From positions 1,736,001-1,800,000 of the forward strand of contig NZ_CP060716.1 of assembly GCF_014396385.1 (NCBI RefSeq): DNA of 64,000 nucleotides. Direction: 5' to 3'. Below the pieces are notes generated by a model. The model was not told where the DNA came from, made no database searches, and saw nothing but the letters and a program-made list of their open reading frames with translations. This DNA is from Leucobacter denitrificans (lineage in GTDB: Bacteria > Actinomycetota > Actinomycetes > Actinomycetales > Microbacteriaceae). The stretch's first letter is position 1. Each line of letters opens with the position of its first letter. A program made the translations under genes and the position numbers. Positions 1 to 64,000 of the stretch are shown here, piece by piece.

Positions 1-2
1 CG

Positions 3-647
3 ATCATGTACGACGCTGACGCATACCCAACAGCACCCACCGGCTGGGCTGACTTCTTCGACACCGACAAGTTCCCGGGCAAGCGCGCTATCGCAGGTTT
101 TGAGGACATCGGTCCTGGCATCTACGAGGGTGCACTGCTCGCTGACGGTGTCTCACCAGACAACCTGTACCCGCTCGATATGGATCGCGCGTATGAGCGG
201 ATCGACGAGATCCGCGACGACATCATCTTCTGGAAGACCGGTGCAGAGTCGCAGCAGATGGTCGAGTCCGGTGAGGCCGAAATGGTGCTTCTCTGGTCGG
301 GTCGCGGCTTTGGTGCCGTAGAAAACGGCGCGAACTACAAGCCGATCTGGAACCAGGCGCTCGTCGTGGCCGATGCGCTTGCCGTGCCGAAGAACGCCAA
401 GAACCCTGATGCAGCAATGGCACTCATTAACTACGCTCTCGGCGCGCAGTCGCAGGAGATCATGGCGCTTGGCAGCTCGTACTCGCCGGTGCACAAGGAT
501 GCGGCACCAGAGTTCTCCGAGCTTGGGCTCGAGTACGTCATCACCGACCCTGAGATTGCTTCTCAGATGGTGGCAACCGACCAGGGCTGGTGGGCTGAGA
601 ACTATGACGCCGAGCTCGAGCGCTGGATGACCTGGCTGCAGGGATAG
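3..647 (+). CDS. Polyamine-type ABC importer, solute-binding protein (C-terminal part)
   Basis: The window opens inside this frame, so only about the last 214 codons are present and the signal peptide cannot be examined. What remains looks like the C-terminal lobe of spermidine/putrescine-type (PotD-like, SBP_bac_8) binding proteins: an aromatic-rich stretch (GWADFFDTDKFPGKRA), a lobe strand with VLLWSGRG, and a tail ending in WMTWLQG. Such proteins sit outside the membrane and pass ligand to the permeases, here 6 bp downstream. The binding protein-permease-permease-ATPase order supports the family. The flavin amine oxidase downstream supports an amine ligand, but the exact substrate is inference. 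Confidence 0.85.
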   Translation: MMYDADAYPTAPTGWADFFDTDKFPGKRAIAGFEDIGPGIYEGALLADGVSPDNLYPLDMDRAYERIDEIRDDIIFWKTGAESQQMVESGEAEMVLLWSGRGFGAVENGANYKPIWNQALVVADALAVPKNAKNPDAAMALINYALGAQSQEIMALGSSYSPVHKDAAPEFSELGLEYVITDPEIASQMVATDQGWWAENYDAELERWMTWLQG

Positions 648-653
648 TCCTCT

Positions 654-1535
654 ATGACCACCACGAATCTCCCGATTGGGCGCGCAGACCGCAAGGGTTC
701 GCGCGCCCAATCGCGGGCGTTGCTTCTGCTTCTGCCCGCCTACGCGCTCCTTATCGGAGTGTTCGCGTTCCCGGTGCTCGAAAGTGTCTGGCGAAGCTTC
801 ACCGACCCTGAGCTTGGGCTCGCGAACTACGAGTGGGTGTTCTCCAACGAGAACAACCTCACCGTGATCGGTCGCACGTTCGGCAATGCGCTGCTTGCGA
901 TGGTGATCTGCCTGCTGCTCGCGTATCCGTATGCCTACCTCATGACGATTGTTGGCAAGCGCGCGCGAATGGTACTCGTGGTGATCGCTCTGATCCCGTT
1001 CTGGACCTCACTCATGATCCGCACATTTGCGTGGATCGTGCTGCTCCAAGACAGCGGTGTCATTAACTCGCTCCTCCAGTTGATCGGGCTTGAGCCGTTG
1101 CAACTGATCCGCACCAACACCGGTGTGCTCATTGGCCTGAGCCAGGTACTCATGCCTTTCATGGTGCTCCCGCTCTACGCGGTCATGAGCGGGATCGACC
1201 ACCGCTTGGTCACCGCCGCACGCTCGCTTGGTGCCCGCCCTTCGGTCGCCTTCTTCAAAGTCTTCCTTCCGCTTTCACTCCCGGGTGTCGCCGCGGGCGG
1301 ACTTCTCGTCTTCATTCAGGCGCTCGGCTTCTATGTCACACCGGCGCTGCTCGGCTCGCCGTCTGACAGCATGCTTGCGCAGGCAATCTATGCGCAGGTG
1401 AGCGGCCTGCTTCAGTGGGGTCGCGGCGGTGCGCTTGGCGTGATCTTGCTCGTGTGTACCCTGCTCGTGCTCGGGCTCATTGGCCTCGTCTCAAAGTTCG
1501 CGAGTCGTCGCGGGCTGGGAATCAAGGTGTTCTGA
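654..1535 (+). CDS. ABC transporter permease, PotB-like
   Basis: 293 residues, usual length for a PotB-type inner-membrane permease. A short basic N-terminus precedes a first membrane helix (ALLLLLPAYALLIGVFAFPV). About five more helices follow. The EAA-type cytoplasmic loop that docks on the ATPase is visible as AARSLGARPSVAFFKVFLPLSLPG near residues 182-205. It forms the channel with the next gene, whose ATG overlaps this stop by one base (TGATG), so the two are translationally coupled. Role: uptake of a small cationic or amine compound, inferred from operon content. The family call is firm; the ligand is not shown by the sequence. Confidence 0.9.
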   Translation: MTTTNLPIGRADRKGSRAQSRALLLLLPAYALLIGVFAFPVLESVWRSFTDPELGLANYEWVFSNENNLTVIGRTFGNALLAMVICLLLAYPYAYLMTIVGKRARMVLVVIALIPFWTSLMIRTFAWIVLLQDSGVINSLLQLIGLEPLQLIRTNTGVLIGLSQVLMPFMVLPLYAVMSGIDHRLVTAARSLGARPSVAFFKVFLPLSLPGVAAGGLLVFIQALGFYVTPALLGSPSDSMLAQAIYAQVSGLLQWGRGGALGVILLVCTLLVLGLIGLVSKFASRRGLGIKVF

Positions 1536-2332
1536 TGCTGAAAACTCATCCGTCAACGAAGATCGTGCTGTGGGCGATCGCCGCGATCGTCTCGGTGTGG
1601 CTCGTCGCCCCGACTCTGATCGTGATCCCACTGAGCTTCACCGACAAGGCCTCCCTGGTGTTCCCGCCGACCGGCTGGTCACTGCGCTGGTACGAGTCAT
1701 TCTTCATGAACCCGCAGTGGACGACTGCGCTCGGAAATTCGCTTCTCATTGGTCTGCTCGTTGCGATCCTCGCCACCGTGCTTGGGCTTCTCGCAGCGAT
1801 GGGACTTCGGAACCTTGTAAACAAGAAGCTCGCCGGTGCGCTCACCTTCGGCCTCCTTGCCCCGATGGTGGTTCCCGGTATCGTGCTCGCGATCGGTGTC
1901 TACTCCGTGTTTCTGCAGGCCGGGCTACTCGGAACACTTCTCGGATTCGTCTTTGCGCACACGGTGCTTGCGCTTCCGTTCACTGTGGTGGCGATCACCG
2001 CCGGTTTCGCGAACTTCGACGAGCGGCTCGAGCTCGCCGCACAGAGTCTCGGGGCAACACCAATCGTGACGTTCTTCAAGGTCACGCTTCCGAACATCGT
2101 GCCCGGAATGGTCTCGGGTGCCCTGTTCGCGTTCGTGACCTCGTTCGATGAAGTTATGGTGTCTCTCTTCATTAAGAGCCCGTATCTCGAGACGCTCCCA
2201 GTGCTCATGTACGCGAGTGTGACCCGCGACACTGATCCAACGCTCGCTGCGGCAGCGACCGTTATTCTCATTCTCACCACGGCCATCGTTATCGGTGCGC
2301 TCGTGTTCACCGGAAGGAAGAAGCGTGGCTGA
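1535..2332 (+). CDS. ABC transporter permease, PotC-like
   Basis: 265 residues if started at the ATG at 1535, which overlaps the previous stop by one base and follows an AAGGTG ribosome-binding sequence. Longer in-frame starts upstream would run through the preceding gene. Six predicted membrane helices and the EAA loop (AAQSLGATPIVTFFKVTLPNIVPG) identify the binding-protein-dependent permease family. The sequence FVTSFDEVMVSLFI is typical of the PotC branch. It pairs with the upstream permease in the membrane. Its 3' end overlaps the ATPase start by 8 bp. Confidence 0.9.
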   Translation: MLKTHPSTKIVLWAIAAIVSVWLVAPTLIVIPLSFTDKASLVFPPTGWSLRWYESFFMNPQWTTALGNSLLIGLLVAILATVLGLLAAMGLRNLVNKKLAGALTFGLLAPMVVPGIVLAIGVYSVFLQAGLLGTLLGFVFAHTVLALPFTVVAITAGFANFDERLELAAQSLGATPIVTFFKVTLPNIVPGMVSGALFAFVTSFDEVMVSLFIKSPYLETLPVLMYASVTRDTDPTLAAAATVILILTTAIVIGALVFTGRKKRG

Positions 2333-3335
2333 TTCGACGCGCGGTGCAGGAATTCGTCTCGATGGCGTCTCCAAGCACTATCCAAAATCCATCGCCCTCG
2401 ACAACGTCAGTCTCGACGTCAAAGCTGGCGAGTTCATGACGTTTCTTGGGCCATCGGGTTCAGGTAAGACGACGACGCTCAACCTCATTGCCGGGTTCAC
2501 CGAGCTCACCACGGGCAGCGTAACCATCGATGGCAAGCTCATGGACAACGTGCCGGTGCACAAGCGTGAGCTCGGCATCGTGTTCCAGCACTACGCGTTG
2601 TTCCCGCACCTGACGGTGCTCGACAACGTCACGTTTCCGCTTGGTCGCCGACGGGTTCCGAAGGCAAAGGCGAAGGAGCTCGCACTCGCGGCGCTCGCGA
2701 CCGCGGGGCTCAAGGGATACGAAGATCGGTTCCCGAAGGAACTCTCTGGCGGCCAGCAGCAGCGCGTCGCACTCGCACGCGCGCTCGTTTTTGAGCCTCG
2801 CGTCCTCCTCCTCGACGAACCGCTTGGCGCGCTCGACAAGAAGCTGCGCGAGCAGCTGCAGCTTGAGCTTCGACGAGTTCACCAGGAGGTCGGCCGCACC
2901 TTTGTGTTCGTGACGCACGATCAGGAAGAAGCGCTCACGCTCTCCGACCGCATCGCGGTATTCAATGAGGGGCGGATCGAGCAGGTGGGTACCGCCCAAG
3001 ACCTGTACGAGCGCCCGGCATCGCGCTTCGTAGCCGAGTTCATCGGTGAATCGACAGTCATCGAGAATGCTGACAACTCAACGGTCACCGTAGTGCGGCC
3101 GGAACGTGGTGAGTTGTACGCTGATGAAAACCAGGTGCCCGCGGGGCAGCCAGCGATTCGCGTGCACGTGCGCCAGGCGATTTACCTTGGATCCGGTTGG
3201 AAGTTCGAGATCGTGCTTCCGGGCGGTGAAGTTGGGGTTGTGCGAAGCAACTCGCAGCTCAACTGGCTCTCAGGTGACAACAGCACTGCGGTGCTCAGCT
3301 GGAACCCAGCGCTCGCACCCTCCCTCGCGGCGTAA
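2325..3335 (+). CDS. ABC transporter ATP-binding protein, PotA-like
   Basis: 336 residues from GTG 2325, chosen because GGAAGGAAG lies just upstream and the start overlaps the previous gene by 8 bp; longer in-frame starts lack this. Motifs in order: Walker [11 protein letters not shown]-loop VFQHYALFP, signature LSGGQQQRVALARAL, Walker [13 protein letters not shown], and H-loop [17 protein letters not shown]-terminal TOBE-like regulatory domain covers roughly residues 240-336. It hydrolyses ATP at the cytoplasmic face to drive the two permeases. The domain layout is that of PotA/MalK-type ATPases. Confidence 0.93.
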   Translation: MADSTRGAGIRLDGVSKHYPKSIALDNVSLDVKAGEFMTFLGPSGSGKTTTLNLIAGFTELTTGSVTIDGKLMDNVPVHKRELGIVFQHYALFPHLTVLDNVTFPLGRRRVPKAKAKELALAALATAGLKGYEDRFPKELSGGQQQRVALARALVFEPRVLLLDEPLGALDKKLREQLQLELRRVHQEVGRTFVFVTHDQEEALTLSDRIAVFNEGRIEQVGTAQDLYERPASRFVAEFIGESTVIENADNSTVTVVRPERGELYADENQVPAGQPAIRVHVRQAIYLGSGWKFEIVLPGGEVGVVRSNSQLNWLSGDNSTAVLSWNPALAPSLAA

Positions 3336-3383
3336 CCACCGCGATCCACACCTCGACTCTCACTCTCTTCAGAAAGAACCAAC

Positions 3384-4754
3384 ATGATTAATGGCAACGT
3401 GTCTCACTGGTGGCAACAGGTGGGCGTGCCTGCTCCTCGCCCGGAGCTTCCCGGCAATATCACCGCAGATGTCGCCATCGTCGGCGCCGGTTACACCGGC
3501 CTGTGGACCGCCTACTACCTCAAGAAGGCGAAGCCGGAACTGCGCGTGGTCATCGTTGAACAGCGGCACGTCGGGTACGGCGCGTCGGGTCGCAACGGTG
3601 GGTGGCTTACCAACTCGATCACCGGTGGTCGCGAGCAGTACGTGAAGACCCACGGCCGCGATGCGGCTGAGCGTTTTCAGCGCACCATGAACGAGACGGT
3701 CGACGAGGTCATCCGCGTTGCCGAGGCCGAGGGGATCGACGCTGACATTAAGAAGGGCGGCGAGTTCAACGTTGCCTACACTCCCGCGCAGGAGTCTCGG
3801 GTGCGAGCATTTGCGGCGGCCGAGCAGGCGTGGAAGTACACCGATCTCGAGCTGCTCGAGAAGGATGTGGCGCAGGCCAAGATCAATGTGACCGACACGC
3901 ACGCTGCTGTGTGGCACCCGCACGCTGCCCGCGTGCAGCCCGCGAAGCTCGCCCAGGGACTCGCTGAGACGGTCGAGCGACTCGGCGTTGAGATCTATGA
4001 GAACACCCGCGTGGTTGAGATTGAGCCGCGCAGACTTCGCACCACCCACGGCACCGTTTCAGCGGACTACGTTGTGCGCGCAACCGAGGGCTTCACCGCA
4101 AACCTCAAGGGTCTGCACCGCCTCTGGCTGCCGATGAACTCGTCGCTCATTGCGACCGAGCCACTCGACGCCGCTGTTTGGGACGAGCTGAACTGGAACC
4201 AGGGCGAGGTGCTCGGCGACTTCGCACATGTATATATGTATGCGCAGCGCACGGCCGACGATCGCATCGCCATCGGGGGTCGCGGTGTGCCCTACAAGTT
4301 TGGTTCGAAGACCGACACCGACGGGCAGACCGCTGAGTCGACCGTCACGACGCTCAGCGAGATTCTGCACCGCTTCTTCCCGGCGACCCGTGGCGCTGCG
4401 ATCGATCACGTGTGGTCTGGTGTGCTCGGCGTTCCGCGCGACTGGGCGGCAACGGTTGGCCTCGATCCACAAACTGGCATCGCCTGGGGCGGTGGCTACG
4501 TCGGCACCGGCGTGACCACGACGAACCTCGCTGGCCGCACGATCACTGACCTGATTCTCGGCAACGACTCTGAGATCACCTCGCTGCCATGGGTGAACCA
4601 CAAAGTGCGCAAGTGGGAGCCGGAGCCCCTCCGTTGGATTGCAACGCAGGGCCTCTACGCGGCATATGGCATGGCGGATCGCGCAGAGCTGTCAGGCCGC
4701 AAGACCACATCGCCGATCGCGCACATCGCCGACGTCATCACTGGCCGCGGCTAG
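3384..4754 (+). CDS. FAD-dependent amine oxidoreductase (DAO family, PuuB-like)
   Basis: 456 residues. The N-terminal dinucleotide-binding fold has GAGYTG at residues 34-39. It is followed by GYGASGRNGGWL, the second FAD contact typical of DAO-family oxidases such as gamma-glutamylputrescine oxidase (PuuB). A C-terminal FAD-binding stretch GGGYVGTGVTTTNLAGR is also present. The reaction would be oxidative deamination of an amine or N-methyl amino acid, giving an aldehyde and hydrogen peroxide. It lies 48 bp after the ATPase in the same direction, so the operon imports and then oxidises its substrate. Substrate assignment to a polyamine is inference; sarcosine-type substrates are the alternative. 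Confidence 0.85.
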   Translation: MINGNVSHWWQQVGVPAPRPELPGNITADVAIVGAGYTGLWTAYYLKKAKPELRVVIVEQRHVGYGASGRNGGWLTNSITGGREQYVKTHGRDAAERFQRTMNETVDEVIRVAEAEGIDADIKKGGEFNVAYTPAQESRVRAFAAAEQAWKYTDLELLEKDVAQAKINVTDTHAAVWHPHAARVQPAKLAQGLAETVERLGVEIYENTRVVEIEPRRLRTTHGTVSADYVVRATEGFTANLKGLHRLWLPMNSSLIATEPLDAAVWDELNWNQGEVLGDFAHVYMYAQRTADDRIAIGGRGVPYKFGSKTDTDGQTAESTVTTLSEILHRFFPATRGAAIDHVWSGVLGVPRDWAATVGLDPQTGIAWGGGYVGTGVTTTNLAGRTITDLILGNDSEITSLPWVNHKVRKWEPEPLRWIATQGLYAAYGMADRAELSGRKTTSPIAHIADVITGRG

Positions 4755-4799
4755 TTCGATCCACACACTTCACACTCGAGGCAAACAAGGAGCACAACA

Positions 4800-5153
4800 G
4801 TGAATGCCATACCTACTTACGCAGACCACGCAACCGATCGCGCCGAGATCGGCACACATGCACCCAAGCCAACGGCGGTGACCGAGGGGCTGACCGAGAC
4901 CTCGACGACTATTTGGGAGGCGGGCAAGATCACGACCGGCCTGTGGGAGTGCACCGCCGGCACGTTCACGGCAACGCGCGAGGGCTACACCGAGATCTGC
5001 ACGATTCTTTCGGGCAAGGTCACCCTCGAGGTTGAGGGCCAGGAGCCAGAGGACTTCGGCCCCGGCGACGTTATGGTCATGCCGTCGGGTTGGGTCGGAA
5101 TCTGGCACAATCACGAGCCGGTTCGCAAGCACTACACCATCATTCTCGACTAG
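4800..5153 (+). CDS. Cupin domain protein (DUF861/EutQ-like)
   Basis: 117 residues from GTG 4800 behind AACAAGGAG. A single beta-barrel cupin fills the protein. The pattern GLWECTAGTFTATREGYTE, then TILSGKVTLEVEG, then FGPGDVMVMPSGWVGIWHN is typical of the cupin_3 (DUF861) family found with amine and sugar-acid catabolism. It is the last gene of the polyamine-type operon, followed directly by an intrinsic terminator. The family's catalytic role is usually unknown. It may bind a metal or a small carboxylate and act as an auxiliary enzyme; nothing here fixes the reaction. Confidence 0.8.
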   Translation: MNAIPTYADHATDRAEIGTHAPKPTAVTEGLTETSTTIWEAGKITTGLWECTAGTFTATREGYTEICTILSGKVTLEVEGQEPEDFGPGDVMVMPSGWVGIWHNHEPVRKHYTIILD

Positions 5154-5170
5154 TTCGTGAGCATCGAAGG

Positions 5171-5210
5171 CGGTGCGGTTGCCATGTTGATTGGCGGCCG
5201 CACCGTTTTT
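5171..5210 (+). terminator. Intrinsic terminator after the polyamine operon
   Basis: CGGTGCGG (5171-5178) pairs with CCGCACCG (5198-5205), followed by TTTTT (5206-5210). It begins 18 bp past the cupin stop. A small CTAACAGTTAG palindrome follows immediately at 5211-5221, just ahead of the SDR gene. Confidence 0.8.
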
Positions 5211-5230
5211 CTAACAGTTAGAATCGGGCA

Positions 5231-5995
5231 ATGGTAGAGACCGCTCTCATTACCGGCGCGAGTTCGGGGCTCGGCGCCGAGTACGCGAGGCAGCTCGCGG
5301 CTCAAGGAAACGCGCTCGTGCTCGTCGCGCGAGACACCGAGGCGCTGGAGGCGCTCGCGACCGTGTTGCGCGAGTCGCACGGCGTTCATGTCGAGGTGCT
5401 CGCGTGCGATTTGCTCGATCCGCAGGGTGTGGATCGGGTCACCGCGAGGCTCAGCGATGCTGCGCAGCCCGTCGACCTGCTCATCAACAATGCTGGCTTC
5501 GGTCTTGCACTCGATTTCGAATCGAACGATGTCGAAGATGAGGCGAGGCATGTGCGGATCCACAATGAAGTGCCGATGCGACTCACGCACGCGGCTCTTC
5601 AAGGAATGCTCGAGCGAGGGCGTGGACAGATTGTGAACGTCGCCTCGGTCGCCGCGTTCATTCCGCGCAGCACGTATTCAGCGGCGAAGCAGTGGCTCGT
5701 GCTGTTTTCACGCTGGGCAAATGCTCGGTACCGGTCGCGCGGAGTGACCGTGACGGCCGTGTGCCCTGGCTTCACGCACACGAACTTTCACGAACGGCTC
5801 GGTCTGCCTCCGGGGCAAGAGGGGGTTCCTCGGTGGATGTGGTTGAGCGCCAAGTCAGTCGTCGCTGAGTCGCTTCGCGATGTGGATCGCGGCAAAGCCG
5901 TTTCCGTGCCGTCGCTGAGGTACAAGCTCATCGTGCTGCTCACAAAGGTGCTGCCGCAGGGGTTCCTAGCTCGCGTGGGCGAGCGGGGGCGCTAG
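5231..5995 (+). CDS. Short-chain dehydrogenase/reductase (SDR)
   Basis: 254 residues. Classical SDR features are present: cofactor motif TGASSGLG at residues 8-15, structural motif NNAG near 89-92, and the catalytic pair Y149/K153 in YSAAK. The protein is soluble, with a Rossmann fold, and probably uses NADP(H) by analogy with related sequences. Its terminal tail is hydrophobic and basic (KLIVLLTKVLPQGFLARVGERGR), seen in SDRs that associate with membranes or oxidise lipids. It stands alone: a terminator precedes it and a convergent gene follows. Substrate unknown. Confidence 0.88.
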   Translation: MVETALITGASSGLGAEYARQLAAQGNALVLVARDTEALEALATVLRESHGVHVEVLACDLLDPQGVDRVTARLSDAAQPVDLLINNAGFGLALDFESNDVEDEARHVRIHNEVPMRLTHAALQGMLERGRGQIVNVASVAAFIPRSTYSAAKQWLVLFSRWANARYRSRGVTVTAVCPGFTHTNFHERLGLPPGQEGVPRWMWLSAKSVVAESLRDVDRGKAVSVPSLRYKLIVLLTKVLPQGFLARVGERGR

Positions 5996-6018
5996 CCCTG
6001 CTCACTCACCATTAACGC

Positions 6019-6082
6019 CAAATCCGAGTGCGAGTTTGCGCCTAAGCGTTATCGCTTGGCAGCAAACTCGCACTCGGATTTG
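6019..6082. terminator. Perfect 21-bp inverted repeat, probable bidirectional terminator
   Basis: Positions 6019-6039 and 6062-6082 are exact reverse complements (21 bp each) with a 22-base loop that itself contains AAGCG/CGCTT. It sits between the convergent SDR and symporter genes, as expected of a bidirectional terminator. The arms are longer than a terminator needs and lack a strong T-tract, so a repeat-element or structural role is possible. Confidence 0.6.
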
Positions 6083-6099
6083 CCTGGGTTGAGAGTGGA

Positions 6100-7539
6100 T
6101 CAGCGCTCCGCTGGCTCAGGCGCCGATTCGGACTCGAGTCTGGTTTCGACGTTGTCAGCAACGTCGGTGTTGTCGAACGCGAGGCCCTTGCGAGGAGCGT
6201 TGTAGAGCTCTTCGTCGAGGATTCCCTCGCGCTTCGCCACGATCGTTGGCACGAGTGCCTGGCCGGCAACATTGAGTGCGGTGCGACCCATGTCGACGAT
6301 CGGATCCACTGCGAGCAACAGGCCAACTCCCTCAAGCGGCAGCCCAAGCGTCGAAAGCGTCAGCGTGAGCATCACAGTGGCACCGGTCGTGCCGGCCGTT
6401 GCGGCAGATCCCACCACCGAGACGATCACGATGAGCAGGTACTGCACTAGCGTGAGCTCAATGCCGAAGAACTGCGCGATGAAGATGGCAGCGATCGCGG
6501 GGTAGAGCGATGCGCACCCGTCCATCTTCGTCGTTGCGCCGAGTGGCACCGCGAACGAGGCGTAGCCGCGCGGCACGCCAAGGTTGCGCTCGGTCACGCG
6601 CTCGGTGAGCGGCAGCGTGCCGATCGATGAGCGGCTCACGAACCCGAGTTGCACCGCGGGCCAGACTCCCGAGAAGTATTGGCGGATCGAAAGACCGTGC
6701 GCCTTCACGAGCACCGGATACACAATGAAGAGCACGATGGCGAGGCCGAGGTAGAGCACGCCAACGAAGGCCGTGAGGGTGCCCATCTTGTCCCAGCCGT
6801 ACGACACGATTGCGTTGCCGATAAGGCCGAGCGTGCCGATTGGGGCGATGCGAATGATCCACCACAAAATCTTCTGAATGATCGCGAGCGCAGACTCAGT
6901 GAGCGTGATGAAGGGTTCTGCCTTCTTGCCGATCTTCAACGCGGCGATGCCGACCGCTGCCGAGACGACGATGACCTGCAGTACGTTGAAGTTTGCTGAC
7001 GCGCTGAGCGCGCCTGTCTCGAGATCGACGCCTCCGCCCACACCTAGGCCGAGGAAGTTCGACGGCACAAGCCCGATAAGGAAGTTCCACCACGAGCCGA
7101 CTCGTGAGGGGTCCTGCGTCTGCAGCTCGGAACCTGAGGCCGCGTCGCCCGGGCGGAGGATCACGCTGAGCGCGATGCCGATCGACACCGCTATGAGTGC
7201 GGTGATGGCGAACCAAAGCAGCGTCTGGCCAGCGAGGCGCGCTGCGTTCGTGACCTTGCGAAGCCCGACGATGCTCGACACAATCGCGGTGAAGATGAGA
7301 GGAACGACGGCGGCCTTTAACAGAGTGACGTAGCTCGAACCAATGACGCTGAGCGTCGCGTGCAGGCCGTTGGGGTTGCCTTCGGCATCTGCGCCGATGT
7401 TGCGGGCGATCGAGCCGAGTACGAGGCCGAGCACGAGACCGGCGATGATCTGCCAGCCGAACGAGGTCATCCACTTGGGGAGACGAGGTTTGCTGCTGGG
7501 CGCTTCTGGTGCCTTGGCCTGTGATGTCGCTTGCGACAT
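6100..7539 (-). CDS. Dicarboxylate/amino acid:cation symporter (DAACS family)
   Basis: 479 residues with eight or more hydrophobic segments and re-entrant motifs of the GltP/DctA family. The Ser-rich loop appears as SRSSIGTLPLTERV, and the helix-7 motif as GATTKMDGCAS (GATxNMDGT in well-studied members, so the Asn and Thr are changed). The loop AATAGTTGATVMLTLTLSTLGLPLEG is the second re-entrant hairpin. It would import glutamate, aspartate or C4-dicarboxylates with Na+ or H+. The variant TTKMDGC may alter cation coupling or substrate choice. It is a single gene, convergent with the SDR, with its own upstream region of about 240 bp. Confidence 0.9.
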   Translation of the reverse strand: MSQATSQAKAPEAPSSKPRLPKWMTSFGWQIIAGLVLGLVLGSIARNIGADAEGNPNGLHATLSVIGSSYVTLLKAAVVPLIFTAIVSSIVGLRKVTNAARLAGQTLLWFAITALIAVSIGIALSVILRPGDAASGSELQTQDPSRVGSWWNFLIGLVPSNFLGLGVGGGVDLETGALSASANFNVLQVIVVSAAVGIAALKIGKKAEPFITLTESALAIIQKILWWIIRIAPIGTLGLIGNAIVSYGWDKMGTLTAFVGVLYLGLAIVLFIVYPVLVKAHGLSIRQYFSGVWPAVQLGFVSRSSIGTLPLTERVTERNLGVPRGYASFAVPLGATTKMDGCASLYPAIAAIFIAQFFGIELTLVQYLLIVIVSVVGSAATAGTTGATVMLTLTLSTLGLPLEGVGLLLAVDPIVDMGRTALNVAGQALVPTIVAKREGILDEELYNAPRKGLAFDNTDVADNVETRLESESAPEPAER

Positions 7540-7779
7540 GAGGTTCCTTTCAGAGGGGTGGGTCGAGACTACCGCCTGCGCGGCACGAGGATTTACTCTA
7601 CCAATACATTCACTTTGCTTATGTCATCTATTGCTCTATGTGACATGTGGGTGACGACTTTGGTTCGAAAACCGCAGCGATCGGGTCAGTTTCGGCAAAA
7701 CATGATTCTGGCGCCTCAGTGCTATTACGTTGGCGCGGAGGGGTTTGAGTGATTTCGTGAAGTGATTGAGTGAGGCCTC

Positions 7780-9291
7780 GTGGTGTTTGTGCGCGTGAAC
7801 CCTGCATCGTTCGCGTCTGACGCCGCGCAAGTGGGGGCGGTCGCCTCTTCGATTCTCACCGCGACCACGACCGCCGCATCGGCATTGTTGCCATGTGTCG
7901 GTATGGCGGGCATTGACCCAATGGCTGAGGAGTTCGCGCTCGGCACGAAGCAGGACGGCGGGTACGATCTATCCGCTACGTCGATGCTTCAAGCCGGGGT
8001 GACGCTTGCGAAGCTCGTCGCCCAGTTCGAGGGCCGCGTGCTGGGTCTTGCGACGGCGTATCGGGCGATGGAGCTCGTCGGGGCCGGTGGTGGATCAAAC
8101 TCGTACGCGACCATGACGCCGACGCAGGTCACTGCGGTCGCGCCGTCTGTAGGAACTGCGCTGGGTGATGAGCAGCGTGGGACTCTGCAGGGCGAGATCC
8201 TGGAATGGGTGGAAAACTTCCTGAAAGACACGGCGGGGATTGTGATCCCAACCGCGGACACCGGGAAAATCACGCAGGCCGCTGGTGTGTGGGATGCATA
8301 CGAGCAGCAGCTCGTTTCTGCGAAAGCGTCGTTGGATGCTGCGCTCCCGCTCACCCTCGCCTCCGAGTTCCCGCAGCAAGCAGATGTTGCTGCGGTACAT
8401 CAGAAGCTGTCGAGCCTCATTGGGGATCTCGCAGGCGACGCCCGCTCTTTGAGTGACGGGTGTGCGGGCTTCGCAAAAAACGTGGAAGACATCCGGACTG
8501 AGCTCCTTGAAATGCTCGGGGAGTTAGCGGTGGAGATCGCCGTCGATCTCGGACTCGGCGTGTTCTTATCACTTATCTCCTTTGGCGCTGGCGCTGTCGC
8601 AGCAGCCGGGAAGGCCGCGGTCACGGTTGCGAGGTGGGTGCCAAGACTTCTTGCGGTGATCAACAAACTGAAAACTCTCATTCAGTTGGGGAAGCGGACC
8701 ATGGGGGTGATGCGTCGGGCGTCAATCGAGGCGTTGGAATCGATGGTGTCTGGCACGGCCGCGAACGCGACAGCGTCGGCCGCGTTTGGGAACTTCTCTT
8801 GGGAGGACGTCGGTGGGGCTGCGGTGTCGTCCGCGATCGGGGGCGCGATCGCTGGCCCGTTCTCACATATCGGCAGCAGTATTACTTCCCGGGGTGCGAG
8901 GGTCACGACCCGTGCGACCGTTGACGGGGTTACCGGTGGGGTGGGTGGTGTCGCGGGTGAGTTTGCTGCATCCCAGGTGACGGGGCAGGAGTTCAACCTG
9001 TTGATGTCGGCGCTCACCGGGGCCGCGGGTGGTGCCGTAGGTGGCGGTGCGACATCAATCAAGAGCCCGTCGGTCAGCCCGAGCGCTTCCGTGACTCCGA
9101 ACGTTTCGGCGACCCCGAACGCATCGCTCACAAATATCTCTGGCGCCTCACCGGCTGGTGCTGGCGGCACACCCGCGGCGACAACAACGGCAGGCGGTTC
9201 TTCATCGACTGGCAGCACCGCGACAAACACCGGTGAGCCCAGCAGTGGCAACCCAAATGGTGGAGCCCCTGTTCCTGGCGGAGGCAGGTGA
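7780..9291 (+). CDS. Polymorphic-toxin-like secreted protein without a recognisable toxin domain
   Basis: 503 residues from a GTG near GAGG. Residues 1-105 form an alpha-helical module resembling the WXG100/ESX-type N-terminal targeting regions of actinobacterial type VII substrates. A second helical region (about 150-240) leads to a hydrophobic stretch VDLGLGVFLSLISFGAGAVA and Gly/Ala-rich segments (about 340-430) common in polymorphic toxin trunks. From about 430 the protein is low-complexity Ser/Pro/Thr/Gly and ends in PGGGR. In complete toxins a nuclease or other effector domain follows that linker; none is seen. The next gene starts 6 bp downstream. The trunk assignment is by pattern, not by a named family, so moderate certainty. 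Confidence 0.55.
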   Translation: MVFVRVNPASFASDAAQVGAVASSILTATTTAASALLPCVGMAGIDPMAEEFALGTKQDGGYDLSATSMLQAGVTLAKLVAQFEGRVLGLATAYRAMELVGAGGGSNSYATMTPTQVTAVAPSVGTALGDEQRGTLQGEILEWVENFLKDTAGIVIPTADTGKITQAAGVWDAYEQQLVSAKASLDAALPLTLASEFPQQADVAAVHQKLSSLIGDLAGDARSLSDGCAGFAKNVEDIRTELLEMLGELAVEIAVDLGLGVFLSLISFGAGAVAAAGKAAVTVARWVPRLLAVINKLKTLIQLGKRTMGVMRRASIEALESMVSGTAANATASAAFGNFSWEDVGGAAVSSAIGGAIAGPFSHIGSSITSRGARVTTRATVDGVTGGVGGVAGEFAASQVTGQEFNLLMSALTGAAGGAVGGGATSIKSPSVSPSASVTPNVSATPNASLTNISGASPAGAGGTPAATTTAGGSSSTGSTATNTGEPSSGNPNGGAPVPGGGR

Positions 9292-9296
9292 AAGTA

Positions 9297-9554
9297 ATGG
9301 ATCAATCACAAGCAGCGACTGTTATCGAGACAGAAGGCCTTAGTGAGTATGCGTATTTTGGGCAACCAAATGGCGGAACAACTAACAAAGTTTGTATATT
9401 TGCTCATGATGGGAAATGGGTAACAGTCTCAACCGATGAGCGTGCCGTTGCTATAGAGACGACAATCCGTGAATTTGAAACTGAACATCTCGCGCTCACT
9501 GACTTTATTGATGCTCTTCGTGTGATGAAGACATACCAAGACTTCTCACGGTAA
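9297..9554 (+). CDS. Small immunity-like protein downstream of the toxin-like gene
   Basis: 85 residues from ATG 9297, preceded by AGGTGA at good spacing; an alternative GTG at 9288 adds three residues. The protein is acidic and mixed alpha/beta ([31 protein letters not shown], then a helical C-terminus), with no membrane segment or signal. Base composition is visibly AT-richer than its neighbours, as is common for horizontally moved immunity genes. Position straight after a polymorphic-toxin-like gene suggests an antitoxin or immunity protein, but I recognise no named family. It could equally be an unrelated small protein. Confidence 0.5.
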
Positions 9555-9688
9555 GTTCAATTGGCTCGACTCCACGGCGTGCAGCTAGATGCTTGAAAGT
9601 TAGAGAGTGTTTGAGCGGAGGTGCTCGACGTTCGGACCTGCCCAAGTGCGGCTACGCAACCCCGACGGGTTTCGCGTACGCTGGGCGT

Positions 9689-10177
9689 ATGGCTGATTCT
9701 TCATTTGACGTAGTGAGCAAGGTCGACTCGATGGAGGTCGAGAACGCGGTCAACCAGGCGCGCAAGGAGGTCGAGCAGCGCTACGACTTCAAGGGTGTGG
9801 GTGCCGATATTTCGCACTCGGGCGAGGCGATCCTCATCAAGGCGAACTCGGAAGAGCGCGCGAAGGCGGTGCTCGACGTGCTGCAGTCGAAGTTCATCAA
9901 GCGTGGCATGTCGCTGAAGACGCTCGACACTGGAGAACCCTTCGCAAGCGGCAAGGAATACCGCATCGAGTCGAAGCTCAAGGAGGGCATCGATCAGGCG
10001 ACCGCCAAGAAGCTGAACAAGCTCATCCGCGACGAGGCGCCCAAGGGTGTGAAGAGCCAGATTCAGGGCGACGAACTGCGCGTCTCCTCAAAGAGCCGCG
10101 ATGACCTGCAGGAGACCATTGCGCTGCTCAAGGGCGCAGACGTTGATGTTGCCCTCCAGTTCGTGAACTTCCGCTAA
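9689..10177 (+). CDS. YajQ family cyclic-di-GMP/nucleotide-binding protein
   Basis: 162 residues from ATG 9689, giving the family-typical start [14 protein letters not shown] longer in-frame GTG upstream would add unrelated sequence. The body matches YajQ (UPF0234): [17 protein letters not shown], then two ferredoxin-like halves with [17 protein letters not shown], and a C-terminus ending [11 protein letters not shown]. Family members are small cytosolic proteins that bind c-di-GMP in some bacteria and nucleotides or tRNA in others; the ligand here is not evident. Its stop overlaps the next start by one base (TAATG), so it is coupled to the DUF3151 gene. Confidence 0.92.
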
Positions 10178-10593
10178 TGGTCGGCGCGAACCTTCTCGGC
10201 CCCGAGCCCACGCTCCTCGCCGCAGATTCAGCGGTCGTCGATGCGCTCGCCGCGGGGCAAGATCCAGCACTGATTGCGCGCGAGCACCCCGCATCGCCAC
10301 TCGTATGGGCAACGCTCGCAGACGAAGCTCACTCCGATGGTCGTGAGATCGAGGCCTACGCGTTCGCGCGTGTTGGCTACCACCGTGGTCTCGACGCGCT
10401 GCGCAAGTCGGGCTGGCGTGGGGCAGGCCCGGTGCCGTGGTCGCACGAGCCGAACCGCGGTGTGCTGCGGGCCCTGCATGCGCTGCGCCGATCCGCCGCC
10501 GCGATCGGGGAGGCCGATGAGGTGGATCGCCTCACCGAGTTCTTGAACGGGGCCGACCCGACCGCAATCGCCGCCATCGAAACCACCGAGTAA
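10177..10593 (+). CDS. DUF3151 domain protein
   Basis: 138 residues, full length for this actinobacterial family. Recognisable blocks are LLGPEPTLL near the start, HPASPLVWATLADEA, then AYAFARVGYHRGLDALR and the conserved RGAGPVPWSHEPNRGVLRALHALRR split by a short loop. It is soluble, with no catalytic motif that I can name, and of unknown function. It overlaps the YajQ stop by one base and precedes purA by 52 bp, a neighbourhood I associate with this family in actinobacteria. Confidence 0.9.
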   Translation: MVGANLLGPEPTLLAADSAVVDALAAGQDPALIAREHPASPLVWATLADEAHSDGREIEAYAFARVGYHRGLDALRKSGWRGAGPVPWSHEPNRGVLRALHALRRSAAAIGEADEVDRLTEFLNGADPTAIAAIETTE

Positions 10594-10645
10594 GCGGTTC
10601 GATAGGATAGGTCGGTATCTGTCTAAGCGCTAGGGAGGGGCTGAG

Positions 10646-11932
10646 ATGCCCGCTGTACTCATTACCGGTGCCCAATGGGGCGACGAGGGCAAGGGTCGCG
10701 CGACCGACCTGCTCGGGAGCCGTGTCGACTATGTCGTAAAGTTCAACGGCGGTAACAACGCCGGTCACACGGTGGTCGTGGGTGATGAGAAGTATGCGCT
10801 GCACTTGCTTCCTTCAGGAATTCTCACGCCGGGTGTCACGCCGATTATTTCGAATGGCGTCGTGATTGATCTTGCGGTGCTCAAGCATGAGCTCGACGCA
10901 TTGAGCGAACGCGGTGTCGATGTATCGAAGCTCAAGGTGAGCGCGAACGCGCATGTGATCACCGAGTACCACCGCACCCTCGACAAGGTCACCGAACGCT
11001 TCCTCGGCAAGCGTCAGATCGGCACGACGGGGCGCGGTATCGGCCCCGCATACGCTGACAAGATCAACCGCGTCGGCATCCGCATTCAAGACATTTTCGA
11101 TGAGACAATTCTTCGCCAGAAGGTCGAAGCGGCGCTTGACTTCAAGAACCAGGTACTCGTCAAGATCTACAACCGTCGCGCGATTTCGCCCGATGAGGTC
11201 GTCGAAGATCTGCTCGGCTACCGTGAGCTGCTCGAACCCATGGTGTGCGACACCGGGCTCATGCTGCACGAGGCTATGGGCGAGGGCAAGACCGTGCTGT
11301 TCGAGGCCGGTCAGGCGACCATGCTCGACATTGACCATGGCACGTACCCGTTCGTCACATCGTCGAATGCGACCGCGGGTGGCGCATCAACCGGCTCAGG
11401 GCTACCCCCGCACAAGATTGATCGCGTGATCTCAGTCGTCAAGGCGTATACGACTCGCGTCGGCGCTGGACCGTTCCCGACCGAGCTTTTCGATGAGATG
11501 GGCGAGCACCTCGCAAAGGTCGGCCACGAGTACGGCACCACCACGGGGCGTCTGCGGCGCTGTGGTTGGTACGACGCGCCGATCGCGCGCTATGCCGCCC
11601 GCATCAATGGCGTCACCGACTTCGTGCTCACGAAGCTCGACGTGCTCTCGGGTATCAAGTCGATTCCTGTCTGCGTCGCCTACGACGTAAACGGAGTGCG
11701 CCATGACGAGATGCCGGTGAACCAGAGCGACTTCCACCACGCGAAGCCTATCTACGAAGAGTTCCCTGGCTGGGACGAAGACATCTCTGGCGCCCGCACC
11801 TTCGAAGAGCTGCCGAAGAACGCGCAAGATTACATCCTCGCGCTTGAGGCAATGAGTGGATCGCGGATCTCGGCAATTGGGGTCGGTCCCGAGCGCGAAC
11901 AGGTTGTGGTGCGCCATGACCTGCTCAACTGA
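10646..11932 (+). CDS. purA: Adenylosuccinate synthetase
   Basis: 428 residues, the standard size. It joins IMP and aspartate with GTP to form adenylosuccinate, the first committed step to AMP. N-terminal P-loop and catalytic region [15 protein letters not shown] (residues 9-23) carry the catalytic Asp, followed by [10 protein letters not shown] with the catalytic His. Also present are [16 protein letters not shown], the IMP site [22 protein letters not shown], and the GTP/base-recognition TKLDVLSG near 330. The ATG is preceded by AGGGAGGGG. Cytosolic; probably transcribed on its own or with the chorismate mutase that follows. Confidence 0.98.
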
Positions 11933-11949
11933 CCTGAAGGGGAGTGTGC

Positions 11950-12249
11950 GTGTCTGAGATAAGCCCAGAGGAGCAGCTCGCGACCCTTCGGTCGAGCATC
12001 GACAACATTGATGCTGCGCTCGTGCACATGCTCGCCGAGCGGTTCCGCTGCACGCAGGCGGTCGGTCGGCTGAAGGCCGAGCACGACATGCCGCCGTCGG
12101 ATCCTGCTCGTGAGGCCCGCCAGACCGCGAGGCTGCGCGCGCTCGCCGAAGACGCGCACCTCGACCCAGAGTTCGCCGAGAAGTGGTTTAACTTCGTTGT
12201 GGCTGAGGTGATCCAGCACCACAATCACCTCGCTGGGCGAGGCGAGTGA
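11950..12249 (+). CDS. Chorismate mutase (AroQ type)
   Basis: 99 residues from GTG 11950, preceded by AAGGGGAG; an earlier in-frame GTG at 11944 falls inside that ribosome-binding sequence. All-helical AroQ-type chorismate mutase: LRSSIDNIDAALVHMLAERFRCTQAVGRLK contains the N-terminal Arg and the helix-1 catalytic surface, followed by DPAREARQTARL. It converts chorismate to prephenate for Phe/Tyr synthesis. It follows purA by 17 bp in the same direction. The protein is a single-domain enzyme, not fused to prephenate dehydratase or DAHP synthase. Confidence 0.88.
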   Translation: MSEISPEEQLATLRSSIDNIDAALVHMLAERFRCTQAVGRLKAEHDMPPSDPAREARQTARLRALAEDAHLDPEFAEKWFNFVVAEVIQHHNHLAGRGE

Positions 12250-12299
12250 TGGATAGATTTGTGCGGACGCAGAAGTCCGTATAAGGGAGGGATAGCAGC

Positions 12300-12860
12300 A
12301 TGACCGTACAGTTTCGCAAGCTCACGACAATCGTTGAGGAAGTCGCGCTTGAGGGTGGCAAAGAGGTCTCGCCAGCAGCGCGCATTGCAATTGTCGCGGC
12401 GGTGATTGCGAATCCGTGGGCGGATCAAGGGTTTGTCGAGGATCTGGGCCCTGGAATCGCGGAGGTCGCCTCGGACCTGGGTGCCTTGCTTGCCCCTCGA
12501 GTCGCAGAAGCGTTGGGAGCGCCGATTGAGGCATACGGAAAGGCAGCAATCGTCGGTCTCGGTGGTGAGATTGAGCACGGTTCTGCGCTAATTCATACAC
12601 TGAGTTTCGGGAACCACTTCCGCAACGTTGCTAGCGCGACGACGTTACTCCCAGCAGTGGAGAAGCGAGGTCCAGCTGGAATCGTGTTTGATATTCCGCT
12701 CAAGCACATTACCGACGCGACAATTCGATCACACCATCAAACTATCGAGGTGCGGATCTCGGATGCCCCCCACTCGAACGAGATTGTGGTGGCTCTTGCC
12801 GGTGCAGCGCAGGGTCGACCACAACAGCGACTCGCTGCATTTAACCCTGACGAAAAGTAG
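12300..12860 (+). CDS. DUF1185 (AA_synth) family protein, copy 1
   Basis: 186 residues from ATG 12300 with a strong AAGGGAGG upstream. It shares a set of blocks with the protein at 17802-18401: NPWA near residue 40, EDLGPG, an EAYGKAAIVG stretch, EIEHG, and FGNHFR. These define the DUF1185/'amino acid synthesis' family, whose biochemical role is not established to my knowledge. No signal peptide or membrane segment. It sits 50 bp after chorismate mutase but just outside the vitamin B6 locus, so it may belong to that locus' wider set of genes. See the paralogue inside the B6 operon. Confidence 0.8.
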   Translation: MTVQFRKLTTIVEEVALEGGKEVSPAARIAIVAAVIANPWADQGFVEDLGPGIAEVASDLGALLAPRVAEALGAPIEAYGKAAIVGLGGEIEHGSALIHTLSFGNHFRNVASATTLLPAVEKRGPAGIVFDIPLKHITDATIRSHHQTIEVRISDAPHSNEIVVALAGAAQGRPQQRLAAFNPDEK

Positions 12861-12934
12861 TTTTCAACGTTCTCGTGCCTGTATTTAAGATATATTGATA
12901 CTCTCGTATCGGTTGATGATAGAGGGGCCAACTC

Positions 12935-13333
12935 GTGGAACGACGGAACGCACACCGCATCGCGGGTAGCCTTGCTGGTATTGCGCTCGCTATCGCACCG
13001 TTCGCCCTGGCAGGATGCGCGGCTGAAACGACGCTGACGGATTCAGACGTGAACGTCATTTCCCAGCTCACTGCGATCGCGCCGAAGGACTCGGAGATTG
13101 ACGGTACGGTCACCGATGTCGAGTGCTGGCAGCCTTCCGAGAACATGCTCGACGAGGAGCAGTTTCGCGTGTTGTGCCGAGTGCACTATGACCAAACCGA
13201 CGAAAAACGGTATCGCGACATGATTTGTATCGGTGATGTGAACGCGAACCCGGTCACAGAGTACTGCTACCGCTGGGCCTATTACACCGATATGCCCGAG
13301 TTTGCGGACAAACCCGGGCATTCGGCGGCGTAA
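12935..13333 (+). CDS. Small putative lipoprotein
   Basis: 132 residues from GTG 12935. Basic N-terminus MERRNAHR, then a hydrophobic stretch and lipobox LAGC with the acylated Cys at position 28, so it is predicted to be anchored to the outer face of the membrane. The mature part is acidic, with four Cys spread over about 60 residues (VECWQ, VLCRVHY, DMICIGD, TEYCYRW), which could form two disulfides. No family recognised. It is preceded by an AT-rich 74-bp gap and convergent with the alcohol dehydrogenase gene 10 bp away. Confidence 0.7.
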   Translation: MERRNAHRIAGSLAGIALAIAPFALAGCAAETTLTDSDVNVISQLTAIAPKDSEIDGTVTDVECWQPSENMLDEEQFRVLCRVHYDQTDEKRYRDMICIGDVNANPVTEYCYRWAYYTDMPEFADKPGHSAA

Positions 13334-13343
13334 GGTCAGAACA

Positions 13344-14375
13344 TCAGTAGGTGAGTGCGACCTTTGTGAACTCCTTGTTGTCAAACTTCGTGTACGCCTC
13401 GACAGCATCATCTGCCGGGAGGACATGCGTGAGAACGCGGCCAGGCTTAAGTTCGCCACGGCGAATCGCCTCGAGGAGGAGTTCTCTGGTCTTGAAAGGG
13501 TTACCAATGTTGAACTTGAGGGTGAGTTCCTTTTCGAACATCACCCCGTTGTCGAGGGGGAAGTCGTTCTCGAAGTGAGCGCCAATAACTGAGATGATTC
13601 CCTGTGGACGCGCGAGGTGGAGCGCATCCTTGAGTGCGGGAATGCTCCCCGATGCCTCAATGACACAATCCGCTCCCACGCCATCGGTGAGCGTATCGAT
13701 ATAGTCGCGGGCTTCCTGCGGGGTGATCGCGGTCGCCCCTAGCTCTGTCGCAAGTTCGCGCCGAGCATCGACACCGTCGACGACGACGACTCTTGCCCCG
13801 CGGCTGAGAGCAACGATGACAGCCATGAGGCCTACCGGCCCAGCGCCCTGTACGACGAGAAGGTCTCCTTCTGTGACGCCAGCATTGTCAACTCCCGCGT
13901 ACCCGGTCGGAAGTATGTCCGCGAGGAAGAGGGCGTCTTCGGATGAAACCTCTTCTGGGAGCGCGAGCAGCGAGCGTGCGGCGTTTGGTACCCGGACGTA
14001 CTCGGCCTGACCGCCATCGAGTTTGGGGTACACGCCGGAGTAGCCGAACAGGCTTCGGGTGGTGCACTGGGTCCAGCGCTCTGCCGCACACTCCGAGCAG
14101 GTGCCACAGCTTGTCATGCTCGTATTCACTACGCGGTCGCCGACGGAGATCCCGTCGACTTCTGAGCCCACCTCAACGACTTCGCCAACGAATTCATGGC
14201 CCGGGATCATGCCGAACTCAAATCCCGGGGTGTGCCCGTGGAAAGGAAGGAGGTCTGCGCCGCATACTGCCGAGTGCGACACCTTCACAATCGCGTCAGT
14301 CGGAAACTGAACGGTCGGAGTATCGACCTCCTCGACAGAAATTTGTTCCGGGCCTGAGAGTATTACCGCTTTCAT
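13344..14375 (-). CDS. Zinc-dependent alcohol dehydrogenase (MDR family)
   Basis: 343 residues. Catalytic zinc ligands are visible as C38 (SAVCGAD) and H60/E61 (IPGHEF). The four-Cys structural zinc loop runs through SCGTCSECAAERWTQC, and the NAD(P) site is GAGPVGLMAVIV. It oxidises an alcohol or reduces an aldehyde in the cytosol. It overlaps the VOC gene by 4 bp (ATGA) and is divergent from the 4-pyridoxolactonase operon. The B6 locus lacks a canonical 4-pyridoxate dehydrogenase, so this enzyme is a candidate for oxidising the 5-hydroxymethyl of 4-pyridoxate, or the 4-hydroxymethyl of pyridoxine. That role is inference. Confidence 0.9.
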   Translation of the reverse strand: MKAVILSGPEQISVEEVDTPTVQFPTDAIVKVSHSAVCGADLLPFHGHTPGFEFGMIPGHEFVGEVVEVGSEVDGISVGDRVVNTSMTSCGTCSECAAERWTQCTTRSLFGYSGVYPKLDGGQAEYVRVPNAARSLLALPEEVSSEDALFLADILPTGYAGVDNAGVTEGDLLVVQGAGPVGLMAVIVALSRGARVVVVDGVDARRELATELGATAITPQEARDYIDTLTDGVGADCVIEASGSIPALKDALHLARPQGIISVIGAHFENDFPLDNGVMFEKELTLKFNIGNPFKTRELLLEAIRRGELKPGRVLTHVLPADDAVEAYTKFDNKEFTKVALTY

Positions 14376-14773
14376 GCGAGCTCCTCAATTTCGATTAGGT
14401 TGTGCTCTGGGTCTTCGCAGAAGAAGCGTGCGCCACCCCAAGGGGGACGGAACGTCTCTGAGCGCATGGTGACTCCCCGAGACTCCAGCTCGGCGCGGGC
14501 AGCGTCGCAGCTGTCAACTTCCAAGACCATGCAGGTCGACCGAGCGTCCCTGTTCGTGTCGAGGCTGAAAGTGAATTCGGGAATGTCGTCGCCGCGAGTT
14601 CCGTCTTCGGTAAGTGAAAGGCGCATGCCTTCCTTGACGAGAATGGCATACGGTGGATCTTCAAACATGGTTGTGAGTTCGAAATCGAATCCCTCCACAT
14701 AGAACTTGGCAAGAGCGGATACGTCTTTGGCGGTAATTATGAATCCCGCTCGTGTTGTGAGATATGCCGTCAT
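14372..14773 (-). CDS. VOC (glyoxalase/dioxygenase-like) family protein
   Basis: 133 residues from the second of two adjacent ATGs, which is better spaced from AAAGGAG; the first ATG is at 14776. Paired beta-alpha-beta-beta-beta modules: an N-terminal half with FIITAKDVSALAKFYVEGF, and a C-terminal half ending in PPWGGARFFCEDPEHNLIEIEE, where the late Glu and His positions resemble VOC metal ligands. Function in this superfamily is diverse (lyase, dioxygenase, resistance). Translational coupling to the zinc dehydrogenase and divergence from the lactonase suggest a role in B6 catabolism or detoxification of an intermediate. Not assignable further. Confidence 0.8.
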   Translation of the reverse strand: MTAYLTTRAGFIITAKDVSALAKFYVEGFDFELTTMFEDPPYAILVKEGMRLSLTEDGTRGDDIPEFTFSLDTNRDARSTCMVLEVDSCDAARAELESRGVTMRSETFRPPWGGARFFCEDPEHNLIEIEELA

Positions 14774-14801
14774 CATGGACTCCTTTGAACAGTGATGTCA
14801 C

Positions 14802-14840
14802 TCACATTATTGTGGGTTTTTATCAATACACGCAATGTGA
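14802..14840. promoter_or_regulatory. Inverted repeat TCACATT-N25-AATGTGA in the divergent B6 promoter region
   Basis: TCACATT (14802-14808) and AATGTGA (14834-14840) are exact reverse complements in the AT-rich gap between the VOC and lactonase genes. The sequence TCACATTA recurs upstream of the BMP transporter (22515-22522). ACTCACAT (14800-14807) recurs in reverse upstream of the oxygenase (16640-16647). It is a candidate binding site for the locus' IclR regulator. Confidence 0.45.
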
Positions 14841-14874
14841 ATATCAACATATGAATGAATTTTGAAAGATCAAC

Positions 14875-14904
14875 TTGACTCCACCTCATTAATTCTCATA
14901 TTCT
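14875..14904 (+). promoter_or_regulatory. Probable promoter of the lactonase-pyridoxal dehydrogenase operon
   Basis: TTGACT (14875-14880) and TATTCT (14899-14904) are separated by 18 bp in an AT-rich context, resembling a housekeeping sigma promoter. It lies about 75 bp upstream of the preferred ATG at 14980. Confidence 0.5.
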
Positions 14905-14979
14905 GATACCCAGATCACGATGAGTGATAGCGGGTCTTTATGGAAGATTCGCGTGCCGGGTCTCAATGAGGAGGAACGT

Positions 14980-15741
14980 ATGGCCGACCCCAAGGTATAT
15001 CTGCTTGACGGAGGAACGCTCGTCATCGATGCGTCACAAGTGCACTGGCATCACGATCTCGGTCAAGAGGTTCGTTTTCCTGTGTACAGCGTGCTTGTCG
15101 ACATCGACGGTGGGCCGCTGGTGATGTTCGACACTGGATTCGACCTGGACCACGTGAACAAGGTGCTTCCGTTCGAGAAGCCGCTGCAGACGCCTGAGCA
15201 GACCATCCCGGCACAGTTGGCGCTGTGTGGTTACAAGCCAGAAGACGTGGACATTGTCATCAACTCGCACTTCCATTTTGACCACGTAGGTGGAAATAAA
15301 TACCTGACCAACGCGCAGGTGCTGGTGCATAAGGACGAACTCCGGCACGCACTGGTTCCCGAACCGTTTGAGCGCCTCGGTTACTCCGATCTCTCGTTCG
15401 ACTTCGATAAGTCAAAGTACAAGTTCATCTCTGGTGAGTACGAGATCGCTCCGGGCGTGACGCTCATTGAGACCCCCGGGCATACTGTCGCGCACTACTC
15501 AATGCTCGTGGAACTCGAGAACTCGCCATCGATGCTCTTTGCGGGTGACGCAGCGTATACCCACAAGTCAATCGAGACTGAAGCGGTACAGGGCTTCCAC
15601 CTCGATCCGACGGGCTCGGTGGACTCGCTCCGTAAACTCGCATACGTGAGCCGCACCCGTGGGGCAGATATCTACCCGTCGCACGAGATGGAACCGTTCC
15701 TGACTTGGAAGAAGGCTCCCGAGTACTACGGCGGCAACTAG
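14980..15741 (+). CDS. 4-Pyridoxolactonase (metallo-beta-lactamase fold)
   Basis: 253 residues from ATG 14980, preceded by GAGGAGGAACGT. An upstream in-frame ATG at 14920 would add 20 residues that do not fit the family start, KVYLLDGG. It hydrolyses 4-pyridoxolactone to 4-pyridoxate (EC 3.1.1.27). The zinc-binding motif is HFHFDHVGG; a second His follows in ETPGHTVAHYS, then GDAAYTHKS and a late SHEME. VLPFEKP and GYSDLSF are, from memory, shared with the Mesorhizobium loti enzyme, which separates it from acyl-homoserine-lactone lactonases of the same fold. First gene of an operon with pyridoxal 4-dehydrogenase. Confidence 0.88.
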   Translation: MADPKVYLLDGGTLVIDASQVHWHHDLGQEVRFPVYSVLVDIDGGPLVMFDTGFDLDHVNKVLPFEKPLQTPEQTIPAQLALCGYKPEDVDIVINSHFHFDHVGGNKYLTNAQVLVHKDELRHALVPEPFERLGYSDLSFDFDKSKYKFISGEYEIAPGVTLIETPGHTVAHYSMLVELENSPSMLFAGDAAYTHKSIETEAVQGFHLDPTGSVDSLRKLAYVSRTRGADIYPSHEMEPFLTWKKAPEYYGGN

Positions 15742-15807
15742 ACCTCACAACATTGGCGCATTGGCGCCAAATACTCACGTACATCTGGCTAAGGAGCGAG
15801 AATACAC

Positions 15808-16542
15808 ATGGCAACACATGATAAGCGCGTCGCAATCGTAACGGGATCGGCGCAGGGCATCGGAGAGGCAATCGCGCGTCGGATTGCGGCGAACGACGTC
15901 ACTCTGGTTATTGCAGACGTGAATGCGGAAAAGGGGCAGGCGGTAGCCGACAGCCTTGGGGGACTGTTCGTTCAGACTGACGTCAGCAACCCGGAGCAGG
16001 TGCAGAACCTCGTCGATTCCACGGTGGAGAAGTACGGTCGCATCGACATCCTCGTGAATGATGCCGCAATCGTGCCGTTCATTGCTTGGGAAGACCTCAC
16101 GTTCGAGGAGTGGCGCCGCGTGCTGTCGGTGAATGTTGACGGACTGTTCTTGGTCACCAAGGCGGTCACAAAGGTGATGGCGGAAGCCGGATACGGTCGC
16201 GTCGTTAATATTGCGTCGAATACCTTTGTAGCCGGAACGCCGAACTGCAACCACTACGTGACCGGCAAGGGGGCGACCGTTGGTTTTACGCGCTCACTCG
16301 CGAGCGAAGTTGGTAAGGATGGGATCACTGTGAATGCGGTGGCGCCTGGACTCACTGAAAGTGAAGGCGTTAAGGCCGGACCCCACAACGATGGCTTCGG
16401 TTATGTTGTGCCGATGCAGGCATTTGACCGCAAGGGTCAGCCTGAGGACATTGCGCCAGCAGTGGCGTTCTTGACCACCGAAGAGGCGGGCTGGGTAACC
16501 GGCCAGCTGCTCGTCGTCGACGGCGGACACACTCGAAATTAA
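15808..16542 (+). CDS. Pyridoxal 4-dehydrogenase (SDR family)
   Basis: 244 residues. It oxidises pyridoxal (hemiacetal form) with NAD+ to 4-pyridoxolactone (EC 1.1.1.107). SDR motifs: TGSAQGIG near residues 12-19, NDAA in place of NNAG near 86, catalytic Ser in NIASNT, and an active-site YVTGKG where YxxxK has its Tyr and Lys. The block IVPFIAWEDL and the sequence NTFVAGTPN are, as I recall, close to the M. loti enzyme. It follows the lactonase by 66 bp, so consecutive steps are co-transcribed. A strong hairpin follows. A general 3-oxoacyl reductase is the alternative, but the context argues against it. Confidence 0.85.
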   Translation: MATHDKRVAIVTGSAQGIGEAIARRIAANDVTLVIADVNAEKGQAVADSLGGLFVQTDVSNPEQVQNLVDSTVEKYGRIDILVNDAAIVPFIAWEDLTFEEWRRVLSVNVDGLFLVTKAVTKVMAEAGYGRVVNIASNTFVAGTPNCNHYVTGKGATVGFTRSLASEVGKDGITVNAVAPGLTESEGVKAGPHNDGFGYVVPMQAFDRKGQPEDIAPAVAFLTTEEAGWVTGQLLVVDGGHTRN

Positions 16543-16547
16543 ACGAG

Positions 16548-16581
16548 GCCGGTGTGGTGCCTTGAGGTGCACCACACCGGC
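16548..16581 (+). terminator. Hairpin terminator after pyridoxal 4-dehydrogenase
   Basis: GCCGGTGTGGTGC (16548-16560) pairs exactly with GCACCACACCGGC (16569-16581) around an 8-base loop. A second small stem GGCAC-TTTT-GTGCC follows at 16586-16599. There is no long T-tract, but position 6 bp after the stop and stem strength support termination or 3'-end protection. Confidence 0.65.
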
Positions 16582-16681
16582 GCTCGGCACTTTTGTGCCA
16601 GAAATACTATTTATTAAACTGTGAAACTCGTATATTGATATGTGAGTTGAGCATCGGTCTTATGCGCGAAGGGAAAAGACC

Positions 16682-17809
16682 ATGAAAGAAAAAAACGGAC
16701 TCAAAGCGGAAGTGGCAGGGGCCGGTTTTGCCGGGCTCGTCGCTGCGACCACGCTTGCTCAGCAGGGCTGGGATGTTACGCTGCACGAACGCGGCGAAGA
16801 AATGCGTCCACTCGGAGCAGGCATCGTGTTGTGGAACAACAGTCTCCAAGTACTCAAGGCAATCGATGCGTATGACACGCTGCTCCCGCACACCATGGTG
16901 CCGCCGTACTACGAGACGCGGATCCACAATGAATCGGTGTCGAAGGAAGACTTCGACGGACTTCCCTGGCGCACAATGACCCGTCGCGCACTGCACGAGG
17001 CGCTAGCAGATGCCGCTATCCAGTCGGGTGTAAAGATACTTGTTAACTCTGAGGTCGTTGCTGCCGACCCAGCAGGAAGTCTGACCCTCGCCTCGGGTGA
17101 GGTGCGCCACGCTGACCTCATCGTTGGAGCAGACGGGGTTACTTCGCAGGTACGTGACTCCATCGGTTTTGAGCAGGAGCGCACTCGTTCGAAGGATGGC
17201 GTTACACGCCTCATCGTTCCTCGCTGCAAGGAGGAGCTCGGCGGTGGCGATGAATGGGATAACGTCATCGACTTCTGGAACTTTGAGCCCCGCGTGCTGC
17301 GCGTACTCTACGTCCCCTGCAATGAGGACGAACTGTACATTGCGCTGATGGCCCCGATCGAAGACGAAGAAGGTTCAGCGATTCCGGTCAACTACGACGT
17401 GTGGGTAGAGAGCCACCCGTACCTCGCACCGGTCCTCCGCGAAGCAGCGAAGATCACCGAAGGCAGGTATGACGGTTACCAGACCAACGTACTGAAGAAC
17501 TGGTCGAACGGGCGGGTAGCGCTCGTGGGTGACTCCGCACATGCAATGTGCCCGGCGCTTGCACAGGGCGCTGGCACCGCAATGACGAATGCGTACACCA
17601 TGGCCATGGCCGTTTCTGCTCGTCCCGAGAATCTCCCCGAAACGCTCGTTGCATGGGAAGCAGAAGAACGCGGTATCACCGATCGTTGCCAGGCAAAGTC
17701 CGCATGGTACGCAGAGACCCGCAACATGTCCAAGGGCAACCAGTTCACACCAGAGGTCCTTGAGACCGCAGCATACGATCCGACGGAGAAGCACGTAAAC
17801 CATGTCTGA
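16682..17809 (+). CDS. 2-Methyl-3-hydroxypyridine-5-carboxylate (MHPC) oxygenase
   Basis: 375 residues, close to the known enzyme. This FAD monooxygenase hydroxylates and opens the pyridine ring of MHPC with NAD(P)H and O2 to give E-2-(acetamidomethylene)succinate (EC 1.14.13.242). FAD motifs are GAGFAG near residues 14-19 and GDSAHAMCPALAQGAG in the C-terminal third. SVSKEDFDGLPWRTMTR and RLIVPRCKEELGG match, from memory, diagnostic stretches of the M. loti enzyme. It is cytosolic and has its own AT-rich upstream region. The stop overlaps the DUF1185 start by 8 bp, so the two are translationally coupled. This ring-opening enzyme is the strongest marker of the B6 pathway here. Confidence 0.92.
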   Translation: MKEKNGLKAEVAGAGFAGLVAATTLAQQGWDVTLHERGEEMRPLGAGIVLWNNSLQVLKAIDAYDTLLPHTMVPPYYETRIHNESVSKEDFDGLPWRTMTRRALHEALADAAIQSGVKILVNSEVVAADPAGSLTLASGEVRHADLIVGADGVTSQVRDSIGFEQERTRSKDGVTRLIVPRCKEELGGGDEWDNVIDFWNFEPRVLRVLYVPCNEDELYIALMAPIEDEEGSAIPVNYDVWVESHPYLAPVLREAAKITEGRYDGYQTNVLKNWSNGRVALVGDSAHAMCPALAQGAGTAMTNAYTMAMAVSARPENLPETLVAWEAEERGITDRCQAKSAWYAETRNMSKGNQFTPEVLETAAYDPTEKHVNHV

Positions 17810-18401
17810 AAACTATTCACTTGATGACTACGAGATCCGCTCGTGGCACACGCAAACCGTTGAGGTCACAGAACTCGCCGGTCGCAAGCTCGATGACCCA
17901 CTCGTGAAGGCTGCAGTGGCTGTGGTCATTCGCAACCCATTCGCAAGTCAGCCTTTCCAAGAGGATCTCAGTGCGCTCACCGCACCAAGTGGTGTTCTCG
18001 CGCATGAGCTGGGCACTCGCGCGAAGGCATTGCTCGGAGGCCGGGAGGTTGAGGGGTACGGTAAGGGTGGTATTGCTGGAACTGCTGGGGAACAGGAGCA
18101 CGTCGTCGCATGTGTTACCACCATTTTTGGCAATGGTTTCCGTGACGCAATCGGGGGAGGAGCGGCGTGGATCTCTTCGTTCACAAAAGTAGCCTCGGCC
18201 GGAACCTCGATCGATATCCCTCTCGCGTTTAAGGATGAAGTCTTTGTTCGCGACTACTACGACGGCATCACCTTGCATATTGACGAAGGTCCGAAGCCTG
18301 ATGAGCTTGTCATCTGTGTCGCCGTCTCGAGCGGCCCGCGCGCCCAAGCCCGTGTCGGTGGAATCACCAAGGAAGAGGCGCTGGCAAAGCTGGCCAAGTA
18401 G
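17802..18401 (+). CDS. DUF1185 (AA_synth) family protein, copy 2, in the B6 operon
   Basis: 199 residues, starting at an ATG that overlaps the oxygenase stop by 8 bp. It has NPFASQPFQEDL near residue 45, EGYGKGGIAG, EQEHVV and FGNGFRD, blocks shared with the paralogue at 12300-12860. Soluble, no signal peptide. The family's reaction is unknown to me. Tight coupling between the ring-opening oxygenase and the HMPDC decarboxylase suggests a direct part in B6 catabolism, for example an auxiliary or chaperone for an unstable intermediate, or an enzyme for a missing step. That is inference from position only. Confidence 0.85.
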   Translation: MSENYSLDDYEIRSWHTQTVEVTELAGRKLDDPLVKAAVAVVIRNPFASQPFQEDLSALTAPSGVLAHELGTRAKALLGGREVEGYGKGGIAGTAGEQEHVVACVTTIFGNGFRDAIGGGAAWISSFTKVASAGTSIDIPLAFKDEVFVRDYYDGITLHIDEGPKPDELVICVAVSSGPRAQARVGGITKEEALAKLAK

Positions 18402-18447
18402 CCACTGCCCCGCCTGAAACTGCGAACAAGAAACTAGGAGTAAACAC

Positions 18448-19191
18448 ATGCGTGAGCCGTTCAACCCATCGCCTGAAATTCGGGCGACACTGAATGACCT
18501 TGCTCGAGTCCACCGTATTCTCGAGATTGAGGGACACGGTGACATGTCGATGGGTCACATGTCCTACCGCGATCCTGAGGGACGTGGAATGTGGCTGAAG
18601 CGTGGCCACCTCGCACTTTCTGAGGTGCAGGCGGAGGACTTCCTGCTTGTCACCCTCGATGGAGAGGTGCTGCAGGGCGAGGGTTTCCGTCACTTGGAGT
18701 GGCCCCTGCACGCTGAGATTTTCAAGGCTCGGCCTGACGTCAACTTCGTTGGACACTCACACGCTCACTACGCGACAGTATTCGGGGCTGGTCAGAATGA
18801 ACTCGCGCCGGTTAACAACCACGGTGCGTGGTTCGCGGAGCATGGTGTGCCGCGCTTCGACGAAACCAGCCACATCATCACGACGGTGGATCTCGGTATC
18901 GCTGTGGCGCGCGACCTTGGCGCTGCTGAAGCAATTCTTCTCGCAAACCACGGAATCGCCTTCACAGGTGGCGACGTGCGTGAACTGCTGCTCTGTGGCA
19001 TCTTCCTGGAGTGGTCATCGAAGTTCCAGATCGACCTTGAGAGTTCGGGAGCGAAGTTCGCAATTCCTGATCACGCAGAGAGCATTGAGAAGCACGGGCG
19101 CATCTACCCCGAGCCGGCGAAAGAGAACTACTGGAAGTATTTCAACCGCCTGCTTGATATTTCCGAGGGCCGCGAGCCCCAGGCGATCTAA
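18448..19191 (+). CDS. HMPDC decarboxylase (class II aldolase fold)
   Basis: 247 residues. Class II aldolase/adducin-type domain with metal ligands in GHSHAHYATVF (H103, H105, H107) and a further His in ANHGIAFTG; the acidic residue of LEWPLHAEIF is at the usual catalytic position. In vitamin B6 pathway I this family supplies 3-hydroxy-2-methylpyridine-4,5-dicarboxylate 4-decarboxylase (EC 4.1.1.51), making the substrate of the MHPC oxygenase. The neighbouring oxygenase and FHMPC dehydrogenase support that choice over a sugar-phosphate aldolase. ATG follows CTAGGAG. Mn2+ or another divalent metal is expected from the family. Confidence 0.85.
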   Translation: MREPFNPSPEIRATLNDLARVHRILEIEGHGDMSMGHMSYRDPEGRGMWLKRGHLALSEVQAEDFLLVTLDGEVLQGEGFRHLEWPLHAEIFKARPDVNFVGHSHAHYATVFGAGQNELAPVNNHGAWFAEHGVPRFDETSHIITTVDLGIAVARDLGAAEAILLANHGIAFTGGDVRELLLCGIFLEWSSKFQIDLESSGAKFAIPDHAESIEKHGRIYPEPAKENYWKYFNRLLDISEGREPQAI

Positions 19192-19227
19192 CACATCGCG
19201 AACTAGCTAATTCGAAGGAGAATGCAC

Positions 19228-20171
19228 ATGTCAACACCACGCAACATTACGGTCCTGGGTTCAGGCATCATGGGCCCCGGCATCGCTGCGGTTTTCGCAC
19301 GCAGTGGCGCGGATGTCACCATCTACGACGTTGTTCAGGACGCACTTGATCGTGCTGCAGAGGGTGTCAAGGTCGCAGAAGGCGTTCTTGACAAACTCGA
19401 TGCAGCACGGGGTGACCGACAGGGCGAGCTCTCATTTACGACGAGCATCGAAGAAGCGCTCGCGAAAGCAGAGTACGTTCTCGAGGCTGTCCCAGAGCGA
19501 GAGGACCTCAAAAAGCAGGTTATTGCTCAGGTCGAGTCACTCGTAGGCCCTGAGGTCATCATTGCTTCGAACACCTCGGGGATCCCGATCACGAAGCTCG
19601 CTGAAGACATGAAGCACCCCGAGCGCTTTGTGGGCATGCACTGGTCGAACCCTCCTCACGTGATCCCCTCATCGAGGTGGTTCCGGGCGAGCAAACCAGC
19701 GATGCAACTCGTGATGCTGTCGTTGCGCTCGCCAACTCCTTCGGATACGAGGCTGTACTTGAGGGCGAGGTTCCTGGCTTTGTTGAGAACCGCATCCTGT
19801 ACGCGATTATGCGTGAAAGCCTCGCGCTCGTCGACGAAGGCATCATCTCGAAGGAAGACATGGACATTTGTGTGCGGTGGGGCATTGGCTTCAAGCTCGC
19901 CGTAGTCGGCCCGATGCGTCTTCTCGATATGGCTGGCCTCGACACCTACAACAATGTTGCGAGCTACCTCAATCGTGACCTCTCGAAGACGGACGGAGTT
20001 CCCCAAGTGATCACCGACAACATTGAAGCGCAGACCTTCGGCTTCAAGTCAGGTAAGGGCCTGTTCGAGTACGGTGAGGGCGATGTCGCGGCGAAGCGAG
20101 CGCAGATCGTGTCGCAACTCATCCAGGTGCGCAACGCAATGCCCAAGCCACTGAGCAGTGACCAGGTGTAA
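19228..20171 (+). pseudogene. FHMPC dehydrogenase (3-hydroxyacyl-CoA dehydrogenase family), apparent frameshift
   Basis: The first half (from ATG 19228 behind GAAGGAG) carries the NAD site VLGSGIMGPG and runs to GMHWSNPPHVIP. The second half continues in another frame as VVPGEQTSDATRD, then GFVENRILYAIMRE, to 20171. Adding one C to the CCCC run at 19665-19668 restores a continuous protein of about 314 residues reading HVIPLIEVVPGEQT. The restored protein matches, from memory, 5-formyl-3-hydroxy-2-methylpyridine-4-carboxylate 5-dehydrogenase of M. loti (EC 1.2.1.100), which gives HMPDC, the substrate of the upstream decarboxylase. As written, the first frame ends at 19905. Sequencing error is more likely than real loss, as the rest of the pathway is intact. 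Confidence 0.82.
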
Positions 20172-20180
20172 CGGTTCACA

Positions 20181-21050
20181 ATGACTGAAGCGAAAGTTTC
20201 TCAGCAGGTCGTTCGCACTGTCGATGTTGGCGGTGCGAACGGCCCGCAGCGGATAGTATACGCAGAGAGCGGCCACGGCGAGGACACGGTGTTCCTTTTT
20301 CATGGAGTTACCGCGAATCACCGGGTTTGGGCACCTATCCAAGCCGAGCTGTCCCGGCGTTTCCGGGTTATCGCGGTGGATCAGCGTGGCCACGGACGCA
20401 GCGATAAGCCTGCCGCGGGGTATGGCGCTGCCGACTACAGTGACGACGTTCGAGGTCTTGTTGCTCAACTGGGAGGGCCAGGCAGGAATGTCTTGGTCGG
20501 ACACTCGCTGGGTTCTCGGAACTCAATTGTGACTGCGGCCAGGTACCCGGAGATTATCGACGGCATTGTTGCCATTGACTTCAATCCCTTCATCGAGACT
20601 GAAGTGTTTGACACGCTCGCGGCGAGGGTCGGTGGTGGAGACCAGCGTTTTGCCACAACTGCTGAGGTCGAAACCTATCTCCAGCAGCGCTACAAGAAGA
20701 TGCCGAAAGATGCAGTCGAGCGTCGCGCGGAATATGGGTATGAGGAGCGCGACGGTGTGCTCGTACCGCTTGCTGACCCAGAAGCGATGAGGCAGACAGT
20801 TGAAGGGCTACGTGAAGACCTCACGGAGACTTACAAGCGCATTGCGGTTCCTGCGGTTGTGATTCGCGGTGCCGAGAGTGTGCTGGTGACTGAGCAGGCA
20901 TTTGAGCGTTCGCGAGAAGTGCGACCTGATCTCACATACGAGGTCGTTGAACACGCGGATCATTACGTACCAGAAGAACAACCAGAAGCTGTGGCACGCA
21001 TCGTCAGTGACTTTATTGATCGACTCGAACCACGTAAAGAAAAGGAATAA
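20181..21050 (+). CDS. E-2-(acetamidomethylene)succinate hydrolase (alpha/beta hydrolase)
   Basis: 289 residues. Alpha/beta hydrolase fold with oxyanion region FLFHGVTANHRVW, nucleophile S109 in GHSLGS, and a late His in VVEHADHYVPEEQP. In B6 pathway I an enzyme of this fold (EC 3.5.1.29) cleaves the ring-opened product into acetate, ammonia, CO2 and succinic semialdehyde. Assignment depends on the pathway context; alone it would be a generic hydrolase. It starts 9 bp after the FHMPC dehydrogenase and ends 2 bp before the YbhB-like gene, within the same operon. Confidence 0.8.
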   Translation: MTEAKVSQQVVRTVDVGGANGPQRIVYAESGHGEDTVFLFHGVTANHRVWAPIQAELSRRFRVIAVDQRGHGRSDKPAAGYGAADYSDDVRGLVAQLGGPGRNVLVGHSLGSRNSIVTAARYPEIIDGIVAIDFNPFIETEVFDTLAARVGGGDQRFATTAEVETYLQQRYKKMPKDAVERRAEYGYEERDGVLVPLADPEAMRQTVEGLREDLTETYKRIAVPAVVIRGAESVLVTEQAFERSREVRPDLTYEVVEHADHYVPEEQPEAVARIVSDFIDRLEPRKEKE

Positions 21051-21052
21051 CC

Positions 21053-21496
21053 ATGGGACTGAACATTCAAGATCTTGCCATTTCTAGCCCGGACATCGCG
21101 TCACTTGGTGCAATCGATGATGCGTTTGCTGCGGAGACAGGGAATCAAGTTCCGCGTTTGGAAATCAGCGGGGTACCCGCTGAGGCTGTCGAGCTAGCGG
21201 TCATTCTGCACGACCCAGACGCACCCCTTCCACAGGGTTTCACACACTGGACCGTTTACGGGATTGATCCACAGAGTGCAGATGTGACATCGGGACGCGT
21301 TGGGCCGAACGGCATTGGGGAGGCCTCTTACTCCGGACCTCAGCCGCCGCACGGTCACGGCCAGCACCACTACTACTTTTGGGTCTACGCATTGAGCCGT
21401 AAGGTTGAAGGGGAGCCAAGCCGCGAAGAGTTCCTTGCAAACTATGCAGACGCGATAGTAGAGCAGAATCGACTGGTAGGTACTTATCAGCGGTAA
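21053..21496 (+). CDS. YbhB/YbcL family Raf-kinase-inhibitor-like protein (PEBP fold)
   Basis: 147 residues, standard length. PEBP features: VELAVILHDPDAPLPQGFTHWTVYGID, with the Asp-Pro-Asp ligand-pocket motif, and GPQPPHGHGQHHYYFWVYAL, with the conserved Gly-x-Pro-Pro-His-Gly-x-x-His-x-Tyr region. No signal peptide, so cytosolic. Bacterial members have no firmly established reaction. It begins 2 bp after the succinate hydrolase stop and is the last gene of the catabolic run before the IclR regulator. A role in binding an anionic or ring intermediate is possible but unproven. Confidence 0.9.
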   Translation: MGLNIQDLAISSPDIASLGAIDDAFAAETGNQVPRLEISGVPAEAVELAVILHDPDAPLPQGFTHWTVYGIDPQSADVTSGRVGPNGIGEASYSGPQPPHGHGQHHYYFWVYALSRKVEGEPSREEFLANYADAIVEQNRLVGTYQR

Positions 21497-21561
21497 GCTC
21501 TCGCAAATATAACGAGTAGCGTAGTCTGCAATCATCTCTACCTATACGAAACGGGTTTACT

Positions 21562-22326
21562 GTGCAAACAAGCCGGGCGAAAGGCGTCGATAGCGCGAGG
21601 CGGGTACTTCAGATCCTCTTGAGCTTCTCTGAATCCTCACCTGAAGTGACCGTTGAGAGCATTTCGACCCAATTCGGCATCTCGGTACCGAGCGCATATA
21701 GGTATATCTCGTTGCTTCGTGAGCTCTACCTCATCGAGGAAACGGGAAGGGGTGCGTATTCGCTGACTCCACAGATGTTCCGACTTGCATCTGTTGCCGA
21801 ATCGTCGATCGACATTGGAAATCTCGGAATGCCCGTCGTTAACCGACTTGTCGGGGAGACACACGAGACGGTGCTCATTCTGCGGAGGATCGGCGATTCG
21901 GCAGTGTGCGTTGCCTCATCGCAACCAGATAAGCAGGCGACGATCTCGTTCCTGCAGGGGCATCTCATGCCTCTGCACCGCGGTGCCGGGTCGAAGGTGT
22001 TACTTGCTGCGACACAAATTGAGGAACAGCGTAAGTACCTCGCGCATCTCGAGGAGCGACTTGGCCCAGACTGGGGGGAAGAGCTGAAGAGTGAGCTTTC
22101 GGCGATACGTAAGCAGCATTTTGCGATCTCCTCCGCTGAGGTCGATGAGGGCATTTATGCGGTTGCTGCGCCGATTGTCGTGGAGGGGCGCACCGTCGCT
22201 GCGCTATCGATTGCCGGACTGGAGTTCCGGCTATCGGAAGAGCGTCGGGGTGAGTTGCTGCAAAAGGTGAGAGAAGGCGCACGCGAAATCAGCGACATGA
22301 TGAGCATCCCGCAGGTCGTCGCGTAG
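21562..22326 (+). CDS. IclR-family transcriptional regulator
   Basis: 254 residues from GTG 21562. The N-terminal winged helix-turn-helix (about residues 10-70: RVLQILLSFSE, then SISTQFGISVPSAYRYISLLRE) is followed by an IclR effector domain with HRGAGSKVLLAA and GIYAVAAPIVVEGRTVAALSIAG. It is a cytosolic ligand-responsive repressor or activator. It lies between the catabolic genes and the BMP transporter, all in one direction, and is the only regulator in the B6 locus, so it probably controls it. Inverted repeats at 14802-14840 and 22518-22547 are candidate sites. M. loti uses a GntR-type regulator for this pathway, as I recall. Confidence 0.9.
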   Translation: MQTSRAKGVDSARRVLQILLSFSESSPEVTVESISTQFGISVPSAYRYISLLRELYLIEETGRGAYSLTPQMFRLASVAESSIDIGNLGMPVVNRLVGETHETVLILRRIGDSAVCVASSQPDKQATISFLQGHLMPLHRGAGSKVLLAATQIEEQRKYLAHLEERLGPDWGEELKSELSAIRKQHFAISSAEVDEGIYAVAAPIVVEGRTVAALSIAGLEFRLSEERRGELLQKVREGAREISDMMSIPQVVA

Positions 22327-22481
22327 CTCGCGCTGCAACTTCTACACAGTCATCCACGGTAGTGGTGGATAGACCGTGTTAATTCGCGCTGCCCGTCCGC
22401 GGATGCGTGGACAAGTGGACGGGCAAGCACAAATCAAGGCGACAACTCGCGTAACGCTGTGGTCTCAACCCACAAATTCCC

Positions 22482-22547
22482 TTGACAGCCTTGGGTTCTT
22501 ATAGTTTCATATAGTCACATTACATGGTGATAATTTCTGGTGTAATG
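22482..22547 (+). promoter_or_regulatory. Probable promoter and operator of the BMP transporter operon
   Basis: A perfect TTGACA lies at 22482-22487; the -10 is uncertain (TCATAT at 22507-22512, 19-bp spacing, or TATAGT at 22510-22515). Immediately downstream, CATTACA (22518-22524) and TGTAATG (22541-22547) are exact reverse complements 16 bp apart, placed to act as a repressor site. The left arm contains TCACATTA, also present at 14802-14809. Confidence 0.5.
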
Positions 22548-22598
22548 ATGCGCTTATCGCGCACGTAACTCAACGATGAGTAGGAAAGAGGACAACAG

Positions 22599-23699
22599 GT
22601 GTTCTTTAATCATGGTAAAAAGCGGGCACTCCGCACCGGCTTGGTAGCCGCAACTGTCGTCGGCCTGATCCTTACAGCAGGATGCTCGGGTCGCGGTGAC
22701 ACTGGCGGTGGATCAGGCGATGGCGGCGGTGAAGAAGCAGCAGGTCAAACAGTCTCGCAGTTCGCAATCGTCACCCCTGAAAAGGAATCCGATTACGGTT
22801 GGAACCAGCAGGGTATCTGGGCTGCCCAAGCAGCAGCCGAGGAACTAGGAATCGACCTCGACGACAACTCGAACGTTGGGTACGACAATACCGAGACGAT
22901 TCTCACCCAGGTTGCTGAGGGCGGAAATGACCTCATCATTGCGCACGCGAGCGGCTTTAACACTGCAGGCCACCGAGTGGGAATGACCACAGGCGTGCCA
23001 ACACTCGTCGTCGACTTCGATAAGAACGAGCCCGGCAAGGTTGCCACGATCATTACCCAGGCACAGGAGGGTGCATATCTCGCGGGCGTCGCTGCAGCGA
23101 ACAAGACTGAGACGAACACGGTCGGAATAGTCGCCTCGGCTGAGGACCTCAACTGGTTCCTGATGTCCGGAGGCTTCGCGCAGGGCGTGTACAGCGTTGA
23201 TCCATCGATCAACGTCGTGATTGCCTACGTTGGTCCGGCCGGATACGGTGACTCGGCAGGTGGAACGAACGTGATGAATCAGGTCATCGCGGCGGGAGCC
23301 GATGTCATCATGGGTATGGGTGACGGAGCGACGATGGGTTACCTCCAGGCCATCGAGAGCGCCTCGACTGACTACCCCCTGTCGTACATCGCAACGATCG
23401 GTGACGTTACCGAGATCGTAGAAGATCCTGCACTTGTGCTCACGTCAGTGCTCTGGAACTTCAAGGATTCGTACGTGCAAGCGATCAAGGATGTTGAAGC
23501 TGGCACGTTCGGTACAGAGACCTATGAGCTCACTGTAGCCAACGGCGGACTGACGCTCCAAGAAACCGACAACCTCACCGGTGACATCGCCGCAGCTGTT
23601 GAGGCTGCCCAGGCGGGCATCGCTGACGGCAGCATCACCATTGAGCGCGCGACTGATAAGGACGCCGTTCAAGCAATCATCGACGCAAAGGGCAAGTAA
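22599..23699 (+). CDS. BMP-family ABC transporter substrate-binding lipoprotein
   Basis: 366 residues from GTG 22599 after AAAGAGGA. Signal peptide with lipobox LTAGC (Cys29), then a Gly-rich linker and a basic membrane protein (PnrA/Med-like) domain: SDYGWNQQGIWAAQAAAEEL, GVPTLVVDFDKNEPGKVATI, QEGAYLAGVAA, and GADVIMGMGDGATMGYLQAI. Characterised members bind nucleosides through stacking of the base. Here the gene heads a transporter operon inside a B6-degradation locus, so the ligand may be a pyridoxine-type vitamer; that is inference. The protein would be anchored to the outer face of the membrane. A 14-bp hairpin follows its stop. Confidence 0.92.
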   Translation: MFFNHGKKRALRTGLVAATVVGLILTAGCSGRGDTGGGSGDGGGEEAAGQTVSQFAIVTPEKESDYGWNQQGIWAAQAAAEELGIDLDDNSNVGYDNTETILTQVAEGGNDLIIAHASGFNTAGHRVGMTTGVPTLVVDFDKNEPGKVATIITQAQEGAYLAGVAAANKTETNTVGIVASAEDLNWFLMSGGFAQGVYSVDPSINVVIAYVGPAGYGDSAGGTNVMNQVIAAGADVIMGMGDGATMGYLQAIESASTDYPLSYIATIGDVTEIVEDPALVLTSVLWNFKDSYVQAIKDVEAGTFGTETYELTVANGGLTLQETDNLTGDIAAAVEAAQAGIADGSITIERATDKDAVQAIIDAKGK

Positions 23700-23709
23700 C
23701 CCATTGCGA

Positions 23710-23746
23710 AGTGTGCGCCCGGATAACGTACGTCCGGGCGCACACT
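23710..23746 (+). terminator. Hairpin between the binding-protein and ATPase genes
   Basis: AGTGTGCGCCCGGA (23710-23723) pairs exactly with TCCGGGCGCACACT (23733-23746) around a 9-base loop, 10 bp after the binding-protein stop and 37 bp before the ATPase. There is no T-tract, so it is more likely a partial terminator or mRNA-stabilising stem giving excess binding protein. Confidence 0.65.
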
Positions 23747-23783
23747 CCCGTCACCACTCAAGCCCCTATGAGAAAGGACAGCG

Positions 23784-25442
23784 ATGTCCAGCACGCACGC
23801 CTCACCTGCACTCGCTTCGGAAGTTGATCGCGACATCGTGATTCGACTCACCGATATCACCAAGCGTTTTCCCGGAATCGTGGCGAATGACGCCATATCG
23901 CTCGACGTGCGACGCGGCGAGGTCCACTGCCTCCTGGGTGAGAACGGTGCAGGAAAGTCGACGCTCATCAGCATCCTTGCCGGGCTGCAGCAGCCCGATG
24001 AGGGAAGCATTGAGATGAACGGTGTGCCGACGGTGCTGAGTTCTCCAGCGGTGTCAATTGCCCAGGGCATTGGTGTGGTGTACCAGCACTCCGCGCTCAT
24101 CCCGACACTCACTGTGCTCGAGAACCTTATGCTCAGTGACGAGAGCAATTTCTGGCTCGATAAAACCAGCGCAGCAGCGCGACTCGCCGAGTTGAGCGAG
24201 CTCCTCGGCGCTGAGATCGATCCGCACATGCTCGCCGGAGACTTGGGTCTCGGGCAGCAGCAACAAGTGGAGATTGCAAAGGCAATGTGGAAGGGCTCCG
24301 AGGTGCTCATCCTTGATGAGCCCACCTCGATGCTCACTCCTCAGGCGATCGACAGTCTCGTTGAGAGCGTGAACCGCCTCAAAGCAGAGGGACTCGCCGT
24401 CATTTTCATTTCTCACAAACTTCACGAAGCCTACGCGATCGGTGATGCGGTCACGATTCTCCGCGCGGGCTACGTGGCCGGACGCATCGCACCCGAAGAA
24501 ATGCACGCGATGACAGAAGAACAGGCGAAAGATCGCATCCTTGAGGCGATGTTTGGATCGAACCCCGAGACGATCTCAGCCGAACAGGCCGAGGCAGCGG
24601 GGGCAGCAGAAGTGGAGCGGCGTGGCAGCGTCGCAGCTGATGCTCAGACCGTGCTTGAAATTGCGGGCCTCACGACCACTTCTGAGTCGGGAGAGGTTGC
24701 GATTTCCGACGTCAGCCTCGCTATCCGCGCCGGTGAGATTCTCGGGATCGCAGGTATCGACGGCCACGGGCAGCGCCACCTCGCAGAAACGATCGCGGGC
24801 CAGCGGACGCCGGCTTCAGGCAGCGTGTCGCTCGATGGTACGGATGTCACGAAGTACAAGGTGAAGGCACGTCAGAATCTTGGCGTACGCTACGTCACCG
24901 ATGATCGACTGCACGAGGGAATTGTCGGAAATCTGAGCGTTGCGCTTAATCTCGTGCTCAAGAAAATCGGTGAATCACCGTTTTGGCGCCTGGGTCGCAT
25001 GGACCGCGATGCAGTGATGCGCGAGGCCGATGATCAGATTGCGGAGTACGAGATTCGGACCCCGTCGAAGCACACAAGAGCGGGGACGCTTTCGGGCGGC
25101 AACATTCAAAAGATTCTGCTCGCACGTGAACTCTCTCACGATCCGCGAGTAGTGATCTTCCACAAACCCACTTACGGTCTTGACCTCAAGACCGTGTATC
25201 GAGTGCGTGAAACGGTGCGTGACTTCGCACGCCAGGGCGGGGCAGTGCTTCTCATTTCGACCGACCTTGATGAGCTTGCGGAGCTATCAGACCGCGTTGC
25301 CGTCGTATCAAATGGACGGATCATCGGCGAGGTTGTCAACGATGGCGATCATGTGACCGAGCGGATCGGCGAAATGATGGTCGGCATGAAGACGACCGCT
25401 CACTCGAATTCTCCGGAAGATTCGGAGCAGGAACATGTCTAA
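23784..25442 (+). CDS. ABC transporter ATPase with two ABC domains (BMP/nucleoside-type)
   Basis: 552 residues, two fused nucleotide-binding domains as in sugar and nucleoside importers (RbsA, YufO). First domain: Walker A GENGAGKST, signature variant LGLGQQQQVEIAKA, Walker B VLILDEPTSMLT, and SHKLHEA. Second domain: degenerate P-loop GIDGHGQRH, usual in this family, LSGGNIQKILLAREL, and VIFHKPTYGLD. It energises the two permeases that follow, overlapping the first by 8 bp. Cytosolic face of the membrane. FHKPT at the second Walker B is a departure from the common AENPT/AEQPT. Confidence 0.93.
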   Translation: MSSTHASPALASEVDRDIVIRLTDITKRFPGIVANDAISLDVRRGEVHCLLGENGAGKSTLISILAGLQQPDEGSIEMNGVPTVLSSPAVSIAQGIGVVYQHSALIPTLTVLENLMLSDESNFWLDKTSAAARLAELSELLGAEIDPHMLAGDLGLGQQQQVEIAKAMWKGSEVLILDEPTSMLTPQAIDSLVESVNRLKAEGLAVIFISHKLHEAYAIGDAVTILRAGYVAGRIAPEEMHAMTEEQAKDRILEAMFGSNPETISAEQAEAAGAAEVERRGSVAADAQTVLEIAGLTTTSESGEVAISDVSLAIRAGEILGIAGIDGHGQRHLAETIAGQRTPASGSVSLDGTDVTKYKVKARQNLGVRYVTDDRLHEGIVGNLSVALNLVLKKIGESPFWRLGRMDRDAVMREADDQIAEYEIRTPSKHTRAGTLSGGNIQKILLARELSHDPRVVIFHKPTYGLDLKTVYRVRETVRDFARQGGAVLLISTDLDELAELSDRVAVVSNGRIIGEVVNDGDHVTERIGEMMVGMKTTAHSNSPEDSEQEHV

Positions 25443-26604
25443 GGAATCGCAATCAATGACGGCCTCTACCCCCACACTTGAAGACGCGGGACCAGAAACT
25501 CGCGCGATTGAAGCAACACGTAGACCACAGTCCACCAAGCTGTCCCAGGGACTCGAGGTTGTGATTCGTACGATCACGCCAGTCGTTCTCGCGCTCGTCG
25601 TCGGTGGGCTCATCATCTGGGTGATGGGTGTCAATCCGCTCGACTTCTATGGCGACATCTTCTACCTTGGAATTGCCGGAACAGGCTGGCAGAAGACCCT
25701 CACCGCAATGGCACCTCTGCTCATTATTGGGCTGGGACTGATCATCGCGTTTCGGGCACAACTCTGGAACCTTGGATACAACGGTGCGTATCTCATCGCA
25801 GCGGCGGTGGTGGCCGGCACAGCGCCAGACATTCTTGCCACGCTCCCGTTCGCTGTAGCAATCGTTCTCCTGTTTGCGATTGCAGTTGTTATTGGCGTCG
25901 TGCTCGGCTTCCTGCCCGCCTGGCTGAAAGCAAAGTACGGCACAAATGAAATCATTACCAGCTTGATGGTGTCATTCATTGCCATCAGTGGTGCGAACAT
26001 CCTGGTGAAGGGGCCCTTCCAAGATGTCGAAGTGACCGTCCCTCAGACACGAGTGCTCGACCTCAACCTGATGCTTCCATACATTCCTGGCACGCGGGTG
26101 CATGTGGGTTTTGTCATCGCAATCATCTTGGTGCTGGTGTTTCACTACATACTCACAAAGTCGTCGTTCGGGCTGAAGGTCGATATCTTGGGGGCGAGCC
26201 CGAAGGCAGCAACGCACGCCGGACTCGATGCAAGAAAGCTCATCATCACGGTATTTCTGCTCTCGAGCGGAATGATTGCGTTTGCCGGAGCGATCGACAT
26301 GCTTGGCTTGTGGGGCTACATGCGCACGAACTGGAACCCCGTATATGGTGACAAGGTTTTGCCGTTCGTGTTCCTCGCACGTCTGAACCCGCTTGGATCG
26401 ATTCCGCTCATCGCGTTCTATGCGATCCTCGCAACTGGCGGCACCATCGCTGCGCAGCAAGCTGGTCTGTCCGTCGATTTCCTTCTCATTATTGTTGCGC
26501 TCATCCTGTTCTTCATGACGGTTATCGAATACCTCGGCAACCGTAAAGATCTTGGAAAGAGCTACCTGCCTGCCGGTCTGTTCAAGTCCGCCAAGAAGCA
26601 CTAA
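25435..26604 (+). CDS. ABC transporter permease 1 (BMP/nucleoside-type)
   Basis: 389 residues with a charged N-terminus of about 40 residues and eight or more hydrophobic segments (VVLALVVGGLIIWVMGVN, MAPLLIIGLGLIIAFRAQLWNLG, and others). The stretch AQLWNLGYNGAYLIAA and NEIITSLMVSFIA are typical of BPD_transp_2 permeases of nucleoside importers. It overlaps the ATPase gene by 8 bp and precedes the second permease by 11 bp. Integral membrane protein forming half of the channel; ligand as for the operon. Confidence 0.92.
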   Translation: MSKESQSMTASTPTLEDAGPETRAIEATRRPQSTKLSQGLEVVIRTITPVVLALVVGGLIIWVMGVNPLDFYGDIFYLGIAGTGWQKTLTAMAPLLIIGLGLIIAFRAQLWNLGYNGAYLIAAAVVAGTAPDILATLPFAVAIVLLFAIAVVIGVVLGFLPAWLKAKYGTNEIITSLMVSFIAISGANILVKGPFQDVEVTVPQTRVLDLNLMLPYIPGTRVHVGFVIAIILVLVFHYILTKSSFGLKVDILGASPKAATHAGLDARKLIITVFLLSSGMIAFAGAIDMLGLWGYMRTNWNPVYGDKVLPFVFLARLNPLGSIPLIAFYAILATGGTIAAQQAGLSVDFLLIIVALILFFMTVIEYLGNRKDLGKSYLPAGLFKSAKKH

Positions 26605-26615
26605 GGACGAGCATC

Positions 26616-27551
26616 ATGATCGATTTTTTTAGCGAAACATTTCTTACCGCGTTTATCGTCGCCGTGCTGGCGAGCGCGATTCCACTGCTGCTCGCCTCAA
26701 TCGGTGAGACCGTTGGCGAGCAGTCCGGTGTGCTCAACATCGGTATGGAAGGTCTCATGCTCGTCGGTGGCTACTTCGGTTTCGTGGGAACCCTCGTGAG
26801 CGGAAGCTTCTGGGTTGGTTTTCTCAGTGGAGCGGCTGCAGGCATCGCACTGTCGATGGTCATGATGGTGCTCTGTGTTTGGTTAGGTCTGAATCAGATC
26901 GTCGTCGGTATCGGTATTGGACTAGCCGGTGCAGGTGTGAGCAGTGTGCTCTACGACTTCCAGTTCGCGGAGTCGAAGCCACGACTCGGGCTCGATACTC
27001 CTTGGACAATTCCTTTCCTCTCTGACCTTCCCGTCGTCGGGAAGGGCCTTTTTGCGCAGCCCGGAATGTTCTATGTCTCGCTCATAATCTTGGTGCTGAC
27101 ATCGATCTGGCTGTACAAGACGACACCAGGATTGCGCCTTCGTTCAGCTGGTCAGAAACCAGCTTCGCTGGATGCCGCCGGCGGCAGCGTCATGCGCACT
27201 CGATCACTTGCGGTGCTCTTTGGTGGAGCTATGTCAGGACTGGGTGGTGCATACCTCGCCCTAATCTCCGCGGGCACCTTCACTCCGGGCATGACGAACG
27301 GCGTGGGCTTCCTTGCGATCGTTGTCGCAATGCTCGCCCGTGGACGCTTCACCTGGGTACTGCTGATCTCGATCGTCTACGGTCTCTTCGTCGCTATGGG
27401 CACGGTACTTCAGCTCACCACTCTGAACATTCCAAATGACGTCGTTCACATGATGCCGTTTGTGGCCGTGATGATTGTGCTGACGTTCTTTGCTCGACGA
27501 TCCGCGCTTCCTCCTGCGCTTGCGACTGCGTATGTGCGAGGTGCACGGTGA
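26616..27551 (+). CDS. ABC transporter permease 2 (BMP/nucleoside-type)
   Basis: 311 residues, an integral membrane BPD_transp_2 permease. Diagnostic segments: ASIGETVGEQSGVLNIGMEGLMLVG, LNQIVVGIGIGLAGAGVSSVLY, and a late GGAYLALISAGTFTPGMTNGVGFLAIVVAMLARG. It completes the transporter with the larger upstream permease. The last gene before the aminotransferase; the 92-bp gap after it contains a 10-bp perfect inverted repeat. Confidence 0.92.
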   Translation: MIDFFSETFLTAFIVAVLASAIPLLLASIGETVGEQSGVLNIGMEGLMLVGGYFGFVGTLVSGSFWVGFLSGAAAGIALSMVMMVLCVWLGLNQIVVGIGIGLAGAGVSSVLYDFQFAESKPRLGLDTPWTIPFLSDLPVVGKGLFAQPGMFYVSLIILVLTSIWLYKTTPGLRLRSAGQKPASLDAAGGSVMRTRSLAVLFGGAMSGLGGAYLALISAGTFTPGMTNGVGFLAIVVAMLARGRFTWVLLISIVYGLFVAMGTVLQLTTLNIPNDVVHMMPFVAVMIVLTFFARRSALPPALATAYVRGAR

Positions 27552-27594
27552 ATCCAACTCCTATGGTTCATACGCTCCGCGGAATTGAGCCCGA

Positions 27595-27629
27595 TTGAGT
27601 TGTTCCAGCCTCGGCCAATAACAACTCAA
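27595..27629 (+). promoter_or_regulatory. Perfect 10-bp inverted repeat upstream of the aminotransferase
   Basis: TTGAGTTGTT (27595-27604) and AACAACTCAA (27620-27629) are exact reverse complements with 15 bases between them, ending 14 bp before the ATG and touching the AAGGA ribosome-binding region. It could be an operator or an RNA stem limiting translation. Confidence 0.5.
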
Positions 27630-27643
27630 CGTAAGGATGCATC

Positions 27644-28807
27644 ATGAATCACAGTACTGAAGTATTTACACTGTCGGCCGGACCAACGATGGCCACACAC
27701 CGAACACTCGCGGCCCTCGGGCAACCGATCATGTACCACTACGATCCGGTGTTCCTAGAAACGTTCGGGCGCACGCAACGCAAGGCTGCAGAAGTGTTCA
27801 AGACGAAGAACGACATGCTCCTCATGCAGGGTGAGGCTATCGTTGCGCTTGAGGGTGCTGCGCGGTCACTTACGAAGCCCGGCATGAAGGTGCTCAACCT
27901 AGTGCAGGGTGTATTCGGCAAAGGCATGGGGTACTGGCTGGAAAGCTTCGGCGCCGAGCTCCATGAAATCGAAGTAGCGTACAACGATGCTGTTTCTCCC
28001 GAAGCCGTTGAGAAGTATCTGCAGGAAAACCCTGGCATCGGTCTGATCACGATGGTCCATTCCGAGACACCCTCGGGTACTCTTACTGATTGCGCGGCGA
28101 TCGGCCCGATCGCGAAGCGTTACGGCGCGCTCACGCTTGTCGACGCGGTTTCGTCGATCGGTGGTCTCGAGTTCGAGACCGATGAGTGGCAGCTTGACAT
28201 TGTTGTCACCGGCGCGCAGAAGTGCCTCGCGGGCCCTCCCGGGATCGGTATGGTCTCGGTGAGCCCTGCTGCATGGGAACAGATTGAGAGCAACCCCAAC
28301 TCCCCACGTGCATCGTACGTGTCATTGCTTGACTGGAAGGAGAAGTGGCTTGAGGGTGGCGCCTTCCCATTCACGCCGTCGGTCTCAGACGTGCATGGCC
28401 TCGAATCAGTGCTTGACCAGGTGCTCGAAGAGGGGCTCGACAACGCAATTGTGCGCCACACGAATGCCGCATCGGCTACTCGTGCAGGTGCCCAAGCCAT
28501 GGGCCTTGAGCTGTGGGCTGCGAGTGAATCGATCGCTGCAAATTGCGTGACTTCGGTACGCGTGCCGGGCGATCTGGAACACCTGGATATTCGTGCCCAC
28601 GTTCGCGCGAAGTACGGTGTCATGCTCTCGAGCGGCCAGGGCGCGGGCAACCTCATGCGCCTCGCGCATATGGGGCCGAGCGCAAATGCTATGTACCCGA
28701 TCGTGGGACTCACCGCACTCGGGCAAGGTCTCCGCGACCTAGGTGCCCAGGTCGATCTTGGTGCAGGAATTGAAGCAGCCATGAGCGTCATTGCTCAGAA
28801 CAACTAG
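27644..28807 (+). CDS. Pyridoxamine-pyruvate aminotransferase (class V fold)
   Basis: 387 residues. It transfers the amino group of pyridoxamine to pyruvate, giving pyridoxal and alanine (EC 2.6.1.30), and feeds pyridoxal 4-dehydrogenase. It belongs to the alanine-glyoxylate aminotransferase group. The substrate-anchoring Lys is K193 in TGAQKCLAGPPG. PFPFTPSVSD and LWAASESIA recall the M. loti enzyme, which works without bound PLP. The N-terminal block is LSAGPT. Serine/alanine-glyoxylate aminotransferase is the alternative, but the B6 locus makes PPAT preferable. It follows the BMP transporter in the same direction and ends at a strong terminator. Confidence 0.86.
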   Translation: MNHSTEVFTLSAGPTMATHRTLAALGQPIMYHYDPVFLETFGRTQRKAAEVFKTKNDMLLMQGEAIVALEGAARSLTKPGMKVLNLVQGVFGKGMGYWLESFGAELHEIEVAYNDAVSPEAVEKYLQENPGIGLITMVHSETPSGTLTDCAAIGPIAKRYGALTLVDAVSSIGGLEFETDEWQLDIVVTGAQKCLAGPPGIGMVSVSPAAWEQIESNPNSPRASYVSLLDWKEKWLEGGAFPFTPSVSDVHGLESVLDQVLEEGLDNAIVRHTNAASATRAGAQAMGLELWAASESIAANCVTSVRVPGDLEHLDIRAHVRAKYGVMLSSGQGAGNLMRLAHMGPSANAMYPIVGLTALGQGLRDLGAQVDLGAGIEAAMSVIAQNN

Positions 28808-28819
28808 CTCCAGCTAACG

Positions 28820-28848
28820 AAAGCGGCCTCATTAGATGAGGCCGCTTT
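28820..28848 (+). terminator. Intrinsic terminator of the aminotransferase gene
   Basis: AAAGCGGCCTCAT (28820-28832) pairs exactly with ATGAGGCCGCTTT (28836-28848) around a 3-base loop, 13 bp after the stop. The A- and T-rich arm ends suit termination in either direction. The 135 bp between this and the next hairpin hold no clear gene. Confidence 0.85.
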
Positions 28849-28983
28849 TGCGTTTCAGCAACCATGATGTCAAGAAGCTTGATGAGGGGCTCCTCGCGCA
28901 GGTATGGATCTTGGTGGATCCTCAATGCAAACAGGCAAGGTGAGGGGAACACACGGCGGATAAGCTGAGTAATCCACGCGTAA

Positions 28984-29028
28984 AAAACTGCTTCCCCAGA
29001 CCGTAAGCCGGGCCGGGGAAGCAGTTTT
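28984..29028 (-). terminator. Intrinsic terminator of the NMT1-type transporter operon
   Basis: AAAACTGCTTCCCC (28984-28997) pairs exactly with GGGGAAGCAGTTTT (29015-29028); read on the minus strand the stem is followed by a run of T. It lies 6 bp past the binding-protein stop. Confidence 0.88.
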
Positions 29029-29034
29029 AATTGG

Positions 29035-30075
29035 TTACTGCGCTGCTTTCTGGAACGAGATATCGAATACTGACGAAGCTTCAGGTGCGGTCTCAATGAC
29101 GCCCTGGTTAGCGAGTACGTCGATCGTGTTCTGCCAGACGTCCTCGTGCATGGTGCCGAGGCCTTCTGACGCGGTAGCGTCGCTCTCAAATGTGAAGTCG
29201 ATGTCTGCCTGCAGCTGCTCGATGAAGATGCTCTCCTTGCCGGCCAGCTCAGCAGACGACGCCGCAAGAATCGTTGCTGCTTCTTCTGGGTTGTCGATCG
29301 TCCACTGGAATGCCTTGAGGTATGCGCGGGTGAATCGCTCAACGAGGTCAGGGTTGTCATCAATGAGCGCCTGGCTCGTGAACATACCTGATCCGTAGAC
29401 GTCGTAGCCGTTCTCGGATCCCAGCATGATGCTCAAGCTGCCCGGGCCGCCAGCCTTTGCCTCAAGCTCAGGCACCTCGGCGTCGATGTAGCAAATGATT
29501 GCATCAACGTTGCCGGTGAGCAGGTAGCTCTCGTACGGAGGGGTCACGGTGAGTTCGTTGACCTTGCCTTCGATACCGTTTGCCGCGAGGAGTGCTTGCC
29601 AGAAGATGTAGGTGGACCCTGCAGGGTGTACGCCAACATTGAGTCCAATGAGATCTTCAGCGGTGTTGAGTTCGTGATTCTCAGCGAGGGAGCACATGCC
29701 GAGTGGGCTCGACTGGTTTACAGCTGCGAGAGCTGTAACTTCAACACCCTGTGAACGGGCGGTTGCGAGCGTTGGGAGGTCACCAAAGCCGAAGTCGGCC
29801 TTGCCGGTGCCAACGATTCTCATGGCATCAGGCGATCCCGTGCCCTTGATGATGTCATCGACGACGATGCCCTCTTCTTCGAAGAAACCCTGGTCCTGTC
29901 CGACGAAGAACATCGCGTGATTTCCGCGTGGAACGTAGTCGAGCTGAACTGTGACATGGTCGAGCTCTACCGCAGCCTCGCCGTCTCCTTCTGACGAGCC
30001 GTTTGAGCTGCAACCCGTGAGGATCAGTGCAGCTGCGCTGGCAAGTGCCAGTGCGGGGAGGATTCTCTTTTTCAC
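29035..30075 (-). CDS. NMT1/ThiY-type ABC transporter substrate-binding lipoprotein
   Basis: 346 residues with signal peptide and lipobox LTGC (Cys about 22), then a SsuA/THI5-like (NMT1) domain: VTVQLDYVPRGNHAMFFVGQDQGFF, GTGKADFGFGDLPTLATARSQG, VGVHPAGSTYIFWQALL. Characterised relatives bind aromatic N-heterocycles such as the thiamin precursors HMP and formylaminopyrimidine (ThiY), or sulfonates, nitrate and riboflavin. Beside a B6-catabolism locus, a pyridoxine-type ligand is plausible but unproven. It is the last gene of a minus-strand ATPase-permease-binding protein operon, 41 bp after the permease. Confidence 0.9.
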   Translation of the reverse strand: MKKRILPALALASAAALILTGCSSNGSSEGDGEAAVELDHVTVQLDYVPRGNHAMFFVGQDQGFFEEEGIVVDDIIKGTGSPDAMRIVGTGKADFGFGDLPTLATARSQGVEVTALAAVNQSSPLGMCSLAENHELNTAEDLIGLNVGVHPAGSTYIFWQALLAANGIEGKVNELTVTPPYESYLLTGNVDAIICYIDAEVPELEAKAGGPGSLSIMLGSENGYDVYGSGMFTSQALIDDNPDLVERFTRAYLKAFQWTIDNPEEAATILAASSAELAGKESIFIEQLQADIDFTFESDATASEGLGTMHEDVWQNTIDVLANQGVIETAPEASSVFDISFQKAAQ

Positions 30076-30116
30076 GATGAACTCCTTTGTTGTGTGATTG
30101 TGAGATGACAGAGTAG

Positions 30117-30953
30117 TTAGTTTGCGGGTTGGATCTTGATATGCGGGTAGAACTTTGCGGCGAGTAACTCAAGCGCACTAATTGCGTAGTAGAGCACAAG
30201 CCCAAGAATTGAAATTGCGGTGAGTGCCGCAAACATCAGTGGGGTATCCAACTGTGTCGAAGCGAACTGGATGAGGTATCCAAGCCCTGCTGAGGCGCCC
30301 GAGAACTCCGCGACAACCGCACCGATTACACAGAGCGTGATAGCGATTCGAAGCCCAGCGAACAGGTTGGGGAGTGACGTCGGAAACTGAACACGCCAAA
30401 GAAATTGATTGCGTGTGGAGCCGATGGAATTCGTGAGTGCCTTGAGATCAGGATCGAATCCTTTGAGTCCAACGATCATATTGAGCGTAATCGGGAAGAA
30501 CGCAATAACAACAATGAGCCAAAGCTTCGGAGTCAGGCCGTACCCAAACCACAGAATGAAAATTGGGGCAAGAGCTACCTTGGGCACAACTTGGAAGAGC
30601 ACAATGAGCGGGTACACCGCGCGCTCGATCCAGTTGAAGCGCACGACGACGATCGCGAGACTCACGCCAATGGCGATACTCACCAGGAAGCCGTAGAGAA
30701 TTTCTTGGGTCGTCACCCATGTGCCATCGAGCAGTAGGGGAGCGGCCGTAAACATTTCGGCGATGATCGCACTCGGCTTGGCGATCACAAACTCTGAGAC
30801 GTTGAAAACCACGACGATTGCTTCCCACAGAATGAGAACAATCGCGGCTACGACGATGGGAGGCCAGAGCGCAGAGACTTGGGTGCGGAACCAGTTATTG
30901 CGTACTGGTCTGGCGCTGCGCGTGATGATCGCGACGGTATCGGTGGAGGTCAT
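30117..30953 (-). CDS. ABC transporter permease, SsuC/ThiX-type
   Basis: 278 residues, about six membrane helices. The cytoplasmic EAA-like loop reads ALTNSIGSTRNQFLWRVQFPTSLPNLFAG. Helix 1 is preceded by a basic cytosolic segment. Permease of the taurine/nitrate/thiamin-precursor branch (BPD_transp_1). The start overlaps the ATPase stop by 4 bp (ATGA), so the two are coupled. It provides the membrane channel for the NMT1-type binding protein encoded 41 bp downstream. Confidence 0.92.
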   Translation of the reverse strand: MTSTDTVAIITRSARPVRNNWFRTQVSALWPPIVVAAIVLILWEAIVVVFNVSEFVIAKPSAIIAEMFTAAPLLLDGTWVTTQEILYGFLVSIAIGVSLAIVVVRFNWIERAVYPLIVLFQVVPKVALAPIFILWFGYGLTPKLWLIVVIAFFPITLNMIVGLKGFDPDLKALTNSIGSTRNQFLWRVQFPTSLPNLFAGLRIAITLCVIGAVVAEFSGASAGLGYLIQFASTQLDTPLMFAALTAISILGLVLYYAISALELLAAKFYPHIKIQPAN

Positions 30954-31747
30954 GCCGCGCTCCTTCCTGCCTCGACATTGAGGTCTAGTTGTTCACGAAG
31001 GATGTCTTCGTAGGCAATAAATTCGGCTGTGGTGCTTGACCTGCCGTCACGCGGGCGGGGGAGATCGATGCCTTGGGAGAGTGTGATTCTTCCCGGGTTC
31101 GCACCCATCATGTGGACGGTGTCAGAGAGGAAGACCGCTTCGGAAATGGAGTGTGTGACGAAGACAACAGTCTTGCCGGTGGTCTGCCAGAGCTCTTGGA
31201 GGAGCGTGTTCATCTGGTCTCTGGTAATCGCATCAAGCGCACCGAAAGGCTCATCCATGTACAGGATTGCAGGGTCGAGTGCGAGTGCACGCGCGATTGA
31301 GACTCGCTGGGCCATGCCTCCAGAGAGTTCATGCGGGAGTTTGTTTGCGGCCTGACCGAGGCCGACGATCTCGAGAGCTTCCATTGCGCGGCGGCGGGCT
31401 TCCACTCGAGAGACTTTCTCTTTGCTTAACTCGATGAGAAATGCAGCATTGTCGAGCGCTGTCTTCCAGGGGAGGAGCGCGGCCTTCTGCTGGACGAGGC
31501 CGATCTTGCCCTTCTTGACCGCAGTCATAACGTCGTCATCGCCGATGCGTACGCTGCCGGTACTCGGAGCCTGTAGCCCTCCAAGGATCTTCAGCAGGGT
31601 GCTCTTGCCGCACCCAGAGGGGCCGAGCAGCGAGACGAACCCGCCTGACGGGATCTCGATATTCAGCTCGCTGAGTACCTCATGTTGTACGCCCTGTCGT
31701 GTGAACGTCATTCCAATGGAATGGGCCGAAATACTGTCCTGTGCCAC
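30950..31747 (-). CDS. ABC transporter ATPase, SsuB/ThiZ-type
   Basis: 265 residues. Motifs: Walker A GPSGCGKST, Q-loop LVQQKAALLPWKTALDN, signature LSGGMAQRVSIARALALDP, Walker B ILYMDEPFGALD, H-loop VFVTHSISEAVFLSD. This is the compact ATPase of the nitrate/sulfonate/taurine/thiamin-precursor group, with no added regulatory domain. First gene of the minus-strand operon, divergent from the radical SAM gene. A 12-bp palindrome lies 30 bp upstream of the start. Confidence 0.93.
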   Translation of the reverse strand: MAQDSISAHSIGMTFTRQGVQHEVLSELNIEIPSGGFVSLLGPSGCGKSTLLKILGGLQAPSTGSVRIGDDDVMTAVKKGKIGLVQQKAALLPWKTALDNAAFLIELSKEKVSRVEARRRAMEALEIVGLGQAANKLPHELSGGMAQRVSIARALALDPAILYMDEPFGALDAITRDQMNTLLQELWQTTGKTVVFVTHSISEAVFLSDTVHMMGANPGRITLSQGIDLPRPRDGRSSTTAEFIAYEDILREQLDLNVEAGRSAA

Positions 31748-31776
31748 GGAAGCTCCTTTGCCTCTAGCTGATAGCT

Positions 31777-31788
31777 ACTTCCGGAAGT
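31777..31788. promoter_or_regulatory. 12-bp palindrome upstream of the NMT1-type transporter
   Basis: ACTTCCGGAAGT is self-complementary over 12 bp and lies 30 bp upstream of the ATPase start on the minus strand, within the divergent promoter region. It is a candidate operator; no regulator is identified. Confidence 0.35.
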
Positions 31789-31905
31789 GTATTCAAAGTT
31801 CTTGATATATGGAAGTTCAGAATCACACTTTGATAAGAATGTGCCCATGTTTGGAGGTTATGCACATATCAGACCCAGCCAACTGACATGCCTGGCTTGT
31901 GATTT

Positions 31906-31925
31906 ATTCGAACATATGTTCGAAT
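31906..31925 (+). promoter_or_regulatory. LexA-binding SOS box
   Basis: A 20-bp perfect palindrome with the core TCGAAC (31908-31913), ATAT, GTTCGA (31918-31923), exactly the mycobacterial SOS consensus TCGAAC-N4-GTTCGA. It ends 6 bp before the radical SAM start, so bound LexA would block its promoter. Confidence 0.85.
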
Positions 31926-31931
31926 ACTTGC

Positions 31932-33065
31932 ATGAGGTGGAATGAGCAGCGAGTTACGCAGGGTGCGGCTCAACTTGACCAGGCGTTTGAGCCGTCGGCG
32001 CTCCCTGGGCTTGAGCTGGCCGAAGTGGCGGCGCTTCCCGGGCACCTTCGCACGGTACGTACGCCGGAGTTCGCTGGCGCGGTGTTCCACGAGGTGCTTG
32101 CGAAGAGTGCATTGAACAAGGTGCCGCAGGGCTCGTCGATGCCATTCTCCTGGACCATCAATCCGTACCGTGGCTGCTCCCATGCGTGTGTGTACTGTTT
32201 CGCTCGCGGCTCCCATCGATACCTCGACTTCGACACGGGCAAAGACTTCGATTCGCAGATTGTGGTGAAGGTGAATGTCGCTGAGGTGCTCGGGCGCGAG
32301 CTCGCGAAGCCATCGTGGCAGCGTGAAACCGTAGCGCTCGGCACGAACACCGACCCCTACCAGCGTGCGGAGGGCCGGTACAAGCTCATGCCCGGCATCA
32401 TCGAGCAGCTTGCGCGCAGCCGAACACCGTTCTCAATTCTTACGAAGGGCACGCTGCTGCGGCGCGATCTTCCCGCTCTCGTCGACGCGGCGGATCGGGT
32501 GCGGGTGCACCTTGCAATGTCGATTGCGGTTGGTGATCCAGAACTGCAGCAATCAATTGAGCCCGGAACCCCGACGACGAAGGCAAGGCTCGACACGATT
32601 GCCGCTGCACGCGATGCTGGTTTCGAACCCGATGTGTTCGTCATGCCGGTGCTGCCGCACCTCACTGACTCGCCCGCACACCTGAACGCGCTCCTCCGCG
32701 ACATTCGAGACGCGGGTGCGCGATCGGTGCAGTACGGTGCGCTGCACCTCAGGTCACACGTGAAGCCGTGGTTCTTCGCCTGGCTTGAGCGGGAACACCC
32801 AGAGCTCCTGCCGCAGTACCGCAAGCTTTACCCTGGTGCTTCGAGCAAGGCGACGCAGGCGTACCGCATAGATCTCGCGGCGCGGATCCGCCCCCTCATA
32901 CGCCGTTATGGCCTCGAGCCGCAGCGCGGATCGGGTCGCAGTCGTGACCCCTACCCACCAATGGGTTCGGCAACGACCACGGCAGGCCAAGCCGCGCCCA
33001 TGCTCAATTTATTCGAGACGCCCTCGATCGAAGCCCCCGGTGCTCCTGCGCCGACACTCTTTTGA
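31932..33065 (+). CDS. Rv2578c-family radical SAM protein (spore photoproduct lyase-like), SOS-controlled
   Basis: 377 residues from ATG 31932, giving the family-typical MRWNEQ start. An earlier in-frame GTG (31899) lies upstream of the SOS palindrome. No Shine-Dalgarno sequence is visible, so a leaderless mRNA is likely. The radical SAM cluster motif CSHACVYCF (Cx3Cx2C) is near residues 80-90, after INPYRG. The domain relates to spore photoproduct lyase/SplB-like proteins. These use a [4Fe-4S] cluster and S-adenosylmethionine; the substrate of this branch is not known to me. A perfect LexA box at the start ties it to DNA damage. Confidence 0.85.
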   Translation: MRWNEQRVTQGAAQLDQAFEPSALPGLELAEVAALPGHLRTVRTPEFAGAVFHEVLAKSALNKVPQGSSMPFSWTINPYRGCSHACVYCFARGSHRYLDFDTGKDFDSQIVVKVNVAEVLGRELAKPSWQRETVALGTNTDPYQRAEGRYKLMPGIIEQLARSRTPFSILTKGTLLRRDLPALVDAADRVRVHLAMSIAVGDPELQQSIEPGTPTTKARLDTIAAARDAGFEPDVFVMPVLPHLTDSPAHLNALLRDIRDAGARSVQYGALHLRSHVKPWFFAWLEREHPELLPQYRKLYPGASSKATQAYRIDLAARIRPLIRRYGLEPQRGSGRSRDPYPPMGSATTTAGQAAPMLNLFETPSIEAPGAPAPTLF

Positions 33066-33114
33066 ACCTGGCGCGACCTAGGTGTCCACGGGAATGGAGC
33101 CGATTCGCGACTGA

Positions 33115-34071
33115 TCAGGCCTCGCCCGCGGCAACCCGAGCAACCGCGATCGCATCAAGCACCCGCGCCCGAAGCGCATTCCCGCGCTCAGCAAATCCGC
33201 GCTGGCGCCGCACATACTCGCGCTTGCCCTCGGGGGTCTCGATCGCAATCGGCTCGAGCGGAACTCCTGCGTGGTCGGTGAACCCGCTCACGTCATAGGG
33301 TGAGGCTTGCATGTCTACGACGCGAATATCACGGGCGAGCTCGAACGCGTCAAGCAACAGCTCGCCAGGAATGATCGGGCCGAGCTTGCCAGCCCACTTG
33401 TACACATCCATGCCTGCGTGCAGGCAGGCAGACTGCTCGGTGTCTCGCTGGTTCTCGCGGGTGGGCGCCAGTTTATTCAAGGGCCCCGCCGCAGGAGTAA
33501 AGAAACGGTACGCGTCAAAGTGGCTGCACGAGATCGGGTTCGACTCGACGACCGCGTCGGTGGCCTCGTGGCCAATGCGCAGCGGCAGACGAGTGTGGCG
33601 GATCTGCTCCGGCGTCAACCGATACACCATTGCCCATTCGTGCAACCCAAAGCACCCGAACTGTGGCGTGCGTTCGAGCGTCGACGAGAGTAGCTCCTCT
33701 ATATATGAGACGGTCGCGCCGCGCTTCGCAAAGTAGGCGTCGAGGTCAACAGAGGCGGATCCGCCATCGACGCGGTAGTAGCGCCACGTCTCGCGATCCA
33801 CCGCGCCTTCGAGCGAGGCACCAACGCCCGGATGCCACTTGCGCAGCTCGCCCGGAGAGATCGTGTAGTAGGTCCAGAGAAAGTCTTCGATCGGGTGCGT
33901 CTCGCCGCGCGAGCGGCGGGCACGGTGAGTTGCAGAAAGAGCGTCTGCGCGTGCCTGGTGCTCGGCCTCACGTGCGCGCCAATCTGCCGCCTCGAGCACG
34001 GCAGATGTGCTGCGCTCAAGCGTTGCGTTGCCCGAACCGGGGCCCGTGCTGCGACTCACCCTGACGCTCAC
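33115..34071 (-). CDS. Conserved actinobacterial protein, often labelled 3-methyladenine DNA glycosylase
   Basis: 318 residues. The run HPIEDFLWTYYTISPGELRKWHPG, then GCFGLHEWAMVYR, CSHFDAYRFFTP and EQSACLHAGMDVYKWAGKLGP marks a conserved actinobacterial family commonly labelled 3-methyladenine DNA glycosylase. I see no helix-hairpin-helix or other classic glycosylase motif, so that function is unverified. His and Cys residues are clustered as if for metal or catalysis. It follows an S4-domain protein (4-bp overlap) on the minus strand and converges on the SOS-linked radical SAM gene, which loosely fits a repair role. Confidence 0.7.
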   Translation of the reverse strand: MSVRVSRSTGPGSGNATLERSTSAVLEAADWRAREAEHQARADALSATHRARRSRGETHPIEDFLWTYYTISPGELRKWHPGVGASLEGAVDRETWRYYRVDGGSASVDLDAYFAKRGATVSYIEELLSSTLERTPQFGCFGLHEWAMVYRLTPEQIRHTRLPLRIGHEATDAVVESNPISCSHFDAYRFFTPAAGPLNKLAPTRENQRDTEQSACLHAGMDVYKWAGKLGPIIPGELLLDAFELARDIRVVDMQASPYDVSGFTDHAGVPLEPIAIETPEGKREYVRRQRGFAERGNALRARVLDAIAVARVAAGEA

Positions 34072-34439
34072 TCCGTGTCCCGCCCGCGCAGCCGATCAAT
34101 CTCGCGCCGCTCGCGCTTCGTCGGGCGACCAGCGCCGCGATCGCGAATGATGTCTGCGGGCCGCTCGACGCGGGGCAGGGGCGGCGGCGTGAGATCTTCG
34201 AAGTACTTGGCAGCTTCGGCGGCGCTGCCGCGGCGAATCGCGAGGCCAGTCACCCTATATATACGGTCGAAGCCGTGCAAACGAACGCGTACCTCATCGC
34301 CGACGCGCACCGGTTGCGATGCCTTCGCGGCGACGTCATTGATGCGCACGTGTCCGGCCCGGCACGCAGCCGTCGCCTGACTGCGGGTCTTCGCGAGCCT
34401 CGCGGCCCACACCCAACTGTCGATGCGCACTGATTCCAC
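34068..34439 (-). CDS. S4-domain RNA-binding protein (Hsp15/RqcP-like)
   Basis: 123 residues from GTG 34439, so that it starts at the usual (M)ESVRIDSW; an ATG at 34460 would add seven residues. S4 fold in residues 1-60: RIDSWVWAARLAKTRSQATAACRAGHVRINDVAA, then VRVGDEVRV. A basic C-terminal tail with GRPTKRERREIDRL follows. Family members bind structured RNA, including 50S subunits carrying stalled nascent chains (Hsp15, RqcP). It overlaps the downstream glycosylase-like gene by 4 bp and is divergent from the YigZ gene. Confidence 0.85.
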   Translation of the reverse strand: MESVRIDSWVWAARLAKTRSQATAACRAGHVRINDVAAKASQPVRVGDEVRVRLHGFDRIYRVTGLAIRRGSAAEAAKYFEDLTPPPLPRVERPADIIRDRGAGRPTKRERREIDRLRGRDTE

Positions 34440-34494
34440 GGTTCGATCGTACGCGAGCATGCTTGAAAGCTCGCCACCATGCCACGATAGATGA

Positions 34495-35124
34495 GTGGCT
34501 GAGGAATACGAAACGATCGCGTCTCGCGTTGACACCGAGATTGAGATCTCGCGGTCGCGGTTTCTCACCCGCCTCGAGCGCGTCGATAGTGAAGAGACCG
34601 CGCGTGAGGTCATCGCGGGGGTGCGGAGTGAGTATCCGCGGGCGAGGCACCACTGCTCTGCGTTCGTGATTGGCCCCGATGGTCGCGTTCAGCGATCGAA
34701 CGACGACGGAGAGCCGAGCGGAACCGCGGGCGCGCCGATGCTCGACGCGTTAGTGTCTGCTGGCCTGAGCGACGTGGTCGCCGTCGTGACCAGGTACTTC
34801 GGTGGGGTGCTGCTCGGGGCGGGTGGCCTCACGCGCGCCTACCGATCCGCCGTCGCTGGCGCGGTGCTCGAAGCGAGGCGGGTGAGGCGCGGCATGCGAC
34901 GCGAGGTCGCGGTGCGATCAAGTTACGAGGTCGCCGCGCAAATTGAAGCAGAGGCGAGGCGTCGCCGCTACGCAGTTGGCGACGCCGACTACACCGACAC
35001 TGTGCTGCAGAGATTCGCGGTGGCAGAGTCGGAGATCGATCCACTGCGCGCGCTCGCCGCAGAACTCAGCGCGGGCGGCGCCGATGTGCAGACGGGCGAG
35101 GCGAGGTTCGTCGATCTCGCATAG
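34495..35124 (+). CDS. YigZ/IMPACT family protein
   Basis: 209 residues from GTG 34495. An N-terminal UPF0029/IMPACT domain (about 1-125) has ISRSRFLTRLERVDSEE, ARHHCSAFVIG, the signature NDDGEPSGTAGAPML, and VTRYFGGVLLGAGGLTRAY. A C-terminal DUF1949 ferredoxin-like domain (about 135-205) follows. The protein is cytosolic; bacterial members have been crystallised and suggested to bind nucleic acid, but no reaction is settled. It is divergent from the S4 gene and 65 bp upstream of holB. Confidence 0.93.
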   Translation: MAEEYETIASRVDTEIEISRSRFLTRLERVDSEETAREVIAGVRSEYPRARHHCSAFVIGPDGRVQRSNDDGEPSGTAGAPMLDALVSAGLSDVVAVVTRYFGGVLLGAGGLTRAYRSAVAGAVLEARRVRRGMRREVAVRSSYEVAAQIEAEARRRRYAVGDADYTDTVLQRFAVAESEIDPLRALAAELSAGGADVQTGEARFVDLA

Positions 35125-35189
35125 TTGGGGGCTGTCTTGCGGTGTGGATCGCAAGGCTTGATGTCAGTCGCAGGCGGTAGCCTTGCGAC

Positions 35190-36377
35190 ATGAACTTTTG
35201 GTCCGAGATCGTGGGGCAGCCGCAAGCCGTTGAGGTGCTCGAGCGCGCGGCAGCACCGGGGGGAACACCGGCTCACGCTTGGCTCATCACGGGCCCTCCG
35301 GGCTCGGGGCGTTCGAACCTCGCATATCGGTTTGCTGCGGCGCTTATTGCGCGCAGTGAGGCAGATCGCGACCGGGTGTACGCGCAGGTTCGTGCAGCGA
35401 CGCACCCTGACTTTGCGCAGCTCACGACGCAGGCGGCAGTCATCACCATCGGTGCAGGCCGCGACATTGTGACGACCGCGCACTACTCGCCGAGTGAGGG
35501 TAGGTACCGCGTCATTGTTGTTGAAGACGCAGATCGCATGGCCGAGCGCACGTCGAATGTGCTTCTGAAAGCGATCGAGGAGCCGCCCGAGCGCACAATT
35601 TGGGTGCTCTGCGCCCCGAGCGAGGCCGACCTGCTGCCAACGATTCGCTCGCGTGCTCGTTCACTCAGGCTCGTCACCCCGAGTGCCGCCGACGTGGCGA
35701 GGCTGCTCGTTGAGCGCGATGGTATCGACCCTGCGCTCGCTGAGCGAGCGGCCCGACTCGCACAGAGTCACATCGGCATGGCGAAGCGACTTGCGAGCGA
35801 TCCCGAGGCGATGGATCGGCGGTCGAACACGATCAATGGGGCCCTCGGCGCGCGCACGCTCGGTGACGCGATGGCGGTTGCCGCTTCGCTCATCTCGATC
35901 GCGCAGGCAGACGCCGACGCGCTGACCGAACAGCTTGACTCGAGCGAGCGCGAAGCCGCGATGCGAAACCTCGGAATCGCTCCTGGTGCTGCGATTCCTC
36001 CGAAGCTTCGCTCACAGATGAAGGCGCTCGAGGAGGACCAGGGCAGGCGTCGCAAGCGCAGCCTGAGAGACGGCGTCGATCGCATCCTGACCGATCTGCT
36101 TTCGCTCTACCGAGATGTGCTGCTCACAAGCCTTGGCGCCATTGGTGAGGGTGGCGGCAGTGCCGGTGGTGGTAGCACTGCGAACCTGATCAATGAGGAA
36201 GCGGGGGAGGCGATCCGCGAACTCGGCGATCGTTGGAGCCCAGAGCAGGCGCTCGCCGTTGTGTCTGCGGTCGAAGAAGCACGGGTGAGGCTCGCGAGCC
36301 AGATCACTCCCGGTCTCGTGCTCGAGGCGCTGTTTGCCCGCATCGTCATGGCCGACAGCGGGGTGCTCGAATCCTAG
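35190..36377 (+). CDS. holB: DNA polymerase III subunit delta'
   Basis: 395 residues. Clamp-loader AAA+ domain: GQPQAVEVLERAA at the start, P-loop GPPGSGRSN (residues 32-40) with Arg in place of the usual Lys, common in delta' subunits that do not hydrolyse ATP, and the Walker-B-like VVEDADRMAERTSNVLLKAIEEPP. The arginine-finger SRC motif appears as RSRAR. The C-terminal collar runs from about 240. It works with DnaX and HolA to load the beta clamp. It precedes the hydrolase gene by 11 bp, suggesting co-transcription. Confidence 0.92.
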   Translation: MNFWSEIVGQPQAVEVLERAAAPGGTPAHAWLITGPPGSGRSNLAYRFAAALIARSEADRDRVYAQVRAATHPDFAQLTTQAAVITIGAGRDIVTTAHYSPSEGRYRVIVVEDADRMAERTSNVLLKAIEEPPERTIWVLCAPSEADLLPTIRSRARSLRLVTPSAADVARLLVERDGIDPALAERAARLAQSHIGMAKRLASDPEAMDRRSNTINGALGARTLGDAMAVAASLISIAQADADALTEQLDSSEREAAMRNLGIAPGAAIPPKLRSQMKALEEDQGRRRKRSLRDGVDRILTDLLSLYRDVLLTSLGAIGEGGGSAGGGSTANLINEEAGEAIRELGDRWSPEQALAVVSAVEEARVRLASQITPGLVLEALFARIVMADSGVLES

Positions 36378-36388
36378 AAGAGAACCCG

Positions 36389-38022
36389 ATGAGTGAGGGC
36401 GACGACGAGCCTATGCGCCGACCGCTGCGCTGGCTCATCCCTATCGCGGCGATAGTGATCGTCGTGGGGCTTGTCGTGTCCCTCACAGGGGTGTGGCGTG
36501 CATTCCAGCCTGCCCCGACGCTCACCCCGCTCACTGAACTCCAACTCGAACTCCCTGACGAGGTGCCGACTGGCGGCAACTTCGGCGATCAGAGCCCGCG
36601 GTGGGAAGACTGCGGAAACGGCAAGGTATGCGCTGACGTGCGCGCCCCGCTGAACTGGGGGAGCCAGATTCGGGCACGATCCGACTGCGACTCGTGAAGC
36701 AAGCAGCGACTGGCGGCGACCCGATCGGCACCCTCTTTGTGAACCCGGGTGGTCCGGGAGCCTCGGGTGCGAACTACGTGCGTAACAACATCGACGGCGC
36801 GGTCGGCACGGCGCTGCAGCGAGACTACGACGTGATCGGGTGGGACCCGCGAGGCGTGGGCGCCTCAAGTGCGGTGAACTGCTTCGACGACGCTGAGATG
36901 GACGAGTTCTTGTTCGGTATCGACGATGATTCCGTCGATCTCGAGCGTGGCAGTGCCGAGTGGATCGCGGCGGCGACCGAAGAGTCCACCGCATTTGGCG
37001 CCGCCTGTCAGGAAAACACTGGGCCACTCCTGGGGTATGTCGACACGAACTCAACGGTGCGCGATCTCGATATGCTCCGCGAAATTGCTGGCGACGAGCA
37101 GCTACATTATCTTGGCTATTCCTACGGCACGTTCATCGGCGCGAGATACGCGGAGACTTACCCCGAACGGGTCGGGCGCATGGTACTCGACGGGGTACTC
37201 TCGCCGTCTGCGACGCTCGCTGATGTGGTGCGAGAGCAGACTCGCGGCTTTGAAAGCGCGCTGCGAAGCTACGCAGCTTGGTGTCTGTCTGGCGAAGACT
37301 GCCCGCTCAGCGGGTCGGTAGTTGGTGGATCGGCGACAGGCAAATCAGCCTCGGTCGAGGCGGCAGTTGATGCGGCGATGACCCGCATTCGGTCCGTGCT
37401 CGAAGCCGTCGATGACGAGCCGATCCGCGCTACGGACGGGAGGCTCCTGGGTTCATCAACTCTGCTCACCGCGATCATCACCCCGCTGTACTCGCAGTCG
37501 AACTGGGGCTACCTAAACACGCTGTTCGCGAGTGTTGCCGAGGGTGACGCAGACTTCGCGTTCGCGCTTGCGGATTCGTACTATGGGCGAGTTGATGGCA
37601 CCTACGAGGACAATTCAACGGTCGCATTTTCGGCAATCAACTGTCTGGACTATCCGCGAGACGCCGATCCAGAACGAATGAAACGCGAGGCCGCAGAGCT
37701 TGAGCAACTCGCCCCCACGATAGGCAAATTTCAGGGGTACGGCGACCTGAGCTGTGCGGGCTGGCCCTACCCGGGCGTTGAGTCGCGCGACAAAGTTACG
37801 GCGCGTGGTTCAGATCCAATTCTGGTTTTGGGAACAACCGGTGACCCCGCGACCCCGTATCAATGGGCAGTCGATCTCGCTGAGAACCTTGAGAACGGAG
37901 TGCTCGTAAGTCTCGAGGGCGAGGGGCACACTGCCTACGGCAAGAACTCGTGCGTGGATCGGGTAGTTGAGTCCTACCTGCTCGACGGCACCACTCCCGA
38001 AAACGGTCTTGTCTGCAGGTGA
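36389..38022 (+). pseudogene. Secreted tripeptidyl-aminopeptidase-like alpha/beta hydrolase, apparent frameshift
   Basis: The first part (MSEGDDEPMRRPLRW, one membrane helix, then PRWEDCGNGKVCADVRAPLNW) runs into TGA at 36695-36697. The rest continues in another frame: EPDSGTIRLRLVKQA, then LFVNPGGPGASG, nucleophile region YLGYSYGTFIG, GTTGDPATPY with the acid, and GEGHTAYG with the His. One extra G in the five-base run at 36657-36661 joins the parts into about 544 residues, normal for SlpD/TAP-type exopeptidases, which cleave short peptides outside the membrane. Such a single-base fix suggests sequencing error. It follows holB by 11 bp. Confidence 0.8.
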
Positions 38023-38089
38023 TGCAAGGTGAAATTCACCCGGAACACGTGGTAGAGTTATCGTTTGTGTGCGATCCCAATCGCGCCAC

Positions 38090-38161
38090 GCCGACTTAGC
38101 TCAGGGGTAGAGCAGTTCCCTCGTAAAGAACAGGTCTCGGGTTCAAATCCCGAAGTCGGCT
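38090..38161 (+). tRNA. tRNA-Thr (CGT)
   Basis: 72 nt. The acceptor stem GCCGACT (38090-38096) pairs with AGTCGGC (38154-38160), discriminator T at 38161. The D-arm is GCTC/GAGC, the anticodon stem GTTCC/AGAAC (last pair C-A mismatched), the loop CTCGTAA with anticodon CGT at 38122-38124, and the T-arm TCGGG-TTCAAAT-CCCGA. No encoded CCA. Reads ACG codons. Confidence 0.95.
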
Positions 38162-38283
38162 CGGGTAGATCATGCAGTGCATGAGAAGCCGGAGCCCTTG
38201 TGGCTCACACTACCGCGCGCCGGATCGGCCGACGAGGCGGGAGAGCGGGCGCAACCGCGCACGTTCGAGGAAAGGAAACAATC
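38162..38283 (+). other. Leader region between tRNA-Thr and rplK
   Basis: 122 bp with no supported gene. It contains CATGCA-G-TGCATG (38171-38183) and a possible stem GAGCC/GGCTC just after, which could form an L1-binding leader controlling rplK-rplA; this is a guess. GAGGAAAGGAAAC ahead of the rplK ATG is a clear ribosome-binding region. Confidence 0.35.
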
Positions 38284-38712
38284 ATGGCAAAAGCCAAGAA
38301 GGTTACCGGTCTGATCAAGCTTCAGATCGCAGCCGGCGCCGCGAACCCGGCACCCCCCGTGGGTCCTGCCCTGGGTCAGCACGGCGTTAACATCATGGAA
38401 TTCTGCAAGGCGTACAACGCGGCTACAGAATCCCAGCGCGGCAACATCGTCCCCGTCGAGATCACGGTTTACGAAGACCGCTCATTCGACTTTGTCTTGA
38501 AGACCCCACCGGCAGCTGAGCTTCTCAAGAAGGCAGCTGGCGTACAGAAGGGCTCGGGCACCCCGCACACCGTTAAGGTTGCGAAGGTCACCGCAGAGCA
38601 GGTTCGCCAGATCGCCGAGCAGAAGCAGGCCGATCTCAATGCGAACGACGTCGACGCGGCAGCGAAGATCATCGCGGGCACCGCTCGCTCCATGGGCATC
38701 ACGGTCGAGTAA
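38284..38712 (+). CDS. rplK: 50S ribosomal protein L11
   Basis: 142 residues from ATG 38284 with a strong upstream ribosome-binding region; an earlier in-frame GTG at 38200 would add foreign sequence. Diagnostic: [34 protein letters not shown], then [27 protein letters not shown]. It binds the GTPase-associated region of 23S rRNA and contacts elongation factors. It is followed 12 bp later by rplA, as in most bacteria. Unusually, secE-nusG are not immediately upstream. Confidence 0.98.
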
Positions 38713-38724
38713 GGGGAGACGCAA

Positions 38725-39414
38725 ATGGCACAGAAGTCAAAGGCGTACCGCGCCGCTGCCGAGAAGATTCAGGCAGACAAGTTTTACACTCCCGCTGAGG
38801 CAGTAGCCCTCGCGAAGCAGACGGGATCCACAAAGACTGACTCAACCGTTGAGGTTGCAGTGAAGCTCAGCGTTGACCCCCGCAAGGCAGACCAGATGGT
38901 TCGCGGCACCGTGAACCTCCCACACGGCACGGGCAAGACCGCTCGCGTCATCGTGTTCGCAAACGGCGCTGCTGCTGAAGCAGCCCTCGCAGCGGGTGCT
39001 GACGAGGTCGGCGGCGACGAGCTCATCGAGAAGGTGGCCGCTGGCTACACCGACTTCGATTCAGCAGTCGCAACCCCCGAGCTCATGGGCAAGGTCGGTC
39101 GTCTCGGTAAGGTACTCGGCCCCCGCGGTCTTATGCCAAACCCGAAGACCGGCACCGTCACCATGGACACGGCAAAGGCTGTTTCTGACATCAAGGGCGG
39201 CAAGATCGAGTTCCGCGTTGACAAGCACGCTAACGTGCACTTCATTGTGGGCAAGGCTTCGTTCTCGGAAGAGCAGCTGAACGATAACATCACCTCGGTG
39301 CTCGACGAGCTCGTTCGCCTGAAGCCTGCTTCGGCGAAGGGTAAGTACGTCACCAAGGGTGCCGTCTCGACCACTTTCGGCCCGGGCATTCCGCTCGACG
39401 TTTCAGGTCTGTAA
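38725..39414 (+). CDS. rplA: 50S ribosomal protein L1
   Basis: 229 residues, standard length. Conserved blocks: [66 protein letters not shown] and [21 protein letters not shown]. It forms the L1 stalk on 23S rRNA and, in many bacteria, represses its own operon through the leader mRNA. The gene ends the operon; a hairpin follows within 12 bp. Confidence 0.98.
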
Positions 39415-39425
39415 GACACTTACGG

Positions 39426-39461
39426 CGACGGCCCCTTCTGCACACGCAGTAGGGGCCGTCG
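39426..39461 (+). terminator. Hairpin terminator after rplA
   Basis: CGACGGCCCCT (39426-39436) pairs exactly with AGGGGCCGTCG (39451-39461), extended inside by CTGC/GCAG around a 4-base loop. The stem begins 12 bp after the rplA stop; the T-tract is weak. Confidence 0.75.
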
Positions 39462-39574
39462 GCTTATCCACAAGCCCTGAGAATTTGGCCCGCGTTCACT
39501 GTCACCACTTAGGATGGAGACCATGCCTGTAGTTGCCCTGTTCGTCATCGCGCGACCCAGTCTCGTCTGCCGAG

Positions 39575-40729
39575 ATGATGGCTGAACGGCAGCAGCAGAG
39601 CCCTCCACGAGTACCAGGGTTTGACTATGTGCGCCCGCTGGGTTCCGGCGGTTTCGCGCAGGTGTACCACTATGAGCAAGACATGCCGCGACGGGTCGTT
39701 GCAGTCAAGGTCTTGAGCGCGGGCAGCGGCACGCAAGAGACCGAACGGCTTCGAGAGGTCTTCGAGGGTGAAGCCGACGTGATGGCGAGGCTTTCAAGCC
39801 ACCCCTCTATCGTCACTATTTACCAGGCGAGCATTTCGCTCGATGGCGCACCGTACATCGCTATGGAGTATTGCCCCGCATCGATGGGGTCGTTGACCAA
39901 GGGCAGACCAGCGGCGCTCGCTGATGTGCTCGACGCGGGCGTGCGCATTGCGGGCGCACTCGAAACCGCGCACCGGGCAGGCGTGCTTCACAGAGACATC
40001 AAGCCTTCGAACGTGCTGCTCACCACCATCGGCAAGCCGGTGCTCGCAGACTTCGGCATTGCCTACGTGACGAAGCGAGGCCAGGTTGAAGAGGCCGAGG
40101 TCGCGATGTCGATTCCGTGGTCTGCGCCCGAGGTCTTGCAGATGCGCGTGAGCGGATCAGTGCCGAGCGAGGTGTGGTCGCTCGGCGCAACACTGTACTC
40201 ATTTGCTGCCGGGCACTCACCATTCGAGCTGCCTGACCGCCGTCAAAACTCCAGGTCGAAGCTCACCGAACGCATTAACAAGGCCGTGTATCCACCGATC
40301 AAGGGTGCGCAGGGTTACGAAGCGTTCGACCGCGTGCTTGCGCGTGCGCTGAGCAAGAACCCCGAAGACCGATTTACCTCGATGGCCGAATTCGGGGAGG
40401 CGCTGCAGCAGCTGCAGCGCGGGTACGGGTTCGATGTGACACCGCTCGAGATCGTTGCAGAGGCATGGTTGCCCCGCACCGAATCGGTAGCTGCGGGCAC
40501 GAGAGGCCCCGTGATTTCGAGCGTCGGTCGAAAGACTCGTGCTGATGCAAGGGCAGAGGCTCGTGGCGATCAGTTCGCGCAGCTTCGCGGTACCGACAAA
40601 GACGGTTTGATTCTCGATCGCAAAGGCACTTCGCCTCTTCGCGCAGGTCTCATCGGCGCCGGAATCGCTATTGCAGGCATCGCCGCGGTGGGCGCTGTGA
40701 TTTGGGCACTGATTGGAGCGACCCCGTGA
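39575..40729 (+). CDS. Membrane-anchored serine/threonine protein kinase
   Basis: 384 residues from ATG 39575; ATG 39578 or TTG 39533 are alternatives and no start has an ideal ribosome-binding site. Kinase domain about residues 15-280: glycine loop LGSGGFAQVY, VAVKVL, catalytic LHRDIKPSNVLL, metal-binding LADFGIAYV, and SAPEV. A linker is followed by one C-terminal membrane helix (LIGAGIAIAGIAAVGAVIWALIG) that ends the protein. There are no extracellular PASTA repeats, so it senses differently from PknB. The stop overlaps the giant Ig/FN3 gene (GTGA). It should phosphorylate Thr residues of proteins in this operon, opposed by the PP2C gene. Confidence 0.9.
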   Translation: MMAERQQQSPPRVPGFDYVRPLGSGGFAQVYHYEQDMPRRVVAVKVLSAGSGTQETERLREVFEGEADVMARLSSHPSIVTIYQASISLDGAPYIAMEYCPASMGSLTKGRPAALADVLDAGVRIAGALETAHRAGVLHRDIKPSNVLLTTIGKPVLADFGIAYVTKRGQVEEAEVAMSIPWSAPEVLQMRVSGSVPSEVWSLGATLYSFAAGHSPFELPDRRQNSRSKLTERINKAVYPPIKGAQGYEAFDRVLARALSKNPEDRFTSMAEFGEALQQLQRGYGFDVTPLEIVAEAWLPRTESVAAGTRGPVISSVGRKTRADARAEARGDQFAQLRGTDKDGLILDRKGTSPLRAGLIGAGIAIAGIAAVGAVIWALIGATP

Positions 40730-43700
40730 GTGCGTCTATAGACGAACGGCGGTCTCAGGCGAAACGTCGCTGGGCCAAAGCTCGCGGCTGGATCGCGGGT
40801 GGCGCGGTCACGGCACTCGTCGTCACTATCGCCATTATTTCGAGTGGCTTCGACGCGCAAGAGGTCGAGCGCAAGGAACCCAATGTTTGGGTCACTCGAG
40901 AAGCTGGTCAATACGCGCGTGTAAACACCGAGACCGGCGAGATCGATACGGTTCGCAAGGTCGTGGAACCGAGCGGTGTGCTCCAAATTGGTTCTGAGAG
41001 CGTGGTGCTTGCGAATGGTAACGGCAACGCGTGGCCAGTAAACGCGGCAAAGCCCGAAGACTTTGTCGAGTCGGCGGGATCGGCGGGTGCCGCACCCGAG
41101 AATGAGTCGGATGCGACTGCCGAGACCGTCAGCCAGTCTTCTGAGGCGACAGAGGCTGTGCGTATGCCAGATGGCACGCGCGACGTGATCACCGCCGGAA
41201 ATTCGGTGCTTCTTCGCACCGAAGACGGGGCAGTGTTCGTTGGCACAATTGCCGAGACCGGTGCAGTGGGCGGCAACCCCGACCTGGCCTGGCGACTCCA
41301 GGCGATGGAACAAATTGATCCACTCGCTGATGAGGCGGCCGAGGCACGAGCTGCGGCAGAAGCGGAGTCAGAGGCAACCGACACCGAAGCAGCAGAGACC
41401 GAAGTGCTCGGCTTTCGGGCGTCAGCAATTGCGCTCGCCCCGAACGGCATCGCGGCAATGTACTCGGCGACCGATGGCACGATCTGGCGGTACGACACGG
41501 TGCGCAGCGAGTTCGTGGGCGACGCGATCGAAGTACCCGAGGCCGCTGCGCAGCTTGAATCAGCGCAGCTCGCACTCGTGGCGGGCGACTGGGTACTGCT
41601 TGACGGAGAAACCGGCGCACTCTGGCGCGAGGGCGGCGAATCAGTCACACTCGAACTCGAGGGAGCTGGCGTATTGCAAGCGAGTGGCGAGGGCGATGGG
41701 CCCGGAGCCGGTGGGGGCAGCGCTGCGTTAGTTGCAGATATCTCTGGCCTGTGGCGAGTTTCGCAGCAGGGCAACGCCGAGCGCATCGCCGAGGCAGAGG
41801 GCACGCCCTCGCAGCCTCGCTCGGTTGGCGGCGTTCGTTTTGCAGCGTGGATCGGGCAGAGCGATGGAACACTCTGGAGTTCCGAAAGCGACACTCGTGT
41901 GCTCGAGTTCGACGCTTCGGCCACCGACCTTGGTGAGGTCAACCCAGTGGTTTACACCAATGGTGATCGTGCGGTGCTCGGCGAGACACGCACGGGAATG
42001 CTGTGGACACTGCCGGAGGGCAACCTCATTCCGCTCTCACAGTGGACAATCTCGGACCCGCCGAAAGAAGACCAGGGAACCGTCGTTGTCGAAGAGGTGA
42101 CGACCGAGGTAGCCCCGACCGCTGTAAACGACGAGTTTGGTGTGCGAGCGGGAGAGCCCGCTCCGCTCCCCGTGCTCCTCAACGACTTCGACGCGAATAA
42201 ACGCGACGTGCTCACGATCGTGCCTGACTCGCTCGGCGAGAACGCGTTGCCAGAAGAGTTTGGCGTCATTGAGCTTGCTCCTGATGGACAATCGCTCATG
42301 ATCCGCCCGAATGCAGACGCGAGTGGCACTGCAAGTTTTACCTATCGCCTGACTGACGGTGGGCTCACATCGGCCCCCGCAACCGTTACCGTTTCGGCCG
42401 TAGATGAAGAGCGGAACACCGCACCAGCATGGTGCCCGGTTGACGGTTGCCAGCGAACTTGGGCAGTGCCACCACTCACGCCGGGCGGCACGCTCGTCTA
42501 TCCGATTCTTGAGGGGTGGGTCGACCCCGAGGGCGACCCCATGTTGCTCACCGCGGTCGAGACGCTGAGGCCAGAAGATCCCGCAACCGCCCTCGTGACC
42601 GCCGACGGTCGCCTCGCCGTTCGCCACACTGATGTGAACGCTGGTGCTTCCGAGGTCATGCTTCGGCTCACCGTGCGTGACGGCAAGAGTGCTGAGCACA
42701 AGCGTGACCTGCAGATTTCGGTGCAACCGGGGGCCGCTGCCGAGTTCTCGCCGATGGCGAGCACGATTGAGGTTGGTTCGCCAACGAGACTCACTCCGCT
42801 CGATCGTGTGGCCGGTGGATCGGGGTCGTTCCAACTCGTCGACGTGAACTTGCAGAGCGGCACGGATCGAGTGAAGGCAAACGCGAAGACCTCGAACAAC
42901 AGCATCGAGGTCACGGCTTCAGCCGCGGGTGAGGCGATGCTTTCGGTTGGGCTCCGCGACACGGTCACAGGTGCCGAATTCTCCGGGCTCATTCGCGTAA
43001 CCGCGAATCCAAGCTCTGCGCCACTCACTCTTCCGCCGCTCAGGGCATTCGTCAGACCGCTCTCGGATACGACGGTTGAGATTCTCGACGCAATTCCTGG
43101 CTCATCATCGAGGGCGCTATCGGTGCAGTCGGCGACCGTGGTTGACGGTGAACTTCGGGCCGACGTGATCGAGCATGCGAGGGTGCGCGTCGCCGGAAGC
43201 ACGAGCGACGGTGCGGCCGGCCGTATTGGTTCGATCGATGTGACGGTGGCCGAGGGATCGGTAGGCGCTCAGGGCCGATTGACCGTGTTCCAGGTTGACG
43301 AGAACAGCGCCGCGGGCGCCATCGCGGTCGCAGACTCAGCGACGGTTCGTGCGGGGTCCGTCGTCGATATTCGAGTGCTCGACAACGACGTTGCGGCTCC
43401 CGGTGAGCGACTCATTTTGCACCCACAGGTGACGGGATCGGGAACGAGCGGCGAGCTCGCATTCGCGTCTGGAAGCACCCTGCGCTACCTCGCGCCAAAG
43501 CAACCGGGCACGTACCGACTTAGCTACACAACCTACGGTGCGTCGAACCCCGCCGCTGGCGACGTGGGTACGGTCACGGTAACCGTACTCCCGAGTGGTG
43601 CGAACCAAGATCCACAACCGGCGACGGTGACCACTCGCGTTGCCGCGGGCGAACAGAGCCAGGTGCAGGTGCCGCTCTCTGGCGTCGACCCAGACGGCGA

Positions 43701-46700
43701 CCGGGTGCGGCTCATTGGAGTCAACCCCATTGATACGCCACAACTCTCTGCGAGCATTGCCGCGTCGGGCACCGCGATTGCGGTAGCGGCATCTCCACAG
43801 GCAGAACCAGGGCTCACGACCGTCAATTACACCGTGCGCGACGGTCAGGGTGGATCGGCAGAGGGCCAGCTCCGCATCATCGTGACAGCCGCGAACAATG
43901 ACGCCGGAGCACCGATCGCCTCGAGCGATTACGTGCGCATCGCTGTGGGAGCAGAAGAACCCGTCGTCGTACGCCCGCTCGATAACGACATTGACCCGGC
44001 GAATGGTCAACTTGAGATTCTCGAGATTGTGCCGAATGTTCCGGGAGGTCAGGCTCACCCGGACTATGCGCGACTGCTCGACCGGCTTGACATCTCGAAG
44101 CTGAAGCGCGGTCTCATCTCGATCACCCCGGGCGATGAGCTCGGAACGGTGTCGTACCGATACACGGTGCAGTCGTCAGAGACGTCGAGCACCGCAGACG
44201 GCCTGCTACTCGTGCAGACCTCTGAACGCGTGGGGGCGCAGGCGCCTACCGTGACTGACACCGTGCTCAATGTGCGCGAGCGCTCCGAGCTCTCGGCAGG
44301 CGGAGTTGACGTCATCACAGACAAGATTCGGTGGAGCGCGGGAGACCCCGCTGCACTCGACCTTTCTCTGTGGGGCGGCAACAACGACGGGTACCGCGTG
44401 AGCGGCAACAACATTGTGGGCGAATACAACCCCAATGGTGACCTAGTCGCGTTCAAGCTTGCTGGAATCGATGCGTCGGGTGCAGAGGTCACCAGTTACG
44501 GGTTCCTCATCATTCCACCTCTCGATGAGCTTCGAGTCACCCTCAAACCTGGGCTCTCCCCACTGTCGGTCGACGAGAACAAATCGGTGTCAGCAAAGGT
44601 TCGCTCACTGCTCGATCTCACGCAGTCAGACCGAGTCGAAGTTTCGCAAGAACGTTTCCCGGTCGGTCGATCGAACGCGACGTGTGAGGCAGTTTCCGCT
44701 GAAGAGATCCGGTACACCGCCGGGGCAGAAGGGCCGTGGGAGGACACGTGCCTCATCAGTGTTCGACTCGTTGGCCAGAAGAACTGGACCCAACTCCCGG
44801 TCGCAGTGATAGTCGTGCCCCGAGCACCGGTTGTTCAACTCGGCGCACTCACGCGCACGGTTGCCCCCGGCACCTCAGAGACCATTGACCTTCTCGACAT
44901 GGTCAACTGGCAGGGCAACCGTGAGGGCGATGTATCGAAGCTCGCATTCTCGGTCACAGGCGGTGGATCGCTCTTCGAGCGCAGCCAGTCAGGCTCGAGT
45001 CTCACCGTCACCGCTCGCGCGGATGGAGTGCCTGGCAGCCAAGACGGCCTCACGGTTTCGGTGACGGGTGAGGGGCAGTCGCAGGCACCGCTCACGCTGC
45101 GCATTGGCGAGGCTCCGAAGGATCAGCCGCGAGGCGGCACCGTGAATCTCACCTGTACTGTCGGCTCAAGCTGTGGCACAGACGTTATCGGTGCGCCAGG
45201 GGAGTACGATCCGTTCGCTGGGAAGACAGGTGGTGGGCTCACGCTCGACACCGTGAATTCGACCGGGTGCTCATATGGCACGGTGTCGAAGGCGAGCGAC
45301 CGCGGCGTAACGGTCGCCTGGCCAGACAACCGCGGACCGGGCGGCAAGTGCACCGTCGGATACACGGTGCGCGATGCCCAAGATCGCGTAGGCTCGGGCA
45401 GCATCGAGTTCGACGCTCAGGGCGTACCTCGCGCACCCGCGAGCCTGACTCCGCAGAGCTACAGCGGCAACAGCATCACCTTCGTCGTAGAACTTGGCGC
45501 GGCGCAGAGCGCCCACCCGTCGCTGACCGGAGTCGAAGTGACCGGCGCAGGATCGAGTACGTGTAGTCCCGCGGGTCCAGCGAGCTATCAGTGCGTTGTG
45601 TCGGGACTTGAGAATGGATCGCAGCACCAGTTCGTTGCTAGAGCGATCAACGCCGTTGGCAAGTCGGATCCGTCGTCTCCCGCGACCGCCTGGGCGTATA
45701 AGACCCCGAATCCGCCCACGATTTCGAACCTGCGGTCAGTTCCAGGCAACGAAGTGACGCAGTCTCAGGGCGTTATTGAGTTCGACCTCGCTGGCGAACA
45801 TGATGTCGCGGGATACCGAGTCTCGGTTGGCGGGGTTACGCAAGAATTCTCTGGTCGAAACGTACATGGCAAGTTGACGGTGCCAATTGGCGGCCAGAAC
45901 TTTTCAGTCGTTTCGCTGAGCAAGCATCAGCCACCAAAGGGTCTTCCAGGTGAAGGCCGTGCGGCAAACGAGACCGTAAACGTTGCAGGTAAGCCTGTCG
46001 CGGGATCGCTCATAATCGAATCGCCAGATCGCAACACGCTCACCGCGCAAATGTCTGGAGCCAACAGCAGTTTCAGTACCAATGAGCTGCGATACAGCTA
46101 TCAGATCAAGCGCAACGGGTTCCCCGACGCCTGCCCAACGGACTACAACTCCTACGGAATGGCCAAGGTCACATTCAGCGAATTGAGGAACTACAATCAG
46201 CACAACATTCGCGCGTGTGTACATAACGGCTACGGCTTCGATGAGGTCTCGGGATTCGGTTATCCAGGCCTCACCGGTGGTGGCACAGTGCCGGTACCGA
46301 GCGGCCAGCTTTCATTCTCGATCGGCACTGCAGCACCAACCCCTCCGGTAACTCAGGGAAGCTATCTTGTAACCTCCGAGGCGTCCCCGGTTGCCGATGA
46401 GGGTGCTGTGCTTCAGTATGAAACGGGGGGCGTGATTTCAAGCTCCTTCACGCACTCTCAAGACAGTGCGGCCGATATTCGAGTGCGGCAGTGTTTTGAT
46501 ACCAGTGACGAGACCAGCTGTTCTGCATGGCACACTCTTACGTGGACAGGCGCTCCCACGGTTGTCAGTGCTCAACTCACTGGCGCGTGTGTGCCCGAGG
46601 GCAATGCGGCGGTAGACGTCGTGAACATCTCGTCGGCTGCAGCACCATTCGCTTCGGTAGTAGGCAACGAAGCGACCGGTGAACTAAAGATCACCTGGGG

Positions 46701-46794
46701 CGGCAGCTTCAGCGCACTCGCACCACTCGTGCTGCAGGGCACCGGATGTAACCCACCGCCAGAGCCTGAACCAGAACCCGAGCCGACGCCGTAG
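40726..46794 (+). CDS. Giant membrane-anchored Ig-like/FN3 repeat surface protein
   Basis: 2022 residues from GTG 40726, overlapping the kinase stop. A short cytosolic basic tail and a membrane helix at about 22-40 leave a roughly 1980-residue extracellular part. Residues about 50-440 look like a beta-rich propeller-like region with recurring W and G motifs. From about 460 come cadherin/Ig-like repeats with the recurring signature AVNDEF..AGEPAPLPVLLNDFDAN, DNDVAAPGERL and DPDGDRVRL. A fibronectin type III module (about 1580-1670) follows, and the protein ends in (PE)n-TP. No sortase motif. It probably binds cell wall or partner cells and is expressed with the kinase as in PFNA loci. Confidence 0.85.
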   Translation: MSASIDERRSQAKRRWAKARGWIAGGAVTALVVTIAIISSGFDAQEVERKEPNVWVTREAGQYARVNTETGEIDTVRKVVEPSGVLQIGSESVVLANGNGNAWPVNAAKPEDFVESAGSAGAAPENESDATAETVSQSSEATEAVRMPDGTRDVITAGNSVLLRTEDGAVFVGTIAETGAVGGNPDLAWRLQAMEQIDPLADEAAEARAAAEAESEATDTEAAETEVLGFRASAIALAPNGIAAMYSATDGTIWRYDTVRSEFVGDAIEVPEAAAQLESAQLALVAGDWVLLDGETGALWREGGESVTLELEGAGVLQASGEGDGPGAGGGSAALVADISGLWRVSQQGNAERIAEAEGTPSQPRSVGGVRFAAWIGQSDGTLWSSESDTRVLEFDASATDLGEVNPVVYTNGDRAVLGETRTGMLWTLPEGNLIPLSQWTISDPPKEDQGTVVVEEVTTEVAPTAVNDEFGVRAGEPAPLPVLLNDFDANKRDVLTIVPDSLGENALPEEFGVIELAPDGQSLMIRPNADASGTASFTYRLTDGGLTSAPATVTVSAVDEERNTAPAWCPVDGCQRTWAVPPLTPGGTLVYPILEGWVDPEGDPMLLTAVETLRPEDPATALVTADGRLAVRHTDVNAGASEVMLRLTVRDGKSAEHKRDLQISVQPGAAAEFSPMASTIEVGSPTRLTPLDRVAGGSGSFQLVDVNLQSGTDRVKANAKTSNNSIEVTASAAGEAMLSVGLRDTVTGAEFSGLIRVTANPSSAPLTLPPLRAFVRPLSDTTVEILDAIPGSSSRALSVQSATVVDGELRADVIEHARVRVAGSTSDGAAGRIGSIDVTVAEGSVGAQGRLTVFQVDENSAAGAIAVADSATVRAGSVVDIRVLDNDVAAPGERLILHPQVTGSGTSGELAFASGSTLRYLAPKQPGTYRLSYTTYGASNPAAGDVGTVTVTVLPSGANQDPQPATVTTRVAAGEQSQVQVPLSGVDPDGDRVRLIGVNPIDTPQLSASIAASGTAIAVAASPQAEPGLTTVNYTVRDGQGGSAEGQLRIIVTAANNDAGAPIASSDYVRIAVGAEEPVVVRPLDNDIDPANGQLEILEIVPNVPGGQAHPDYARLLDRLDISKLKRGLISITPGDELGTVSYRYTVQSSETSSTADGLLLVQTSERVGAQAPTVTDTVLNVRERSELSAGGVDVITDKIRWSAGDPAALDLSLWGGNNDGYRVSGNNIVGEYNPNGDLVAFKLAGIDASGAEVTSYGFLIIPPLDELRVTLKPGLSPLSVDENKSVSAKVRSLLDLTQSDRVEVSQERFPVGRSNATCEAVSAEEIRYTAGAEGPWEDTCLISVRLVGQKNWTQLPVAVIVVPRAPVVQLGALTRTVAPGTSETIDLLDMVNWQGNREGDVSKLAFSVTGGGSLFERSQSGSSLTVTARADGVPGSQDGLTVSVTGEGQSQAPLTLRIGEAPKDQPRGGTVNLTCTVGSSCGTDVIGAPGEYDPFAGKTGGGLTLDTVNSTGCSYGTVSKASDRGVTVAWPDNRGPGGKCTVGYTVRDAQDRVGSGSIEFDAQGVPRAPASLTPQSYSGNSITFVVELGAAQSAHPSLTGVEVTGAGSSTCSPAGPASYQCVVSGLENGSQHQFVARAINAVGKSDPSSPATAWAYKTPNPPTISNLRSVPGNEVTQSQGVIEFDLAGEHDVAGYRVSVGGVTQEFSGRNVHGKLTVPIGGQNFSVVSLSKHQPPKGLPGEGRAANETVNVAGKPVAGSLIIESPDRNTLTAQMSGANSSFSTNELRYSYQIKRNGFPDACPTDYNSYGMAKVTFSELRNYNQHNIRACVHNGYGFDEVSGFGYPGLTGGGTVPVPSGQLSFSIGTAAPTPPVTQGSYLVTSEASPVADEGAVLQYETGGVISSSFTHSQDSAADIRVRQCFDTSDETSCSAWHTLTWTGAPTVVSAQLTGACVPEGNAAVDVVNISSAAAPFASVVGNEATGELKITWGGSFSALAPLVLQGTGCNPPPEPEPEPEPTP

Positions 46795-46851
46795 CGCTTG
46801 GCGCGAGGCGATCCACAACTTACCCACCCACCGCAACTTGCGAAGGAAACC

Positions 46852-47853
46852 ATGACGACCGAAACCACCACCACTCAAGAAGTGTCACAGGCGATCACTG
46901 CGGAGCAGGCGCAGTGGGTCGCGCAGGTGTTCAGCGCGAGTGCCGGAGCCATTGAGCAGGTCATTCACGGCAAGCGTCGCGTCATCGAGCTCGTGCTCGC
47001 GAGTGCGCTCGCCGGAGGGCACGTGCTGCTCGAAGATGTTCCCGGTACAGGCAAGACCGCGCTCGCCCGCGCAATCGGCCAGGTGATCCAGGGCACGTCA
47101 TCGCGCATTCAGTTCACTCCCGATCTGCTGCCCGGCGATGTCACCGGCATCTCGGTGTTCGACCAGCGCGCCGGCGTCTTTGAGTTTCACGCCGGGCCAA
47201 TCTTCGCGAACGTCGTGCTCGCCGACGAGATCAACCGTGCAAGTCCGAAGACGCAGTCGGCGCTGCTCGAGGTTATGGAAGAGGGGCACGTCACGGTCGA
47301 CGGCAAAACCCATGACGCGGGTTCGCCGTTCCTTGTGATCGCAACGCAGAACCCAGTAGAGCAGGCGGGCACCTACCGGCTGCCCGAAGCGCAACTTGAT
47401 CGCTTCATGATCAAGACGTCAATCGGCTACCCCGATGACACGGCAATGGCACGCATCCTTCAGGGGGAGCGCGGCCCGGCGACCGTCATTAAGCCTGTGG
47501 TCACGACCGAGATGATCACCCAGGCACAAGAACTCGTGCAGCGTGTGCACGTGAGCCCAATTGTCGCCGACTATGCCGTACGCATCGTTGAGGCGACCAG
47601 GCGCGCAACAGACGTGCGACTCGGCGCGAGCGTGCGTGGAGCACTCGCGCTCGTGAAGCTTGCGAGTGCTTGGGCCGCCGCGAACGCGCGGCACTACGTG
47701 ATTCCAGATGACATTCGCGACCTCGCCCTCGCAACGCTCGCGCACCGAATCGTGCTCGAGCCAGAGGCAGAGTTCGACGGCGTCACCGCGATCGATGTCG
47801 TCGGGCGTATCCTCCTCGACATCCCTGTGCCGCAGGAGAATGGCACCGCGTGA
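46852..47853 (+). CDS. MoxR-family AAA+ ATPase
   Basis: 333 residues from ATG 46852 after GAAGGAAA; an earlier in-frame ATG-like start at 46798 lacks a ribosome-binding site. Walker A DVPGTGKTALARA, Walker B VVLADEINRASPKTQSALLEVMEE, sensor 1 ATQNPVEQAGTYRLPEAQLDRF. MoxR ATPases act as chaperone-like partners of DUF58/VWA proteins encoded next door, often in maturation of secreted or membrane complexes. It overlaps the DUF58 gene by 4 bp (GTGA). Confidence 0.93.
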   Translation: MTTETTTTQEVSQAITAEQAQWVAQVFSASAGAIEQVIHGKRRVIELVLASALAGGHVLLEDVPGTGKTALARAIGQVIQGTSSRIQFTPDLLPGDVTGISVFDQRAGVFEFHAGPIFANVVLADEINRASPKTQSALLEVMEEGHVTVDGKTHDAGSPFLVIATQNPVEQAGTYRLPEAQLDRFMIKTSIGYPDDTAMARILQGERGPATVIKPVVTTEMITQAQELVQRVHVSPIVADYAVRIVEATRRATDVRLGASVRGALALVKLASAWAAANARHYVIPDDIRDLALATLAHRIVLEPEAEFDGVTAIDVVGRILLDIPVPQENGTA

Positions 47854-49214
47854 ACACCGAAAGCTCCTCCCGCGCCCCCGATTGGGGTACGGGTACAGGA
47901 AGCCGCACGTATGGAACGACGCGATGGGGCGATACTGGGTCGACCAGTAAAGTCAGCACGCAGCGCCGCAAGGTGCGTCGTTGGTGGCGGCGAAACCGGC
48001 GTCGGGTGCAGCGCACGTGGCGCCGATCCACACAAACGATCACACCGACCGGCTGGTTCGTGCTCGCATTCACCCTGCTCGCAATCGTGCTCGGCGCATC
48101 ACTCGGATGGATCGAAGCCTGGTTTGTAGCGATCGCCGGAGTGGTGCTGCTGCTCATCGCGCTCCCGTTTCTTATCGGCAACCGTGCGTACCTCATTAGG
48201 CTCAGCATCGACCGCCTGCGCGTCGTCGTTGGCGGCGGCGTGCACCTGAGCATCGATATTGAGAACGCTGGCGTTCGCCCGGCGCTACCTGCAACCGCTG
48301 AGTTGCCGGTCGGTGATTCCCTCCGTGAGATTGCGGTGCCGTTCATTGGGGGCCGCGGCGAGGTTTCGATCCCGCTCACCATCGCAGCGGATCAGCGGGG
48401 CGTCGTCGAGGTTGGGCCCATAACGCTCGCGAGACGCGATCCACTAAGTCTTCTGCGTCGCGAGGTGACCTGGCGCGACCGGCACCTCGTGCACGTGCAC
48501 CCGCAGACCGTTGCGCTTCCGCCAGGGTCGGCGGGTTTGGTGCGCGACCTCGAGGGTGCTGCAAGTCGCCGGCTTACCGATTCCGACCTGTCGTTCCATG
48601 CCGTGCGCGAATACGTGCACGGTGACGCGCTCAGGCATGTGCACTGGAAGTCGACGGCGAAAACGGGCACCCTCATGGTGCGCCAGTACGAAGAGTCGCA
48701 GACCGCGAGAACTGCGGTGCTCTTCGATGCGAACCGTGCCGAGTACGGGAGTGATGAAGAGTTTGAGCTCGGTGTGAGCGTCGCTGCATCGCTCGCACTG
48801 CAGGCGGTGCGCGAGGGCAGGGAGCGGTACATTGCTTCGGCCTGGAACCCCGGCCGCATGCGGGCGAGCATCGACGGACTCGAAGAGATACCGTCGGATA
48901 CGACGCAGCAGTTGCTTGATGGCTGGGCAGAACTCGAGGCTGCCGAAGAGGCCAGGCCGATCGAAGCGCTCGCGCGTGCGCTCGCCGATTCAAGGCGACC
49001 GCTCTCAGTCGTGACCCTTGTCACGGGGTCGAACGTCGACCCGAACCGACTCCGCCGCGCGGCCGTCGCATTCCCGCCAGATGTTGCGGTCATCGCGATC
49101 CGCTGTGAACAGCTCGCCGACCCAGCCGCGCACTTCATCGACAGCACCTGGATGCTCACGATTGGGCAGCTCGGCGATCTTCCGCAACTGCAAATGCGCA
49201 GGGGCAAAGCATGA
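47850..49214 (+). CDS. DUF58 domain membrane protein (MoxR partner)
   Basis: 454 residues. A strongly basic N-terminus (RRKVRRWWRRNRRRVQRTWRR) precedes two close membrane helices at about residues 65-108. A VWA-related C-terminal region contains the DUF58 hallmark REYVHGDALRHVHWKSTAKTGTLMVRQYE. Coupled to the MoxR gene by GTGA and to the transglutaminase-like gene by ATGA. Expected to serve as the membrane-side adaptor for the AAA+ ATPase; no enzymatic role is known for the family. Confidence 0.92.
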   Translation: MNTESSSRAPDWGTGTGSRTYGTTRWGDTGSTSKVSTQRRKVRRWWRRNRRRVQRTWRRSTQTITPTGWFVLAFTLLAIVLGASLGWIEAWFVAIAGVVLLLIALPFLIGNRAYLIRLSIDRLRVVVGGGVHLSIDIENAGVRPALPATAELPVGDSLREIAVPFIGGRGEVSIPLTIAADQRGVVEVGPITLARRDPLSLLRREVTWRDRHLVHVHPQTVALPPGSAGLVRDLEGAASRRLTDSDLSFHAVREYVHGDALRHVHWKSTAKTGTLMVRQYEESQTARTAVLFDANRAEYGSDEEFELGVSVAASLALQAVREGRERYIASAWNPGRMRASIDGLEEIPSDTTQQLLDGWAELEAAEEARPIEALARALADSRRPLSVVTLVTGSNVDPNRLRRAAVAFPPDVAVIAIRCEQLADPAAHFIDSTWMLTIGQLGDLPQLQMRRGKA

Positions 49215-51742
49215 GCGCCGCACGCAAGGCGAGACCAGGCCAACCGTTTCGACCCGTACTGACTCTTGCATCGATAGCGATCACGCTGATCATCGCTGTA
49301 TTCGGCGTGCTGTCTGCAATGCCGATCTACGAGACCGGCAGGTTGTGGATCGCGGCAGGGAGCAGCGCGGCACTCGCGGCTGTTCTTGTCTGGCTGGGAG
49401 CCCGTTTCCGCTGGGGCGCACTCACGCTGGTCGCGCTCGCCGTCGGGTTCGCGCTCATGCTCGTGCCTCTCGGCGTGCCGAGCGCGCTCGCGCAGGGACC
49501 GGCAGGTTGGCTCAATGGCCTCGGAGACGGCCTTGCCGCTGTAGCGCTCGGGTGGAAGCAACTGCTCACACTTTCGCTCCCAGTCGGCACGTACCAGACC
49601 GTTCTCGTGCCCTTTGTGACCGTCGTGTACGTCTCGGTTGCAGCAGCGGTCGCGCTGACGCTCAGGGGTGGTCGCTCAGTCCCCGCAGCGGCGCTGTTTA
49701 TCGTGGCACCGGTGGTGTTTGGCACTGTCTTTGGGTCGTCGGCAATCAGCGAGCCGCTCTCGCTCGGGTGGATCACCGTTCGTGCCCCGCGCGAACTCGG
49801 TGTGTGGCTCGGTGCGTTTGGGTTCGCGGTTGCCTGGGTTGCCTGGTCATCTGGGCGTGAGCGACGAGCCGCCCTTAAGCGTGGCCGTCTCGCAGATGCG
49901 TCTCTGTCTACCGGCGCCGTGCAACTCCCGGGAGCGCCCACGGCGCGATCAGGCAGAAGTGCAGTGCGCCGCAACATGCTGGTTCGCGGAGGCATTGCTA
50001 CGGTGACGGTGGTCGCTGCGCTTGCGTTGGCTTTTGTAGTTGCCCCGGTCGCGACCGGTGAGACCCGCACGGTTCCGCGCGACCGCATCGATCCCGAACT
50101 TGTGGTGCGTGAGGGTGTGAGCCCGCTCGCGTCGTATCGCTCGTGGAAGCGGGACGCGACGCTCAAAGAACCACTCTTCACGGTATCGAGTGAAGACGGA
50201 ACGCTTCCGTCACGATTGCGCATTGCAGTGCTTGCGGGATTCGACGGCGTTGACTTCACCGTGGGCGACCCACAGCAGGTGGGCCGTTTCACGAGATTCC
50301 CGAGCGGTGGTCAGATTGACGACCCGCAGCGGGTCACCGTGCAGATCGAGGCGGGGTACTCGAAGGCTTGGGTGCCGATTGCCGCGCCGCTCGCCGCGCC
50401 ACCCGTGTTCACGGGTTCGCGAGCCGCTGATCTCAGCGACAGCTTCTACCTCAACCGCGATGCTGGCAGTGCCGTTGCTGTGCCGACCGCCTCGGGCCTG
50501 CGAGAGGGTGACGGATATCGTGCGACGATGAGCGCAGCACCCGATGCGTCGCTTGGCGGCGGGCCTGTGTCAGAGAACCCGCTCATCGATCTCGACACCA
50601 TGCCACAACTCGCAAGGTGGCTCGAACTTCAGGAACTGCCAGCGACCGATGACGGACTACTCGAAGCGATCGAGCGGCTCCGGGAGCGGGGTTACCTCAG
50701 CCACTCACTCACTGAGGGTGAGGGCGAAGGTCTCTGGTTGAGTGAACTTGGCGAAGATCAGGTGCGCTTCGTTTCGAGCCCTGGCGGGCACTCTCAGGCA
50801 CGCATTGAAGACCTATTTGCACAGCTCATCGAGCAGCAGGTTGCGGCTGGCGAGGGTGCCGATCAGTCTATGCTCGTCGCGGGTATCGGAGACGACGAGC
50901 AGTTCGCTGCCGCGTCGGCACTTCTCGCGAGAGCGATGGGGTATGAATCGCGGGTTGTCGTCGGTGTGAGACTTGGTGGCGAGGCGGCGGGTGTGCCGGG
51001 TATTCCCGCATGCTCCGAGGTGTGCGCAGGTATCAATGTCGCTGCGTGGATCGAGGTGCGCGGGGCCGACGGGGTGTGGGCGCCAATCGATGTATCGCCG
51101 CAGACCGATATCGCGCCAACGATGCTGCAGAAGGGTGAGCAGCTTCCCGAGTTCCCGACGCAGCCCGAAGAGCAAGACGCAACCGAGGCTGACCAGCCTG
51201 TGGGCATGAGCAACCAGGAGGGTGGCGATCCCGGAAATGACGAGGAGGACCGCCTGAGCGCACTGTGGCCGATGCTGCGAATCGCTGGTCTGCTGCTGCT
51301 CGCAGTGCTGCTCATTGCGATGCTCGCGCTATTCATTCCAGTCGTGAAGCGCATCAGAACAAAGCAGCGCCGCTCGCATCCGTCACCCGAGGTGCGAGCC
51401 CTCGGTGCTTGGGATGAGCTGCTCGACACCTACCGTGATTCGGGCGCCGTGTTGCCCCGCATTGGCGGCAGAGACGCGAGCATGCGAGCGCTTGGTATCG
51501 CGGGCGGCGACTGGATCGCATGGACGACGGACCAGGCGGTGTACTCTCGAGAGGGAATCACGGTTGAAACCGCGACAGCACTTTGGGGAGTGGTCGACGC
51601 GAAAATTGCAGAGCGACGCAAGACCCAGAGTTTCTGGTCGAGACTCGCGAGCCGATTCTCACTGGCATCGTTCGGCGGAATCTTCACAAGAAAGAAGCAC
51701 GGCGCAACGCGCGGCCGTGGCGCAAGGGGGACAGTGCGATGA
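49211..51742 (+). CDS. Transglutaminase-like membrane protein (TgpA/DUF3488 type) lacking catalytic Cys and His
   Basis: 843 residues. The N-terminal third has about seven membrane helices (DUF3488/TgpA type), then a large extracellular part with a transglutaminase-like core at about 510-630, a C-terminal membrane helix (LLLLAVLLIAMLALFIPVV) and a cytosolic domain. In active members the core reads GxCxxF and HAW with a late Asp. Here it is GDDEQFAAA (Asp562 in the Cys place) and VAAW (Ala611 in the His place), with IDVSP (Asp627) kept. It is therefore probably a binding or scaffold protein rather than an enzyme. Coupled at both ends by ATGA overlaps. Confidence 0.87.
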   Translation: MSAARKARPGQPFRPVLTLASIAITLIIAVFGVLSAMPIYETGRLWIAAGSSAALAAVLVWLGARFRWGALTLVALAVGFALMLVPLGVPSALAQGPAGWLNGLGDGLAAVALGWKQLLTLSLPVGTYQTVLVPFVTVVYVSVAAAVALTLRGGRSVPAAALFIVAPVVFGTVFGSSAISEPLSLGWITVRAPRELGVWLGAFGFAVAWVAWSSGRERRAALKRGRLADASLSTGAVQLPGAPTARSGRSAVRRNMLVRGGIATVTVVAALALAFVVAPVATGETRTVPRDRIDPELVVREGVSPLASYRSWKRDATLKEPLFTVSSEDGTLPSRLRIAVLAGFDGVDFTVGDPQQVGRFTRFPSGGQIDDPQRVTVQIEAGYSKAWVPIAAPLAAPPVFTGSRAADLSDSFYLNRDAGSAVAVPTASGLREGDGYRATMSAAPDASLGGGPVSENPLIDLDTMPQLARWLELQELPATDDGLLEAIERLRERGYLSHSLTEGEGEGLWLSELGEDQVRFVSSPGGHSQARIEDLFAQLIEQQVAAGEGADQSMLVAGIGDDEQFAAASALLARAMGYESRVVVGVRLGGEAAGVPGIPACSEVCAGINVAAWIEVRGADGVWAPIDVSPQTDIAPTMLQKGEQLPEFPTQPEEQDATEADQPVGMSNQEGGDPGNDEEDRLSALWPMLRIAGLLLLAVLLIAMLALFIPVVKRIRTKQRRSHPSPEVRALGAWDELLDTYRDSGAVLPRIGGRDASMRALGIAGGDWIAWTTDQAVYSREGITVETATALWGVVDAKIAERRKTQSFWSRLASRFSLASFGGIFTRKKHGATRGRGARGTVR

Positions 51743-52566
51743 TGCAAGGCGTGCAGCTTGAGGCGGCCGTCGTGAGCGATGTCGGCCGCAAGCGCCAGGT
51801 AAATGAAGACACTGCGCTCGCGCTGTCACCTGCCTTTATCGTTGCCGACGGCATGGGTGGGCACGAAGCGGGCGATCTTGCGAGCCAGGCCGCGGTCGCC
51901 GCATTTTCTGAGCGGATCGCACCAGGGAGGCCCTCAACGGTGGTTGAGGTCTCAGAAGCACTCGACGCTTCACGCATCGCGGTTGCGCACGTCGCAGAGG
52001 GTCGCGCGCACGGAGCCGGATGCACGTTTACTGGCGCAGTGCTCGTCGAAAACGAGGGCGAGCTGAACTGGCTCGTTGTGAACATCGGGGATTCGCGCGT
52101 GTACCTGCATCGTGGCGCAGAGCTGCAGCAGGTCACCGTTGATCACTCGCTTCGCGACGAAGTGGGCCCGGCGGCAGACGGCACGCGGGTTCCGCGCAAC
52201 GTGATAACTCGGGCGCTGGGGTCGGCCGATACGACCGCGGACTCGTGGCTGCTGCCTGTCGAAACAGGTGCGCGGCTGCTTATCTGTTCTGACGGACTCA
52301 CCACCGAAATTGACGGTGAGGAATTGCGGGCGACCCTCACGATGGGTGGCCGAGCTGAGTCGGTAGCTGCAGAGCTCGTGCGTCGGGCGAACGAGGCTGG
52401 CGGCCGCGACAACATCACCGTTGTCGTCGTTGACATTCTGGCCGGAGGCCTTGCGTGGCACCTCGGTCCCGAACGATCCACCATCGGCGAGACGTACGAC
52501 GATGACACACTCACCGCGACTGTACCGCGGCGCAGGCCACCCGTGTTGGGAGGTGCGACGAGTTGA
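51739..52566 (+). CDS. PP2C-family serine/threonine protein phosphatase
   Basis: 275 residues from ATG 51739, overlapping the upstream stop (ATGA); a second ATG follows at 51742. Metal-binding motifs are intact: RQVNEDTALAL, FIVADGMGGHEAGDLAS, ICSDGLT and GGRDNITVVVVDI. It removes phosphate from Ser/Thr using Mn2+ or Mg2+, countering the kinase at the head of the operon. No membrane segment, so it acts in the cytosol. The next gene starts at a TTG overlapping its stop. Confidence 0.94.
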   Translation: MMQGVQLEAAVVSDVGRKRQVNEDTALALSPAFIVADGMGGHEAGDLASQAAVAAFSERIAPGRPSTVVEVSEALDASRIAVAHVAEGRAHGAGCTFTGAVLVENEGELNWLVVNIGDSRVYLHRGAELQQVTVDHSLRDEVGPAADGTRVPRNVITRALGSADTTADSWLLPVETGARLLICSDGLTTEIDGEELRATLTMGGRAESVAAELVRRANEAGGRDNITVVVVDILAGGLAWHLGPERSTIGETYDDDTLTATVPRRRPPVLGGATS

Positions 52567-53207
52567 ACCCTGACAAACAAAGCGGCGATCCCCGCAAGGA
52601 TCAACCTGACGAGGACGCGTCCGAGGCAGAGATCGCGCCCGAAGAAGAGTTCGACGACGCAACGGTAGTCGCGACTCACGACGACGCCACTGTGGTGGTG
52701 ACGCACGAAGAGTTTTCTGACAGAACCGTAGCTGTATCAACGGGCGATGCTCGCTCAGGCAGCGAACCGCTCCACAAAACGGTCGTTGCGAGCGGCGTGC
52801 AAACCGATTCGGGGGTTCCGAGCGGGCCGGTCGTCGACGGGGTTGAGATCCCGCCGAGCCTCGCGAAGTTGCTCTTCAAGCGGCCGCTCGATCCGAAGCG
52901 CAGGGCGCCCGAATCACCGTTCCCCAAGAAACAGTCATCGCTGCCGCGCGGCGGGGTGCGTCCAGATATTCCGGTGATTTATGGGGCGCGGCCTGAAGAA
53001 CTCGTGCCGCAGAATGAGGGCACAGATTTCGCACGGTGGATCGGCCCACCCCCTGCAAGCTACGCGCTCGATCCAGTCGACCGCGACACATTGCCCTCGA
53101 CAGCGCGGGTGAATCGCCGCTTTTCGCGCATCGCAATGTACGGCGGGGTCGGCGTCATCGTTGTCACGTTGTGCGGCCTGTGGTGGATCGTGGGAGAACT
53201 CTTTTAG
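52563..53207 (+). CDS. Acidic membrane protein with repeated Thr motifs, candidate kinase/FHA partner
   Basis: 214 residues from TTG 52563, overlapping the phosphatase stop (TTGA). The first 90 residues are very acidic and carry repeated Thr-Val motifs: DDATVVATH, DDATVVVTH, SDRTVAVST and LHKTVVASG. These resemble FHA-recognised phosphothreonine sites. The middle is Pro/Lys/Arg-rich and disordered. One membrane helix (MYGGVGVIVVTLCGLWWIV) lies at the C-terminus, leaving the motif region in the cytosol. I recognise no named family. Position between the phosphatase and the FHA gene suggests a phosphorylated docking protein, an inference from sequence and context. Confidence 0.7.
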   Translation: MNPDKQSGDPRKDQPDEDASEAEIAPEEEFDDATVVATHDDATVVVTHEEFSDRTVAVSTGDARSGSEPLHKTVVASGVQTDSGVPSGPVVDGVEIPPSLAKLLFKRPLDPKRRAPESPFPKKQSSLPRGGVRPDIPVIYGARPEELVPQNEGTDFARWIGPPPASYALDPVDRDTLPSTARVNRRFSRIAMYGGVGVIVVTLCGLWWIVGELF

Positions 53208-53274
53208 AATTGAGCGGGCGGAACCACTGGGGAACTGCCTTGAAGACTGTATACGGTACAAAGACGAGGAATAC

Positions 53275-54917
53275 ATGAACAGCGACATTGCGTACCCGGG
53301 TGTTGGGGGAGCCGTCTTCGCGATGGTCGGTATCTGGTCGGTCGTTGTGATCGCGTTGTACGTCTGGTACCTGTGGTCGCTTGCGCGCCTCTTTCCCTAC
53401 CTTGATTTGCCGAAGGCTCATGGGTGGATCCCGGTCTGGAACCAGTGGAGGTTGATAGATCGTGGTGGCCTCCCAGGTTGGATGGTGCTGCTCGGCCTCA
53501 TTCCCGGCCTGGGCATTGTCGTGCTCATTGTGTCGATCATTGCGATCCACCGCATTAATAGCGAGCACAACGAGGGTGCCGGAATGACGGTCTTGGGGCA
53601 TTCATACCGCCACTGTGGGCGACGCTGCTCGGTACCCGTCTGCGCGATCGCGGGTATGGATCTACGTCTGGCGGAGGCAACGCTCAGGGCGCACCTGGCG
53701 CCTTCGCGGGTCGCGGTCTCGTCGAGTACGGCCCGAATGGGCAGGTATATCCGCTACTCAACACGAACGGTGGGCAGGTGCCGGTGCAGCCAATGCAGCA
53801 GGCACCTCACGCGGCTCAGGCTCCCCAATCCCCGATGTCGCCGCAACCGCAACAACCGGCCGGGCAGGGCTTTGCTATGCCGCCGGTTCCCACAATGTCT
53901 CCCGCACCGAACGCCGCTCAGCCCCAAATGCCACCGGCGCCCGCAATGCCGCCCGCACCTGGCGCGCCTGCTCAACAGCAGCCAAATACGCCAGTGGCGC
54001 CTCCTGCCGATAAGCAGTGGAGCCTGAGTAAGACAGTCGATAGCAACTTCGAGCGTCTCGCGAACGAAGAGAATCCCGCGATGGATCGACTGTTCGCAGC
54101 GAACGAGAATGCTCGCCCGTTCTCGTGGCCCGAGCCGCAGCCTCACGGACAGGTGCCGCCAGCGCCTCCGGTAGCGCAGCCTGCACCCGCGCAGCCTCCA
54201 GCGCTGCAGCCCCCTGCAGCCCAACCGCCGGTAGCTCAGCCACCGGCGGCAAAGCCGCCGCTCCCAGCGTTCATGCCACCTGCGCCGCCAGTTCAGAACG
54301 GAGCGCCGCCAGCGGCAGCCCCAGCGGCTCCTGCCAACCCAGCGGCCCCAGCGGCCCCCGCAGCTACTCCCGTGTCTCCAGAGCAGCCCGTAACTCCCGC
54401 AGTTGTGCCTGGTACTCCGGCCGCAAACGCAACACCCGAAGCTCCAGCGCGACACGCGGTTCCAAGTGCCAAGCAGGGTCCGCCCACGGTTCCGACATAC
54501 GCTCCACCCATCCCGAAGCCTGCAGCAGCCCCTGCCTCGGTCGCACATGACCCCTCAGAGGACGAGCTCGATCGCACGGTAGTGGTCTCACGCAAGGCGG
54601 CTTGGGTCATCGAGTTGCCTGACGGGCGCGAGCTTGACCTCCCCGGTGATGATGTCGTTATCGGGCGCAGGCCCACCGCGGTCGGCGAATCAGACGTACT
54701 TGTGGTTCCTGATCCGACCCGCACACTCTCAAAATCACACGCGCGACTTCGCCGCACCAGCGACGCTTGGACAATCGAAGATCTCAACTCGACGAACGGC
54801 GTTTTTGTGTTCGACGATGCGGGCGTGCAGATCGAGGTCGAGCCTGGTACCCAGAGGCTCGCGAGTGAGCATCTCATCGTCGGCACGCTCGAGGTACGGT
54901 TGCGCCGCGCAGCGTAA
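53275..54917 (+). pseudogene. Membrane FHA-domain protein, apparent frameshift
   Basis: From ATG 53275 (AGACGAGGA upstream) the frame encodes two or more membrane helices and a DUF5684-like region up to GAGMTVLG. It then loses frame. The next frame continues without a stop as FIPPLWATLLGTRLRDRGYG, a long Pro/Ala/Gln-rich linker (about 250 residues), a DELDRTVVVSRK motif and an FHA domain: LPGDDVVIGRRP, SKSHARLRR and DLNSTNGVFV. One extra G at the GGGG run 53595-53598 restores about 547 residues. The FHA domain binds phosphothreonine, probably on operon partners. A sequencing error is likely; separate genes for the two halves are less so. Confidence 0.8.
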
Positions 54918-55037
54918 ACTGCTGCCGCTGCATAACGAAAGCGAAGAAACATCGGTTGTCCAGCAATTTGAGTAACATCGCGGAAACACTTCGACGACTC
55001 TAAGCCAACTGATGGGTTTGAGACGTATGCTGACCGA

Positions 55038-55733
55038 GTGAGAACGATTAGTTACAACTTGCGCAAGCATCGTGCTGTGGGGGAACTCGCACATCTTGTC
55101 AAGAAGCACAACGCTGAACTGCTGTGCCTACAAGAGGCGAAGTCTGCGGGACTCCCGGCCCACATTGGGCCGCTCAAACTTGTGCACGCGACCGAGAAGA
55201 ACCGTCTCGGCCTCGCGATGTATGTGCACTCTGACCGTTTCAAGGTGAAGTCAGCACACACGTTTGAGTTGAAGAAGTCGCTCCACGACAAGATGCTCGC
55301 TCCAGCACACGAGCGTTTGCTTGGTGCTCGTCTCCACGACCACGAGACCGAGACCGACTTCATTGCGGCATCGTTCCACGCGGCACCCCTCACAGCGCCA
55401 AACTCGCTCAGGCGAACCCAGATCAACTCGGCGATTAGCGAGCTGCGCGGCCTGGGGTCGGGACTCCCCACGATCATGGTGGGCGACTACAACTACCCAA
55501 TGTTTCAGAAGAGTCTCGCGAAGAAGATGCAAGACGAGGGCTTTCAGCTGAAGCGTAGCGACAAGAGCACCTACAACCGATACTTCTTCTTCCGCGGCCA
55601 CTACGACTTCGTAACCTCGACCGGGTTTAAGGTCTCGCAGGTGAGCACCCTCGACCGCGGCAGCTCCGATCACATGCCGATCATGGTGACCGCTGCGCAC
55701 GCCCCAAAGATCAATGAGGCGCGCGCGGCCTAA
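55038..55733 (+). CDS. Endonuclease/exonuclease/phosphatase (EEP) family protein
   Basis: 231 residues from GTG 55038. EEP-fold motifs: ISYNLRKH at the N-terminus, LLCLQEAKS (metal-binding Glu), VGDYNYP (Asp/Asn) and SSDHMPIM (Asp-His). It is a metal-dependent phosphoesterase acting on nucleic acid or phospholipid headgroups; the exact substrate is unclear. No signal peptide, so cytosolic. It follows the FHA gene by 120 bp and converges on the MarR gene 15 bp away. Confidence 0.87.
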   Translation: MRTISYNLRKHRAVGELAHLVKKHNAELLCLQEAKSAGLPAHIGPLKLVHATEKNRLGLAMYVHSDRFKVKSAHTFELKKSLHDKMLAPAHERLLGARLHDHETETDFIAASFHAAPLTAPNSLRRTQINSAISELRGLGSGLPTIMVGDYNYPMFQKSLAKKMQDEGFQLKRSDKSTYNRYFFFRGHYDFVTSTGFKVSQVSTLDRGSSDHMPIMVTAAHAPKINEARAA

Positions 55734-55748
55734 AGGCCAGACAAGAGA

Positions 55749-56276
55749 CTAGGCCTCGCTCGTCTCTTTCGCCTCGTTCGCGTGCTTCGCGCACCGCACC
55801 GCCGGGCTGTCCTGTCGAACATCGGCGGTCGCCGCATTGAAGCGGTGCAACCCTTCACGAAGCTGATCTAGCTCATCTTCAGACCAGTTAGCGAAGCGCT
55901 CGCGGTATGAGTTCGCCCACTGCTCGCGAATGCGACCAAAGATTTTCTGTGCTTTATCGCTCGCCGTGAGCAGTTGCACGCGGCGATCCTCAGGCGCTTC
56001 CACCGATTCGACGAGCTCGAGCTCTCTCATCTTGGCCACCTGGCGGCTCACGATTGACTTGTCCATTTCAAGCATCTGGCCGATACCTGTTGCCGTGAGT
56101 GGACCCTTGCGCACGATGATCTGCAGCACCATCATGCCAACCGGGCCGAGTTCGATGTCGACCTCTTCTGCGTAGCGTGCCCAACGCGTGCGCGAGAACG
56201 CCATCACCTCGGTGAACTCGGTGATGATCGCGGCGATCGTGTCGCCGTCGTTCGTCTGGTTTTCCCCCATGCTCAT
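55749..56276 (-). CDS. MarR-family transcriptional regulator
   Basis: 175 residues from ATG 56276; a second ATG at 56270 also fits, and longer in-frame starts would run into the MFS gene. Winged helix-turn-helix about residues 45-110: LQIIVRKGPLTATGIGQMLEMDKSIVSRQVAKMRELELVE, with wing APEDRRVQLL. It lies 4 bp after the MFS stop on the same strand and is probably co-transcribed with it. Two matching TAGTTGA-N6-TCAACTA sites over the operon promoter are its likely operators, giving negative autoregulation relieved by a drug or phenolic ligand. Confidence 0.92.
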   Translation of the reverse strand: MSMGENQTNDGDTIAAIITEFTEVMAFSRTRWARYAEEVDIELGPVGMMVLQIIVRKGPLTATGIGQMLEMDKSIVSRQVAKMRELELVESVEAPEDRRVQLLTASDKAQKIFGRIREQWANSYRERFANWSEDELDQLREGLHRFNAATADVRQDSPAVRCAKHANEAKETSEA

Positions 56277-56280
56277 GACA

Positions 56281-58017
56281 CTAGCGGTCCGTGGGGGTGC
56301 CCGGTGATCGATTCGGCAACACAATGGGGCCGGTGAAGTCGACGAGTACGCGCTGCTCTGGAGCTTCTGCTGCCGTGAGTTCGTCGAGTTCAGCATCGAG
56401 GTCGGTCCCGGCGCCGATTCCCGCCACATCGTCGCTCTCGGCGGCCTTGCGCAGTTCATGCAGGCGCTCAGCATTGCTCTTGGTGCTCAGCGGGATGTTC
56501 GGGATGAAAATGATTGCGATGAGTGCAATCAGCGCCGCCGGTGACACGTACAGGAAGATGTTGCCGATCGCGTGACCGTATGCAGACTCTACGGCATCGC
56601 GAAGTGGGGCCGAGAGATCCGCAATTTTGGGAATCTGCCCACCCGCAAGCGCCTCAGCGCCCTTGAGTTCTTTCGGCGAGAGCTTCGCGAGCGCCTCGTT
56701 CATGTACTCCATGACCTGGGTGGCGAGCAGCGCGCCCATGACCGAAATGCCGGCGGTTCCGCCGACCGTGCGGAAGAAGGTGACGGCTGCGCTCGAGGTG
56801 CCCATCTCGGTTGGCTCGACCGTGTTCTGCACGACGAGAACGAGATTCTGCATCGTAAGGCCGACGCCGACGCCGAGGATAGCGAGCCCGACACCGATGT
56901 ACCAGTAGCTGGTGTCGTATCGCATCCATCCAAGCATGAAGATGCCGACGAAGAGTGAGATCGCGCCGCTCACCATGTAACGCTTCCACTTGCCGGTGCG
57001 CGTGATGATTTGGCCGACCACAGTCGATGAGACGAGCACGCCCGCCATCATTGGCAGCGACAGCAGGCTCGCCTCGATGACTGAGCGGCCGCGCGCGAGC
57101 TGCATGTACTGGCCGATGTAGACCATCGTCGCCATCATCGCGAGGCCGACGGTGACGCTCGCGATCGATGACATGGTGAACGTACGGTTCTTGAAGAGTG
57201 TCATTGGGATCAGTGGCTCTTCGACTTTGAGCTCGACAAAGACTGCGATGACGAGCGCAACGACGCCGCCGCCCGCCATGAGGAACGACTGCCACGAGAG
57301 CCACTCGAAGTTCGTGCCAGCGAGCGTCACCCAAATGAGAATGCTTGAGAAGCCGAGCGAGATGAGGGCGGTGCCCCAGTAGTCGATCTTAATCTTGCGC
57401 TTGAGCGTCGGCAGGCGCAGTGTGCGCTGCAGCATGATGATTGCGACGAGCGCGATCGGGGCTGCGACGTAGAAGTTCCAGCGCCATCCGACGGTATCGG
57501 TGAGTAGACCGCCGAGGAGGGGGCCACCCACAGTCGCGACTGCCATGATCGCACCGAGGATGCCCATGTACTTGCCACGCTCGAGTGGGCTTACAATCTC
57601 GGCGAGGATGATCTGTGCGAGCGCACCGAGGCCACCTACACCGATGCCCTGGAATACGCGGCAGGTGATGAGCCACGATGGATCTTGCGCAAAACCAGCC
57701 GCAGCCGAAGCCAGGATGAAGATGACGATCGCGACCTGCAGTAGCATCTTCTTGCTTGTGAGGTCTGCGAGCTTGCCCCAAATCGGCGTAGCGATAGCGC
57801 TCGCGAGCATGGTTGCCGTCACCACCCAGGTGAATGCGGTCTGTGTTCCGCCGATGTCAGCGATGATGATGGGCATCGAGGTGCCGACGACATTCATCGC
57901 GAGCATAGAAACGAAGTTCGCGAGAAACAGGCCTGCGAGGGCAAGGTTCAGTGCGCGACCGACAAGTGGTGCGCCGCTGGCTGGTGCCGATGGGGTGGTG
58001 AGAGAGCTCCGGCTCAT
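56281..58017 (-). CDS. MFS multidrug efflux transporter (DHA2/EmrB-QacA family)
   Basis: 578 residues, about 14 membrane helices, a DHA2 drug:H+ antiporter. Motif A-like WGKLADLTSKKMLL follows helix 2, and the helix-5 antiporter motif C region is GGPLLGGLLTDTVGWRWNFYV. The C-terminal tail of about 80 residues is acidic and cytosolic. It exports amphipathic compounds using the proton gradient. First gene of an operon with a MarR regulator 4 bp downstream. The promoter (TTGACA-17-TATAGT) overlaps two palindromic operators. Confidence 0.92.
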   Translation of the reverse strand: MSRSSLTTPSAPASGAPLVGRALNLALAGLFLANFVSMLAMNVVGTSMPIIIADIGGTQTAFTWVVTATMLASAIATPIWGKLADLTSKKMLLQVAIVIFILASAAAGFAQDPSWLITCRVFQGIGVGGLGALAQIILAEIVSPLERGKYMGILGAIMAVATVGGPLLGGLLTDTVGWRWNFYVAAPIALVAIIMLQRTLRLPTLKRKIKIDYWGTALISLGFSSILIWVTLAGTNFEWLSWQSFLMAGGGVVALVIAVFVELKVEEPLIPMTLFKNRTFTMSSIASVTVGLAMMATMVYIGQYMQLARGRSVIEASLLSLPMMAGVLVSSTVVGQIITRTGKWKRYMVSGAISLFVGIFMLGWMRYDTSYWYIGVGLAILGVGVGLTMQNLVLVVQNTVEPTEMGTSSAAVTFFRTVGGTAGISVMGALLATQVMEYMNEALAKLSPKELKGAEALAGGQIPKIADLSAPLRDAVESAYGHAIGNIFLYVSPAALIALIAIIFIPNIPLSTKSNAERLHELRKAAESDDVAGIGAGTDLDAELDELTAAEAPEQRVLVDFTGPIVLPNRSPGTPTDR

Positions 58018-58037
58018 TCGGTGGTGGGATCCTTACG

Positions 58038-58087
58038 ATAGTTGATGACGGTCAACTATATAGGTTTAGTTGATCAATGTCAACTAA
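58038..58087 (-). promoter_or_regulatory. MFS-MarR promoter with two MarR operators
   Basis: On the minus strand, TTGACA (58083-58078) and TATAGT (58060-58055) are spaced 17 bp. Two copies of TAGTTGA-N6-TCAACTA, at 58039-58058 and 58067-58086, are perfect palindromic half-sites with centres 28 bp apart. One covers the -10 region and the other the -35. This is a textbook layout for MarR repression. Confidence 0.85.
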
Positions 58088-58119
58088 TGCGGATCCCGCG
58101 ACACTAGGACCGGTCTGAC

Positions 58120-58929
58120 CTACTTCACGTCGCTCGTGCGCTGCGCTCGCTGCGAGAAGTAGACCGGGATAAGCGAAAGCAGAATCATCACAGTCGCAAC
58201 CACGTTCACCTGATTGACTTCGTTCGGCCGCGCCATCTGATTCATGATCCACAATGGCAATGTCTCAACACCCGGCGGGGCCGTAAAGATCGTCACCACG
58301 ATCTCGTCAAATGACAGCGCGAAGGCCAGGAGGCCGCCCGCGATAAACGCCGAGCGAAATTGCGGAAAGGTGATGAGCCGGAATGTCTGCCCAATACCGG
58401 CACCAAGGTCTGCCGAAGCCTCTTCGAGGTTCGGGTTCATGCGGCGCAGACGCGCGATCACGTTGTTGAATACCATGACCACACAGAATGTGGCGTGCGC
58501 GATTATCATGCCCCAGTAGCCAACATTGATTCCCATCGGCTTGAGTACTTGGTAGTACGTATTGGATAGAGCCACGCCGGTTACGATGCCGGGCAGGGTG
58601 ATCGGAAGCACGATGAGCAGATTCACCGTGTGCTGACCAAAGAAGTTAAAGCGTTGCAGCGCGAACGCCGCGAGTGTGCCGAGCACCAGCGCAAAAGCGG
58701 TTGCTACGGAGGCGACAATCACCGAGTTGAGCACGGCGGCGTGCACCGCTGGGTTGACGAGCGCCTTCTCCCACCACTCGAGCGAGAACCCGGCAATCGG
58801 CCACCCCGATACTCGCCCCGAGTTGAATGAGTTCGAGATGATGACGAACATCGGAATGTACATGAACCCGAGCACCACAAGCGTGACGATGCTGAGAATG
58901 ATCTTGGTTCCGCGATTCAGGCGAAGCAT
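58120..58929 (-). CDS. ABC transporter permease, PotC-like (second system)
   Basis: 269 residues from ATG 58929, with AGGAG at good spacing; an in-frame start at 58971 would overlap the previous gene. Six membrane helices, the EAA loop ASADLGAGIGQTFRLITFPQFRSA and the PotC-type FALSFDEIVVTIFTAP. Last gene of the four-gene importer operon, 22 bp after the PotB-like gene. Integral membrane component. Confidence 0.92.
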   Translation of the reverse strand: MLRLNRGTKIILSIVTLVVLGFMYIPMFVIISNSFNSGRVSGWPIAGFSLEWWEKALVNPAVHAAVLNSVIVASVATAFALVLGTLAAFALQRFNFFGQHTVNLLIVLPITLPGIVTGVALSNTYYQVLKPMGINVGYWGMIIAHATFCVVMVFNNVIARLRRMNPNLEEASADLGAGIGQTFRLITFPQFRSAFIAGGLLAFALSFDEIVVTIFTAPPGVETLPLWIMNQMARPNEVNQVNVVATVMILLSLIPVYFSQRAQRTSDVK

Positions 58930-58951
58930 GACGTAACTCCTGGGTTCAGAC

Positions 58952-59836
58952 TTACAGGTTGTTGAGCGCACCGGTGCGGCGCACGGCAGCGAGATAGGCG
59001 ATCACGAGCACGATTGGCACGAACGAGAATGCAGCAGCGAGCGGTGGGTTCAGGTTGATGTTCTGTGCGATGATGCTGCCGATCATCTGTGTTGATCCAC
59101 CGACGTACATCGCGGCAATGAAGTCACCGAGGCTCAGCGAGAACGTGAACACTGAACCGGCGATGAGTGAGGGCAGCAAGAGCGGTGTGACTACGGTGCG
59201 GATCGTACGGAAACCGCGCGCCCCGAGGTCGGATGAAGCGTCGAAGAGGTTCGCGGGTATTTGGGAGATCGCGGAGTAGACCGGAATAGCCATGTACGGG
59301 AACCAGAGGTACACCAGCGTGAAAATCACCGTAAGTACACCGAGACCGGGTCCGTGAATTCCCAGCGGCTCGAGGGCCCAGTTAAAGAATCCGTTTTCTG
59401 TCCAAACCAGGCGCATACCGATGATCTTCACGAGATACCCCGCCCAGAGGGGCAGCGTCACGAGAATTGCGAGCACGGCGCGTAGTTTTGGTCCGGCGAC
59501 CTGCGACATGAAGACCGCGAGTGGAATCGAGAACAGTGCGCAGATGAGGGTGACTGCAAGCGCAATGCCGAGGGTGCGCAGCGCGGTCATGGCGTACGCG
59601 GGCACTGTGATGAGTTGAGTGAAGTTTTCGAGCGTGAAGCCTGGCTTCACGCGTGAGGTAAATGGGTCGGTCGTCCAAAATGCCGTAATGAGCATGATGG
59701 CGAGCGACAAGATGTACACGCCGACAAGCCAGACCATCGGCAGAGTGAGAAGTGACGCGAGGCGTCCCTTCGGGTGCCGATAGAGTGCCGTCGAAATTGG
59801 CCTCGGTGCGCGTTCGCGAACGGTCTGCGTACTCAC
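58952..59836 (-). CDS. ABC transporter permease, PotB-like (second system)
   Basis: 294 residues from GTG 59836 after AAGGAAC. Six membrane helices. EAA loop ASSDLGARGFRTIRTVVTPLLLPS, then FTFSLSLGDFIAAMYVGGSTQM, typical of PotB-type permeases. It lies downstream of the binding-protein gene, separated from it by 97 bp that include an 11-bp hairpin, and upstream of the PotC-like gene. Forms the channel with that permease. Confidence 0.92.
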   Translation of the reverse strand: MSTQTVRERAPRPISTALYRHPKGRLASLLTLPMVWLVGVYILSLAIMLITAFWTTDPFTSRVKPGFTLENFTQLITVPAYAMTALRTLGIALAVTLICALFSIPLAVFMSQVAGPKLRAVLAILVTLPLWAGYLVKIIGMRLVWTENGFFNWALEPLGIHGPGLGVLTVIFTLVYLWFPYMAIPVYSAISQIPANLFDASSDLGARGFRTIRTVVTPLLLPSLIAGSVFTFSLSLGDFIAAMYVGGSTQMIGSIIAQNINLNPPLAAAFSFVPIVLVIAYLAAVRRTGALNNL

Positions 59837-59878
59837 GGTGTTCCTTGCTGACGTGGTGAATGAGGGTGGGTGTGGATC

Positions 59879-59905
59879 GGGCGGGAGGTCTCTTACCTCC
59901 CGCCC
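59879..59905 (-). terminator. Intra-operon hairpin after the binding-protein gene
   Basis: GGGCGGGAGGT (59879-59889) pairs exactly with ACCTCCCGCCC (59895-59905) around a 5-base loop, 29 bp past the binding-protein stop and 42 bp before the permease start. No T-tract follows, so partial termination or mRNA protection is more likely than a full stop. Confidence 0.65.
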
Positions 59906-59933
59906 GCATCACACGGCGCGGCAGCCTTTGAAG

Positions 59934-61121
59934 CTAGCCCTTTACGGTCGCCCAGGCGTTGGTCCAGTCCTGGTAGTTTGTGCACTGAATATCGGTGCGG
60001 CCGTCGAGGCACTGATCAATTGGGGTGGTCCAGAACCACACCTGCTCGAAGTACTCCTCGTCGGTTGCGTTGTAGTAGTCGCAGTGTTCCTTGGCCTCGT
60101 CGCTCATCTCACAGAATGCGGCGTTGGCAGGTGCCATGCCGAAGTTCATTGCGATAGCTCCGTTAACGTCTGGCTGGCTGGTGTAGTCCATCCATGCGTA
60201 GGCGCAGTTCGGGCTCTCTGATTCTGCCGCGAGCATCCAAGCATCCGACCAGCCGGTCGAACCCTCTTGTGGCAAGACGCTCTTGAATTTCTCGTCCTGC
60301 GTGGCCTTGCGCAGCACCTCCCACGAGGTACCAACGACCGAGTTGCCGCCAGTGAACGAGGTGACGTTCGTGGCGGGTGACCAGTACTCAGACACCATCT
60401 CGTTCTGCTGCTTGAGCAGGTCGGTGGCGGCAGCGAGTTGCTCCTGGTCGAGCGCGTACGGGTTCTCAATGCCGAGATCTGGCTCGTGGTGCATGAGGTA
60501 GATCGCAGCGTCGGCGATGTAGATCGGGCTGTCGTAGGCCGCAATCTTGCCGGCGTAGGGGCTGTCAGCCTCCCACACGACGTCCCAACTTGTGGGCTCA
60601 TCAGTGACGACTTCGCTGTTGTATTCAAGGATGTTTGCGCCGCGGCCGATTGGGATACCGTAGACGTTGCCGTTCAGGGTGTCATAGAGCTGACCCTTCA
60701 TGCCTGACACAATGTCGTCACCGAAGTTCGGGATGAGCTCGGTGTTGAGTGGCTGCACATTGCCGTCGACGATGAGTCGGAGGCTCGCGTCGCCCGAGGC
60801 CGAGACGAGGTCGTACTCACCCGTGCGCATGAGCTGCACAGCCTCATCGCTGGTCGCGAAGATCTTGCGGTTAACGGTGCAGCCGGTGTCTGCGGTGAAC
60901 TGATCAGCCCAAGCTGGCTCGACGAAGCCCGACCAGGCGAGAATGTTCACCTCGTTCTCGAAATCGCCGAGCTCCTCGATCATGGGAACCTCGGGCACGT
61001 CGATCTTCAATGTGCCGTCGTCTGAGACGGATGCCCCACCGTCACCGCTTGCGCAGCCGGTGAGAGCGAGGCCGAGTGCCGCCGCCATAGCGAGTGGCAC
61101 TGCGAGCATCTTCTTATTCAT
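59934..61121 (-). CDS. Polyamine-type ABC importer, substrate-binding lipoprotein (second system)
   Basis: 395 residues from the second of two adjacent ATGs (61121), better spaced from AAGGAG; the first is 61124. Signal peptide with lipobox LTGC, so anchored outside the membrane. PotD-like lobes: VNILAWSGFVEPAWADQFTADTGC, VSASGDASLRLIVDG, GIPIGRGANILEYNSEVV, and TSWDVVWEADSPYAGKIAAYDS. The frequent Trp and acidic residues suit an amine ligand. It follows the ATPase by 35 bp and precedes a hairpin and the permeases. Confidence 0.92.
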   Translation of the reverse strand: MNKKMLAVPLAMAAALGLALTGCASGDGGASVSDDGTLKIDVPEVPMIEELGDFENEVNILAWSGFVEPAWADQFTADTGCTVNRKIFATSDEAVQLMRTGEYDLVSASGDASLRLIVDGNVQPLNTELIPNFGDDIVSGMKGQLYDTLNGNVYGIPIGRGANILEYNSEVVTDEPTSWDVVWEADSPYAGKIAAYDSPIYIADAAIYLMHHEPDLGIENPYALDQEQLAAATDLLKQQNEMVSEYWSPATNVTSFTGGNSVVGTSWEVLRKATQDEKFKSVLPQEGSTGWSDAWMLAAESESPNCAYAWMDYTSQPDVNGAIAMNFGMAPANAAFCEMSDEAKEHCDYYNATDEEYFEQVWFWTTPIDQCLDGRTDIQCTNYQDWTNAWATVKG

Positions 61122-61156
61122 CATTACTCCTTCGGATGATGGATTTGGTGGTGGCT

Positions 61157-62278
61157 TTAGGCGGCAGCCGAAACGGGTTGCGTGCCGGGGATCGGGGTTG
61201 CGTGTGTCTTTTGGAAGCGGAGGCTGACGGTATCGCCGCGGCGCAGGCTCGCCTCGGTGCGGGGGGTGTGGCGGTTCTGTTTCTCGGAGATGTACCGCAC
61301 ACCATCTTCGACGTCGACGAGGTAGCGGGTATGTGCGCCCGCGTACACGATCTCGGCGATCGTGCCGCCGAGGGCGATCTCATCGGTCTCGAGTGGAGTC
61401 GTAGGATCGGCGAGCTCGACGCGCTCGGGCCTCAGGCTGTGCAACTCGCTCGAGCCGAAGAAACGGGCTGCAGTTGCGGACGGGATGATATTCGTGATGC
61501 CGAGGAACCGAGCGACAAACTCGGTCTCTGGAAACTCGTAGACTTCGCGCGGGCTGCCGACCTGCTCGATCTTGCCGTTGTTGAAGACGGCAACACGGTC
61601 TGAGAGCGTAAGCGCCTCTTCCTGGTCATGCGTGACGAACACGAAAGTGATACCAACTTCGCGCTGAATCTGCTTGAGTTCGATCTGCATCTGCTCGCGA
61701 AGCTGCTTATCGAGTGCGCCGAGAGGTTCATCGAGCAGTAGCACTTTCGGTCGCAAGATAAGGGCGCGGGCGAGCGCAATGCGCTGCCGCTGCCCACCCG
61801 AGAGTTGCGAGGGTTGGCGGCTCGCAACGGCGCTGAGCTGCACCTGTTCGAGCGCCTCGCCAACGAGACGGTTGCGCTCGGTCTTTGAAACGCCGCGCAC
61901 TCGCAGTCCGTAGGCCACATTCTCGGCGATGGTGAGGTGTGGGAAGAGCGCGTAATCCTGAAAGACCGTATTTACTTCGCGATCGAAGGGCGCAGCGGCG
62001 GTTACGTCGTCGCCGTGGAGGAGGATCTTGCCGGCGGTGACGTTCTCGAACCCAGCGATCATGCGGAGCACGGTCGTTTTGCCTGAGCCCGAGGGGCCGA
62101 GCATGGAGAAGAATTCACCCTCGTAGATCTCGATGTCGAGATCTTTCACTGCGGTGAAGTCACCGAACTGCTTGGTGACACCGTTTACGGAGACTGCGAC
62201 ATTCGCAGACTGGAGCATTTGCGTGTGGGCGTCATTCTTGCGTTCTCGCGAACGACCAAGGTCGAACGGCTGAGTCAT
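61157..62278 (-). CDS. ABC transporter ATP-binding protein, PotA-like (second system)
   Basis: 373 residues from ATG 62278, preceded by GAGGAG; an in-frame GTG-like start at 62317 lacks this. Walker [11 protein letters not shown]-loop VFQDYALFP, signature [15 protein letters not shown], Walker [14 protein letters not shown]-loop [14 protein letters not shown], and a C-terminal TOBE region from about 285. It drives the second polyamine-type importer. First gene of the minus-strand operon, divergent from the GntR regulator, with a 194-bp shared promoter region. Confidence 0.94.
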
Positions 62279-62472
62279 TGCTCGCTCCTCAAACTTCGTT
62301 GTTGGTGTGAATACCATGAAACTTTAACATATGAGATTATAGGTTTTAAGCGAGCGCGCAAGTTCGCCGTTACATTTTGGTTACGCTTTACGGAGGGGGC
62401 CTATGACTCGCTCGGTATCTGTCGAGTGAACAAACCCCAGAGTCGTGGCAACAACACAGATCGGAGGTGTTC

Positions 62473-63318
62473 GTGAACTCACCAGCGAGCACTGCATCGC
62501 CGAGTCGTCTGCGCACCGCTGCCTTCGCGCCCATCGGTGAAGAGGGTCGAGCTGACATGGTTGTCACGAGACTCGTGCAGGCGATTTCTGTCGGAGCCTT
62601 TACTGAGGGCGAGCGACTTCCCAGTGAGAACGAGCTCTCTGCGCTGCTAGGGGTGGCCGTGCTCACCGTGCGTGAGGCGCTCAGTGAACTGCGTTATCGC
62701 GGCCTCATTGAGACAAGACGTGGTCGAAACGGCGGCAGTTTCGTGAGGCAAAGCCAGGCAGCGGTTGAGGATGTGAATGCACTCGAGCTCGTAGAGCGTT
62801 CGCGAGTGGAGCTCGCGGATCTCGGGGTGCACTACGAAGTAATCTCTGCTGCGTGTGCTGAGTACGCATGCTTGCGCGCGATGCCTGAGGAACTCGAAAT
62901 TGTCGAACAGATTCTGCACGCTGCTCGAGAACTTCCCGCATTCGCTTGGCGCAGGCGAGTAACCGAGGTGCAACTCGAGCTCGCAGCCTTGAGTCAGTCT
63001 GTGCGACTCACGACCGAACACGTGCGAGTACAGACGGAGTTCACTCCATTGCTCGCGCTGCAGGACTTCGACCATGACGCCAGAATGCACACGCACGACG
63101 GCCTCATCGAACAAATCGCGGCCACGAAGCGTGGCGATGTTCAGGGAGCGAGAACGGCAGTGCGCGAAAGCGTGCGTGGATCAGTGAAATGGCTGGTCGA
63201 GTTTCGCAACGACCTGCTTGCCTCTGCGCCAGACAACTTCTCGCGCGAACGCGATGTTCGTGGCACACTTGAGGCTCGACGGAGAAGTCGTGAAGGGGGT
63301 GCGGGTCATGTCGCTTGA
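62473..63318 (+). CDS. GntR-family (FadR-like) transcriptional regulator
   Basis: 281 residues from GTG 62473, 5 bp after CGGAGG; the in-frame GTG at 62467 sits inside that site. N-terminal winged helix-turn-helix: LVQAISVGAFTEGERLPSENELSALLGVAVLTVREALSELRYRGLIETRRGRNGGSFV. A C-terminal helical FCD-type effector domain of about 150 residues follows, with HDARMHTHDGLIEQIAATKRGD near its end. Divergent from the transporter operon, which it probably regulates in response to the imported compound or a product. Overlaps the next gene by 11 bp. Confidence 0.88.
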   Translation: MNSPASTASPSRLRTAAFAPIGEEGRADMVVTRLVQAISVGAFTEGERLPSENELSALLGVAVLTVREALSELRYRGLIETRRGRNGGSFVRQSQAAVEDVNALELVERSRVELADLGVHYEVISAACAEYACLRAMPEELEIVEQILHAARELPAFAWRRRVTEVQLELAALSQSVRLTTEHVRVQTEFTPLLALQDFDHDARMHTHDGLIEQIAATKRGDVQGARTAVRESVRGSVKWLVEFRNDLLASAPDNFSRERDVRGTLEARRRSREGGAGHVA

Positions 63319-64000
63319 CGTGAAGCAAGTCGATATCAGTGCGACCGAGGGTATCGCCGTAGTTGATGATTTTTTTGACGGTGTGTTTGCCCCGCTCCGT
63401 GCCTGGCTGCCCGAACTCGCCGAGTTGTTTGGGGCGCTCGACAGCAAGATCACCGGGTCACAGCTCGCGTCGCTCGTCGAAGGTGGATCGTATGCTGTGC
63501 TTGATACGGCCGACCGACCTCTCTACGGCGCGGGGTTTTGTGGCAGCGACTTGCTTGTGAGCGGTGGCAATCCGCTCGCGTGGTGGCAAGGTCCGGAAAG
63601 ACAACTGCTCGCGTCTTCCACGTTCGGCCCGGGTCAGGCAGCAATCGATCTCGAGCGTCTCGAGTGGTACCGTGTGCCTCGCCAGACGGGCGAGCATCAC
63701 GTGGCTGGCCCTTTTGTTGACTACCTCTGCTCGAATGAGATCACGCTTACCTCGACGGTTCCGCTTATTACCGACAGGGGTTTCCTTGGCGTCGCGTGCG
63801 CTGACGTCTTGCTCGCAACGGTCGAAGAACTGCTCATGCCAAGTATTAGGGGTATTGAAGGCGCAGCTCTCGTGAATTCGAACGGACGCGTGGTCGTGTC
63901 GACGGATCCAGATCACGAGACCGGCGACCGGTACTTTGGCATAGCTGACGATGACCATGCGAGCGCACAGTTGCTGATCGGGCGATCCACACGCTACCCA
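63308..64000 (+). CDS. Soluble Cache-domain protein (3' end outside window)
   Basis: 231 codons are visible from ATG 63308, which overlaps the GntR stop by 11 bp; the frame stays open to the window end. An N-terminal helical region leads to a Cache-type sensing domain: SYAVLDTADRPLYGAG, LEWYRVPRQTGEHHVAGPFVDYLCSNEITLTSTVPLI, RGFLGVACADVLLATVEELL, and NSNGRVVVSTDPDH. No membrane segment or signal peptide precedes it, unlike most Cache domains, which are extracellular. Coupling to the GntR gene suggests a ligand-sensing partner of that regulator. The output domain, if any, is cut off. Confidence 0.75.
   Translation, partial: MSLDVKQVDISATEGIAVVDDFFDGVFAPLRAWLPELAELFGALDSKITGSQLASLVEGGSYAVLDTADRPLYGAGFCGSDLLVSGGNPLAWWQGPERQLLASSTFGPGQAAIDLERLEWYRVPRQTGEHHVAGPFVDYLCSNEITLTSTVPLITDRGFLGVACADVLLATVEELLMPSIRGIEGAALVNSNGRVVVSTDPDHETGDRYFGIADDDHASAQLLIGRSTRYP

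Follow-up and report, generated by a model that had tools for sequence, protein, structure and literature searches.

A probable vitamin B6 import and catabolism cluster of the Mesorhizobium type in Leucobacter denitrificans, a predicted B6 auxotroph

Gene-by-gene knowledge of vitamin B6 catabolism comes, to our knowledge, mainly from one organism, Mesorhizobium loti. Here, we describe a cluster in the Microbacteriaceae-like genome of Leucobacter denitrificans that very likely serves the import and catabolism of vitamin B6 by a route of the Mesorhizobium pathway I kind. It spans positions 12300-31747 of the window, the 64,000-nucleotide stretch of DNA that was analyzed (Table 1). The first-pass annotation had delimited a seven-enzyme locus at 13344-28807: the core of this interval stands, but its limits were too narrow, as the cluster runs from an AA_synth gene starting at 12300 to the end of an NMT1-type ABC transporter at 31747. 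All seven named genes lie where they had been placed, although the FHMPC dehydrogenase gene is frame-broken and the HMPDC decarboxylase is assigned by gene position. What had to be given up is a single route that starts from pyridoxamine or pyridoxal and ends at succinic semialdehyde: besides these two weak links, the operon encodes no enzyme of the known type for converting 4-pyridoxate into FHMPC. The route is discontinuous because neither pyridoxine 4-oxidase nor the flavin-dependent 4-pyridoxate dehydrogenase was found.

Table 1. Genes of the cluster, with window coordinates and basis of assignment.
Feature	Position	Strand	Basis
Second AA_synth (PF06684) paralogue	12300..12860	+	Pfam 196 bits
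Small lipoprotein-like protein	12935..13333	+	Cluster c11, in 15 loci counting the window
Zinc medium-chain alcohol dehydrogenase, candidate pyridoxine 4-dehydrogenase (inferred)	13344..14375	-	Pfam ADH_N + ADH_zinc_N
VOC (glyoxalase-type) protein, gene overlaps zinc alcohol dehydrogenase gene	14372..14776	-	Pfam 49 bits
4-pyridoxolactonase	14980..15741	+	3AJ3 272 vs 120 bits; NF047925 404, cut-off 325
Pyridoxal 4-dehydrogenase, SDR type	15808..16542	+	3NDR 256 vs 188 bits; 53.2% identity; NF047923 382, cut-off 325
2-methyl-3-hydroxypyridine-5-carboxylate (MHPC) oxygenase	16682..17809	+	3ALJ 478 vs 83 bits (best unrelated); 60.8% identity over 360
AA_synth (PF06684) protein	17802..18401	+	Pfam 180 bits
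Class II aldolase-family protein; position suggests HMPDC decarboxylase (putative)	18448..19191	+	Pfam and gene position
FHMPC 5-dehydrogenase, reading frame broken into two in the assembly	19222..20171 (start 19222/19228)	+	Junction near 19655-19680
2-(acetamidomethylene)succinate hydrolase (amidohydrolase)	20181..21050	+	3KXP 254 vs 67 bits
PEBP (YbhB/YbcL-like) protein	21053..21496	+	TIGR00481 70, cut-off 57.75
IclR-type regulator	21562..22326	+	Pfam IclR_C
Putative B6 ABC transporter substrate-binding protein (Bmp family)	22599..23699	+	NF047927 422, cut-off 400
Putative B6 ABC transporter ATP-binding protein	23784..25442	+	NF047930 749, cut-off 670
Putative B6 ABC transporter permease 2	25435..26604	+	NF047929 441, cut-off 400
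Putative B6 ABC transporter permease 1	26616..27551	+	NF047928 365, below cut-off 465
Pyridoxamine-pyruvate transaminase (PPAT), divergent	27644..28807	+	2Z9U 356 vs 151 bits; 44.6% identity
NMT1/THI5-type substrate-binding protein	29035..30075	-	Pfam NMT1 141 bits; proteins of four Mesorhizobium loci at 56-57%
ABC permease of NMT1-type transporter	30117..30953	-	Pfam and locus comparison
ABC ATP-binding protein of NMT1-type transporter	30950..31747	-	Locus comparison

The proposed M. loti-type catabolism of B6 is well supported by five enzymes, the MHPC oxygenase (MHPCO), lactonase, pyridoxal dehydrogenase, amidohydrolase and pyridoxamine transaminase, whose best matches to solved M. loti proteins lie far above their best unrelated matches; in particular, neither the oxygenase nor the lactonase is closest to enzymes acting on unrelated compounds. 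More distant MHPCO relatives (33-47% identity) do occur in other contexts, in Mesorhizobium and other taxa, and the cluster might in principle be dedicated to some other substituted pyridine. We regard this as very improbable, given that the lactonase, the pyridoxal dehydrogenase and the pyridoxamine transaminase jointly indicate B6, and that the window oxygenase falls within the clade containing the solved M. loti enzyme (support 100/100).

In the proposed pathway, the transaminase would convert pyridoxamine to pyridoxal, which the SDR enzyme would turn into 4-pyridoxolactone, to be opened by the lactonase to 4-pyridoxate. A member of the FHMPC dehydrogenase family would then carry out oxidation at C5 towards the 4,5-dicarboxylate, the flavin oxygenase would open the ring of MHPC, and 2-(acetamidomethylene)succinate would finally be hydrolyzed to the products of this type of hydrolase, succinic semialdehyde, acetate, ammonia and CO2. 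The entry enzyme is divergent: the transaminase scores 423 on NF046070, below the cut-off of 600, and in all eight genomes examined a Gln occupies the position aligned with what we take to be the substrate-side Arg of the known enzyme. A relative at E≤1e-60 is present in 18 of the 26 genomes carrying MHPCO. The active-site comparison with the M. loti enzymes called for by the first-pass annotation gave a clear result for the hydrolase and a more qualified one for the oxygenase, where one of six positions that we presume to be active-site residues is changed (Tyr54 to Val). The hydrolase is identical at 10 of the 11 residues checked, keeping Ser106, Leu107, Asp130, Arg146, Arg167, Tyr168, Arg179, His258, Tyr259 and Glu262, with Ile41 replaced by Val; the residues other than Asp130 are named in PMC3538738.

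The aldolase-family protein scores 70 bits with Mlr6791 and 67 with another aldolase, and Mlr6791 ranks fifth against a profile built from 10 family sequences. Its sequence therefore does not single out HMPDC decarboxylase, although its place in the operon makes it quite probable that it decarboxylates HMPDC. The two ABC transporters probably import B6 vitamers or 4-pyridoxate.

Both halves of the FHMPC dehydrogenase match 4OM8 best (138 and 145 bits), and the pieces score 171 and 187 bits on NF042925 (cut-off 500). The gene is intact in 32 relatives, and its presence in two frames within a single-contig assembly could mean that this strain has lost, or is losing, the function of the cluster. 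We find this rather unlikely: compared with locus L094, both halves show a dN/dS of 0.08-0.10, a rough value but similar to that of neighboring genes, and the other listed genes of the cluster are single open frames. The low dN/dS in both halves therefore points to a recent break or a sequencing error. Across the cluster, 15 of 20 genes have a dN/dS of 0.05-0.14 against the same locus, ratios that are rough since dS exceeds 1 in those 15 too, and synonymous change is saturated in the remaining five.

How 4-pyridoxate is oxidized is one question raised by the cluster. A search of the host genome at E≤1e-20 gave no relative of the GMC-type flavin 4-pyridoxate dehydrogenase (the host's two GMC proteins are very remote), and this enzyme is absent from every operon read in Microbacteriaceae. 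Because this flavoprotein is missing, we suggest that the FHMPC dehydrogenase may perform both oxidations of the 5-hydroxymethyl group, a plausible reading that falls slightly short of an even call. The lack of a GMC match in the host would also suit the zinc alcohol dehydrogenase as the missing enzyme, which is an alcohol dehydrogenase linked to the cluster even though its place moves. This assignment is unlikely because the 21 of 26 genomes without a close relative of it (E≤1e-60) also lack a 4-pyridoxate-type GMC gene in the operons read; its distribution instead complements that of pyridoxine 4-oxidase. The oxidation might alternatively fall to an unlinked, unrecognized dehydrogenase elsewhere in each genome. 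Several genomes do encode other GMC proteins, including one in G191 with 43-44% identity whose gene lies roughly 30 kb away from that of the oxygenase, and their tree position is unsettled, with long branches and 12 further hit places outside the tree. Yet the window genome, G152, G188 and G206 (just 77% complete) have no GMC match at E≤1e-20, and with the host's own two proteins so distant from 4-pyridoxate dehydrogenase we hold this explanation to be somewhat improbable, if less so than the zinc enzyme. The GMC gene of other family loci was also considered as a 4-pyridoxate dehydrogenase and rejected, as it groups with the solved pyridoxine 4-oxidase in the tree.

Pyridoxine 4-oxidase itself was not found in the locus, and the related 4-pyridoxate dehydrogenase query, which detects pyridoxine 4-oxidase in other genomes, had no match in the host. 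At E≤1e-60, five of the 26 genomes with MHPCO have the zinc alcohol dehydrogenase, all five belonging to a single locus clade, and the VOC protein adjoins it in the four other genomes that have it. Since pyridoxine 4-oxidase was not found in this clade, the zinc enzyme is a candidate replacement, and we tentatively propose that it takes the role of the missing flavin oxidase and oxidizes pyridoxine to pyridoxal. Pyridoxine 4-oxidase-type loci of the family (for example, L099 and L100) share with the window the core operon, the lactonase, the pyridoxal dehydrogenase and a BMP-type binding protein, but carry a pyridoxine 4-oxidase orthologue (in L099, 532 bits with 4HA6 versus 244 for the best other enzyme) where the window clade has the zinc alcohol dehydrogenase and VOC genes.

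MHPC oxygenase is present in 26 of 398 sampled genomes of the family. Of the 25 other family loci, 22 keep the six core genes (MHPCO, AA_synth, aldolase, FHMPC dehydrogenase, hydrolase and PEBP) in this order and on one strand; two of the exceptions are cut by contig ends and the third, L109, has no PEBP match. AA_synth lies beside MHPC oxygenase in 24 of these 25 loci and PEBP is found in 22, and both occur in all 10 alphaproteobacterial loci. The structure model of AA_synth has a mean pLDDT of 87.5, and the second paralogue also adjoins the zinc alcohol dehydrogenase gene in L094 (78%). The small protein encoded next to it has no Pfam match; "lipoprotein" is a reading of its N terminus.

PdxS and PdxJ have no match in the host genome, which is therefore predicted to be a B6 auxotroph. 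A predicted auxotroph that partly feeds on B6 through a shortened and rewired pathway would combine these observations: an NAD-dependent 3-hydroxyacyl-CoA-dehydrogenase-like enzyme would perform the four-electron oxidation of 4-pyridoxate, the flavin dehydrogenase would be dispensable across Microbacteriaceae, and the zinc alcohol dehydrogenase would have displaced pyridoxine 4-oxidase in one lineage. As a whole this picture is doubtful. Were it true, the locus of G188, which has the core operon and an NMT1-type importer and where the lactonase was not found, would be a dedicated eater of 4-pyridoxate, the form of B6 excreted by people. A version from another phylum in which two enzymes were not found allows tests of which enzyme oxidizes 4-pyridoxate without the flavoprotein, and of the role of the two side proteins that both phyla conserve, AA_synth and PEBP. 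A B6-destroying B6 auxotroph would also raise the question of how its own cofactor is protected, and the cluster bears on the environmental removal of B6 and 4-pyridoxate.

The locus had been thought little described. The cluster is not unique, its kind of pathway is already known, and several of its parts are modeled by NCBI, including the putative B6 ABC transporter; no description of the actinobacterial cluster was found, however, in the titles and abstract openings of the open-licence literature, which leaves most subscription journals outside. What appears to be new is the lack of a flavin 4-pyridoxate dehydrogenase in the family operons read, which suggests a double role of the FHMPC dehydrogenase, the zinc alcohol dehydrogenase and VOC pair as a candidate replacement of pyridoxine 4-oxidase, and the carriage of B6 catabolism by a predicted auxotroph.

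Seven enzymes of pathway I of M. loti MAFF303099 have homologues in the window cluster, and Mesorhizobium loci share with it AA_synth, PEBP and both the BMP-type and NMT1-type ABC transporters. Unlike in M. loti, the two flavoenzymes were not found, the decarboxylase has diverged, the gene order differs, and the zinc alcohol dehydrogenase and VOC genes are added; Mesorhizobium loci have the same core genes with a GMC dehydrogenase inserted between the aldolase and FHMPC dehydrogenase genes. The regulator is of the IclR type in the window and of the GntR/FCD type in the one Mesorhizobium regulator scanned. Three of the four window subunits score above the curated cut-offs of the NCBIfam putative B6 ABC transporter (NF047927-NF047930), with permease 1 below. 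Within the same family, B6 degradation enzymes are known biochemically from Microbacterium (Aureobacterium) luteolum, whose pyridoxal 4-dehydrogenase is an aldo-keto reductase, whereas that of the window is of the SDR type.

The window encodes a vitamin B6 catabolic cluster whose kind is known and whose upper half is a variant. Mesorhizobium loti enzymes are the top solved matches for five of its proteins, as the first-pass annotation had proposed: the 2-methyl-3-hydroxypyridine-5-carboxylate (MHPC) oxygenase (3ALJ, 478 bits, against 83 for the best unrelated protein), the 2-(acetamidomethylene)succinate hydrolase, or amidohydrolase (3KXP, 254 against 67 for the next), 4-pyridoxolactonase (3AJ3, 272 against 120), pyridoxamine-pyruvate transaminase (PPAT; 2Z9U, 356 against 151) and, with a narrower margin than these four wide ones, the SDR pyridoxal 4-dehydrogenase (3NDR, 256 against 188). 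The gene positions it gave are borne out, and its identification of a B6 catabolic cluster is a good one. Identities to the M. loti enzymes are 60.8% (219/360) for the oxygenase, 53.2% (126/237) for pyridoxal 4-dehydrogenase, 49.2% (124/252) for the amidohydrolase and 44.6% (170/381) for the transaminase.

Of six oxygenase positions that we take to be the active site, five are identical and Tyr54 is replaced by valine. The transaminase scores 423, below the curated cut-off of 600, and has relatives at E≤1e-60 in 18 of the 26 genomes with the oxygenase. A glutamine aligns with the presumed substrate-side arginine of M. loti PPAT in all eight genomes examined, and a second position, which we take to be another arginine of PPAT, is histidine in one of the PPAT copies of genome G368; the amino acceptor may differ from that of M. 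loti PPAT. In the amidohydrolase, 10 of 11 inspected residues are identical to the M. loti enzyme, among them three arginines and two tyrosines that bind the substrate according to PMC3538738.

The claim of a near-complete pathway was too strong, since pyridoxine 4-oxidase and 4-pyridoxate dehydrogenase, both GMC flavoproteins, were not found: the host has no match to the GMC query at E≤1e-20, and the two GMC proteins that it does encode are distant ones. In nine of ten alphaproteobacterial loci (not L006), one GMC gene lies between the aldolase and FHMPC dehydrogenase genes and a second upstream; by position and gene numbers, we take the inner one to be 4-pyridoxate dehydrogenase and the upstream one pyridoxine 4-oxidase. 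In a tree, the solved pyridoxine 4-oxidase 4HA6 groups with the upstream proteins. Many Microbacteriaceae loci have a single GMC gene adjoining pyridoxal dehydrogenase, whose product at locus L099 matches 4HA6 with 532 bits (best other enzyme, 244). GMC proteins of 18 family genomes join the pyridoxine 4-oxidase group (support 100/98), and a nineteenth, from G368, is placed solely by position beside the lactonase. The group of nine 4-pyridoxate dehydrogenases (98/100) contains none of the family proteins included, in a tree whose backbone is not settled, where six other GMC proteins have long branches and unsure places, and from which 12 further match places and G368 were left out; the G191 protein, long-branched and unsurely placed, is 43-44% identical to the query.

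A zinc ADH is a candidate for oxidizing pyridoxine in place of pyridoxine 4-oxidase. It occurs at E≤1e-60 in five of the 26 oxygenase genomes (60-73% identity in those besides the host), which form a single clade in the tree of oxygenases (97/93). None of the five yielded a pyridoxine 4-oxidase: the host, G152 and G206 (77% complete) have no GMC match at E≤1e-20, and G047 and G012 (82% complete) encode GMC proteins that lie outside the pyridoxine 4-oxidase group. Nineteen of the remaining 21 genomes carry pyridoxine 4-oxidase (18 according to the tree, one according to position), G188 has neither enzyme, and G177, fragmented and with a single unplaced GMC match, is assigned to neither set. As the five genomes represent one evolutionary event, this complementary pattern is weaker than the counts suggest. 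A VOC gene adjoins the zinc ADH gene in all five. In the window, L094 and L095 the two genes border on the lactonase end, and in G206 and G012 they follow the transaminase gene; linkage that persists despite a shifted position favors a role in the B6 pathway.

Where the flavin 4-pyridoxate dehydrogenase is missing, FHMPC dehydrogenase, whose gene is common to the loci, is a candidate for oxidizing 4-pyridoxate. It belongs to the 3-hydroxyacyl-CoA dehydrogenase family, whose members oxidize alcohols, and the M. loti enzyme reportedly works as an NAD-dependent dismutase, with FHMPC also being reduced to 4-pyridoxate, which would put the reverse oxidation chemically within reach. The histidine and glutamate of its stretch GMHWSNPPHxIPxIE are kept in 32 of 32 aligned sequences. 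Beyond the core operon for ring degradation, the G188 half-locus (L112) holds just an IclR gene and an NMT1-type transporter, and the genome yielded no lactonase at E≤1e-40 and no GMC match at E≤1e-20. Judged from gene content, this fits FHMPC dehydrogenase as the 4-pyridoxate oxidizer, as if the route started at 4-pyridoxate, and G188 is possibly a 4-pyridoxate specialist.

In the window, this gene is split between two frames, and the switch falls inside the GMHWSNPPHxIPxIE stretch. The family assigned to it at first pass holds: each half alone top-matches 4OM8 (138 and 145 bits) and the family NF042925 (171 and 187 bits; cut-off 500). Intact copies exist, as the gene is uninterrupted in 32 aligned loci from both phyla; among the remaining loci compared, L006 and L093 (which ends at a contig edge) gave no match, and at L007 both halves match and a mechanical gene caller picked another frame. 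Against L094, dN/dS of the halves is 0.08-0.10, like that of the neighbors, a rough ratio with dS above 1. The break is either a sequencing error or a recent mutation. For the HMPDC decarboxylase call, class II aldolase family membership stands, while the sequence does not single out that enzyme: Mlr6791 is the top solved match by just 3 bits and ranks fifth when a profile built from 10 family sequences is used, so that the protein is a putative HMPDC decarboxylase assigned by position.

Features of the cluster and of compared loci
Sequence	Positions	Feature
Window	12300-31747	B6 catabolic cluster
Window	12935-13333	Small lipoprotein-like protein
Window	from 19222	FHMPC dehydrogenase, N half
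Window	near 19655-19680	Junction of the halves
Window	to 20171	FHMPC dehydrogenase, C half
Window	27644-28807	Transaminase
Window	39533-46794	Kinase gene and following open frame
Window	39533-40729	Protein kinase gene
L006	5556-12290	Oxygenase locus
L099	4978-5697	Amidohydrolase PF04909 gene
L100	10588-11724	M20-peptidase-family gene
L112 (G188)	4976-13378	Oxygenase locus

Two side proteins accompany the oxygenase: AA_synth (PF06684) in 24 of 25 other family loci and PEBP in 22 of 25, counts in which L093 and L105 end at contig edges and L109 is without a PEBP match, and both in 10 of 10 alphaproteobacterial loci. L006 encodes a minimal set of the oxygenase, AA_synth, PEBP, the amidohydrolase and an ABC transporter, with no aldolase or FHMPC dehydrogenase match. 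This gene content suggests a place for both side proteins at the end of the route where ring opening and hydrolysis occur. Relatives of the small lipoprotein-like protein, itself without a Pfam match, recur beside B6 loci (cluster c11, 15 loci; the similar c35, two). Ten family loci share a gene of the M20 peptidase family and six a PF04909 amidohydrolase gene (one member of each scanned).

The locus had been described as little known in such genomes, which is too strong: the MHPC oxygenase is present in 26 of 398 family genomes, host counted, and in 17 of 85 genera. The closest named oxygenases are from Leucobacter, and Ruicaihuangia caeni carries one too; both genera are Microbacteriaceae. 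None of nine other same-genus genomes listed has it, and in samples of 396 phylum and 396 order genomes the sole matches at E≤1e-60 are the host and a single 41% relative. G+C is 0.545-0.585 in the ten 2-kb steps of 12001-32000 against 0.579-0.663 in the other 22, and 20 cluster genes have a third-position G+C of 0.55-0.71 against 0.67-0.80 for seven other window genes, each with slight overlap. This lower G+C and the patchy spread would fit a gain by transfer. Elsewhere in the window, a protein kinase gene is directly followed by a 2030-residue open frame with bacterial Ig domains.

Two routes of de novo PLP synthesis are known, with PdxS and PdxJ as their key proteins. Neither PdxS (PF01680) nor PdxJ (PF03740) has a match in the host genome, a single contig of 2,404,302 bases that is 98.5% complete, from which the host is predicted to be a B6 auxotroph that carries B6 catabolism. 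PdxS is missing in seven of 26 oxygenase genomes (five of 23 among those counted at least 90% complete) and PdxJ in all 26, in a PdxJ search for which E. coli and three others gave the positive control.

The cluster has two transporters on opposite strands. The BMP-type ABC transporter, which NCBI already labels a putative B6 transporter, has three of four subunits above the NCBI curated cut-off. The binding protein of the NMT1-type transporter is 56-57% identical to one that four Mesorhizobium loci (L007-L010) encode downstream of FHMPC dehydrogenase.
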